NCBI GenBank assembly: GCA_002118135.1
Contig: BDIU01000199.1
Coordinates: 1 to 64,000, forward strand
Direction: 5' to 3'
Origin: Trebouxia sp. TZW2008
Taxonomy: Eukaryota > Chlorophyta > Trebouxiophyceae > Trebouxiales > Trebouxiaceae
Length of the DNA: 64,000 bases
The first letter of the stretch is position 1. Every line of letters begins with the position of its first letter. This document shows positions 1 through 64,000 of the stretch, piece by piece. The notes under the pieces were generated by a model that saw only the letters and a program-made list of their open reading frames with translations, searched no databases and was not told the origin of the DNA. Made by a program: the position numbers and the translations under genes.

Positions 1-712
1 GATTTGTGCAAGCTGATGGTTGTTTTCATGTAAGTCTTCAAAAATCTAAAAAGAGTAAGCACAGTATAAAATTCCTTCCAACCTTTTGTTTAACCCAACT
101 AAACTAGCCAGGGCACCATGTCATGCGTCTACATCAGCACACTGGAGGCACCAGTCACGTCACCTGACAAAACGCATCTTTGTTGCATTGATCAAGCGCT
201 CTGCTCTTGAAGAGCACAGAAGGGACGCGGTCTGTCTGAGGCCTCCCAAACACGCTCAATGGCGTCGACCCTTTTTTTTCTGTTTTTTGGGTTAACCGCC
301 ATGCATATGCGGATTGTTGCAGCTGTAGCAATCAGCTGCTCCTCATGCATACTGCACAAAAGTCTGAGAGCTTGGGTGCATGTATGGCCACATGGCAGTA
401 AACGCTTGCGATTCAAGGTCAGCCACAGTTTGGTTATAAAGTTGCGCAGATGATTGCAGCAAGGTCATTGACAAATCAAGCATGGTTGCTGCTGCACCAA
501 CTTTTTAAATGACAACAGAATGTCTTCTGCATTCAGCGATGTTGAGTGTTTTGGAAGGGTAATGGAGACAACTGTTCTGGCCAGTGCAAGATGCTGTGAC
601 ACACTGCGACACTGTGCAGCAATATGTACACCTTACATGTAGCTACTATAGCAGGCATGTTGTTGGTGCCGCCCGATATGTCACACAGATCTCAGATCTC
701 TTCTGCGTGCAG
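1..712 (+). other. Upstream part of the SDR gene, no exon resolved
   Basis: No exon could be fixed here. The nucleotide-binding N terminus expected of a short-chain dehydrogenase (Gly-rich TGxxxGxG loop) is not visible in any frame, so the first exons probably lie left of the window. A GTAAGT-type donor at about 30 could end an earlier exon. The only coding-like signal is a decayed copy of the next exon at 537-592, listed separately. Confidence 0.4.
537..592 (+). repeat. Decayed upstream copy of SDR exon 713-857 (5' edge)
   Basis: The sequence after a CAG at 534-536 aligns with the first ~55 bases of the real exon at 713, sharing the runs around GATxTTGA, GGAxGGGT and TGGAGACAA. It keeps an acceptor-like CAG but no donor. 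It is the first example of the exon-edge duplication pattern seen throughout the window. Confidence 0.65.
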
Positions 713-3292
713 GGATATTGACATTTTCAGGAGGGTTCTGGAGACAAACGTCCTGGGCGTTCATGCAGTCACACAAGCTTTCCTACCACTACTCAGCGCT
801 GGCAGGAAAAAGACTGTCATCAACGTGTCATCCTGTTTAGGGTCACAGGGGTTCCTGGTAGGTGGTAAAACCTCTTTTGCAGTCAGGCTACCTGCAAGCT
901 CGGCACTTGTATGCTCAATCATCACATGTCTACTCAAACGCCACATTTTGACAAGTCATCATGTTGATGACAGTACCACTTGAAGATCTGGTCTTGCTTA
1001 GTCATCCTGCAATTGCCACAAATACAGCAAAGATGGAGGGCATTCTCAAGTTAAAGCTCTGCATTGTGCTCACGTGATTGGGCATAAGAAATCACACTCA
1101 CAACACGCACAATGCTTCTGCAAACTGTTGCCTCTGTATGGATGCACCTGAAAGCAAATTGCTGCCTCATCTCAATCTGCTGAGTTGCTGTTGATGACTT
1201 ACATCCTGCAGATATGATGTAAGAGTGCTGTCTGCATTGTGATGCTAAGTCTGACACGTCGCTCACTCCTATTTTGCCTAATCTTCACTAGTAACCACAA
1301 GGAATGTGAAGAGGCCAAGCAAATATGATGATGTCAAGGCTGCCCATGCTGCATGCAGTGGTCTAACCCTGCAGCATTTGAGAGCAGCGTGAGAGTCGTT
1401 GGAAGTTACAAGGCCTCCAAAGCTGCTCTCAACATGTGTAAGCTTTTTCCTCCTCATTGCATGTGATTCAACTGCTGCATGGGTTTCATGCAGTTTTGTG
1501 CCCACAAGCTTTGTTGGCATTGCTGTTCTTGGACACTGCACAATAGCCAAAGAAGGTCTGCTCTCAACATGCGTAAGTTCACCGCTCCTCATCGCATCTG
1601 ACTCAACTGCAGCTTGGTCAGTATGCAGTCCTTTGCTGGCCATCTCAGTTGGCATTGCTGTAAGCTTTCTTGAACAATGCCACAGCACATCATATGCCCC
1701 AATCAAAACGAGATTTGGCTTGAAGCCTGCAAAAGCTGTACCTGAGTTGATGTCATGAAATCCTCCGCCTTTCAACTCAAAGATTCAATCCTGAGCTGAT
1801 TGGAGCACTGTCTGTCTGCTTTGGGAGCATCAGCATGCCCTAAATCTGACTTACTGTTGCCGGTAAATTTGTTGCAATTCATCCTGCTGCCACTAACCTG
1901 TCATGGCAGCAAAACGTGATTGGCACAGGATGCTAGCAAAAGCGATCACAACACATACGGAATTGTGCACTTTGAAGCTCAAGAAAGCTCCCATCTCTCG
2001 CTCAAAGCATTGGGCAGATGCCAGTACAAGTGTTTGTGTCACCTTCTTTCTGTAAATGCAGTGACGCTGTGCTGGGCACAAGACATTTCAGCTGAGCAAG
2101 GCATCACATTCATATCTCTGCATCCAGGAGTTGTGACCACCAACATGGGAGCAACTTTCATTGAGTGCGTTTTTTCCTTTGCTGTAGCACTTCATCTTTG
2201 GTCTTGCTCAATGCACAAGCCGTATGCATTGCTGCTTGCTAACGACTTGCGTCATGTATGCGCCATGCACAATGTGTGATTGAGTGCAATCAGCATTGTT
2301 GTGGCCAGGAGTGTACGTTGTCATGATCTTTACATTGCTGAGATCTGGATGATGCATGTCAGGACTGCTCAACCTGCTCATTGTGCCATTCAGTCGAGAC
2401 CTGGAAATGTAGTTTTTCATTACAAGCAAAAGTGCGTCTGTGTCACAAGTGTGCTGTCATCAACTCATGACAAAGCTTGCTGCATCAACACTCTGTCATT
2501 ATGCTTAATCTGGGGCATCTCATTTGCTAGCTACATTTTATCTGATGTAGGTGCCAATCTATACTGAATGTCATGCCTCTTTGGTGACTATACCTCTTGT
2601 ATGGCTGAGATTCTGCTGATGCATGTGCTGCTTGACCTGTTCATTGCGCAGATTCCGTGAATCCTAAGTCCTGGGAACACAGTCATTTGTTGCAAGCAAA
2701 AGTGCTTCTGTGTCTTAGGTGTGCCGTCATCAGCTCATGACAAAGCTTACAGCAGCTTGCTGCATTGACACACCATAACTATGCTGTATCTGGGGCATCT
2801 CATTTGCTATTCACATTCCATCTGATGTAGGCATCAAATTACACTGCGTCACTATGTCTCTTAGGGTTTATGCTGTTTTCTGCGCAGGCACGGCAAGCTT
2901 CGCAGTGAAGCAGTCACTCTGACACCTCCTCAGACATGAAAGCTATGCTTGCTTCAGGCAGCGATTTTTATTTGTGTGCATGCAATGACTCCGCATTGCT
3001 TGGCATTTACAGGCAGGCAAAGCTTGACAGGGAACTAATCATTCAGTCACTCTACCCTCACTCCGTCAGCAAAAGTCATGCTCACTGAGGACAGCATTAA
3101 AGTGATTCACACACAGTGATTATGCTTGTGTCTGGCATTTGCAGGCAGGCCAAGCTTCACAGTGAAGAGATGAAGGCCATAACCCTGACGCCCACTCAAT
3201 CAGTGGAAGCCATGCTCAAAGTGATTGCTCAAGTGAAGCCAGAGGATAGTGGCAAGTATTTGGATTACAACGGGGAAGTCTTGCCATACTGA
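713..3292 (+). CDS. Short-chain dehydrogenase/reductase, 3' part of gene
   Basis: Exons 713-857, 1359-1437, 2062-2164 and 3145-3292 join in phase. The product reads through the typical second half of a classical SDR: a NVLGVHAVTQAFLPLL helix, the strand and catalytic serine in TVINVSS, the active-site YxxxK in GSYKASKAALNML, then WAQDISAEQGITFISLHPG with VVTTNMG, the usual PG motif after the active site. The C terminus ends in YLDYNGEVLPY before TGA at 3290-3292. The NAD(P)-binding start lies off the window or was not found, so the gene is partial. Substrate cannot be told; the overall form resembles the small C-factor/sniffer-like SDRs, which is inference. All four exons carry duplicated edges in the adjoining introns: a copy of the first exon at 537, a donor-side copy near 1561, and two copies of the last exon at 2888 and 3013. 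Confidence 0.85.
1561..1665 (+). repeat. Donor-side copy of SDR exon 1359-1437 and intron start
   Basis: About 100 bases beginning with CTCTCAACATGCGTAAG repeat 1425-1530, which spans the end of the YKASK exon, its donor GTAAGC and the start of the intron. The copy keeps a GTAAGT-like donor. It lies downstream of the real exon, as expected of donor-side duplications here. Confidence 0.7.
2320..2870 (+). repeat. Two-copy ~270 bp direct repeat inside an SDR intron
   Basis: 2320-2575 and about 2600-2870 share long runs, including TGATGCATGT, CAAGCAAAAGTGC, CTCATGACAAAGCTT and CTGGGGCATCTCATTTGCTA. The intron has grown by tandem duplication. No coding content is seen in it. Confidence 0.75.
2888..3075 (+). 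repeat. Two upstream copies of the SDR terminal exon
   Basis: Copies begin at 2888 and 3013, each after an intact AG acceptor, and match the real terminal exon at 3145 (GGCAAGCTTCGCAGTGAAG-type start). Joined to the preceding exon in the same phase, the first would read HGKLRSEAVTLTPPQT and stop at TGA 2937-2939. The second reads QAKLDRELIIQSLYPHS and stops soon after. They are either decayed exons or alternative 3' ends giving truncated proteins. Confidence 0.8.
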
Positions 3293-4255
3293 ACCTTGGA
3301 TACTGTTCTGTTGTTTCAGCAAAAATTGCAAGAACTGCCAGTAAACCTAGCATGCAACAGTGCTGATCACTGCAACAGATCCGGGCCAGGCTTGACTGTT
3401 TACAGACGCAAAACCTTCTGAAAGCTTCTTGTCAACGACACTTTGCAGCGTCACGAGTGTGGTGGTGCTGCTTGAGCACTGTGAGAGGATCGTGAACCCA
3501 GCCTGCAAGTCTCAATCGAGTTGATGCAAAAGTACTGATAATTAAAAGCTTCAGACATGCTGAGCATATCTGGCTGCAGCAGTTTGATGCATGCTCTCAT
3601 TCCCATCCTTGTGCTGAGCACAAAGGGATCGTTTGCATTACTCTGGGGTATCTTGATGCAACAGCAGACGCATCACACAGCTACATGCATATCAAGGTTG
3701 CAATTGTGTCATGTCATTCCTGCAGTTTCAAAAATCGCTTTTAAAGCAGGATTTTGAGCACAGAATCTGAGTAACGCAAAATTCTGCAGAGAATGGAGCA
3801 GCTCGCAAGACTTGCAAGCATATCTAGCAGGGAGTGGGATTATCTGCTCATGAGCTGTTCTGTCACAGGAGCACTGCTTTTCCAGGCATCCAGGCAGGCA
3901 GGCCGGTCCGCGAGAGGTCATGATACAATGTACGCGCGCTTGCAGCTGTTTAGCGACATTACTCACGGTCTGCGCATGCAAAAAGCAAAGCCTTGCAGAG
4001 AAAGGTGCAGTGGAGTTGAGGGCCCTTGCTGAGAGTGGATGCTCTTCTTCTTCTCAACTTTATGAATGATTGGCAGTACGAACGCACAGCTCGCTTCACA
4101 AACGCAACTGGAAGGCAGCGCAGCGGTCGATCCGCTGCACGTGCAGCACTCTTGACCTGCTAGTGTTGTCTGTGATTGCAGAAGCTGGTGTAGCTACAAG
4201 TCGTCTCAGTCTTAGTGTTATACACTGAAGTAGTATCCTTGGTCAACAGCCAAAC
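3293..4255. other. Intergenic region between SDR and scramblase genes
   Basis: No exon or RNA gene recognised. It must hold the 3' UTR of the SDR gene and the promoter and 5' UTR of the scramblase gene. Short open frames here lack family signals. Confidence 0.5.
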
Positions 4256-7200
4256 ATGCAGGCTCAAAAGATTGCCGTAGGCCCTCCTCAGCAGCAAGAG
4301 ATGAGCACGAAGCTCTTGGTGGCAACCAGCAGCAATATGCCATCCGGCAGCGTACCGGTAAGTCCGGTCTCAAGATTGCTCACAGTGTCAAGTTTTTGAA
4401 ACGTCACATCGGTTTCCACTCGTGCTATCAGCGCGTTGTTGGACCGCAACGTACGTCTTATGTATATCATGTGTCGCAGACGAGAGCAGAGCCAGTCGGC
4501 ACTGGCATGTTTGCTGCTTTGAACACGGTCCACGTGCAGTACAGAGGGATGTTCATCGAGCAGTTCAAGTGCAAGTGCCTCCTCTGCGGAGGTGGACTGA
4601 AGGAGGCAAGTTCGCTAGCCTTCATGCTGCTGCTTCATTTTCCTCGTCGTTGCTTCTGTGCCGGATCACCAACAACTGCTATGTGATTGGAACTATAGCC
4701 TCACTTGTGACTGCAGTACCTTGTCAAGCCATGTGTGAGAGGCTTTGCTGAGATGCCAACTGACAATGAGTTTGGCGCTGGAGAGCTTTCTCTTGTGGTG
4801 GATGACTACAATCCTGGATGTGACTGCCTGTGCCTGCCAGGATGCTTCAAGAGACTCACACTGACTGCAAAGGTGTTGACATCTCAGCTTTTACACAGCG
4901 TATATATGTGCTTGAATTCCGATTCGTGTTGGCAACTGACACGGCAATGCATGATATGCTCCTTGAGTCCAGACCTGAATGTGATCAGGCAGCTATGCAA
5001 TTGCAGTCTCACTCTTATAAGCATGTATGTTGCATGCTGCACTCTGTCCTGCTCACATGTGAGTGAAGATGCCATTCATGGCATTTTGCAAGCTAATTTG
5101 CTGAAGTGAAACTTTGGGGATTTAGGCTCTCAAGTCATTGGGTTGCAAATGGCAGAACTCGTCTTTTTGCTTGTCCATCTTTCATTACTTCATATGAAAT
5201 TGTGCTGTAAAGCAAGACTTGCTTGATCCTCCTTGCACCTGTACTAGGATGTATAGCTGGCATCATCAGCGCTGAATCCACTTTGATTGTTTTGTTGCAC
5301 TTCAGGACAAGTACAATGGGCTGAGCTTCACCATGGAGAGGCCTAGGGGGTGCCCCTGCCCCTTCCTGTGCTGGCCCTTCAACTGCACCATCATCAACCC
5401 CCTCAAGATGTTTGTGCGCTCAACTGACGGTGAGTGAAGATCACCTGTTTGTTTCCAAGCAACATGTGCCTGCAGTCAAATGGTAAAGCGCAAACATCTC
5501 ACATCTTCTTGAGCTCTGCAAGACTCCAGCCTGTCAATGCTTCGTGCACTCATCCCCTTGTGATGACGCGCTGCTTTGCAGACAACGCAACCAGCAAGCA
5601 CAGGAGAAGGCAGTCACACCGTTGCAGAGCTGACGTGCTGAAACACCCAAAGCAAGTCATACACTGTTCTTAGCAAGCATACATTGTGCAGCTTTTGTGC
5701 AAATGACCAACACAGCGCAATCACAATGTGCAGGTGATGTGCTGGGGTACTCAGAGCAGGCGACCAAGTGCTGCAACTGCAGCCGCTTCATCAAGGTCTT
5801 TGACGCTGCTGGCCACCACGTCTACACCCTGCAAGGTACACCCCCAACATACTCCCAGTTGGCCCCACCTGCTTGTCCTTGCTAAGTGCTGATTGATGCA
5901 TTTTGTAACAACAGTGATATTTACGGTCAAAAGCATTGACGCTGAACTTGTATGGTACAAGACTGCTTTGAAGCCCAGTTGTTGATGGTCCCATGACAAT
6001 GCTAGACAGCAGGTATGCCTCGACCTTTGCAAATGTTTTGCTGACAGAATCAAGCAATTCAAGGCGTACCTTACAGTGTCTCTTGCGTGTGCTTTGAACA
6101 GCAAAACAGCGCTCATTCAGCAATGCCCTCTATGTCCACCAGCACAAACTCCCTGTACACACTTCTCCAGTCTTGCAATTGCACAAAACAGCCCTGTGTG
6201 CTGCAATGCTGGGACAGTTCAAGCCGTAAAAAAGGTATGCTGACAATGGCTGAGCTGAACCAACTGCCAAGCTATAGTCTTGACCCAACGTTATGACCGT
6301 TGAGCTGAGGCCAAAGCTCTGATGTATTCCTGCCTTCCTTTGTGCATATGTACCTGCAAGCTCTTGCTTGAAGTATGAAGGTCTCTGCAGTATATGACAC
6401 TGATTCTGAAGCCCTGGTATTCCTCAAACTGACAAGCCATAGTGCATGAGCGGCAAATGATGTGTTGACTCTTGTGTTGTATGTTCTGACTGTATATGGT
6501 GACCTGCAGAGCCCTGCTGTGAGCAGTGCTGCTTCAGCATGTATCAGCCCACAGATCCTACATTGACCTTTACTATGTTGTGATGTACTGATTGCATGTG
6601 ATGCAATGCAGAGCCTTGCTGTGAGAAGTGCTGCTTCAGCACGTGCCTGCCCAACTGCTGCTGCAAGAAGAACCGGGTGTCCATTCACCCCTTCAATGAC
6701 CAGAGCCTCACTGTGGGAGAAGTCGTCCACACCTACCCAGGCTGTGTCAAGTCAGTCCCCTCACTCACTGTTCCCCATACACTCCGCCTTGTTCACTTTC
6801 TGCCATTGCTGGATGCCAAATATGAAAAAGACCTGGACATGTCAAGTCATATTGCTGCTCCGCTGATGATGCATTGCCGAAAGTGTGTGTACAGCATTGC
6901 CAAAAGTGTGTTCAAATCATTGCCGAAAGTGTGTGCACCCTATCCTGTCCACAGGGTTGTGTCGTGCATATGTACACCTGATGTGCTGAGGTTCCTCGCA
7001 TTCCAGTATCAGACTGACTTCTCAGTAGCCTGTCATCACAACTTGCTTTCATATCGCATGTCTAATGCAGTCCTAGTCAATGATGCATGACGTGTCAGTC
7101 CTGCTTACGATGATAGCCCTGCAGCAAGCAAGCGCATGAACAGTCACCCGCAAAGCTTACAGCAGCAGCAACTCAATCAGCACCTTGTGACAGCAACTTA

Positions 7201-7622
7201 AACGCTTGCACAGTAGCATGCAAGCATGGTGCTTGAACAGGAAGCTGCCAAGTTGTGTATGCTGATGGACTGTCTGTCATCAAATGTTGCATAGAGGTCA
7301 TGCTGCTCCGGGGCCACAAACTTGTTTGTCATGCCTTCTGCACCACACACATCATTATCTGGGCAAAGTCACTGACGCATTGTGCTGATAGCAAGTCTTG
7401 CTGCTCTGGAGCCGAAACCCCCTATGCAATACAATGGCTATGGGCAAAACACATCAGCAATCTGAGCAGAGTCATTGACACACTGTGGTTGCTTGCAGGT
7501 CTTGCTGCTCTGGAGCCAGGAACTTCTTTGTGGCTTTCCCTCCCCAAGCAGGTCCAGACCACAAGGCAATCCTCATGGGCGCTGCTTTCTTAGCCAGCTA
7601 CCTGTGGTTTGGCAACTGGTAG
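4256..7622 (+). CDS. Phospholipid scramblase family protein
   Basis: Seven exons, 4256-4357, 4540-4605, 4717-4872, 5306-5429, 5734-5835, 6612-6750 and 7499-7622, join in phase to about 270 residues. Family signals: a Cys-rich core (YNPGCDCLCLPGCFKR, RPRGCPCPFLCWPFNC), then DVLGYSEQATKCCNCSRFIKV, FDAAGHHVYTLQ, a second Cys cluster PCCEKCCFSTCLPNCCCKK, and a C-terminal hydrophobic helix AILMGAAFLASYLWFGNW. This matches the scramblase beta-barrel and single buried C-terminal helix; family members move phospholipids between membrane leaflets in a Ca2+-dependent way and are palmitoylated on the Cys clusters (known of the family). The protein lacks the long Pro-rich N terminus of animal PLSCR1. Intron 2 appears to begin with GC (donor GCAAGT at 4606), since no GT keeps the frame. 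The last two exons have duplicated 5' edges upstream. Confidence 0.9.
6510..6560 (+). repeat. Upstream copy of scramblase exon 6 (5' edge)
   Basis: After an intact TGCAG, about 35 bases match the start of the real exon at 6612 (AGCCCTGCTGTGAGCAGTGC against AGCCTTGCTGTGAGAAGTGC). It then diverges and has no donor of its own. Confidence 0.75.
6873..6940 (+). repeat. Short tandem repeat in scramblase intron 6
   Basis: Three imperfect units of about 23 bases built on CATTGCCGAAAGTGTGTG. It is non-coding and lies just after exon 6. Confidence 0.7.
7295..7420 (+). repeat. Two upstream copies of the last scramblase exon
   Basis: Copies near 7295 and 7394 match the start of the exon at 7499 (TCTTGCTGCTCTGGAGCC). 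The second is almost identical over 18 bases, and the first also keeps the following ACAAACTTGTTTGT match. Both have lost a clean acceptor and diverge afterwards. Confidence 0.7.
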
Positions 7623-9741
7623 TGCCGCTGACTGTGGCATTCCGGCAGCAATGGCGCTTCAACAATTTCAAGCCGTTGTGTTAGTGATGCTGACTGTGGT
7701 GTCAGAGCAGCAATGGCAGCTGCTGTCATTGGCTCTAAGGCGTACTATGCTCATGACTGGTCTAGATGATGTTGGTTACTCTGATGTTGGCTGCTTTTGC
7801 CTTTTGCAAGGTACAATGCAATGCCAGATGACTTGTCACTTTTCTCTGTTGACGTTGACATCTGTGTGCAATAAAAGACAATGCTTGTTAGGCACTAGGC
7901 CATTGACATATCCATGTTAACAGATCTGTCATGATACCTCTTAGACTGATTTGGGTGTGTGTGACTCCTGGGCAAGGTCATTCATTCTGCAGCATTGCGC
8001 TGCAGACTGGATTCAGCTTGTATAAGGAAATTGACGAGACAGCTGTTGCATGAAAGTACCACCAAAAAAGCAGATCATCTTCAGTCTTGCAATGTAACAT
8101 TTGTTACGCTGCATGCGACCAAAGGCATGTAACTTTATGAGATGCACCTGAGGAATGAGCTGTGCAGCATAACGTGAAACATCAACAACCGTATGATTGC
8201 GCTGAGCAAAATGCAGTGTGTGCAAGTTGTCGCTATAGCTTGAGGGGAAGCTTCGTTGGTATTGAGTATTTTACAAGAAGAACATCACATTCAGAAATGT
8301 CAGAAGTTGCTGTGCATCTCTTCAAAATCCAGTTCAAAGTGGGAACAGAGCAAAAGTCTGCTGGTAAACACAATAATGAAAGTCAGTGCCAAGTCATACA
8401 ACAACTTTGTACTTCAATACAACCGTAGCAGCAAACAGGACGATCCTTCACGCGCGGACTGCCAAGAGCAACGACTGCGTCTTGGCATCAGGCTTCAGGT
8501 AGATGTACGGCTAAACGAGACTATGATGGAAGCTTCCAGCTGCACATCTAGTACACGACTGTTGCACGACGGCGTCCGAATCCGAAGCAACCTGGCCTGG
8601 CGCCTGCCCTGTTGTGGTGCATCCCCATTCCACCGCCGGTTGTGGTTGTTGTGGTGGTGGTTGTTGTGCGCCTGCCTCCAAACATCATCCTGAGCCTGTT
8701 CATCATCATACGGGCCTTGAAGGTGGCACTGCAGGCAGAAGAAAGCGTCAGTCCCGAGAACTTCGCAGTGACGGATCGACTTGTCGTGCGCGAACTTCAC
8801 TGCAGCGCACGCTGCCCAACGACGCTCACACGCAAACAACAACACGTCAAGTTCTTGAGCAAAGCAAGCAAAGCATGCAGCACGAGGCAGTCAAGCACAG
8901 GAAAGTGAACTGGTACAGCGCAAAGTACTTACACGCTCATGACTGTAGTTGGGTTGGATTGAGTACGGATGAGCAAGGGGTGGATCTGAAGGCGAAGGTG
9001 TTGCTGACTGAGTGCACAGGAGCAAGAGGACAGTCGAGCTGTTTGCGAGTTTGTTGCTGGAGCGGCCTGTCGAGATGGGATTTATACCGGATGCAGTCAC
9101 ATGCCAGGTGTCCAGTCATTCCTCCGCTGCTCGTGAAGCTGCTTAGTCAGCAGGGCGCGGACACCCATCCAGCTGCTTGGGACGCTCCGCGGCCCCATAC
9201 AGATTTCAAAATTTGCTTTCGCTCAGCCTGGACAGCTGACATTTTGTGAAGCATGCTCACTATTTTGGCACACGCTTGCTACGCAACATGTTGAGCAGCA
9301 ATTGCCGGCTTAGAAACTGATGTATAATAGTTGACACTGTCACTGACAGCTGCAACCGTACTTGGAAGTTTGTACTGGACACATGATCATGTGATGATAG
9401 TGCACAGTCCTCACAACTATCAGTACAGTAAAACGATTGGGATTCTCTTTTGTGCAAGACAAGCAAAACCACACTGCATCAAAATGTTGCCTGGAGCATA
9501 CTGACACCATGTGATACACATCTGCTGCATGACGCCAACAGCAATGACCTGACCATGCCTATTGGACACCTTGGGTAAAGGCCACAGTCTCCCTTTGCTT
9601 CTGTCCTGAGATCTAGAGTAAGCAGAAGACGACTTGCAGCTTTTGAGGCTTCAACAGCTGAAACGAGCTCGTTCGAAAATTTTCAGCATCTTGAAATTAA
9701 CTTACAGCATTTGATCTTTGCTAATTGTATTGCTCTGTGAC
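7623..9741. other. Intergenic region between convergent genes, one long uncertain ORF
   Basis: Holds the 3' ends of the scramblase and Rieske oxygenase genes. 7622-7740 contains a two-copy repeat (GCTGACTGTGG ... CAGCAATGGC). From 8614 to 9249 a + frame stays open for 211 codons with a Cys/Gly/His-rich start (GCGCCGGGCC then KHHPEPVHHH). It overlaps a GTT/GTG-rich run at 8638-8668 that would encode poly-Val in another frame. No family is recognised, and it may be a chance frame in low-complexity DNA. Confidence 0.3.
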
Positions 9742-12700
9742 TCAACGCTCTGCATGTACATAGTCTACAAAGATGAATTTCTGCCTCATGACACCACACT
9801 GCCATGATGCAACCACCCCAAGCACAGCCATTCCCAACAGGGCTGTCCATGTGACGGCACTAGCGTGACCTGCCCCTGGTGCTGCAGCTGCTAGCAGGGC
9901 ACTTGCAGCCACCAGCCCTGCTGAGGCTCTCTGCCCCCATGTGAACACCTGTAGCGCCTGCATTGTGCAGAATAGTCCACAAGCTCAGCCAAGAGGGAAG
10001 AGTGACAGATCCTGCAATTGACAGGCATGCACACAAGCAGTCTGTATCTTCTCAGAAGCAGAAAGAGGTCTTGTCTGTAATTTCTGAGAAGAGGAAAGAT
10101 GTTGTAAGCAGAAACAAGACAAGGACAAGGACGCCTAGCATTGGCTGGTGTGCTGCCTGAATCTGCACAGCAGCTTTCTGCAGAATGCAAAGCAGAAGCA
10201 CACTAGAGTTGTTTGCTTTTTAGATTGCAGGCTAGGGTGCAGACAAGAGAAAAAAAGCGCCAGCATAAGGAGCAGCAGCAGCCGCAGAAGCAGCCACAGC
10301 AGCAGCCGCAACAGCAGCAGCATACAAAGCAACAAGACCGTACCATGCTGCATTGCCTGCAGTGCTTGGTGTGCTGGTTGTATCTGTCTAACAGTTGTTC
10401 TCTTGACCAGCTGGGTTGATACAAATGGCTTGGTAAGGTGTTTGTAGGCCAAGGTATGGGGCCTGCCAAGTCATGCAGCCAATGCCTGAAGGCTATCACC
10501 ATCTTGTCCATTGATGTTGGCATGAAGTAGCGCTGTCTGCCTGCTCCTTGCCTCAGCCTAGCATCCTGCATTATGATCAAGACAAGCACTCAGGCAGCAA
10601 CCTCATGCTTGGTGGTGTCTCAGCAGGATGATGGAGGGGTCCTGCCAAATCATGCAACCAGTGCCTAAAGGCTATCACCATTTTGTCCATTGATGTTGGC
10701 ATGAAGTAGCGCTGCCTGCCTGCCCCTTGCCTCAATTTGGCATCCTGCAGTAGAATCAAAAATCTGTTTAGCCAAGTTGGGCAGCTAACACCTAGGAGGG
10801 TAAAATCTGATTTGTGCATGGATGTTGGCATGAAGAAATGCTGCCTGCCTGCCACTTGTCTCAGCCAAGCATCCTGCACTGTTGTCAAGACCAGCATTTC
10901 ATGCTTGGTAAAATCTCATGCTTGGTAAAATCTCAGCAAGTCAGGATATGGGGCCCGCCAAATCATGCAACCAGTGCCTAAAGGCTATCACCATTTTGTG
11001 CATTGATGTTGGCATGAAGTAACGCTGTCTGCCTGATCCTTGCCTCAGCCTAGCATCCTGCATTTGGATCAAGACGAACCTTGAAGGCATCAATTGGAGG
11101 CAGCAGTTTCATGCAGACAATGCCTGAAGGCTATCACCATTGTGATAGTTGATGTTGGCATGCAGTGGCGCTGCCTGCCTGCTCCTTGCCTCAACCTCGC
11201 ATCCTGCGCTAGGATCAAGTCAACTTTGGGAGGTTTGTCAGAGTATGCAGCCGAGACTTGAGAGTTGGCACTTTGTTGGCATAAAGCAGCTTTGTCTGCC
11301 TAGTTCTGGCTGTATGCTTTAGGCAGAGTTGAACTATCCCAAGTCATGCAGCTACCGGTGATATGTTCCTAGCCTGTGGACATATGGCAAACAGTGTGCA
11401 GTTCATGATACGGCCTTGAACTTGATCATCTCTCATGCAGATTCATGACATGGGTTTGATGTGATGTGTGATAGCTGGCCTGAGGCATAGACGGGGCATA
11501 AGACAGGGTGATGAACTGAAGCACCTGTATATGAAGGACAAAATTATTACACATGCTCAAAATTGACCACCTCTTATTTAGTTTATAAGCAGACCTGTAT
11601 ATGCAGGAAGAAATTGTCACCATCTAGGGTGTCATTTCTCCCAAGGTGGATGGCCCATGTCATCCAGCTAGGAGTCATAGCTGCAATCAGCTGCTTATCC
11701 CTGGCAAAGGTATTTCTGTCGGCCAGCATGGTGTATAAAATGCGGCTGTGGCCTGGTGTTGTTGGCGTGCAGTATAGGATGAGCTGCATCCCAAGCGTGA
11801 TGAATTGGTACCTGCAAATCACAAGAGTTGTAGCTGGGTTCAGCGCGGAGTGACAGCTGCAATCAGCTGCTTGTTCCTGGCAAAGGTGCATCAGTCAGCT
11901 AGCATCGTGTAGAAAACGCGGCTGTGGCCTGGTGTTGTTGGTGTGCGGTAAAGGATGAGCTGCGTCCCAAGCGTAGCAAAATATACCTGCAACCAACATG
12001 GACTTGACTTGGTATTAAAGCAATGACTGTGTCACTTGTCGGAGTGTGGAAGATGTGGCTGAGGCCTGGTGTTGGTGTGCAGTATAGGATGAGCTGCATT
12101 CCAAGCATAATGAAATGGTATCTGCAAAGGAAAGCAACTTGACTCAGCACAGGACTGTAACGAAGAATGGAAGACTGATGGCGTCAGGCAGCATTTGATA
12201 GAAGTTGCAGCTGCCGCCTGGTATTGTTGGTTTGCAGTATAGGGTGAGCTGCATGCCAAGCGTTACAAGATGGTACCTGCAATACAGAACAATAGCAGTT
12301 GAAGTGTGTAGGTTGATCAGCTAAGCATTGCGTTAAAACCATGCAGCTGTGGCCTGGTGTTGTTGGCATGCATTACAGGATGAGCTGCGTACCAAGCATG
12401 ACAAAATGGCACCTTCAAAGCAAAATGATCTAACTCAGCACGAGACTGTGACAATGTATGGAACACTGAATGTGTCAGCTACCCTGATGCAGAAGACGCA
12501 GCTGTGGCCTTGCATTGTTGATGTGCAATATAGGATGAGCTGCATCCCCAGCGTGACAAAAGGGTACTAGCAGTGCAGAGTCAAAGCTTGACCTGACAAA
12601 ACACCAGGTGGACGTAGTCAACGTCTTGCACTCTGGGCAAGCCTGCAGACACCAAATGTGATGGCTGTATCTACATCAATCTGCCAGAACACCTCTTGCA

Positions 12701-15700
12701 ACCAATCAGGCAATATCTCAAATAATATAAGACTGTAAGGCTTCCTAGATATTACTGTGGTTCTGGGATATATGGCTGTTTTGCATTAACTCAGTGACCC
12801 ACCTGACTCATAAATGCTGAATGAGACAAAATTCTGTTGCAGCAAGATTTCATGGCTACTGTAATGTGCAAAATGAACATGCCTGTGTGTTTTTGAAATG
12901 CAAAAGCACGGCAGAAAGATGCCAACCTGACAAGTGTTGGAGGCTTGAACTCAATTTTCCTGGTCACAGGACTGTCGTCTGGCAGAGATTCCTCGGTTGT
13001 GTCTCTAACATGTACCGCGCATCCGATTTCTGGCTGAACAGCTTCAGCAATGCTCATCCTGCTGATCAGGTGTTCATCTCTGCCACCAAAAACAGCATGG
13101 TGTGCATATTCAACATGGGACGGATCAACTAGGTTCTCCAGTAAGACGTCTTGGCCATATGGCAACTCTCGCATGAACCTGCAAACATGCAAACCATAGA
13201 CCAAGATCATAGGCCTGGCGTACATGACCAGAGCATGCGCATATCATCAGATGCACATAGCATGACCCGCATTCAGGGAAGAAGGGCTATACATACGGTG
13301 AGCAGCTATTGGCAATGTCTTTATGTGCATGAGAATTGCAGTGCTGTGGATGTTGACTGATTTAGCTTGACTCATGTCAACTTTGCATTGCAGATAGTGG
13401 GCACACACTTCGGCTTTGCATGCTTGCCAATTATGCAAAACCCTTGTGCTGTGTGCAATGACCATGTCTCGCTTTTGTGCTAGAAAATGACACAGAGAAG
13501 AGGGGCGGAAGAAGCCATGACAGTTAGAAAGTTAAGCCATGCAGCAGCTGTTGTACACGGTTTCTCAAGCTGCAAAGCTTTGCCAACTTTGCTACACAGC
13601 AATAACAAAGTCGCTGAGGGTAAAGAGCAGCATAACAGGAGCTCAGCAGCCAATGCAGAGAGATCTGACAAGTGCACTTATGCGCTCAGTGCATGAGCGT
13701 TGGGCATGATACATGCGCGTTGCCAGGCCTGTTCAGAGGTACAAATGATGTCTATCATATGGCTGGGCATGCAGAAGCTGCACTGATCAGCAGACGTCAA
13801 AGCATACCATGGATGCAGTACGAAAGCCCAAGGCTTGTCAAACCAAGCACCGTCATCAATAGGTTGCTTGGCCAAGCAATCCAGCTTGGCGTTAGGGCTG
13901 GCATCAGCCCATACCCACAGCACATCCTGTTGAATCTGCACGCACAGTCACACCTCTGGCATTCATCAATGGGTTGCTTAGCCTAGCAATCTAGCTTGGC
14001 ATTAAGGCTTGCATCAGCCCCTACCCACAGCACATCCTGCTGAATAGTCACACTGCAGGCAGTCAGCCAGGACATCATGATCAGCAATGGGATGCTTGGC
14101 CCAGCATTCTAATTGAGCGCAAGGGCCTATACCCACAGCATATCCTACACTGCAGGCAGTCAGCCAAGACATCTTGATCATCAACAGGTTGCTTGGGCAA
14201 GGAATCTAGTTGAGCATTAAGGCTTGCACCAGCCCATACCCACAGCGTATTTTGTTATATATACATGCACACTCACACTGCAGGCAGTCAGCCAAGACAC
14301 TGTGATCATCAATGCGTTGCTTGGGCAAGCAATCCAGCTGAGCGTTAGGGCTTGCATCAGCCCAAAGCCATAGCACATCTTGCTGGACCTGCATTCACAT
14401 TCACGCTTCAGGCAAATAGTTGAGACAGGGTGGCGCGTACGTGACCATTGGGTTTTACAATAGAATCAGCTGTGATGTAAAAACTTTGGAGGCAGTCAGA
14501 GCATGGTCCAAGGATCTCTGTGCACGTGCTCAGACGTGCTGCAACCAGACTGAGTCAGGAAGCAGAGAGCAAAATACAAGTTGCAATGTTTCCTGACAGT
14601 TGATGAGTGCATGAGTGATGCCGGCAACAAAAACAGCATCCACATGCAGGATGTGCACACAGAAAAAGAAGAGAAAAGTCTAAGCCGTTAGGTGTCATAG
14701 CGAGAGCCTCTGTCTCAAGAGGCAGCCCAGGATATGCACACAGTTCAACGCTACATGATCATTTTGATTGTCTTTTGCAACAGCAGGCAGCTGTGAAGTT
14801 GACTGCACCTGTGTTGGAAATATTGCAACACAAGCCTTTGACTGATGCATTATTCTGGACTCCTCATCTTTGCTTTCTGCCTGTGGGACCTTGGTGCAGT
14901 GCCCTTCTGAATCAAAGCGCCAGCCGTGATATGCGCATTGTAGTGTGTTGTCTGACTCAATGCGCCCTTCAGATAAGGGCACTGACCTACATCACAGCAG
15001 GAACGTCATACGTCACACATACGATCAACATGCCCATCAGAGCAAACGAAGTTTGGTTTTTTTTTTTTTTTAAATTTAAAGCCATTCTGTGTTGCCAGCA
15101 TGTGAGCAACTGCATGCAACAGGACAGGCTTTAAATCAAGCAGATTGCGACTGAATGACATCTCTATGCCATCCTCTTGGTGCCACAACTGTGGGACATG
15201 TGTACACTACACAGCATCTACATGGTTGTTTTTCAGGGTGTGAGTGGCGACGGGACTGACAATGCTAAGCTCACAACAATGCTTGCATGATTGAAATTGT
15301 CAGAAGATGTGGCATACTGCAGCTTGGGCACCTGTGGGGGCAGATGTTGTCAAAGCACTGCCATTGCCCTCTCCCGCTGGTCCATATGACCAGATCTTTG
15401 CCAAGCAATTTGATGGCTGTTGGCCTGTCAGTTGGCAGATCAGCCACAATAGCTACAGGGTACCATTGCTTGGTCCAGGAGTATGGCTGGGCTGGTTTGG
15501 ATGGTAAGTGGCTGCGTTCAGTGCTATCTGCAAGGCATATTCCCTGAATACCTGACACTGAATATTGGGAAGACTTGATTGATTGCTATGTCCATGTACA
15601 GGAACAGCACAGCAAGCGTATTTCGTGAGTGAAGCCTGCTTGAAGTCAGCACAGACTTCTGTGACGAGGCTTACTAAGCCAGGGTAAGCTGACCTGATCT

Positions 15701-15943
15701 GAGCTTGCTGGGCTCAAAGTGAGCGGTTTGTGAAGCAGTGCTTTGGATCAAGGGTGACACTGAGCGCCCCAGGCGGTAGCGAACAGAAGTGAGGCCCGAA
15801 GGAGACGGAACCTTGAACGTTTGTATTCGGTGATGCCTCTGCTTGATCAGTCCTGAGCAGAGCAGGGACTCTCTGACACGCAAGTAGGTCGTGTCGGCAG
15901 CAAAGGCTTTGCAAGAGGCTTGCGATCGAATGCTAAATGGCAT
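9742..15943 (-). CDS. Rieske non-haem iron oxygenase of the PAO/TIC55/PTC52 type
   Basis: Eight exons (transcript order) 15694-15943, 15332-15557, 14809-14986, 13808-13935, 12927-13178, 11595-11811, 10344-10565 and 9742-9957 join in phase to 562 residues. The N terminus is Ser/Arg-rich like a chloroplast transit peptide. The Rieske site reads CPHR ... CAYHGW, the mononuclear iron site is in NLVDPSHVEYAHH, and a CxxC motif follows in RYNQHTKHCRQC. This CxxC is known in PAO, TIC55 and PTC52 but not in chlorophyll a oxygenase. The C terminus has hydrophobic helices and ends in FVDYVHAER. The family opens pheophorbide a during chlorophyll breakdown (PAO) or hydroxylates related pigments at the plastid envelope (TIC55/PTC52); which one is unclear. 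Introns 3, 5 and 6 are filled with copies of the following exon's start, so the gene is about 6 kb for 1.7 kb of coding sequence. Confidence 0.9.
10256..10325. repeat. CAG-rich microsatellite in the last Rieske-oxygenase intron
   Basis: An imperfect (CAG)n tract (AGCAGCAGCAGCCGCAGAAG and so on) just downstream of exon 7 in transcript direction. It is intronic in the model, although frames through it are open in both directions. Confidence 0.8.
10566..11330 (-). repeat. Array of 4-5 upstream copies of Rieske-oxygenase exon 7
   Basis: The real exon starts at 10565. Copies of its 5' half, each with intron sequence and an AG acceptor, start at 10744, 10873, 11057 and 11203, with a worn fifth near 11315. 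Spacings are 179, 129, 184 and 146 bp. Copies at 10744, 11057 and 11203 stay open through RYFMPTSMDKMVIAFRHWLH or close variants; 10873 has diverged in its second half. None continues into the CxxC-coding part, so only the last copy makes a full exon. Confidence 0.9.
11812..12570 (-). repeat. Array of five upstream copies of Rieske-oxygenase exon 6
   Basis: The real exon starts at 11811. Copies start at 11986, 12121, 12276, 12412 and about 12567, spaced 135-175 bp. Each repeats the stretch coding for LGMQLILYCTPTTPGHSR, with increasing decay and frameshifts away from the real exon. A donor-side remnant of the same exon lies at about 11525-11560. Confidence 0.88.
13936..14400 (-). repeat. Array of four upstream copies of Rieske-oxygenase exon 4
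   Basis: The real exon starts at 13935. Copies start near 14045, 14150, 14260 and 14388. The farthest (14388) keeps a TGCAG acceptor and stays open through VQQDVLWLWADASPNAQLDC, so it is better preserved than the middle ones. The unit also carries the intron motif GGCAGTCAGCCAAGAC. Confidence 0.88.
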
Positions 15944-16901
15944 TGCCGGCGTGGGAGCCGCGTGAAGCTCGCAACCTTAAGTCGCCCAGGCAACGTTTGC
16001 AGAGGTTTCGCGGTGCGTCTTAGCTCGGTTGCTGCAGCTATTTGTATCACCAACTCTGCAGCATGTGCAATGCAAGTATTGTTCACGAGGCATAGACGAC
16101 GATGCAGGCCTTGAAAGCAGACCATCTGACCTAACTTTCAGTTCCACTAGCAAAGAGTACCGTGTTCAGTCAGCTTCGCCCAAAGCTACAGATTTGGATG
16201 CCACGTGAGATACGACTTGCTTTGGTTGCACTGAGGCTGTTGCACCATCACAAGCAAACGCAAATGTGTCTGCTGCACGCACTGACAGCTATAGCAATGC
16301 TCAGCATGATCGCATGAGTAAGTGCAAAACTGTCAGCCGGCTGAGTTACAAGTGATCAAGTGTTTAAACAGTGAATCCGTGTGTCTCGATCTCGAAAGTG
16401 GTGCTGAAAACAGCATCACAGGATTGAGCCATCCTGGGTACCTTTTGCAGGCTCACAAACTACACACTGTTGAATGCGCAAGAAGTACACACTTTTCAAG
16501 CTCAAGTTGTAAAGCCCAAGCAGCCTTAGGCTGCTTCCTGCAACATGCCCATTTAACCCAACGTTGGGCATGCAGCCTTGCAAATTTGCCCTTCTGAATT
16601 AATGATCTCTGGCTGCATTCTGATATCTGTTTGTGACCCCTGTAGTCATGGTAGATTGCAACATGCATAGGTTTGTAAGAGTAAACCAGGTGTACAACCC
16701 TTTGCATTTGCTCAGACCATGCAGACCATTGCATGTAGATCACAAACACAGGAGGTCAGATGTACAGAAACCATTTTACAGTGTCAGGTCAGACTTTGCC
16801 ACACTAGGCGCGATGAAGAGTGTGACAAGGATGGCATTAACATTCTGACCCAAGCAAGCCTTCAACACCAACATAAGACCAGTACACAAGTCGCGACAGC
16901 T
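15944..16901. other. Intergenic region, no gene seen
   Basis: Lies between the start of the Rieske oxygenase gene and the 3' end of the Gly-rich gene. Open frames here are short and family-free. It should contain the oxygenase promoter; no motif could be assigned. Confidence 0.5.
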
Positions 16902-17528
16902 TCATTGGTTTGCCTGCTTTTGCTTCTCACCCTGCTCCATCACCTTGCTTTTTACTTCCTCCATCTTGGATTGCATCTGGGGAGGCATGCCTGGCATGCT
17001 ACTTGGTCCCTGCAATTGCATACAGTACTGAAGCCACTTTGCAGTTGCACATGCCAGCAAGCAGCAACACTAGCACAAAGGCAACGCAAGTGCACACAAG
17101 CATGAAACCAGATAGGGCACACATGCAGATGGCACATGCTCACCCCACCCGAAGCACCACCTCCTTGAGCTTGTCTGCCTGTTGGCACGCCTCCGTCATT
17201 GTAGGCCGTGGCCCCGCCACCTGCACAAGCAAAATGCGTCATGCAATCCAGCATCTACGGGTTGAAACGACCAAGCTGAAAGCTTCCGTGGTTTCTGATG
17301 TCACGATAGGTCACAGATCATACCAGAGACGCCAGAAGTGCCTTGTCCGGGTCCTGCGTTGAAGTTTTCGGTGCCAACCCCGCTTTGCCCGCCGGTTTGG
17401 TCCACACCAGGCTGGTTTGTGCTGGAAGGACCCCCGGAGCCGGCATTATTTTCCCCAGTTGCTCCTAGACCTCCAGCAGCTTGATCAAGACCCAGCTGCT
17501 TAGTGTTGGACGGACCGCTGCTTGCCAT
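16902..17528 (-). CDS. Small Gly/Ser/Gln-rich hydrophilic protein, function unknown
   Basis: Exons 17324-17528, 17144-17220 and 16902-17009 join in phase to about 129 residues. The start MASSGPSNTKQLGLDQAAGG lies just after a TTTCAG acceptor, so an upstream non-coding exon is likely. The protein is low-complexity (Gly, Ser, Asn, Gln), then TAYNDGGVPTGRQAQGGG, then a Met/Pro-rich turn SSMPGMPPQMQSKMEEVKSK and a short charged helix ending KQKQANQ. No signal peptide or membrane segment is seen. Composition resembles disordered stress or RNA-associated proteins, but no function can be given. Confidence 0.7.
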
Positions 17529-17905
17529 ACTGACTTTGGGCTTTTCTGAAATGAGCAAACAAACAGAGGATCAGCTTTGTATCGATAGCGTAGATTGTAG
17601 AACCTGCTGCGGCATTTTCATGGCTGAGTCAATCTTTGCTGTGAGCTGACCTAGCTGCCCTTCTTCATCTTCCGACTGCCTTCCGTGCTTACGCGGAAGG
17701 TGTTACGTTGTCCATAACACGGAGCGCGACTGTTCCAGTTAGGTCTTACCCCAACTGCTTTAAATTTGTAGAGTCGTGCCCACGTTCCGAAGCGCCAGCT
17801 CTGCATGCGAAGACGCTGATTGGCTGTTTGTACCAGGGCGAGCTTGCTCGCATAGCGTCTGGCGCAGAAGCTGCATCGGGGAACAAGGCAAGTACACAGC
17901 TCAAC
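17529..17905. promoter_or_regulatory. Shared divergent promoter region
   Basis: The Gly-rich gene (-) and the coiled-coil gene (+) start 377 bases apart and point away from each other, so both promoters and 5' UTRs must lie here. The minus-strand acceptor near 17541 suggests a 5' UTR intron. No TATA box or other element was identified. Confidence 0.5.
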
Positions 17906-20900
17906 ATGACCGAAGCCAAACTCAAACAGCTCGAAAAGCAGCTCAGCAAGGTGACGTTGCAGCGAGATGAGCTGCAGCGCGATGTCGAGTCTTTCTGCAT
18001 GCAAGGCGCCGGCAACAGCATCTTCGATAGCTCTTCCGTCCTCAGCGAGCGAATATACGCGAACGAGAAGGAAATCAGCAGAACGCGCTCACAACTAGAA
18101 GCAGTCACGGAGGAGAGGGACAATTTGCGCGAGGATCTCAGAGGTCATAGGGACAGCAAGCGGCAATCTGACAATGGTTGGCGGGCAGAAAAGCAGCGAG
18201 TGCAGGCTCTGGAAAAGGAGCTTGCGTTTTACCAGACACACAGCACCAAAGCATTTGCTGACAGGGATAAAGCGGTTCTAGAGGCAGAACAGCTCAAAGC
18301 AGACAACCTGTCTCTCCAACGCAGACTCACAAAAGCTGAAGGCACAGCAGCGCAGAGCTCAGCAGTGGCAAAAGAAACCCAAAGTCTACTTGACACTGCT
18401 CAGCAAAGAGTGGCAGAACTAGAGATCAAGGATGTGGAGTGTCAGGCAATACCAGGCTTGCGGCAAGATCTGTCAGATGCCCAAGATCAAATTGCTGACC
18501 TTACAGTAAGTTCTGTTGCAGCTATTTGCCCAAATCTGCCAATTTGCGCCTGGCTGTTGTTGCGATCCTCCTTATAGAACGCTTGACATGCGCATAGCAA
18601 CCTTCAGTGCTGGTTGCATTGTCAGCAGGATATGGCTGCGCGTACTGTCCAGGCAGATACAATCACTCTTGAAAGCAGCTTGCCTTCAGATGCGTTTACA
18701 TTGAGAGCAGCTAGATCACATGTCATGCTGCATGGTGCTTGCATGACATAGAACCCATGATGTTGCTTAGCCTGCACAGTCATCAGCAGTGGTTTGCCCA
18801 AAGCTTCAACAGACTCTTCACTTGCTGTTGTACTGATGCCTGTCTGGCAATGCTGCAGTACAATCTGAGGATAGCCAGAACGGAAGGCGCTGATGCAAGC
18901 CAGCGAGCTGATGATACCTTCACAACCCTTGATAGCATCAGGACGAAATACGATGATGCCCAAGCTGAAGCGAAAGAAGCTGCTGCAGTAGCTGTAGCTC
19001 AGATCAGCGACCTGCAGGTCATCACACATGCATTGCAGCTCTATTGTCTGCCGTCATTGTCTTTGAGGCTCCTTGCACGCTCCCGCAACAGTTGCTAGAG
19101 TCACAGATTGTTGCCAGTGGTGTCTCTGCTCAAGACTGCGACGTTCGCTCCTGCTGAGGCTTGTTTGCATACACTTGCACTTTGGACAGAAAGTCCTTTC
19201 AGACCGTGTTTTATGCGCATTCTGTTCTGCTGCAATTGGGCTGTATGCAAGTCCTTGCAATGCTCATCACCCAGACTGTGTAGCTTTACTATATAGCTGC
19301 CCGTACACCAGTGACAGAAACAATAATCCTCACAAAGTGACCTCTTTCAGCACACCACAGAGGAAGCCAATGCTGATCACTGTGGAATGGATTTGAAGCA
19401 GGCGTTTACATGCTGTTTGGCGGTGTTGCAGGCACAAGTGCAGGTTTAGCGGGACAGATTAGACATATATGATGCCAAAGCAGAAAGAGTTAGAATCAGG
19501 CATTTGACCTGCAATTTGGCTGTCTTGCAGGCAAACTCAAGCTGTGTGAGACAGGGTAGAAACATGGGCAACCCCATTCAAGAAGGACACGTGCTAGACT
19601 TTACTGTTCATTGTTCTTGTATGCCAGGTTGGCATAAGTTTATGCACATAAGCATTTGGTCAGTGCCACTTCAGACCTTGCAAGATAGGCCTTTTGTCAA
19701 TCACACCTAGCACCTATGGTGCAGTCTTCAGTTTTCTTCTCAATGGCAATGTTACTATGCAGGCGAGTTTGGCGCAAACTCAAGCTGAGCGTGATAGGCT
19801 GGACACAAGGGCAACCACAGCAGAGAGGGACTTGGCAAGTGCCACTTCAGATCTTGAAGAGGCCAGGCTGAATCTCAAAGTCAAGCTGGAAGAGCAGCAA
19901 AATCAGTTCAGAGCAATTGAGGAGGAACAGTATGGCGACTGGGAAAAGAGGGTGAGTGCATGTTACTGCTGCTCGGTCATGTCATGGTCTACAGGTCATC
20001 TACAGATCATTGCAGATTGCAGAGGCTGCTCACTTGAAACTTGTCGTTTTTGTCTGTTGCTCTCTGTGTGATTGCTGCCATGATGCTGATCTGCCATGAT
20101 GCACGTCACTGCCAACAGCCAATCTTGCCTCATACAAAACCTGTTGTCACGCATGTCATTTCACTGTCCATGTTACACAAGATTTGCCCATCTATCTCCT
20201 TAAGTCCTTGACATGCAATTGCTGTCATGAGCCATCAAACAAGAAGTCCCACGTCAGGGGAATCGCTGAGTCAAAAACCATCAAACAACAAATCCCACGC
20301 TCACTGATGTACATCTTGCAGGTGTTGTCAGTGCAACAGAAGGAAGATAAGCTGAAGAAGCAGACGAAGGACTTGCAAGCAGAGCGGGACCAGGTAAGCC
20401 AACAAGTTCAGAGTCCTGCGTAACAAACTTGAAGTGAAAAGTAGTAGCCCCGTTATGGCAGGGTGAGCGTGGTGTAAATCTAGGCCCATAGATCGTGCTG
20501 AATGCCAAGTAACGGCCACTATATTGCATTCTGCACCTGCCGGGACAATACCTGCTTTGGTGCACAAGTAAGCAAGCTGATGTTCAAGCTGTGCAGCCAT
20601 GTGATGCACATGCTTCTCTACAACATGCCAAAAAGTGCGTCTGCCTGAGACACAGGCAGGCATACAATGTGGCCTAAGCTCTGCAGCATCTTTCTGGCCA
20701 TGTGTAATCATGTAGCCTAGCTTGTTTCAGAAGCCCAAAATTGCAGCTTTCCAACATCGCAGAGTCAGAGGCACACACTTGTACTGCACAGGCCATGCAA
20801 GACAAAGTGCAAGCCCTGCTGCGCCTGTCTGAGTCAGAGCACAGCAACGCCCACAGCAGCAATCAGCTGCATCCTCTGAAGAATCTCATCTCTCTGCCAC

Positions 20901-21594
20901 AACCTTCTCTGAATGGCATTGCAGGCTATGCAAGACAAAGTCCAAGCTCTTTTGCGACTGTCTGAGTCAGAGCGCAGTAACGCCCGCAGCAGCAATCAGC
21001 TGGATGCCCTGAAGAAGCAGAACTCAGATCTGACTCATCGGCTGACTCAAGCTACTCAGGAGAAGGTGAACGCGCTGATGCAGCTGGCAGGACCTGGGGT
21101 CAATCACGGTACAGCCCCTGCTGGCAAGGGCAGTGGCCCTAGCCCCCAGAAGACAGCTACTTGGAAGGTATGCATCCTGTCCCTTGATGATCTGGCAGAT
21201 AAAACAGCATTAGTAAAAGCGGGGAAAATATTCAAAAGATGTTCACAGAAAGCATGGTCGTGAGCAATCCTTTTGGCACAGGCAGCATAGCACTTGTGGT
21301 TGTCAATCTCGTAAAAATGCACTTGGTACTTGGTACCATGTAGCTTTTGTAATTTTGATGTGGTGTTTCATGTGGTGTATTCAGCAATTAACCCTGGGTA
21401 TCTTTTTGCATCTGATAGCTGGTAATCGTGCCTGAATCATGTATAATTCTGTCATGCAGGACACATTGGCCAGCTGGCGGAACCCCTCAGCAGCACCGTC
21501 ACCGAACTCTTCTCCGATGGATGTGGCTCACCTTGACACTGACAAGGATAGCAGCAAGTCTCACAGTGCAGCAAGTACTCCCAACAGTCACTGA
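17906..21594 (+). CDS. Long coiled-coil protein (golgin/USO1-like appearance)
   Basis: Six exons, 17906-18505, 18859-19017, 19763-19951, 20322-20393, 20925-21167 and 21460-21594, all join in phase 0 to 465 residues. The start is the first in-frame ATG of exon 1 (MTEAKLKQLEKQLSKV). Nearly the whole chain is heptad-rich (KQLEKQLSKVTLQRDELQRD, RSQLEAVTEERDNLREDL, LQRRLTKAEGTAAQ, QATQEKVNALMQL). A segment YQTHSTKAFADRDKAVLEAE recalls plant myosin-heavy-chain-like coiled-coil proteins. The tail is Ser/Pro-rich and disordered. A structural or tethering role is likely, but the family is not identified. The regular phase-0 introns fit an exon-built coiled coil. Exons 3, 5 and 6 have duplicated edges nearby. 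Confidence 0.8.
19434..19560 (+). repeat. Decayed upstream copies of coiled-coil exon 3
   Basis: Two copies near 19434 and 19530, each after TTGCAG, resemble the start of the exon at 19763 (GCGAGTTTGGCGCAAACTCA). A further fragment near 19660 (CAGTGCCACTTCAGACCTTG) matches an internal part. Stops are present. Confidence 0.6.
20792..20888 (+). repeat. Well-preserved upstream copy of coiled-coil exon 5
   Basis: After an intact CACAG the copy follows the real exon at 20925 for about 95 bases and stays open (AMQDKVQALLRLSESEHSNA). It has no donor of its own and runs into intron sequence that is also open up to the real exon. Using this acceptor would lengthen the coiled coil by 44 residues without a frameshift. 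Confidence 0.85.
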
Positions 21595-21626
21595 TGCATA
21601 CTAGTTTCCTTCATTTGCTGCACATT

Positions 21627-21814
21627 GACGTTGACAAAGATAGCAGCAAAGTTCACAGTGTAGCAAGTTCTCCCAACAGCCACTGAACCTACTGCTGAGA
21701 GTCTGAGGTCCGTTGGGCGTGTTCTCATGCTTCAGCACTTTATCTGGCATGCCTTACTTGGTAACTGCTGGTAAAGATAGCAGCGAGTCTCACAGTCCCA
21801 ACAGTCACTGCAGC
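21627..21814 (+). repeat. Downstream copies of the coiled-coil gene's stop-codon end
   Basis: Segments near 21627-21688 and 21770-21814 repeat the last ~55 coding bases (GATAGCAGCAAGTCTCACAG ... CCCAACAGTCACTGA). They lie in the 3' flank, so tandem duplication affects the end of the terminal exon as well as splice junctions. Confidence 0.8.
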
Positions 21815-23156
21815 CATAGGTGCATGCTTGAAAGGTATCTGACATGTGCAATACTTCTGCAGCATATCTTCACTTCCTAAATTAGTAAACGCTGAGTGCA
21901 AAGCAGTGTCAGGCGAGAGGCAAAGCGTGCTGTGTAACTTGACAGGAGGATTTGAGTGTATTGCTTGCGCTGACCTGCAATCAATTTCAACTGTGTGAAG
22001 TTCTTTGTTGACTTTGGTCTTGACACATCCTACAGTTCAGCTTCAACATTCAGATACAAGGGTTGCCAGCTGATGTTGTTTGTACACTGTTTAGTCTAGC
22101 CAGATGTGACTATGGGTGCACATGTTTTGTTTTTTGCCCTTGTGGCTAAGTGTCCGTGCCGATTCTTTAGCAAGCCAAATAAGCTGCTAGCGTCCTTTCT
22201 ATTGAGTCCTTGCTCTTGTTGACAGATTTCAATCGCTTTTGCTCCAGGAGGAGCAGTTGGACGTCAGTCTCGGCCTCGTCAATAGCTACAAGAAAAGTTC
22301 AGCTTCAGATGTTAGATCAGCAATTTTCTGCTAATTAATGGATGTTACAACATGCTTAGTTTGGCACAGCACACACGAATCTAGTCTTGCTGGCTTGCAG
22401 CATGCGCCCAGACCCATGTCACACATAACAGTGTTATACACGTGAGTGTCTTGTGCTGCGTGACACCGTGCGATCGAGTTGCATGCAAGCTGATTGAAGC
22501 TGCAATGAATCTTGTGAGTCCATGATGTGCATTGCTCAGGCTGTGACATCACTGGATCAAGGGCTTACGTGATGATTATAACAGTCCGCCTGCATTCTCG
22601 CGCTGCCTCTTTGGACAGAGGCTCCCGCTATGGCGCCTAAATGGCATAGACTTTTCAATTCTTTTCTTTCGTTCAGCCAGCGTTTTGCAGGAAGGGCTGC
22701 GCTTGCCCAAAAAACAATGCAGCAGTCTTCACAGCAGCGGCAGCAGACTTGCGCTATGAAATAATAACCCCATCAATTCACCGCACAAATCCTGTAAACA
22801 GTCACCAGCCTTTCTGAGCTATTTCATGCTGTTCATAAATTTAAGCTGGATACTACCCCTATACCCCTTCGGGGTAGTATCTTTTCGGGGTAAAGTCTTT
22901 TCGGGGTACCGGGAAAAGCTTCTCGTGATGCATCTTGCTGATGCATTACTGTCAGAACCCCTGTCATTTGTTATACATGCACATGCAGTGCTGAAGGCCA
23001 CCATGATCAGCTTCAGACCTCATCTTATTGCAGACTGTGGCTGCATCCAATGACAGAACATCAAATTGCTCATAACACACAAGAGTGCAGCTAGCGACCC
23101 TGCTGTTCTAAGATACCCCAGTTGCCAAAGTTATGTTCAAGGCCGCTTGGCAGGCG
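21815..23156. other. Intergenic region between convergent genes
   Basis: No gene recognised. Contains a GGGGTA-rich inverted repeat at 22850-22908 (listed separately) and otherwise unremarkable sequence between the 3' ends of the coiled-coil and armadillo genes. Confidence 0.5.
22850..22908. repeat. Inverted repeat with tandem GGGGTA units
   Basis: A perfect 10-base inverted repeat (22850-22859 ATACTACCCC, 22871-22880 GGGGTAGTAT) encloses a second possible hairpin TACCCC-TTC-GGGGTA at 22862-22876. Two direct copies of CTTTTCGGGGTA follow at 22881 and 22897. It could fold in RNA or DNA; no known element matches. Confidence 0.7.
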
Positions 23157-26100
23157 TCAAAGGCTCCCAAGCAGACTGGATGTGGCTGGTAAAGCTGCAG
23201 TTACTGGTCTTTGACTCAACCCTGATGACTGTTGAGCTGTTGTATTCAAACCACCACCAGCTGTCATACCCAATGGACTGGCTGTCATGGGCCTTTCAGC
23301 ATTTGAGTATGCGGCTGCACTGCTGCCAAATGTGCCACCCAAATTGGCGGGAAATGCAATGCTGCCAGCCCGGGAAGGACCATTCAAGGCGGGAATTGGT
23401 GAGCTGGTGGTGCTGATTCCCGCCATGCCCATAAAGGAGGGAAAAGCTGCAGAGCTGCCTGGTCTGGCGGAACTGAAAACTGAACCCTTGCGCAGTCTTG
23501 ATACATCTGTCTCCCTGCATGTCAGCAGTGTTTCAGATCATCACTTTCACATTGTGTATGGGTCTACGGTGCTTAATCGTTGGCTTTTCGAGCTCAAAAC
23601 TCTGTGTGAATCTGCTTCTGTACAAAAAGGGCATTGTGGTAAGTGTTGTCAGGGAGCAAATAAGTCCAGCATCAGGGCAGAGCCACAGCTTTCATGCACT
23701 TAACAATTGCTGTATCAGAGCTAGCTTGAGGAACAGAGCTATTAGGTCTGAATACAACAATCACTTGATGCAGAGGCTATTGGCCCGGAGATATTCATTG
23801 TCTTGGCCACTTCAGTGCAAAATCGAAACAGTCACCAACTATGCCACACAACCTAGTGGTCAACACTGCTTGCTGCAAAACAAACTTGGTTGGAGAGCAT
23901 TTTGTGTCATCTTCACTGCAGACAATCACTCACAAAATTGGACAATTTGCAGACATAGGACGTACCCTAAGCCAGCAGTTGTTGAAGCAATTCCAGCAGG
24001 GGCAGTGGCAACAGCCCTGCCAGGGACGGTTCCAGTCAGCCCCAGCTTAGCCATCCTTTGCCCGAGGACAGGTGGGGCGGTCAAGGGTCTGAGATGGCTA
24101 GGGGGCATGTTACCCATGTGAATGTAGTTGGGCACCTTATAGCGCGTCATGATGTTGACATGCTCTGGCAGCATGGCCAAATTGAATAGTGCCTACAAGA
24201 CATGAAAGCAAGCGTTTGTCCTGGCGTGTTTTGCCCATGGGAGTGCAGCTGAACATTTTGTAGCACATTAAGATTTAGAACGCCTGCAAGTGCGTGATGC
24301 ATTTCAAAACACAGTGACGGCATTAAGAGTCGAGTTGAGAGATGCCCAAATAGCATGCAGCTTGCCCTGGGATAATGCACACCAATGCATGACTCATATG
24401 TGGCGGGACTGCTCAGTGTGAAGTGAAGTGAAGTGAAGTCAGTGAAGTCCAGCAGCAACGACACAAGTCTGACTGCCCAAAGCTCAATCAGCATGCAATG
24501 GCCGTATGACAAAGCACAGCAATGCGTTACTCAAACCTGGCGGGCGTTCCAGCGTGCATGACTCAGTTTGGAGTCTAGCAGCGGGGTGAGGAATCTGACA
24601 GCACCAGCAGCCATGACGTCCACTTTGATGAGGTCACTCAAGCTGAGCAATCTGAGACAGCCAGCTGCTTGCGCCTGAGCTTCAGCCATACCATCCTCAA
24701 GCTTTGCCGCATTCTTTGCCTGCATGCAAGCAAGGACATGGGAAGAGCATACAGCAAGCATCCACAACATGAAGCCTCAGGAATGGATTCTCTGTCAACA
24801 AAAGCAGATCAGGACATGCAAATATTGCCGCATCAGGGGAACCTTTGAGTCAAAGACCAGACTAATCTGTGTGCTGAATGCGTGCTTCCGGTGCCACTGA
24901 TGCAGGGTCGTATGCTTAGCCGCAGTCAGCATGGTGTTCCTGGTTTCTGTGTACCTGTGCTGCTGATGCAGACAGGCATGTGAGGATGCCTACGGTGGGA
25001 CATGTGTACCTTTTTTTTGGGTTTTGCCTTGCCTTTCTTCTTTTTCTCTTCAGCAGGCGGGGGGCTGTTCAGGTCAATGGTAGCCAATGGTCCTGCAGGG
25101 CCATTGCACAGCTCCACAAGTAGAGGGATGACGCCACTGTGTGCAACTTCCTGAACCCTGGCCAGCACCTGCATGCCACCCAGGTCTCAGTTTGACATGG
25201 TGCCTGATGCAGAATCAGACATGCACAACAATACTGTTGACGGAGCTAGGCATACAACTGAGCGTCAAACAATGCAGTTAGGGCAGCAAAAAAGCATGCG
25301 CAATTTAATTTGCAACCTGCACAGCATGACTATGCCGGTCAGCATCAATGGAAAACGGAGAAAAGGATATGGAGATCGTCAACGGCAGGATTTGAACCTA
25401 CGCGCCTCTCGGCAATAGATTTCAAGTCTATCTCCTTAACCACTCGGACACGTTGACCGACGTTGCTGGCAATTAGGCGGAACCGGCAATATATAAACCC
25501 GCTGCTGAGGGGTGCCGTTCGTATGAAGTTAGAGTTGTTCTCACGCAGTGCTCACCTTTTCCTTCGTAGAGTCACGTTAAAAGATTAGTGCACACGCAGT
25601 GCTCACCTTTTCCTTGACACCATCTGCCACAATCATCTGTTCTTCCAGCCACAGCCGTTCCTCTCCCTCATCCTCCCCACTGTCAGCAAACCAGCCTAAG
25701 GCAAAGGTGACTGGCTCAGAAGGCTCGAGCTTCTTCTTCACCCTGCCAACAGATGGCTTAGCCCTTTTGGGTGGCGCCAGCACAGGGACTGTTCCTGACA
25801 GCCCTAATGAGGACGCCCCAAGTGCTGCATTTGCTCCAGGGTCAGAAGCCTGAATTGATGCCAAAGGCTGCACTGAGACTGCTGCAAGGGCTGAGGGCTT
25901 CTGCCCTCGGGCTGTTCCAGCAGCTGATCCTGGCCCTGCCCCTGCCCCTGCCACAGCTGTGGCAGCCGTAGATGCTATGAGCTCCTGTGACGTCCGTGCC
26001 ATGTAAAGCTTCAGACAACCAGCTGCACAGGCTCGCCCCTTCAAGCTGACTCTATCATCCTTGATCACCTCAGCCACAGCCAACACACCTCCAGCTGCAT

Positions 26101-29100
26101 GCACAACAACACCGTCCACTACTGAACTAATAAGATTCAATTAGGGACCTGTCTGCAAGAGAAACTTTGAAGACCAGATCAATGTCAGCATCAAGCATCA
26201 TTTCGATACTCTGTGAAAGTATGGCGACGCTGCTTCTAAGCAGAGGAGGATGCAGCAAGCATGCTGAGATGGGCCAAGACAATGAATTCGCCAGATCAAG
26301 CGAATGCCCGGATTCACGCAAAAATGCAACAGACATTGAATTGCCTCACTGAAGCATACTGGGCAGACAAGCTACAGATATTCCTGAGAATGTGGGTTAG
26401 CCATGATTGAGTGCTCCTCACAGCTTCCTGTAGGTCAAGCCTTCTCACTGATGAATGTCAAGAAGGTCAAGAAGGTCAAGAAGCCGTGATGAGCTTTTGT
26501 GGGCAGACACAAAACAGGGGTAGCTGGAGATGTATGTAAGACACTGTTTGGTGATGCTGGGCCACGTTTGCAGTCAACAAGTCACACAAACTTCAAAACC
26601 CAGCTCAGAAGGGAAAAAGCAACCACAGACCTGTGTGCAACATATCTGTACAAGCCAGACTTGCATGACTTGTGCAGCAGAAGGTCAAGCACTTTCATTA
26701 CTTGGCAGGCCAGACAGCTGAGATCTGGACAGACTATATAGATGGTCATAGCACATTCAAGACTTGTATCATCAGAACCACTGACATGGGTGTCACTTGC
26801 ATGATGCATGCTGCGGAGCTGGATATTTTAAAAGCATATGCATATGCATGTGACCGAACACAAGGCATAAAGCTCACCAGCAGCAAAGTCGTTCAGAGTC
26901 CTGTCTGGCAGCTTGTATAGCAGGAACAGCAGTGTGTGTGCTGCTGAAGCCAGGGCTGTAGGGCTGCTGTGACGGCCTCTACAAACCTGCATGGGCACAG
27001 GGCTGTTGTAAGGATGTTACACGTGCTGCATGAGACTCAGATGCTGAGCATAACAATCGGTGCAAATTGCAGTGTGTGCCTGCAGCTGAAGCCAATGCTG
27101 TAGGGCTGCTGTGTCTGTTCTTGCAGATCTGCTTAGGCACAGGGCTGTTCTCAGCACGTTGCACTTGCAGTTGTCTGGGCATGAGACTAACATGAATAAG
27201 CGTGACAATCAAGGCAACGTTTCAATGCGTGTGCGGCTGAGGCCAATGCTGTGGGGCTGCTGTGACGGCCCGTGCACACCTGCATAGGCACAGGGCTGTT
27301 CTCAGCACCTTGCATGTGCAGTTGTCTGGGCATGAGACTAAAATAATCAGCATCACAATCAAGGCGAAGTGGCAATGCGTGAGCAGCTGAAACCAGGCGC
27401 TACCGTATTGACCCTTGCAGACCTGCATGGGCACAGGGCTATTTTGAGCAAGTTCCCTGTGTTTCTGCTTGTGTATAAGACTGTCCTGGTGAGCATTACA
27501 ATCAGTGCAAACTTGCAATTAGAATTTTTCACCATGTTATGAATTTCACTCGCATCTCCGCCACATTGGCATCACAGCATGTTGTCATCAAGAGAGACAG
27601 TTGCAACCAACAGCAACACAGAGAAACGCACTGAAACATTACATGACGCCGAGCGCTATGTAGCAGGCCTTGACATATGCATGTTATGCCATTGTGCATC
27701 ACTCGCTGTTTTTGTATGGACAAAAGATTTGTGGTTAATATAAGCAAGCTAACTCAGAGCCCATCATGAAATCGAAGCAACCAGTGAGTCACCATACTCC
27801 CCATTTCAGTGATTGAGACTCTCAGTATGAGGTATTGCGTGTTGGATCCAACGTGTTGCGTGTTTCATATTTTGGACTACATCTCAGTGATCCATATTCT
27901 CAAATTCTACGCATCGCGTATTGTGTGTTGGGTATTGAGTACGATGTATGGTGATTTGCTGCACGAAACAATGAAGCCTTTGAGTCATCACCTGCAGCAG
28001 GGCCGGCAGTCCTCTGGCTTCCAGAAACCTGGTGACAACTGCTGCGGCAGCTGCTCTGGAAGCTGCTGTGGCAGCTGCGTCTGGCGCTGCTTCAGTAGCC
28101 ACCAGGGCTTGCACTGTCAGCACTGCATCTGTTGCTGCAAGGTTACTGCCACACTGCGGCAGATCCTGCAGTGCATGGCAAATCTTCTTCACCCTACTGC
28201 TGCTGCATCATCCTGATAAGCTCGCAGTCAAGCTTTCTTTGTGGCCACTAGGGCTTGCATGGTCAGCGCTGCATTTGTTGCTGCGTGTTTACTCCCACAG
28301 TGTGGCAGATCCTGCATTGCATGATAGACTCTTCTGCCTCCTGCTGCAGCTGCTGCTGGGGCAAATTGCTGAGGTTGCAGTCAATCTTGGCCGGCATTAT
28401 AGGGGAATCTCAACTTCAGACTTGAAGTTCAAAGACTTGGACTTTACTCTAGCTGTCAGTAACTCTGAGCTGGACAAGCAAAGTGTATGGCCCCAGCACA
28501 ACATTTTGCCATGCAAGTGCACAAATGCTTTCCTTGTACAGAGTATGCTCATTGGGTCAAGAGCAGCAAAGGCTGATTCAACTAGTTTGCCAAGTGGGCT
28601 ATGAATCACAACCACCCTCTAGTGTCAAAGGGTTGCAAGTGTTTTCTGGACTCAGGATTTACATACACACTTCATGCAGGATGAGCATCAGCCACAGCTG
28701 CAGGGTGCAACAGAGCTTGGCTTACATCTTCATGCTCAAGGACGCTGACCAGGGGCCGCCAGTTCCAGTCCTTGGTGGCTCTGATCACCCTCGGCCGGCA
28801 CTCCTCATATGCAGCCATTGCCTTCAGCGCCCCTGCAGCAATCACGCAGCTAGGAGTAACGAAAGGCAGTGCTTTTGGCGGGTGATACAGTGCAGCAGAG
28901 CGTATAGCTCCATTCCAAACAAAGGAATGAGCAGGTATCATAGCAAATGATGTAGGACCTGAAATACTGACGAACAGGAGGTTCAAGAGCTGCTGTGAGG
29001 CTTGAATTACTGAGGGTCAGTGCACTCAGCAGATTGGGCAGCCCTTCACAACAGCACTCCTCTGAACATACTGAGTGCGCCCTTTTGGGAGTCATGGAGA

Positions 29101-30217
29101 GGTCGGTCAGCACTGTAGCAAAACAGGACGCATGCCTACCTACAACAGCTGCTGTGAGACTCGGGCTGTTGAGCGTGAGCGCGTTCAGCAGATTGGGCAG
29201 CACAGCAGGGCGTGCAGCAAAGACCAGCTCCCTTGCCGCCTCTGAGTGGTTCACTACAGCGCCCAGCACCCCTGCTGCTGGAGTCATATCGCTTGCCACA
29301 TTGCTTGCCAGGCACTTGGCTGTTACCTTCAGCACTGATGGCGGTTACACAGGAGAGCAAGAATGCAAACTGGAGGCAGAAGGTTAATAGCATGCGTTGC
29401 AGCAAAATTGAATCAAAGACCAGCTGCCCATTCTTTGGTGAGCCTCTAGGGCTGCAATAGCAAGCTGAAATGGCCGATGCCTGCATCACTTCTGCAGGGT
29501 GGATGTTGTCGCTGTCTGGCTTTCGCGATTGAAATGTTTGGCTCAAGTGAATTGTCACACTCAAAAACACCAGATGTGCAGAAGTGCTGGGGATGTGACA
29601 TCGACCAGGCCACCAGATACACTGTCAGCACAAGGTCACAAGACGTTTGCACAATTTTGCTGCGGAAATTCTCAGTCCAGCTCTATGCAATGCATTGTAC
29701 AAGCTGTTGAGCAAGCACTGCATTGGCAAGGACTCACCCCAGGCAGGTCAAGCTTCAGCAGCTCTTCCCTTTGTGCTGATGCCTTCTTGGGAAGCAACTG
29801 TTGCCACAGAATCAGCCCAGCCTGCAGCATCAGAAGCAGTAGTTTCTGTATTGGCAACTTCTTCTGCTGGTGTCTGCAGTTGTGCAGTCCTGAGCACAAG
29901 TGTCAAATGCAGGAAGCTGAACCACGGCACTGCCCTAACAAGCTGTGTGACCGTTTGGGGTAAAGGACAAGCACCTGAGCCTTTGGGATGTTTGGGAGAG
30001 GCTCAGGCTTGGCGCTTTTACCGCCTTTGCCAGGCGCTGCAGCTTTGTCTGACTTTGCTGACTTGTCTGCTTTAGCTGGCTTGTCAGATTTGATGCCAGC
30101 GAAGCTGTTGAACAAAGAAGGCAAGTCCTGGCTCACGGCCCACACGTCCTCTGACATCCATTCTGGCTTTGCTGACTTCTTGGACTTCTTCGCGGCTCCA
30201 CCTGCTTTAGGAGGCAT
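23157..30217 (-). CDS. Armadillo-repeat protein, function unknown
   Basis: Exons (transcript order) 29975-30217, 29738-29821, one unresolved near 29430-29480, 29140 to about 29326, 28726-28832, 27992-28165, 26878-26986, 25607-26121, 25010-25168, 24537-24719, 23966-24192 and 23157-23463. All joins except those around the unresolved exon are in phase; the product is roughly 780 residues. The N terminus is Lys/Ala-rich (MPPKAGGAAKKSKKSAKPEW) and acidic after that. Alpha-helical ARM/HEAT-like repeats follow: AVLPNLLNALTLNSPSLTAA, GALKAMAAYEECRPRVIRAT, VVVHAAGGVLAVAEVI, HSGVIPLLVELCNGPAGPL, GAVRFLTPLLDSKLSHARWN. A Lys-rich loop (EEKKKKGKAKPKKK) interrupts the array and the C terminus is Ser/Gly/Ala-rich. 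Such proteins are scaffolds; no partner can be named. A tRNA-Ser lies in an intron. Confidence 0.75.
25377..25457 (-). tRNA. tRNA-Ser (anticodon UGA)
   Basis: On the minus strand the acceptor stem GTCAACG pairs with CGTTGAC, followed by discriminator G. A D arm, an anticodon arm with loop CTTGAAA (anticodon TGA), a serine-type long variable arm and a T arm with GGTTCAAATCC (B box) follow. There is no intron. It sits inside an intron of the armadillo gene, in the same orientation. RNA polymerase III would use its internal promoter, so it can be made independently of the host gene. Confidence 0.93.
25541..25565 (-). repeat. Donor-side copy of armadillo exon 8 end
   Basis: About 25 bases (GAAGGAAAAGGTGAGCACTG on the minus strand) repeat the end and donor of the exon at 25607. 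The copy lies between that exon and the tRNA gene. Confidence 0.7.
26456..26484 (+). repeat. Short GTCAAGAAG tandem repeat
   Basis: Three units of GTCAAGAAG in an armadillo-gene intron. No coding role seen. Confidence 0.75.
26987..27430 (-). repeat. Three upstream copies of armadillo exon 7
   Basis: The real exon starts at 26986. Copies start at 27128, 27279 and 27422 (spacings 142, 151, 143 bp). Each keeps GCCCTGTGCC(C/T)A(T/A)GCAG as acceptor context and the coding start. Two preserve RHSSPTALASAA; the farthest has drifted. Confidence 0.88.
28230..28311 (-). repeat. Upstream copy of armadillo exon 6
   Basis: The copy starts at 28311 after ATGCAG and follows the real exon (start 28165) through DLPxCGSxxAATxA and TxQALVAT before reaching a stop. 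Its acceptor is intact and no donor is seen. Confidence 0.82.
28985..29060 (-). repeat. Donor-side copy of armadillo exon 29140-29326
   Basis: On the minus strand about 65 bases coding for LPNLLSALTLSNSSLTAAL repeat the end of the exon above (LPNLLNALTLNSPSLTAAV). It lies downstream of the exon, in the following intron. Confidence 0.8.
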
Positions 30218-30642
30218 TCGACTGTCCCCGTCGCGAGCCTCACGTCAAGACTTCTCACATCGAGTCGGTGGTACTGGGTCACGAGGCGCGCTCATTCATC
30301 GGATCAACCCGCCAAGCTTGCGCACGTTCTGTCCGCAATGCAAAGGTCGAACGTCTGTCAAAGTGAGAAACAGAGAGCCTCGTATGAGCAAAGCTGTGCA
30401 AAGCAAGAGAACATCTGCAGCGCTTGTGCAAGCGTTACGCGTAACGCCGTGGTATAACGCCGTACAACCCTTGAAGCTACGCTTGAAGCTGACGTGCTTA
30501 GTGACAAGACACACTATGTCCAGAGCGCCTCGCGCAACGTGCATCGCTTGAAATCGAGGCACTATCATTCGCTACCATCGAAGTTGCTTCTTGTACAGAT
30601 CTGTAGTTGACAGATTGCGAGAGCCCTCGGGCTGTGACATAG
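30218..30642. promoter_or_regulatory. Shared divergent promoter region
   Basis: The armadillo gene (-) and phenylalanine hydroxylase (+) start 425 bases apart in opposite directions, so both promoters are here. The sequence is CG-richer than intron DNA nearby. No specific element was identified. Confidence 0.5.
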
Positions 30643-33600
30643 ATGCCTGTGGCCCTGCTTGGCCAAAAAGCGACGCTCCCTTGTGCGCTGAAGCAGCATA
30701 GCCGACAATGTGCCCACCATCGCCGCCCTGATCGGCGACGCGCTCTTTTGTTGACAGCCAGAGCAGGGACCAGGAACTCTGTTTCAGCAGCAGGTATAGA
30801 TCAGCTGAGAGTGACGCTGCATAGTCTTGTCGAAATTCACACTCTTTGCTTATGCAGCAGCTACAGCACCATTGCCGGCTGCCATCAAGATCCCAAGAAG
30901 TCTTAGCGAAATCGACAACGGCAAGATTCTAGGCTTTGGCGCCGATCTTGCAGCTGACCACCCTGTGAGTCCTACTTGAGCGACACGTGCAGTGTTCAAG
31001 CTCTGCTGTGTATGGAGCGCATTGACCCACGCTTGCATCTATGCAGGGCTTTGGTGACGAGCAGTACAAACAGCGAAGGGTCAGCATCTCTGAGCTAGCC
31101 CGAGACCATGAAGTGTAAGCACCAGCACTAAGCATGCAATGCTTGCAGAGAAAATCTTGTACTGCATTGACAGGGTCATGCATTGCAAGGGGTCGCCCAT
31201 TTTGTCCTAAAATTGATGCTGAAGCCACTTGCAGCAAAACAGTTGATGCCTTCAGTAGTGAAAGTCTTGCAAGGTGCTTCAGTGCATGCTGCATTTGCAA
31301 GAGTAAAGTTTGATCATGCGACACATTGGTATCTGTTTTAGTCGTTCCTCCAAAGCACAGCAAAATTTTTCCTTGAGTGCGACAGCTTTGCAGATGTCAA
31401 TCTCACAACATACTTTATGAAGTCTCTGCTTTTGAAGGCTCAATGTAGGTCTCAAAATCAACGCAAGTGTCATTGCAGCTGCGACATGTGCAGCAGTCAC
31501 TTGCAGGCTGCATAGGCCATGCACTCATAAGCAGCAACAAGACACTTGTTGTATGTGCTTCCATGAAACTCAGACAGTGATAGCGTCACGATTCATCGAT
31601 TGATTGATTGATTGATTGATTTGACACCTGTTCCTGCGCAAACGCAGGGTAGGTAACAGGTATGCCTCACCCTGTTGTAGGTCATACAGCAGGCCATATA
31701 GCGCCATGGCTGCAACATAAAGCAGTTTGCAGCTTGGAGACACATACTGTGTGCAGTGGTACACCCATGCCAGGATGCAGTACCTGCCAATAGAGGTGGC
31801 ATGACTGCATCACAATGCTTGTTTTGTGAGACACAAATTATGTGCAGGGGTAGCCCCTCCTTAGTACTGCAAGGAGAGGTCTAATGGCTTCATCACAATG
31901 TTTGTTTTGTAGGAAATAGCAAGTTTGCAGGGGTGACCCCACTCCCAGAATACAGTACCTGCCAGAAGGGGCTGTGTGGCTACAACACAATAACTATATA
32001 TAATTATACATATAATTATGTCGTTGAGACACAGACTGTGTGCAGGGGTGACCCCATTCCCAGGATACAGTATCTTCCAGAAGAGGTGAAGACATGGCGC
32101 ACAGTGTACCGAGAGCTGACGCAGCTGTACCCCACGTATGCATGCAAGGAATTCCTGCGCAATTTCCCCTTGTTCAACTTCTCAGAGACAGAGGTTCCAC
32201 AGCTGCAGGACATGTCACAAATTCTCAGGTGAGGCTTGTCTAAGCACATGGTTTAGGGACAGCTGATTGATTTGACATCTGTGCCCGCACAAACGCAAGT
32301 GAGGTAATAGCCCTGCCCTGCTGCTGTAGGCCATGTAGCGGGCTTTTAGTTACCAAAGGTGTGTAGACGACGGGGCCAGCACCGCTGTTGCGCTCAATGC
32401 CGCCTCACGTTTTCAGGCCAAACTGACCTTCACATCAGCGTGCCTCAATCTACATACTCTCTGTTTCAGCTGCATAGCGTTGATACAGTGACAGTCCATG
32501 CCTGCTTTCAGCGCTCGCACTCAGCAGCTTAGATGCAGCCGATACAGCTTCAGCTACAGGCCACAGCAGATCTATTTCACGCTGTGATGGATGTCGGCAT
32601 TTGTGTACCCCTGGCATTGGCGTGATGTCACAGACTTTGCCACATTACAGGAATCTATGAGTGGAACACCCCTGCTACTTCTTGTAGTTCTCATGTCTCA
32701 AACGGGATTCCAAGCTCTGCTCTCAAAATATGCCGCAAGTGTGCACAAACATCTCACCTTCAATGGTTCAAACTTGATATGCATCATTGCCTGCAATTGA
32801 CGCACTTGTGCAAATGCTGGCAGTACAAACAGCCTGAGCATCAGGTGACATAGGTTGTGTCTGTCTAGGAACACGACAGGGTGGCAGATCAGGCCAGTGG
32901 CAGGATTGCTGCATCCTAGGGACTTCCTGAATGGCCTGGCCTTCCGCACATTCCACAGCACACAGTATGTGCGGCATCACAGCAAGCCAATGTACACACC
33001 TGAGCCAGATGTCTGTCATGAGTTGCTGGGTAAGCTGCTGCTGTTGTATGTGTCTTGTTCCCAGCTTGCTAACTCAGTGCCAGTGTTTTGTACAATCAAG
33101 CCCACGTCAAGTTGAGGTGTAACAGTCAATGAGTCTTGGCGTCAAGTTCTTGCCTTGCAGTAAGCTCATCAACAATGTTGCTGCTGGCGTAGTGGTGCGC
33201 CAATGCTGCATGTGCAGACATGTGATGCATCAATGATCATTAGCATGCAACTCTGGTGTAGCTCAGCACATCAGTAGCGAAGTCTGTGCCATTGTTGAAA
33301 TGCAGTCATGAACCCCTCAATACGCAATACTTTCACGCGGGTTGTCAGCACTTGGCATGCCATCAGCTCTGCTGTAACTGTATAGTTGCTTGCTGCAGGG
33401 CACGTGCCAATGTTGGCAGATGCAGCCTACTGCAACCTGGTGCAGAACATTGGCATCGCCTCTCTTGGCGCAGATGAGAAACAGATCTGGCACTTGACCA
33501 AGCTCTACTGGTTCACTGTGGAGTTTGGGGTTGTCAGGGAGGGTGACCAAGTCAAGGGCTTTGGGGCGGGTGTGCTTTCTAGCTATGGGGAGCTACAGCA

Positions 33601-34066
33601 CATGGCTTCAGGTGAGCAGATAATACAGCAAGAGCCGCTCAGCTTCTGCTGAGAGATCCTGAAATAACAGCAATGGCATGCAAGTGCTCTGATTGCCTAT
33701 TTTGCAACAGCTTTGGTGTAAGTACAAGTTTACAATGAGTACAGATTCAGCTGCGAAAATCAACAAACATAAGTCCCAGAACGGGCTGCAGACAATCAAT
33801 GCCTGACATGTAATTACATCAGGCCTACCTTGAGTTTATTTTCAGCAAATGTATGCACTGATTGGAGTGCAGGGCAACCCAAGATGCTGGATTTCGACCC
33901 ATTCTCACCACAACCAAAGATGAGTTACAAGGACGGCTATCAGAAGCAATACTTTGTCCTGAACAGCTTCCAAGAAGGCGCAAAACAGCTGCTGGACTAC
34001 TGTCTCAGTATTACAGACCCAGAAACAGTCAAGCAGCACATGCAAAATCTCAATAGATTGCTGTGA
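30643..34066 (+). CDS. Aromatic amino acid (phenylalanine) hydroxylase, probably plastid-targeted
   Basis: Seven exons, 30643-30793, 30858-30964, 31047-31114, 32046-32228, 32869-33029, 33399-33611 and 33873-34066, join in phase to about 358 residues. Family signals run in order: [67 protein letters not shown]-like [16 protein letters not shown], the iron site [16 protein letters not shown] (both His ligands) and the Glu ligand in WFTVEFGV, then [11 protein letters not shown]. There is no N-terminal ACT regulatory domain, as in short bacterial and algal forms. The first exon is Arg/Ala/Leu-rich ([16 protein letters not shown]) like a transit peptide. The enzyme hydroxylates Phe to Tyr; plastid, folate-independent forms are known in green algae and mosses. 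The last exon was later copied at 36957. Exon 4 has three upstream copies. Confidence 0.93.
31597..31622. repeat. (GATT)n microsatellite in PAH intron 3
   Basis: A run of GATT units next to a ~90 bp sequence that is repeated in the next intron. Confidence 0.85.
31608..32345. repeat. Pair of ~85 bp repeats flanking PAH exon 4
   Basis: 31608-31700 and 32260-32345 share GATTGATTTGACA(C/T)CTGT, CGCAAACGCA and a stretch near TGTAGG(T/C)CAT. One lies in intron 3 and one in intron 4, so they bracket exon 4 and its decayed copies as direct repeats. Confidence 0.75.
31757..31990 (+). repeat. Three upstream copies of PAH exon 4
   Basis: Copies start at 31757, 31848 and 31931, each after an intact GCAG, ahead of the real exon at 32046. 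The nearest reads [16 protein letters not shown] in the correct phase before diverging; the middle one is strongly decayed. Spacings are 91, 83 and 115 bp. Confidence 0.87.
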
Positions 34067-34793
34067 AGCATAGTTGGCATGACAGAAGCGCTTTCAAAAT
34101 TTGTGGACTAAAGCAATACGGACTGCCTAGCGTCTACTGAAAGAGAGCTTTGTCTGGTGCATGAAATGAGGTTGTGTGCTTGTAATGTATGTGTTTTGTA
34201 CATTATGTAGAGTGACAAGATTTTGAAATATCTGAATGAACATATGGGTGAACTCATCATGACAAATGAACATTGCTTTGGTACCAACAGGGTTTTAGAC
34301 GTGAAGTGGTCAAATGGCAAAAGCAAGCTGAACAAGGTACTGCTATAGAGTTGTTCAATTATGTCAACAGCGTGACAAGCATGAGTGTGTCACTATTGTA
34401 CACAAACCTTGACTAGAAGCATAGCATGCAAGCAAACTTGTTTCTGCTGCAGATACACACAGGCTACAGATGCTGATGCAGGAGGTTTGATTGGTGTACA
34501 CGCATTTTGATTTTTGCAACTCTTCTTTTACAACAGCCTGTGCGCTCATTGCAGTGCTGCCTCTGTCTGTTGTGACTCTGTAAAATGGTCATCGGCAGCA
34601 GCATGATGACCAATTCCCAGACCGATCCCTTCTGTTTGTCTGAAAGGTAGTGAACCTCACCTATGACCACAAATTTCACATCCGCTAGATTTTCAGGATT
34701 GCTGGGTTTATGCTGGCTTGGGTGCAACTCCTATCCTGGGTGATAGGAGCACCTTGCTGCTAGTAGGGCTAAAGCACACATGTGCTTGGACCC

Positions 34794-36155
34794 TCAAAAT
34801 ATGCCATGATCTGCTGCAGTCACTGGCAATAGCTCCACTTTGTCATAAGTCCTGTACATAATGACATGAAATACAAACCTGTTCTGCCTCTCTGCAGGCT
34901 CGTCCAAGGGTATCTGGGCAGTGACATTTGAGTTCTTGAAAAACAACTTCTTCCGTGGGAAGTCTGCTTTGAGCAGTATAACGTGTCCGCTATTTAGCAT
35001 CCCTTCAGATGATGTAGAGGAGCCCACGTCCTTGCCTTTGCAATAGTGCCCATTGTTGTGGGTCCAGCCATAACTTGCTGGCAGATTGTAGAATGCTCCA
35101 TTGTCAACAATGTCTGCTCCAATGCCCACAAACATCCAGTGTTGGTTTTTGGTTATCTTGAACTTCACCAATCCTGTTCCTGTGATTGCTGGCTCAAGAG
35201 TGATGCTTCCATATTTTCCGCCACCGCTATTGGCGATTGCTGTGTCTTGCTGAGGCGTCACTGCAAATTCAGAATTTGATGAGCTGAAATGGAAAGCTGT
35301 CATGCATGTATAGCCCATGAAGTCCCCCAAAACCAGGTAGTCAATCAAATTCATGTAAGCGGCTAGCTGACTTGGCTCAATAGCTGGCCGAGGCAGTTTT
35401 GTATTTGGATCACTTTGGGTGGCACAACAGCGCAGGTAAGACAGAATGTGCTGAAAAAGCTGTGGATCAAAGTCTAGGAAGATGCGTCCTTGATCATCTC
35501 GGTCAAGGCATTGCTCCCAATTCCCATTGAACCTGGCAGCCAGAGCAGAGCCTGTGGCCTGTGCACACAAGCTACACAAGTCTACATATGCATGACATGG
35601 ACAAGTGTAGTGTTGACGCAAGTGCGAGCAAGCAATGGGACGATCAGGTTGAAATATCGTGTATGTCGCCTGCAAAATGATAGGCAAGGACATATGCACC
35701 TCAGCAAGAGTTGTGCCCTTTGCTGGCTGATGTAGACACACCTGTGTCAATGTTGACCTTTTGGTGGCAAAGGTGGTCCCTCCTACATTCAATGTGAGCA
35801 CGTCATTGTCTGCAACACCTACAGCTGCCATGAGCCGCTTCTCTTGCTCAAAGGCAGCAACCCTCTCTGCAAGGCCACGTTCTCCCTGCACACAGCTGTC
35901 GAACTCGGGATCTTGCCAAAGCTGGTTGACCTATTGACAAGCTTCCGAACAACTCCGCCCGAGCACAAGACTTATTGTACAAGACGTACTACGTTCATGC
36001 ACGACATGCAGCAGAGCGTGCCCGTGCGGGCAGTGCATAGCGCGCTGTGCATAGCAGATACTGGCTGTACAAGCTTCTACCTCTAGAAGTTGCTTCTCTC
36101 GCTCTTGAACAAGGCTGTGCACTTGACCTAACAAGTCAGACGTCTGCTTCATCAT
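34794..36155 (-). CDS. BTB/T1-domain protein A
   Basis: Exons 36081-36155, 35742-35885 and 34794-35558 join in phase 0 to 327 residues, starting at the first of two adjacent Met codons (MMKQTSDLLGQVHSLVQERE). A short coiled coil leads into a potassium-channel-tetramerisation type BTB domain: DNDVLTLNVGGTTFATKRST, then FNGNWEQCLDRDDQGRIFLD and FDPQLFQHILSYLR. The C-terminal 200 residues look like a beta-sandwich (SPRY-like or a general ligand-binding fold): WMFVGIGADIVDN, GHVILLKADFPRKKLFFKN, FVFHVIMYRTYDKVELLPV. KCTD-type proteins often serve as cullin-3 adaptors or oligomerisers; that role here is inference. Intron 2 (35559-35741) is 183 bases, divisible by three and free of stops, so its retention would give a longer open protein. 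Paralogue of the gene at 37797-39152. Confidence 0.85.
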
Positions 36156-36956
36156 TCTGACACCGATGCGCTGACGTCTTTTTACTTGATGCAACGAGAC
36201 AGCCTGGATCAACGTGCTCTAGGATTGGCTCGTGAAGCGCATTTCATGCATTTCATGTAGCATCTGCTGCAACTGCCCAGTGCTGTCTATGCTGGCTGCA
36301 TCTGCATCTTGCAAGGAGCTGTGCAAAAGCAACAAAACACAGCTGTGCGTATGGAGCCTGCTACGATGCATGTGAAAGGTAAATGCAATAAGCATGCTGC
36401 TTTACCTAGAAAGAACATTTTCCCCGCCTGTATGGCCACTGTGCTGATACAGGATACTTGCAATGTTTGTAATGAAGGCTCAATGTCAAGGCAGATGTGG
36501 CAGGCCTGGGACAGCAGCAGCAAGCAGAGGCCGACAGGTACATCAAGTTGAACACATTAGTTCTTATACTAGAACATAGCTCAAAAATTGAGTTATAGTG
36601 CATTTGCCAGCACCTCGACTCAATCTGCGTCCATTCTGCATCCAATCAGGAGCATTGGTCAGCCTTATACAGACGTTCTGATGCCAATCTGTGGTCGTCT
36701 GTACAACCTCTGCATCAGCGCTTCATGCGCAGCTTGCCACCATTTGCTGCTGACAACATCCAGAAAGGCAAGTATTGTTGTGGCTCAATCCCACTTGCTT
36801 GGTTGCCGATCACTGCAGGACTGCTACATGACAACTGATTGGCGTCATACGACAACATGATGCACTCACTCTCTTGACTGGCACCAACATAATCGACAGT
36901 AGCCTTGATCTCAAAGAACCATGCTCTCTTTCTCCTGACTAAAAGCTGTGCTGCAG

Positions 36957-37156
36957 GGCAAGCCCAGATGCTGGATCTGGACCAGTTCTCACCACAAGCA
37001 AACATGATTTACAATGTTGGCTATCAGAAGCAATAATTGGTCCTGAACAGCTTCCAAGAAGGCGCAAAACAGCTGCTGGATTACTGTCTCAGCATCACAG
37101 ATCCAGAGACAGTCAATTGCAAGCAGCATATGCAGAACCTGAACAGATCGCCATGA
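36957..37156 (+). pseudogene. Dead copy of the last PAH exon
   Basis: The segment after GCTGCAG matches the real terminal PAH exon (33873-34066) over its whole length, but a TAA appears after about 20 codons and there is a small insertion near the end. No other PAH exons accompany it. It arose with the segmental duplication that also doubled the BTB gene. Confidence 0.92.
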
Positions 37157-37796
37157 AGCATATTTGGCTTGACGGAAGCACTTGTCAAACTTGTGGGCTG
37201 AAGCAATAAGTACTGTGCCTAGTGGCTACTGAAGGAGGGATTTATTGTCTCTTGCAAGGCTGTGTCCTTGTAGTGTATGTGTTTTGTACATTATGTTGAC
37301 TGTCTAGTTTGACAACTACTTGAATGAACTCATCACGGCAAATGAACATTACTTCAGTACCAAATAGACTTGGACATGTGAAGCGCTGGAAAGGTAAAAC
37401 AAAGCTAACCAAAGTGCACCATTCCATGAACAGATCTAGACAGCTCAACAGCTATAGATGTCAGCGGCATGACAAGCATGCAAGTTGTAAGAGTGTTCGG
37501 TCATTAGCAGAATCTTCTGAGAAGCCTGACGTGGAGGCAAACTTGTTGTTTCAGCAGATGCAGTCAGAATCAACATGCTGAGACAAGAAGTTTAAAATGA
37601 TGTACAAGAATTTGAATGTGCCCTTTTGCCAAACTGTCCTTATAAAACAGCCTGTAGCTGTGTGCTTGTACACACGCTGCAACTGTCTGGAATGACACAA
37701 GAAGTATACACTTGTCCGTTGTTCCTGTCAGCTTGAATGCTGCTTCTTTCTTGATTGACAAGAGCGCCTTGCTGCTGCATATATGCGCTTGGATCT

Positions 37797-39152
37797 TCAA
37801 AAAACGCTCAAGTCTTCTGCAGTCACTGGCAGCAGCTCCACTTCATCATTGGCATAGTACATGATCACATGAAACACAAATTTGTTCTGCTTCTCTGCAG
37901 GCTCGTCCAAGGGTATCTGGGCTACAGTGGATGCACTCAAGTTTTTGAAAAGCAGCTTTTTGCCTGGAAAGTCTGCTTTTACCAAGACAACCTCTCCGCT
38001 GCCTAGCGACACTTGTGAGCCAGCAGAGCTGACGATGTTCTGACCTTTGCAATAGTACTGGTTGATGTGACCCCAGCCATACGATGATGGCGAAGTGTAG
38101 AATGTTGTGCTGTCGGCAATATCTGCTCCAATACCTACAAACATCCACTGCTGATTGTTACTGATCTTGAACTTCACAACCCCTGTACCTTGAATTGCTG
38201 GCTCAAGAGTGATGCCTCGATATTTGTTGCCACCACTGATGGCAGTTGCCCTTGTTTGCTGAGGTGTCACTTTGAATTCAGAGTTTGCTGAGCTGAAGTG
38301 AAAGGCTATTGAGCCTGTATAACCCATGAAGTCTCCCAGAACCAGGTAGTTGACCAGATTCATGTAAGCTGCTTGCTGATTTGGCTCAATGGCTGGCAGA
38401 CACGGCCTTGTATCTGGATCACTTTGAGTGGCACAGAAGCGCAGGTAAGACAGAATGTGCTGGAAAAGCTGGGGGTCGAAGTCCAAGAAGATATGTCCTT
38501 CGTCATCTCGGTCAAGGCATTGCTCCCAGTTCCCACGGAATCTCGCAGCCAGAGCAGAGCCTCTGGCCTGTGCACACAAGCTACATAAGTCTGCTCTGTA
38601 TTTGACACGCATCCTTTAAAGGACGTGTTGTATGTGCAAGGGGTAGTACATCAAGCTGCAGCAAGTTGCAGTCTGAACATTGCATACGCTGCCTCTAGTA
38701 TGGAAACCGAGTACAAAGGCAACTTAGCAATAGCTGTAGTCCTCGATTGCTGGTGCAAGCACAAACCTGTGTCAGAGTTGACCTTTTGGTGGAAAAGGTG
38801 GTTCCTCCTACATTTAGTGTGAGCACATCATGGTCTGCAACACCTACAGCCATCATAAGCTGCTTCTCTCGCTCAAAGGCGGCGACCTTCTCCGCAAGTC
38901 CACGTTCACCCTGCACACAGCTGGCGATCTTTGCATGGTACGGGTCATGCCAGATGATCAGTTTGCTGATTTCGGTACTGGAACATGACATACCTTTTCG
39001 GAGCATGCATGCATACGCGACATAGCAGAGCGTGGGACCTCGAAACGCTATGCACTAATACATGTACAAGCTTGTACCTCTTGCACTTGCTTCTCTCGCT
39101 CTTCAAAGAGGTGGTGCACCTGACTCAACAGGTCAGACGCCCGTTCCATCAT
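37797..39152 (-). CDS. BTB/T1-domain protein B
   Basis: Exons 39078-39152, 38767-38910 and 37797-38567 join in phase 0 to 329 residues, with the same exon layout as the paralogue at 34794-36155; the first two exons are identical in length. The BTB core reads DHDVLTLNVGGTTFSTKRST and RGNWEQCLDRDDEGHIFLDF, and the C-terminal domain keeps WMFVGIGADIADS and KADFPGKKLLFKNL. Differences are spread evenly and no stop is present, so both copies look functional. Intron 2 here is 199 bases and cannot be read through, unlike in copy A. Confidence 0.85.
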
Positions 39153-39314
39153 GTTGACACCGATGTGGTCGCGATTCCAACACCGTTGGCGCAAGACCAA
39201 GTTTTGACTCAGTGTGATCTAGGATTGGCTGATGTCGTGCAGCATTCAAATTTGCCTGGACTGACAATTTGTCCGGTTGGCGAGGCATGGCCAACTGGGC
39301 GCTGCCCATTGTTG

Positions 39315-39710
39315 CTACTCATCAGCATTGAAACAAGGCTCAATGCTGAAGATCTTGCTTGTTGTGTTTGTACCCCTGCTGAGCAGCAATACCACATCAT
39401 GACTCCTCCGCCATAGCTGACTGACGTCATGCCATGATGATATACCATGCTGCACTTTCACGACTGGCACAAACATGCTTGACAGCAGCCGCTGATGATG
39501 ATTGATCTCAAAGCACCACGATAAACTTTCCGGTGATACGATGTGCTGAAAGAGCTCAGCAATGGTAGGCTGCACGGTAGCATCTGACTGCGCGTCTTCT
39601 GCATTGGCAATGAATGCTGGGCTGGTCAAGTGTGCAATGAACACAGACAGACACCCAAGAACATTTGGGATCTGGATTAGGAAAATGCTTGGAAGCTCAG
39701 CTCTATCCAC
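39315..39710 (-). other. Open frame upstream of BTB gene B, uncertain
   Basis: A 131-codon minus-strand frame beginning MDRAELPSIFLIQIPNVLG with a hydrophobic start. Part of it lies in the duplicated segment (counterpart near 36800-36930), but the matching frame there is broken. It could be an extra 5' exon, 3' sequence of the neighbouring gene, or chance. No family is recognised. Confidence 0.2.
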
Positions 39711-39742
39711 AAAACTGAATGGGGAAGGGGAAAAATCTGGCC

Positions 39743-40980
39743 CTACTTCTTCTTGCTGGGCGTTGCTGCTTGTATTGCTGCAACAGCTGCAGCCCGCTTC
39801 TCCTGCTGCTTGTTATCCCAGGCATCTAACCTCATTACATCCTCTGTTGCTGCTTGCTGCAAGGCTGCATTCTCTCTCTGCACTGCAGCCTGATGCCTTT
39901 GGTGAGGCCCCAACTCTGGTAAAGCTGGCAGATTTTTGCAGAAACGCACAAATGAAGGGCTGTCAATGGCGTGCTGGCGGTAGGCTGACTCATCCTCTAC
40001 ACGAGGCGTTGGACCTGTTCTGATCGAAAGGTCGCCTGCTCTGCCCGACTGAGCATAGCTGTCCCTGCCTACCCTGACCTTCCTGTACAGCAGTTTTTGC
40101 TTGTAAGAACACTGACGTGAGGACCGTTTTGTCATGAATATAATGCTAATGGGGACCAATCACTGCATTCCGACCGCAATGCTTGCTGTCTCTGCCTACC
40201 CTGACCTTCCTGTACAGCAGTTTCTGCTTGTAAGAACATGGATGTGAGGACTGTTTTCTTATCACGAGAATTCCGATGGGGATCACCCACCGCATCTCGA
40301 CTGCAGTGCTTGCTGTCCCTGCCTACCCTGACTTTCCTGTAGAGTAGGCTTTGCTTGCAAGGACATTGACGTGAGGACTGCTTTGTTGCAAGTGCATTGC
40401 AGATGGGAACTGAATTCTGACTGCAGTGTCTCCTCTGAGCAATGTACGACCAGAGACAAGGACAATGTTGGTACTCTCAGCAGTCGCCACCAGGAGAAGC
40501 TCCTGTACATGCATGCAGCTGTGTTTGTTTGATAGGACTGCAGCAATTCATGTGAGGCGTACTCAAGAGGCTATTGCTTTGTGTGGGGTTGCAGTACAAC
40601 ACTGTCACCAATCTGTCTGCCTGGACAAGTGTCATATTGCCTAAGAGGCGTTCTTGAAGGGTATGCTAAAGCATCGTATTCTGTGAATCATTGCACGGGC
40701 TCAATTGCTTGTGCCACAGCTGCACAGCTGCCAAGCATCTGCCAGCCAGCACTGAATAACTTGCTGTTTTGTTGAGTGGTGCAAGCTACGTCCAGCAAAA
40801 TGACTGAGCGCTGCTCATGACATGCTCAGCACCAACAGACAATGAAGCATGAGTTGCCAGGTCCATTTGGGACTGGTCTTACCTGCTGAGCGCCTGATCT
40901 AAAGAGAATTCTGCATCACTCTCCATGAAGCGTGCTTGGCCTGTCTGCCGAGCCATTCTGGGGATCAATGGTTCAGCCAT
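39743..40980 (-). CDS. Small conserved-looking protein, function unknown
   Basis: Exons 40883-40980, 40333-40518 and 39743-40019 join in phase (2, then 2) to about 186 residues. The start is MAEPLIPRMARQTGQARFME. A middle part ELLLVATAESTNIVLVSGR is hydrophobic and beta-like. The C-terminal half is helical and charged (SPSFVRFCKNLPALPELGPH, AAVQRENAALQQAATED, DNKQQEKRAAAVAAIQAA) and ends in SKKK. No signal peptide or known domain was recognised. Two donor-side copies of exon 2 follow it in intron 2. Confidence 0.6.
40072..40260 (-). repeat. Donor-side copies of the 40333-40518 exon end
   Basis: Two segments (about 40184-40260 and 40072-40140) repeat the exon's last ~40 bases with its donor GTCAGG and following intron (CTGTACAGGAAGGTCAGGGT). 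They are downstream in transcript direction. The nearer ones are very similar to each other, suggesting recent events. Confidence 0.75.
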
Positions 40981-43439
40981 TGTGCCTGAAAACGCCCATG
41001 CAACATCTTGAGAGGGTTATCTGATAATGCTCAGCAGCGTCATATCTCAACCCACGTGGCTTGGACTGATTTATATTTGGTCAATTCTGTGTGATGGCTT
41101 TGCATGCCTGATGCAACTTCTCATGTAGCCTTTGTGAGTTTGTCAACTTCAACAGTAATTACTATGGCTTGTCAGCAACATATCGTGTCTACATCAGCAT
41201 CATTTTGCCTATGCAGCAGCTTGACTGTACCAGTTGACCTGTTATGGCCGCCATGTTATGGTTGCATGCTGCCTAGCATGCATGAGCAAGCATGCATGCA
41301 TGAGTCGGCGTGCAGGGTAAATGAGCCATAAGAGGGGTTGCTGTCAGGTAACTCTGCTTGCTGTTTTGCAAAAGATCATGACAATGACAAGAAATGGCCT
41401 TACTAGAGCTCTCCATTTTGCAATGAGGGAATTGGCGGCACCCCTGGAAGGGTGGGGGGGACCCCTGAGGGACAGGCAAGCACTTCCTGCCTTCTGCCCT
41501 GGGGCCGCTGCTAGATGCCTCTGCAAGTAGTAGTTTGTATTGCGACTTTCAATCTTGCCAACCAGGTTTGTTGTATAGATGACTGCTGTGGCCAAAGCCA
41601 GCTGTCAAAGCTGCAAGTAGCGTCAATGCACAAGACACGTTGGTGTTTCAAGCAAGCAGTAGGCATGCACACTGTCTTTTACAAATTGCTAATGCTCTCG
41701 AGGCAGCTGTTCCAACTGCATGCGTGACTGCGCTCTTTTGTTGAGCTGCCATTGCCGGAAACTGCCCTTTCAGATTGCACACACTATGGCAACTCTAGGT
41801 CATAGATTGTACTTGATGCTTTGTATACCTTGTGAGCTTGAATGGACAGCTAGAAGGACAGGGCTTGTTGCAAGATTTTATACTTGCAGCAAGGTCTCAT
41901 TTTACGTTGGGATGAGAAAGCGGGGTATGAGCCTGCTCCATGTACTATGATCTCATCAAATCAGGCCATGGCATGATATACCTGCATAGGCAAGGTGCCT
42001 CCTATAGCCTGGGTGGACTTGTCTCCTGACATAGTAAGCCCGGTCACAGCCCTGCACCACTGGACCCTCCATCTCATGAGTCAGCTGAGGGGAGATTGCG
42101 CGCCTGCAATGCCAAACAAGGCATTGACAGGGAAAGCAGACCTGTCAGGTGTGTGTGCTGTGGTAGGGACCACACAGAGTGCATTAGTGCATTGCGTGTG
42201 GATGTTGCATCAAGGGCTGTACAGACTACTCGTTGAGATGCTGCTATTGCTGAAAGCATGCCAAGCAACAATGTGATGACTTCTCACAAACCATGGCACT
42301 GTTGTCTAGCGATGACACCTTGACTGGCTCGTGCGCGGCAACAATGAGTCTAATCAGTTGCACTTGCCGCAAAAATATGCATCTAGCGCTGACACCATTG
42401 ACTGATACCATGGAAGACAGCAAACATGTGTTTAAACCTGTTTTCACAAGCAGTCTTACCTTCTTGAGACAGTAGCTGCCGGTGACGCTGAGTAACTCAG
42501 GTCAAGTCCATGACTAAAGCTCTGCAAGAAACACTGCCGATTCATCAGTAAGCTGCTCACATTGTAGCAGTGCAACAGATTTGCCACTGACAGTGCCTGC
42601 GACAAGCGCAGCAGTGCAGGCAGCAGCGCTTTTGAGATGGACTAACAGTGTTGCTGCAGCTTACATCTGGCTCGTGGAGATGCTTACGTCCCAGGTGACC
42701 TCCGCCCAGAGATGCTACCAACCAATTAGGTGAGCTGCCTGGAATCCCTTGCAGTTCTTTGCCAAACTGTGGCATGCAAGCACTGCAGGACATATGTCAG
42801 ACTAGTCTGTAAATCAAACGTAAAGCGCAGATGTGATGCTGCCAAAGCTCGTGCCTGTGTGGATTCGCAATCTCCATGTCAGCACCGCCAGTCACGCACA
42901 GCACGACGGGCGTGCACCCTCGCGAACCTCGCAGACTACCGCAAAGTAGAAGAAATCGACTATTTTCTGGACAGACAGCTAGTCTCGAAAGCAAGTAAGT
43001 GCTAGCGGTCAGCGCATCTCTCCAAGGGCTAGCGCGCAGCTGCTTTGCCTGTCCGCCGGTATCGAGGACGTGCTTTGCATGCTGCCTCCGCTTTGAAGGC
43101 TTGAAGGCGATAGTCAGAGACTCTAAATCCATCTCGAGATGATCCCGCAATCCTCCTCATCATCGTTGATCATCTGCGCAGGCGAGGCTGACACACTAAC
43201 TATAGTCGTTCACAGTTTCTGTCCCACGCCGTCCTGAAGGCTTGCTCACAGCGTAGTGCCTGAGTCGCATATAGGTGAGTAGCGTATGATCAGCCGAAGG
43301 GCGAGATTTGAATGTCGCCCAACGTTGTCGCCGCACAGTGAACGTTGTTTCCGAAACGTTTCGGGCTTGTTTTGCTGCAAGCTGTGATCTCTTACGGGAG
43401 CGCGACTGACAGTGCTTGAACTCGCAGGTGCCTGTAGAG
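40981..43439. other. Unresolved region, possible gene on the minus strand
   Basis: Several stretches look coding, but no complete model could be built. On the minus strand 42797-43135 is open from MDLESLTIAFKPSKRRQHAK for over 110 codons. 42688-42770 reads FGKELQGIPGSSPNWLVASL up to a good GTAAGC donor. 42110-42265 and 41400-41530 (RHLAAAPGQKAGSACLSLRG) are also open. A plus frame at 42875-42995 (MSAPPVTHSTTG ... to a GTAAGT donor) competes with these. No domain is recognised, and the strand itself is uncertain. Confidence 0.3.
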
Positions 43440-44242
43440 ATGTCGAGCAACAACGCGGGAGGTCCAGCTGGTCCCGCAGGGCCACAGGCAGGTCCTGAGG
43501 GCGTCCCCCAAGGGCAGAGCAACCAGGGCAGCAACACGCAGCAGCAACAGCAGTACCAGCAGGGATCAAATCAGTCACAGAACCGCAACGTAAACGGAAA
43601 TCAGGTAGTCGCAACGTCTGCTGTGCAGCCCGACTGTCGGCCACTACTGCAAGATCTTGTGTTTAGTCATACCTATGTCGGGACAGCAGCGCTCCTATGT
43701 AAGCTCTTCGGACGCGTTCTGCCAGTGCTGTACGTCTGTGACAGATCTGGTTTTCGTTGCAGTTGCCCTCGTCGTCTCATCTCGGCCCCGAGTTTTTGGC
43801 CATGCTGCAGGATGGGCACAAACTGTCAGACAGACCCATCATTCCAGACGAGCGGTTTGCCAGGCCTCAGCAGAACCAGCAGGGCCAACAGCAGCAGCAA
43901 CAGCAGCAGCCAGAGGAGGAGCAGACTCTTGGCAGCAAATATGGCATTGGACTGCCTGGAGTACGTCTAGAGGGTACTAACACTTATACTGGAGTCCAAA
44001 CAGCAGAGGATCTGTCCTCCAACCTGCCAGTCATTGTGTCAGTTGACACCACAGTTGCTCCCACCATTGGCCGTGCTGCTTTGGGCGGTGGCAGCAGCTT
44101 TGGGTTCACAGGCGCTGCTGACCAGGCTCACAGTGCTGCCTATGGTGGATCTGGTGCAGCCAACAGCCCTGAGGTTATGGCCAAGAAGGCTGCCAACATC
44201 ACCACTGCCCTTGGAGTCAATGACCACATTGCTGGTATCTAG
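43440..44242 (+). CDS. Gln/Gly-rich protein, function unknown
   Basis: Exons 43440-43604 and 43763-44242 join in phase 0 to 214 residues. The ATG lies 12 bases after a CTCGCAG acceptor, so a non-coding first exon is likely. The N terminus is disordered (Gly, Pro, Ala, then Gln/Asn-rich). A compact motif LGPEFLAMLQDGHKLSDRPI follows, then IPDERFARP, a poly-Gln stretch, LGSKYGIGLPGVRLEGTNTY and an Ala/Gly-rich C terminus ending GVNDHIAGI. The two non-repetitive motifs suggest real conservation, but I cannot name the family. No membrane segment or signal peptide is seen. Confidence 0.7.
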
Positions 44243-45229
44243 TTTGTGCGATTGACAGACACAGAGCAGCTGATGATCCCAGGAAACTATGAGGGCACAA
44301 ATGAGACAGAAGTCTAGCTGCATGGTACTTGCCATTTTGTTGATGGGTCTGAGTACCGTACTCTGGCCCTCATTGTCTTGCCGATCGGGCAACCTTTGCC
44401 TTTGTTGAGCCCAATATAGTATATTTTGACTGTGACTGAAACAACCAGTAATGAAGGAGGCGTTGAAGCTTTACTTATGTGGTTTGGTGCTGTTGCACAA
44501 TGTCAAAATGCACTGCATCACCACATCTGTCTCGGGTCATTTAGCTTGCTGCAAGAGATTCCTTGGTTGCTCCTGCTAGGGTGTTGTTTTCGAGAATGAG
44601 CTGATTTGCATAATTGGCCTGAGCCAAAGTCCATTGGCATGCATCTCGGTCAGACTGAGCACACTCAATCCACAGCACACATCACGCTATGGTGAGTACC
44701 TATTCTTGCACGCACAAGTTTTGCAGGTGTGTGGTTCTTGGGTGCACACCTGATAGTGAAACCCGAGGCCCAGAAGTTCCTCGAGGCAAGTGCTGTCATC
44801 TTTGCCATAACGCTTCAACTTCCACCGACTATGCCAACGACAATGATTATCGTTTCCTGAGGTTCTGAGAGATTTTGCATGTTCAAAAAGTTGCACAGCA
44901 TGCCAAGCAACAGTGCTGCACATGCAGTCGCATGCATGCACGTGATTGAAAGTGTGGACAGTATCTGATGCCCCATAAACGCTCTCCTACGCACATGCGT
45001 TGGATGAAACAGCTTGCAAGAATAGCTGATGGGCGTGGGTATGCATCAAGCTCAAAGCTGGTCTCGGAGCGACGTTTTGCGTGAGACCTATGCATAGCAT
45101 TGCATACGGCACGCAGCATGCTGCGGATTTGACGAGTATGCCAGACAGCCTCAACATCAACTCCCAGTATGCACTTTCGATGACATGTAAAAGATAAGCT
45201 GTTGGCTGCGCGACACTGATCAGTTAGGC
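44243..45229. other. Intergenic region upstream of the RecQ gene
   Basis: No gene supported. A 157-codon minus frame (44883-45356) overlaps the RecQ start in antisense and has no family signal, so it is not called. Should contain the RecQ promoter. Confidence 0.5.
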
Positions 45230-53621
<8,392 letters not shown>

Positions 53622-54293
53622 TGCAGAGCATGTTGCAATCTACTGGCTGTAACTGTGTCCACTAACATACTATGATACGAAGTTATCTTGCTCACGTTTA
53701 CATTCAGAATCAGGGGTCAGCACAATCCCAGTGTGACAACATCAGCCTATCCACTTATGGCAAAACGCTTGTCATGCCTACCGTGTTTGTGTCACAGCAC
53801 ACTCAGTCTGTGTGTTGCGATGCATGGTCATTCTTTTGTAGACGGCCACACTTACAAAGGCACGATGCTGGCACCAAGGTGTGCGCAATCACGTTTAATT
53901 TTTGTACAGCAATTGCTTGCAAGCTGGCTATTGTAAAATCGAATAGCGTCCTTTGCTTGACGAATGAGCCGTAGGTGAAAACAGTCTGCACGTAATGTTT
54001 GTCTCGAGCTTGTTATCAATTACAATGCATGATCTCAAGAAGCTGCTGTACCAAATTGCAAGCTTGCCTTGAGGTAAAATACGCCGATAGCTCAAAAAGC
54101 TACGGAAGCAAAGCGAAAATCATACTGTAACAGTAGTGTACAAAGCTGATGTGTGACCTGCTCCAAAGTATTGTCAATTCCATGGGCAGCACCACTTATT
54201 GCTTATTGGACATCATAGTGATGTACACAGTCAACAAAGTAAGAAGCCAGTGCTGTCAATGGATTCAGCACATTTTTCCTCTGCTGATGCCAC
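53622..54293. other. Intergenic region between convergent genes
   Basis: Short spacer between the 3' ends of the RecQ and cysteine protease genes. A TGTAA-type sequence (CTGTAACTGT) 26 bases after the RecQ stop could be an algal polyadenylation signal. No other feature seen. Confidence 0.45.
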
Positions 54294-57200
54294 TCAAGCC
54301 ATGGCAACTTGCTGAGCAACATTCTGAATGCTGCGTGGCAAGTTTGGAATCCACTGGTTGCCTCTGGTAGCAGTCTGCAACACACCAACACAGTCAAACC
54401 ATTAAGCGTAATCAAGCATCAGCATGCACCACGCACCTGTGCTAGATGATTAAGCCTTGAATGCGCAGCAAATGAGATGACTTTGCAAATGTCAGGCAAC
54501 AACAGCCTGGCATTGCCCAAAAACGTGTCTGCCAGGATGTGTCACAGAGACCTCTCACAACAAAACAAAGAGCAAACATGTTGAACGCTAACATGACATG
54601 CCTACCTTCTCAGCAGGTGTCTTGGTGAACCACTCTGAGCTGTCATCAAAACCATTTCCAGCCTTGCTGAGGCAGCGGCCAGCATCAACGTCACAAACAG
54701 GCAGGGTGCTAGGGCAGCAGTGGATGTGGTCGTCACAGCAGGTGGCCTCAGGAAGAGGGCAGCAAGCATAGGTGAAGCAGTAACCAAAGTATTCACGCAT
54801 GCAGCAGCATGTGCTCCCTGCACAAAACAGCGATGGGTTTCAGAAATGCAGGATCAGGTGAACACAGTGACCGTCGTTAGCCATGCAGCACATTCATTTT
54901 GACAGCTTCAGCTCTTGTGCTGGTTCATGAGACAGCAGGTGATCTCAGGCAGAGGGCAGCAAGCGTAGGTAAAGCAGTCGCCAAAATTCACGCCTGCAGC
55001 AGCATCTGCTTTCTTGCAAGACAGAGTGAGCAGTGTCGACTGTGCAGTATAGACTGATACAGCCATGACTGCAGTGCCTGTTGGTCAGACAGCAGGTGGC
55101 CTCAGACAGCCGACAGCAAGCGTAGGTGAAGCAATAGCCAAAGTATTTGCGCATGCAGCAGCACGTGCTTCCTGCATGGTGCAGCCACCAGCATCAAAGA
55201 CGCAGTATACTGCTCCCAGCAGCTGAAGCTGCTGTGCTTGATCATTGAAGAGCAAACGGCTTTTGGCAGGAGGCCAAAGGAAAACTGAGCTGAAGTCACG
55301 AATGGATGCAGCAGCATGAAATGTCGGCAGAGCACAATTATCATAGCACAGCTCACTTATCAGCAGTATGCTAATTGATGCAGCTTTGCGGGTTGTGCTT
55401 GTTCAGCAGCATTTGAGCCTGAGGCAGCGGGCATTGCAATACAAAACAGCACACTGATCAGTACACAGCTTACTTACAAGCGAGAGAGATTAAGCGTGTG
55501 AGTGTATGCAGTATTGACTGTGCTGTCTGAGGGTCAAAAAGCATGTGCTGTCTGAACGTCAGGTTTCCACAGATCTGTCAAGCCCAACTGACTAGGGTAG
55601 CAGTCTCTTGTGGAGCAGCGGTACCATCCCAAGCAACTTTTGACTACACCTTAATATGATACTGCAAGCATTCTGCGTCATATCAAGGTTGACATCAGCA
55701 CTTGCTTGAGTCGGTGCTTGATGATACATGCTTCGTCTGCCAACAAACAACTGCCCAGGCTGCTTGCCAAGCCACTAAACCACAGCAACAGCAGCTCATG
55801 CATCAAAGCAACAGTTTCTCGCATACAGCCACACACAGCGCATATCAGCTTGCAACACGTTCTTGGAATGAGTCAGCAACAGCTTCAGCTAAGAGAGTGG
55901 GACACCAGAATCTTACCAGCTGGGCACTGAGTGGCTGAGTCACAGACTTCAGGCTCTGGTGCTGGAGGTGGGGTTGGACCAGGCTTGGGGGAGGGTGTAG
56001 GGGGGGTTGGTGGGGGGTTGGGGCCAGTCTTGACGGGGTAGGATGGCTGCATGGCAATCCCACACTGTCCTGGTGCATTGGTGCTGTTGGTCCGGGCCAG
56101 GCGGATGTAGCCATTGTCTCCCCACTGGTCACTCCTGCACGTGAGAGCAGCCACAAGATCACACATTGCCTGATCAGAACTTGTGTACAAGATACACATG
56201 TTCGACATGAGGTCCAGCAGGGCACTTGAGAGAACAGCACAGACCCCTGATGTGGGTCCAGCTATAGCAGCACGCTCCCTGACCTGACTGTATCAACAGA
56301 AGGCAGATTACACAGTACAGCTCCTGAATGACCAACTGGCGATTTGCTAACAGACCCGCCTGTGACCTATGTGTTTGGTAATTCTCATCCCTGCTGAGCA
56401 ACCAAAAATGATACACAGCTGTACCCTTTCAGGCAGCCATTGCCTGAGATGTCAAAATGGATATGCACAAGCGCATGTGTATGCTCACGGCAATGTCAAA
56501 TGCTTGCTAGCTGGATGAGTTCAAGCTTTGCTGCAGATTAGGTCACGCACAACAGCAGCTGGGCAACAGTCGCACCATGAGTTCTTGACAATCCAGTAGT
56601 CAACGCTTGAGTTCTTGTGGCCAACAATTGGGAATGAATCATCTGAGCCGTAGCCAACAACCAGAACACCATGGTCCAGAGCAGTTCCACAGGGGGCCTC
56701 AAAGACTCCACCAGCGTACAGCTGGAACTCACGCTGGTCAGCTTCAATGGCAACAGAGACAGGCTGGTTTGCTACTGCCTGCACAGGGATATCAAGTGTG
56801 TAAGCTGGCAAGGACAAAAGCCAAAGAAAAGAATGCAGGATCCAGCTTTGCCAAAGAGTGCCTCAAAGAGTCCACGAGCTGAAGCTTGCGCTGGTCAGCT
56901 TCAATGGGAAAAGAGACTGGCTGGTTTGCTATTGCCTGTGATGCCATCAGAGATGTCAGATTACAGTGCAGAGGGACACATGCAGGGCCAAACGATTGCT
57001 GCTGCTTGTATCATCAGACGCAATGGCTGCATGCAATAGCTTCAGCAAGGAGCTGATATGCAGGATGCTGCATGCAAGCTTTTGCTGCCAATTGCTGCCA
57101 CCTGAGTCAGTTTACAACTAACAGCCACATTGTGATAAGTGTTACCAAAGTGCGCTGCATAGTGTGCGGGCATGGTGCCTTCACAGGGCAAATGGGCCAG

Positions 57201-58919
57201 ATGCATTGCAGCATGCAACATGAGTATGGCGGTGACCTCAGCTCCCAAAGCTGAGCCTGGCAATGTGAAAGTGGCAGTGGCACTTCACACCTAGGTGATA
57301 TGACCCAGAAACCACAAAGATGTTTGCATCACATAAGCATGCAGACACACGCTGTGAGCAACTTGCGAAGGATACTCCTTAAGGCCAAGAAAAGCTCATT
57401 GTACCTTCAAAAGTGACTGCTCATCACTTCCTGGCACATCCTCGTAGCCATCAATGCTGACGACGTGGCGGCGCTCCTTGGCAAACACACACTTGTCTTC
57501 CTCAGCAGTGTACTCATAGTCCCTCTCAGTGTCAAGACCACCGTTCTTCCTCACAAACTCAAAGGCGAAGTCCATGAGACCGCCGTGGCAACCGTGGTCC
57601 ATGGCGGTGTCACAGTCCACTAGCTCTTGCTCACTCAGGGATACAAGCTTGTCTGTGACAATCTGGTTGATGCCCTCAATGGCTCCAACTGTTGAGAAAG
57701 CCCAGCAGGACCCACACTGCATAACAGGGCATAGCAAAGTTGATCCAATATATGCTGACTAGGGCTGCAGTCGACGCAGCTGCAAAGCTGTTGGACAGAT
57801 CCTTCAGGAAGACCCAAGCAAAGAAAGCAGCACTTTGCACATAGCTTTGCGATACCAAATGCATCTTGTATTGCAATGCAGTGGACATAATGCAATTGTG
57901 CTAGGGCTGAGCATGCAACACCTCCAGGCTAAGAGCTCAGGTCGTTGGTGTTGCCACTGCACTCATTGCAGCTACTGAACCTGTTGGGCCAGTGTTAGGG
58001 TTTGATGCAAGGTCAGCTGCAGTGCCTGTGCATGCGGAAGCTCTGCCATGAAGACATGATGCTTCATTCACAGCGCTTACCTGTGCCTGGTTCTTGACAT
58101 CAGTGACAGCGCCCTTTTCCCGCCAGTCAACTGACGCTGGGGGCTTTGTTTTTGCGTATCTGAAAGGGCTTGCCTGCAAAGGCCTCCCTGGTGCCAGATC
58201 TGCTCTGTAGCCCAGCATTTGCTTGTACTCATCACGGGAGTGGTCAGCGAAGTGACCAAGACCCAGCTGCATACATGCAACAACGCTCAGGAGACCAACG
58301 ACAATTGAAATAGTCAGGAGGATGCAGTACACAAGATGCCTATGATGGCTGCTGTGATAGGCATGGACTGTGCGTGATATATTTGATGATATTTTGCAAA
58401 ATGAAGCAGAGGCGCTCACCCAGTGAGTCTTCTCTTCTGAGTTGTAGCTTTCAATAAAATTCAAGTTGTCTAGCCAGATCTCAAATCTACGCTCGTACTC
58501 CTGCAAATCATATCGGACACTGAGTGCAATTGCATTGCAAGCCGCCTTAAGCACACTCGCGCGGATCTTGCGTGCGATAGGTCAAGCGTCTCATGGAGAT
58601 CACAGACGTGACAATACCGCGGCGATGTGAAGAACAGACAGCGTATGTGAAACTGAAGTACCTCAACGTTATCCCGGTATGCGCGCTTGAAGTCGTCCAC
58701 CCAGGTGCTGAAAATTGACTTGGGGTCAGCCTGCGAAGTAGACAGCAGTTGAGGCACAAAACTCAAAGGACATCATGTCAAGCCAGCCGCTTGCAAAGGC
58801 AGGGCCGGCACCTTTGCTTGCTGCAAATGCAGCTTGTGGTCATGACGACTGGAGGGCGTTGCTGCCAAGGCGCAGGAAACGCCTAGAAGCAGCAACAGAC
58901 CAACCATCCGGCACCCCAT
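54294..58919 (-). CDS. Papain-family cysteine protease with C-terminal granulin domain (RD21-like)
   Basis: Nine exons (transcript order) 58812-58919, 58662-58730, 58420-58500, 58081-58266, 57405-57716, 56576-56778, 55917-56134, 54606-54817 and 54294-54374 join in phase to 489 residues. A signal peptide ([18 protein letters not shown]) is followed by an inhibitor prodomain with an ERFNIN-like helix ([20 protein letters not shown]), then the mature start [19 protein letters not shown]. The catalytic Cys is in [15 protein letters not shown], the His in [11 protein letters not shown] and the Asn in WIVKNSW. A Pro-rich linker ([20 protein letters not shown]) leads to a granulin domain with its Cys pairs ([24 protein letters not shown]). 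This layout is that of plant RD21 proteases, lytic-vacuole or secreted enzymes in senescence and defence. The prodomain and granulin are removed on maturation in that family. Confidence 0.93.
54930..55171 (-). repeat. Two upstream copies of the granulin exon
   Basis: Copies start at about 55012 and 55171 ahead of the real exon at 54817. The farther keeps an ATGCAG acceptor and most cysteines ([19 protein letters not shown]); the nearer reads [19 protein letters not shown] in its present frame, shifted by a deletion. A weaker relic lies near 55299-55330. Use of the 55171 copy could in principle add a second half-granulin. Confidence 0.85.
56850..56935 (-). repeat. Upstream copy of protease exon 6
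   Basis: Starts at 56935 after CACAG and follows the real exon (start 56778) through [24 protein letters not shown] coding, then diverges. No donor. Confidence 0.85.
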
Positions 58920-59617
58920 GACTATACGCTCTCCGATATGAATGCAGGGGCTGTGCTGATCGGAATCCAGAAACGGAACAGGTGGTAAGACCGGCGTTTA
59001 ATTTGGACAGCGCTGCCAACGCGACGTGACAAAATCTCGATCTGCGCAAGCATGTGGTCACACATGCGCAGGTGACTCAGCTTCTTGAGTCGACTCAGAA
59101 GGGTTTGAGTCCGAGCCAAATTCGCAGGACTGACACGTACCCATCCTAGTCACAATCTGGCAGATTCCAGACTCTGTTCAAAACTGATGAACATCATGCA
59201 CTTTTGACAGGACTGTCAGGCACAATCCATCAAGATGCACGCAGAGAATGTGTATGATTGTTGCATATCATCAATCGTTCGCAAATGCACAGCAGTTGAC
59301 CTGCTTCAGCTGAAACCGGCACAAAATGTTCATTCTAAGCACATTGAGCCATGGACTGCAGCTAATGTTCGTTTCATGTGGTCCATTTGTCAGCAAGCAA
59401 CATTCATTTTTGAGTAATCTCAAGCATCTGTCAAGACTAATCAGAGTGTCTGAGTCCATATTGCCAGCAGCTGCTCATGCTGCCTCTATCTACTGCTGTT
59501 TCCTGCAGACTGATCTGACTCAGTTCTGATGCTAGATCATGGGCTGAACTCTAGGCATGCATTGCAGCATGCTAGTACGATCTACGCAAGGGGAAGGTGA
59601 ATGCTACAGCTCCTGCT
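58920..59617. other. Intergenic region, no gene seen
   Basis: Lies between the start of the protease gene and the 3' end of the SAP/HN1-like gene. It must hold the protease promoter. Open frames are short and family-free. Confidence 0.5.
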
Positions 59618-60528
59618 TCAACCAAATGAAATCTGAGATGCACCGCCAGGGGGTGCAAGGACTCTGGAGGAGTTTCTGTCTGTCAGGAAGTTGCCAACAT
59701 TCTGACCAGAGGGGCGTGAGTAGTTGTTGCTGCCACCATTGGGGCTGCCTCCACCCATGAACAGACTTGTGCCCTTCTCTGGCTCACCAGCTTGCCCCTG
59801 CATGGTCGACAGCTTCATGCAGTAAGGAGACCATACCAACACAATGGAGCTCTGACAGGGCTCAAAGCATTGGTAGAGGAAGTGCCCAGCCAGCAATTGT
59901 ACCTTGCCATCAGGTGTTGGCGCTGACTCAGCTCCAAATGAGATCTGTGAGCCTCCTCCTGGAGGTGCAAGCACCCTTGAAGATGGCTTGTCTGTGATGA
60001 AATTGCCAACATTCTGGCCTTCTGACCGGTAGTAGTTGTTCCCACTGGCTGCTCCATTTGGCTGAACTGCAGGTGCCTGGTCAACAGATGCTTTCTTCTG
60101 TCCATCCTCTTCCACCAGTGAGCTGCAAGAGGAACAGGTGCAGTTAGGCATAAGGTTCAGGCGAAACCAGAAGCAGCACGCAAGCAAGGGACGCACTAGT
60201 TCTGGGTGTCCAGCATGTTTTCCTTCAGCCTTTCAAACAGGGACTCCCTGCTGCCTCCTGGGTTCAGGTTTCTGGCTCTGCAGTTTGTGCGAAGATCTTT
60301 GAGCAACAAAGGCTTGAGCACATCGCCAACTTCTGTAGAGCTCATGGGACCTGCAACAAACAAGAGCATTGCTTCGGGTAAGCACGACCCTCGGCAGCAG
60401 ACTGGTATTTCACGACTCGAGCAGTTCGCATGCTGATCTACGGAGATACACGCGACGGGGACAGAAACTTGTACGTGCTGAGGTCATGCCAGGCAAGTGA
60501 TCGATCTTGACCGACCTGCGGACGCCAT
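59618..60528 (-). CDS. SAP-domain plus Jupiter/HN1-like protein
   Basis: Exons 60516-60528, 60197-60350, 59903-60122 and 59618-59797 join in phase to 188 residues. The 13-base first exon (MASA) is phase-compatible; otherwise translation could start at the Met at 60345. The N-terminal part has a SAP-like helix pair (LRTNCRARNLNPGGSRESLF then ERLKENM), a DNA/RNA-binding motif. Two copies of GQNVGNF(I/L)TD followed by SSRVLAPPGGGSQISFG resemble the signature of Jupiter microtubule-associated homologues (HN1/JPT), linked by a Gly/Ser-rich spacer (GGGSPNGGSNNYSRPS). It is largely disordered. The combination suggests a protein that touches nucleic acid and, perhaps, tubulin; both roles are inferred from motif likeness. 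Confidence 0.75.
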
Positions 60529-61046
60529 GGCGTATGTGCCAAACACAAGGCTGAGTCGTAGCGCACTACAGCACGCGTAGAAGATAGATGTGTCGCAGCA
60601 AGTTTCTAGACAGGCGAGCTTTGCAGATGCCGCTTGCAAAGTTTGAAGATCATCTTGTGCATTTTCAAAACCCCGCGCATTCAACCCTGTGCATGACCCT
60701 ACTGCAGATTGTGTCATTGAGTGAGTGACAATAAGCATGACGTGTGACATATGAATGCATTTGGATCGGGGCTTATGCTTTGTTTGCCACTTGTAGTGCA
60801 CAGTTCGTTGCAGTTCTCATTTGATGGCATGCTTTATGTCTGATCAAAGTGGAGTGTCACAGGTGTCTGTTTAGCTAAAACAAAATTTGTTACTTGAAAT
60901 CTGCACTCCGGCTGTTCAGGACAAGGGTTATTCGGCACCTGCGGTGCAAGCGGATCAACCCGGTACTTGCCCTATCTCAATGCTACATATGTGACTGTGA
61001 CGCAGACTTATGTAGCTAAATCAGACTGATTCACAATCAATATATC
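60529..61046. other. Intergenic region, no gene seen
   Basis: Spacer between the start of the SAP/HN1-like gene and the 3' end of IFT140. No recognised feature. Confidence 0.5.
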
Positions 61047-63976
61047 CTAGGCTGCAGTTTCTGAATCCGACGCCGCCTGCAGCATTGTCAAACAAGCCTG
61101 AGGCGTCACAGAGCGGCGTGTCCATCAGGCATAAGGTATCAAGATCATTCACGCAAAAACTGCATTCGTGCACGGCAGCTTCAAAAGCTACCATTGTTTG
61201 TGATGCTGCAGCAACATGAGTGGCAGATGGTATTGTCGGTGTTTTGTGAATTTCAGCAACAGCATAGCGTCGCAGGACTTGCAGAACCAGGTTGGATGCT
61301 ATGCAAGACACACGCACAATTCCATACGGAGTGCAGCTCCCAACAGACTGCTCATGAAGCAAAGGTCGCAGACGATGCACAGAATTGCTTGATTCTCTGA
61401 CCTTGTACACCGCTTCAATAGTTGCAGCCTCAATGTATGGCTCTGCAGGCACATTTGTAAGCCGCATGCGCTCCAACAGCTGATGCGCCTGTTGCACGCC
61501 ATCATGCGTGGCCCAGTACTCTGCAAGGCAATCTTATATTGGCTTGCATGCATGAGCTGTGCTGCTGCCAATTGCTGTTCTGCATGTCATGCTTGTGTTG
61601 ATCAGATGTGCTGGCTATGCTTCAGCATACATGACTTGATGTTGCTCTCTGTGTATAACCGTCACCTATCAGCCTGCTCTCACTTTATCAATGGCACACA
61701 CTGACACAAATGGTCTGCCCAGAGGAGATGCAGAGCAATTGAGCAAGACAGGAATCTGTTTGCCTTTGCAAAACAATGCTTGCAGCCGGTGGCGACGTCT
61801 ACATGCTCAACGAGAATGCGTTGTACAGGCAATCAAAGCTGCTATTACTGCATCTTGTTGATAGCACTTGTGCTCATGGCCAGTCGGCAACAATGTATGA
61901 CATGCCATCACATGAGTAAGGGACCATAGGAGCACTGCAATTGGGGCAGGCAGCAGGACATCAAGTTATTAGTGCTCAGTCCTGCATCAAGAGAGGGAAG
62001 CAAAGACAGAAGAAACGAGCTAGGATTTGCTGGTGGTGGTAGGGCTAAGTGGCAAGGCTAAGTATGGGGCTGAAGCAGGCAAAAATGCTTAAGCTACCCG
62101 ACTGTGATACAGAAGAATGTGCACTTTTTGCATGTTCAGGTCCTTGTAAGCAGAAGTTGCAAACACACGGGTGTGCATAAATGTGAATGAATGTGCTGCT
62201 GCATGTCGGCACAGTAGGTCATTGGTGTGCCATTGAGCAGTGTCAAAGCAACAATAAATAGCACAAGGCAATGCAACATGCTTACCAACAAGCAGGGCAT
62301 AGACATCGCCAATGCGGACATCAGCTTGGATCAGATGTCCCTCTGCTTCCTGACCGGAAGATAACTGCAGACCAAGAAAACACCATCAAGAGGGGACGCC
62401 TTGCTTAGCAACTGCAGTGCGCAATTGACCATAACAGAATGGCTGCTGTTGAAAGGCCTTATCTTTGCAAACTCACAATGTTTGTGCCAAATACTGCTGC
62501 CGAACAGGAGAGGCTTGATGCAGAGCATTTGTGCAATGAGACCATTGGTCATCATTGGTCTCATTTGAAAGCAGCCATCACACATACCTGCTAGGCAGAG
62601 TCTGTATGTAGCTCAACCGCACGATGAGACCATTGCACATTTTCACAGCAGTGCTGCCATCCTGCTCAAACAGCTACTGCGCTTGCAACAAGGCAGCAAA
62701 AAGAGACACTGGGTGTGCAAGTCTTGTCCTGAGAGGGTAAATGTCAAGATCAGACGTTGACTGCCAGACAGCCTTGGTGTACAGAGGACCCCTGATGCAG
62801 CTCATGTGAAGCATGATTCCGTGAGGTATCATTGGTCTCACTTGACAGCACCAATCAGGCATGCTTGCTAGGCAGGAGAGCCTTGATGCAGCCCACCTGC
62901 ACTATGAGGCTGTTGCACATGCTCACAGCAGAGCCCACTTCTTGCTCAAAGAGCTGCTGAGCTTGCAAGAAGGCAGCAAAAAGAGACACTTTGCACACAG
63001 GGCTTGTGATGATACGGTACTCTTGAGATCAGACGGCCGGTGGAGAGAGCAGCCCTGATGCAGCTCGTCTGAATCATGATGCCATTGCACACCATTGACC
63101 TTACTTGACAGCACTTGTAAGATGTGCTTGCTAGGCAAAAGCCTTGATGCAGCCCACCTGCACAATGAGGCCGTTGCACATGCTCACAGCAGAGCCAGCG
63201 TTCTGATCAAAGAGCTGCTGAGCTTGCAAGAAGGCAGCAATACTGGTCATGCGCCGTGTGAGGGACTCCACTGCAGCTTGCTTGCCAGGCTTCTGCGACT
63301 TCTGTGTGCACTTTAAGCCTTCTTGCAGGGCCTGTACAACCCAAGTCAATTGAAGATTCATTGTCATTGCTGAGTCGCCACAAGCAATCCTTGCATGGTC
63401 AACCTCTCAGGCAGGGTTGATGATGGCAGCAAAAGCTGTTGATCAAAAGTCAGAGATGGCTCATGGTGCACAGTTTCAGGTGGAGCATGTTGCACAAAAG
63501 GGCCAGCTGGCACCCTGAATGCCATAGTGAATCAAGATGCTAAGCCAGTGAAGGGGCATGTGGTGATGAAGAATCACCTGAAGCGCCTTCTGGTAATCCC
63601 GGAAGTCATCAATGTCTGTCTGAGCACAGGCCTCATGGAACAGCACCAGACTGTCCCAGGCTTTGGCCTGCAGGCACAAAGGCTGTTTGCTGCCAAGAAC
63701 GTGGCAGAGCCATTGGTAAGTATGCAAGCAGCGCAGAGATTCTTGACATGACAGACATTCTGGTTGTAGTACGGCAGCAGGCATGCGACTTGCCTTGGAG
63801 TAGAAAGTGACTATACTCTGTGCCAGCTCAGGGCGGGAACGCCAATCTAGGGTCTGCAGGTAGTTGGCAGCCATGGTGTAGATGTCAGGATGGCGGGAAA
63901 CTCCCGCAAAGAAGATGATCTTGTCTGTGTCACCAGATCTGATCAGGCACTTAAGCGCCTTCACCTTGTCTCCTGC
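61047..63976 (-). CDS. IFT140: Intraflagellar transport protein IFT140, C-terminal part
   Basis: Exons (transcript order) 63794-63976, 63578-63667, 63158-63331, 62286-62364, 61402-61520 and probably 61047-61076 join in phase; the gene continues beyond the right edge. The encoded TPR-like helical C terminus matches IFT140: KALKCLIRSGDTDKIIFFAG then VSRHPDIYTMAANYLQTLDW, SIVTFYSKAKAWDSLVLFHE, ACAQTDIDDFRDYQKALQ, FDQNAGSAVSMCNGLIVQ and VYALLVEYWATHDGVQQAHQ. IFT140 is a core subunit of IFT-A, needed for retrograde transport in cilia, so the organism probably makes flagellate cells at some stage. The first visible intron starts with GC (GCAAGT), since no GT keeps the frame. The last exon (AASDSETAA then TAG) is short and less certain. 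Copies of exon 63158-63331 fill the following intron. Confidence 0.9.
62400..63157 (-). repeat. Array of donor-side copies of an IFT140 exon
   Basis: Downstream of the exon ending at 63158, segments near 62897-63000, 62594-62705 and 62490-62560 repeat its end (FLQAQQLFDQNAGSAVSMCN-like coding) and following intron motifs (GATGCAGC ... TTGGTCTCA ... GCTAGGCA). The 62897 copy keeps the donor context GTGGGC. The composite unit is about 260 bp. Confidence 0.8.
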
Positions 63977-64000
63977 CTGCACAAAGCACATGTACCAGAT

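Follow-up and report, generated by a model that had tools for sequence, protein, structure and literature searches.

In a stretch of 64,000 nucleotides from the lichen-type green alga Trebouxia sp. TZW2008 (positions 1-64000 of its contig, referred to here as the window), introns carry decayed copies of the edges of their neighboring exons, which raises the question of how these copies, here called decoys, arose and how the genes live with them. A sequence-only reading had proposed repeated tandem duplication across splice junctions. The window is nuclear, intron-rich DNA of a green alga with a GC content of 49.4%, taken from an assembly of 68.5 Mb in 527 contigs. The nearest named relatives of its proteins are from Trebouxia: the RecQ protein matches Trebouxia sp. 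C0005 at 77%, the ARM-repeat-like protein matches C0005 at 92%, and the coiled-coil protein matches C0009 at 88% over about one-fifth of a chimeric query. Published Trebouxia genomes measure 63-74 Mb with about 50% GC, according to the available parts of two reports (PMC12712428 and PMC11523091).

Exons were placed by spliced alignment of proteins, for which the splice matrices had been trained on the alga's own genome, the trained consensus being CAG/GTGAG for donors and TGCAG/G for acceptors. Nine genes with 47 introns were modeled in the window, and one paralog with 8 introns on another contig brought the set to 55 introns. The window genes encode a Rieske/PaO-like protein, a RecQ protein with a TFIIS-like domain, an ARM-repeat-like protein, a coiled-coil protein, a papain-like protease, an aromatic amino acid hydroxylase, IFT140 and two KCTD-like paralogs; the Rieske/PaO, TFIIS, ARM and KCTD names are our assumption, from Pfam numbers or motifs. 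Models of the protease, the hydroxylase and IFT140 used the gene's own predicted protein, compared with solved structures. Two exons lie outside the structure-aligned parts, namely, protease exon 54603-54817, whose intron holds 2 of the 30 acceptor decoys analyzed below, and IFT140 exon 62286-62364. The second KCTD-like gene was modeled with the gene-finder protein of the first, a protein with no outside check, and this pair, with no arrays in its introns, is uninformative. The remaining four models were built on proteins of relatives, and ARM exon 25607-26094 was treated as a single exon by judgement.

The first 80 bases of each downstream exon and the last 80 of each upstream exon were then compared with the introns at a cutoff of 30 bits. 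Edge copies in introns of both strands proved real among the nine window genes and the paralog: 15 of the 55 introns contained copies of the downstream exon start, 5 contained copies of the upstream exon end, and 18 contained either, a figure that replaces the initial estimate of about 24 arrays among about 70 introns. Of the 47 introns in the window, 13 held a copy of the adjoining acceptor edge and 4 a copy of the adjoining donor edge. Among 4,324 other edge-intron pairs, no same-strand match reached 30 bits, save two opposite-side matches in neighboring introns, which arose because the exons concerned are only 128 and 100 bp long, so that their 80-base donor edges reach into the copied 5' part. 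Inverted edge matches of at least 30 bits were absent from the adjacent intron and numbered two elsewhere (none at 33 bits); at 26 bits, the chance level in non-adjacent pairs was 6 same-strand and 7 inverted matches. This restriction of direct copies to the adjacent intron supports repeated tandem duplication across splice junctions. Moreover, the edge test upheld the polarity claimed from the sequence alone, with copies of acceptor edges upstream of an intact exon, copies of donor edges downstream, and one complete exon left. Copies numbered one to five per junction, also as claimed, and 36 of the 45 spacings fell in the proposed range of 110-190 bp; overall, spacings ran from 107 to 280 bp with a median of 146 bp, 40 of them lying between 107 and 195 bp and none below 107 bp. 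The intron part of acceptor units, obtained by subtraction, measured at least roughly 20-30 bp, which would fit a need to carry the branch-point region. Because the intact copy is conserved, duplications at exon edges are easier to detect, which accounts for some of their apparent prevalence. The window contains 27 arrays, 8 of them outside modeled genes, including the following.

10428..11228, minus strand: acceptor-side array with five decoys of the 5' part of exon 10344-10565 (10665-10744, 10812-10873, 10978-11057, 11124-11203 and 11274-11310, the last beyond the array end); Rieske/PaO-like intron 6
11665..12592, minus strand: acceptor-side array with five decoys of exon 11595-11811; Rieske/PaO-like intron 5, one copy in protein P0121
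13853..14432, minus strand: acceptor-side array with four decoys of exon 13808-13935; Rieske/PaO-like intron 3, one copy in protein P0121
19385..19831, plus strand: acceptor-side decoy 19531-19588 (AG retained in one alignment and lost in another) and an intron-only pair, period 98; coiled-coil gene intron 2
20789..21025, plus strand: single acceptor-side decoy of exon 20925-21167, period 133
24344..24556, minus strand: donor-side pair with a short exon part; ARM-repeat-like intron 9, missed by the 80-base edge test
26929..27519, minus strand: acceptor-side array; ARM-repeat-like intron 5, two decoys by edge test and about three units by self-alignment
28095..28388, minus strand: single acceptor-side decoy of exon 27992-28165
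28984..29201, minus strand: single donor-side decoy of exon 29140-29326, GT lost
31613..32343, plus strand: repeats including the 5' edge of exon 32046-32228; aromatic amino acid hydroxylase, the upstream exon lacking homology support
40058..40428, minus strand: acceptor-type array in a gene-finder model only
45976..47577, plus strand: four donor-side decoys of exon 45886-46138 and three acceptor-side decoys of exon 47485-47584; RecQ helicase intron 3
48014..48239, plus strand: single acceptor-side decoy of exon 48154-48403, AG lost
49331..49534, plus strand: single donor-side decoy of exon 49230-49415
49822..50205, plus strand: single acceptor-side decoy of exon 50089-50264
50660..51153, plus strand: acceptor-side array with three decoys of exon 51065-51239, GCAG in all three
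52704..52942, plus strand: intron-only array, the sole one so classed in modeled genes
54708..55269, minus strand: acceptor-side array with two decoys of exon 54603-54817; papain-like protease, exon beyond the structure-aligned part
56652..56938, minus strand: single acceptor-side decoy of exon 56576-56778
62485..63240, minus strand: donor-side array with two decoys of exon 63158-63331; IFT140, GT kept in one decoy and not in the other

Self-comparison of the window gave 47 direct repeat pairs versus a single inverted one; 45 of the direct pairs lay within 3 kb, and the other two corresponded to a tandem paralogous gene pair. When the window was combined with 15 other non-repetitive stretches of up to 10 kb each (212,092 bases in all), pairs separated by at most 1 kb numbered 152 direct versus 3 inverted, and 14 of the 15 other stretches held at least one array; four atypical stretches (L014 and L024-L026), either repeat-rich or short and low in GC, are left out of these counts. 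An ungapped diagonal scan of the 16 stretches returned 96 clusters compared to none in one dinucleotide shuffle per stretch. Since a BLAST self-search misses units shorter than about 80 bp, as calibrated, unit sizes were taken from the diagonal scan; they peaked at 85-200 bp, with 63 of the 96 clusters at 85-204 bp. The ratio of aligned length to period was often below 1, the copies being decayed.

Gene-level evidence from elsewhere in the genome came from the Rieske paralog on contig C16, which carries edge copies in 3 of its 8 introns (2 acceptor, 1 donor). Two array introns occupy corresponding places in both Rieske genes, at residues 321-323 and 394-396 of two homologous query proteins that were not mutually aligned. 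The duplications probably recurred independently in the two genes, because the decoys, each compared with its own exon rather than with the decoys of the other gene, resemble those exons far more closely than the two paralogs seem to resemble one another. Further partial re-matches were drawn from 404 protein-family rows listed outside the window (12 window rows were dropped; the kinesin rows are those listed out of 157 matches). Before screening, the "contained" re-matches among the matches listed comprised 9 acceptor-type, 9 donor-type and 3 decoy-decoy pairs; these 3 pairs and 4 unsafe entries were set aside, and 22 partial overlaps were not counted. The candidate at C16:159055 turned out to be a real exon beside an over-extended neighbor row, and the C184 entry and the C275 entry (listed twice) were judged unsafe by eye, also for over-extended neighbor rows. 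All 14 screened re-matches (HSP70, HSP90, kinesin and myosin domains and the C16 paralog) had the predicted polarity, with 7 acceptor, 7 donor and none opposite; 2 of the 14 are weak (E of about 0.2), and confirmation at the DNA level covers the 3 in C16. Rows for Cpn60/TCP1 and peptidase C1 gave no such re-matches. The ratio of acceptor to donor copies was 13:4 in the window versus 7:7 in the screened rows, and acceptor bias was dropped as a general trait after the latter count.

The decay of the copies was followed by aligning decoys with the real edge. In 30 acceptor decoys, identity was about 0.59 at intron positions -30 to -6, where each gap was scored as a mismatch; it was 0.82-0.88 across the final five bases of the intron (TGCAG) and 0.79-0.86 on the exon side. 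The decoy splice sites that each duplication had been expected to create were mostly retained, with 53 of 60 AG positions kept in these 30 decoys and 12 of 16 GT positions kept in 8 donor decoys. AG retention was thus 0.88, compared to about 0.87 at neutral exon sites, and the decoy sites show neither removal nor special preservation. Differences between decoy and real copy amounted to 0.136, 0.117 and 0.251 at codon positions 1, 2 and 3 (27 of the 38 decoys, the other 11 having been dropped for an ambiguous frame). This 1:1:2 pattern is that of one neutral and one constrained copy, in which positions 1 and 2 record the decoy branch alone and position 3 records both. Decoys were also less similar to each other (mean identity, 0.793) than to the real edge (0.845), in all 9 arrays with at least two decoys, and in-frame stops were present in 4 of 27 decoys versus 5.8 expected under neutrality. 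Divergence of the exon part of the copies ranged from 5 to 43%. The cell evidently passes over the decoy splice sites.

The Rieske gene offers a view of the spliced product. P0121, a protein of 400 amino acids from a 1,590-bp contig, is identical over residues 1-398 to the spliced Rieske model, and the matching genomic exons span more than 4 kb; judging from this length and identity, P0121 evidently represents a spliced transcript of the same species. It spans exons 1-6 and contains a single copy of both duplicated edges therein (exons 4 and 6), the third Rieske array, before exon 7, lying beyond its reach.

Introns with arrays were considerably longer than those without, with medians of 745 bp (n = 18) and 353 bp (n = 29), respectively (P = 5e-6). 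Subtraction of the array bases brought the median of array introns to 372 bp, and 31% of the intron bases in the 47 window introns lay inside arrays. As for age, none of the 80 clusters with units of at least 75 bp was at least 95% identical, 6 were at least 90% identical and 45 were at 80-90%; among all 96 clusters, a single one with a 49-bp unit reached 95%. Young copies would be expected from a steady process, barring their contraction by recombination, their collapse in assembly or a slowing of the process. Thus, of the active, genome-wide process initially proposed, the wide extent is borne out by the arrays in other stretches, and the word "active" is unsupported: recent events are missing, lost or collapsed in the assembly. 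Placement was compared with a simulation of random duplications that preserve the exon. Intron-only arrays made up 1 of the 18 classified in modeled genes, versus a main expected share of 0.38 (0.27-0.41 under other assumptions), or 2 of 19 (P = 0.009) with a further intron-only pair counted, the size of the gap depending on the assumed rate of intron decay. Junction-spanning units are therefore in excess of the random model, an unexplained excess with an assumption-dependent P of about 0.001-0.03.

Our preferred reading, to which we assign a probability of roughly 0.85, is that ordinary serial tandem duplications of 100-200 bp, tolerated where an intact exon remains, lengthened the introns of this Trebouxia-like alga. 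Repeated head-to-tail duplication of segments some 100-200 bp long would make the introns grow. A segment spanning an acceptor would give the order intron part, decoy exon edge, intron part and real exon, and one spanning a donor would give the mirror image. A duplication would survive selection if one exon stayed whole and kept a branch-point region and splice sites of its own; the spare edge would then drift as neutral intron sequence, and later duplications would hit the already duplicated tract. The polarity requires no special machinery, because tandem duplication and the need for one whole exon suffice. Decoys would be ignored under exon definition, being partial exons without a partner splice site. 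The observations behind this reading are the anatomy and polarity of the arrays, their recurrence, the neutrality of the decoys and the single copy in the transcript-like protein (one gene, two edges). Two observations count against it: intron-only arrays are rarer than in the random model, so that placement may be non-random, and the near-absence of young duplications is not predicted by neutral accumulation at a constant rate.

The mutational source would be end-joining or else patch repair at neighboring nicks. The most frequent insertion in rice is the tandem duplication, which is overrepresented at 50-200 bp and attributed to repair of adjacent nicks; the tandem share drops beyond 125 bp to reach 5% by 200 bp, according to the available part of PMC7971508 (see also Vaughn and Bennetzen 2014 and Schiml et al. 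2016, as cited there). By analogy with these head-to-tail direct copies, patch repair is a likely source of the duplications described here, whose unit sizes would suit the rice range. In contrast to rice, however, the median spacing of 146 bp would lie at the high end for such a mechanism, and the events are mostly old ones, seen via the conserved exon, with copies too decayed for breakpoint microhomology to be read.

The shortage of intron-only arrays is what a mutational process with a preference for exon-intron borders would leave, acting for example through nucleosome-sized patches at exon edges or transcription-linked nicks and making introns grow mainly from their ends; the median spacing, with none of 45 values below 107 bp, also points that way. 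However, how long the introns were when the duplications occurred is a guess, and in intron-only arrays both copies decay and so vanish from view, P rising to 0.03 under faster intron decay. We hold such targeting to be possible but doubtful. The same doubt applies to its fuller version, in which Trebouxia introns would have grown mainly by junction-targeted, roughly nucleosome-sized tandem duplication in a past burst that supplied about 30% of the intron DNA in modeled genes, strings of intact decoy sites being tolerated since exons, and not introns, are recognized. Less probable still is a function for the copies as alternative or recursive splice sites or as tandem alternative exons. Such a function would account for the largely kept splice dinucleotides, for the several decoys that the gene finder calls exons and perhaps for the end of P0121, whose final two residues would be explained if exon 6 were cut short at a donor 26 bases upstream. 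Yet the divergence at codon positions 1 and 2 equals the extra divergence at position 3, so the decoys evolve freely; AG retention resembles the neutral value, and the one transcript-like protein of the species lacks any decoy it could show. Whole exons with a kept frame and coding constraint, as in duplicated alternative exons, were not found among the copies, which are partial exons with a neutral codon pattern.

Duplications in coding DNA are also central to the Rogers/Hellsten model, in which introns are born by tandem duplication inside exons, and exon sequence turned intronic is common to our arrays and to the cases of intron gain described in the available parts of PMC4974935 and, for Drosophila, PMC2891723. 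Here, in contrast, existing introns were enlarged: in the 47 introns tested, the intron start compared with the downstream exon start and the intron end compared with the upstream exon end match no better than mismatched pairs, with no sign of new introns, and two array introns of the Rieske gene have paralog counterparts within 1-2 residues (homologous queries, not mutually aligned). Intron birth is thus very improbable as the origin of the arrays. We give even less credence to introners or other transposable elements filling the introns. The density across genes would suit them, and introners likewise change intron content en masse (PMC9860276, available part), but the exon-edge test found no element common to introns of different genes and no same-strand match in a non-adjacent intron at 30 bits or more, bar the two short-exon overlaps, and the repeats are local and direct. 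An assembly artifact is highly unlikely, given the divergence of 5-43% in the exon part of the copies, the arrays in 14 of 15 other stretches and, by the edge test, the lack of any sequence common to arrays of different genes. The nearest named process is internal gene duplication (Gao and Lynch 2009, as cited in the available part of PMC4974935), the tandem duplication of a gene segment within one gene. Indeed, in the arrays a segment of the gene recurs nearby in direct orientation, with no match in introns of unrelated genes (same strand, at least 30 bits). Unlike that process, the duplications seen here are partial, come in series and span a junction; they lengthen introns and alter neither the protein nor the number of introns. 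The components of the phenomenon, said in the sequence-only reading to have no standard name, are thus already named (internal gene duplication and patch-repair tandem duplication); what is new is the scale and the serial, junction-spanning form. The word "tandem" does not occur in the available main texts of the two Trebouxia genome papers (PMC12712428 and PMC11523091).

The way in which introns lengthen in the absence of transposons can rarely be observed; here, each duplication can be measured against the conserved exon, which allows the events to be counted, dated and located. The arrays also constitute natural experiments in splice-site choice, with similar real and decoy sites side by side and up to five decoys per intron. 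Moreover, they mislead gene finders, which call decoys exons. Our home-made gene finder, which had clean splice signals, called decoys exons and called almost no intergenic DNA, which confines array rates to genes. Its placement counts for 74 arrays, set aside here, were 31 acceptor (14.4 expected at random), 17 donor (14.1 expected) and 6 intron-only (15.5 expected), and they lean in the same direction as the placement in modeled genes.

At exon 6 of the Rieske/PaO-like gene (window 11595-11811, minus strand), the end of P0121, the same species' protein from an inferred spliced transcript, matches the prediction for splicing from a second donor, located 26 bases 5' of the main donor site. Use of this upstream donor would shift the frame and lead to an early stop.

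A repeat of about 73% identity was observed within a protein that we take to be HN1/Jupiter-like (window 59622-60040, minus strand), and this repeat is apparently coding sequence, not a decaying exon-edge copy. Two genes in tandem, presumably KCTD-like, were found at window 33868-39241 (minus strand), with a DNA identity of about 72% in the self-comparison of the window; the introns of this pair are short, at 183 and 199 bp, and contain no arrays of exon-edge copies.

The RecQ helicase gene (window 45352-53621, plus strand) runs on into a TFIIS N-terminal-like domain; PF08711, which we assume denotes this domain, is listed for the homologous protein P0002. Short simple repeats lie near the RecQ arrays:

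47408-47444, 12 GCT units
48812-48880, 14 CTGTG units

The flagellar transport gene IFT140 occupies window 61402-64000 (minus strand); the alga is usually seen without flagella.

Outside the window, stretches L024, L025 and L026 (contigs C17-C19) were repeat rich and lower in GC (0.39-0.44). They also had numerous far repeats, both direct and inverted, and in all this they differed from the remaining stretches.
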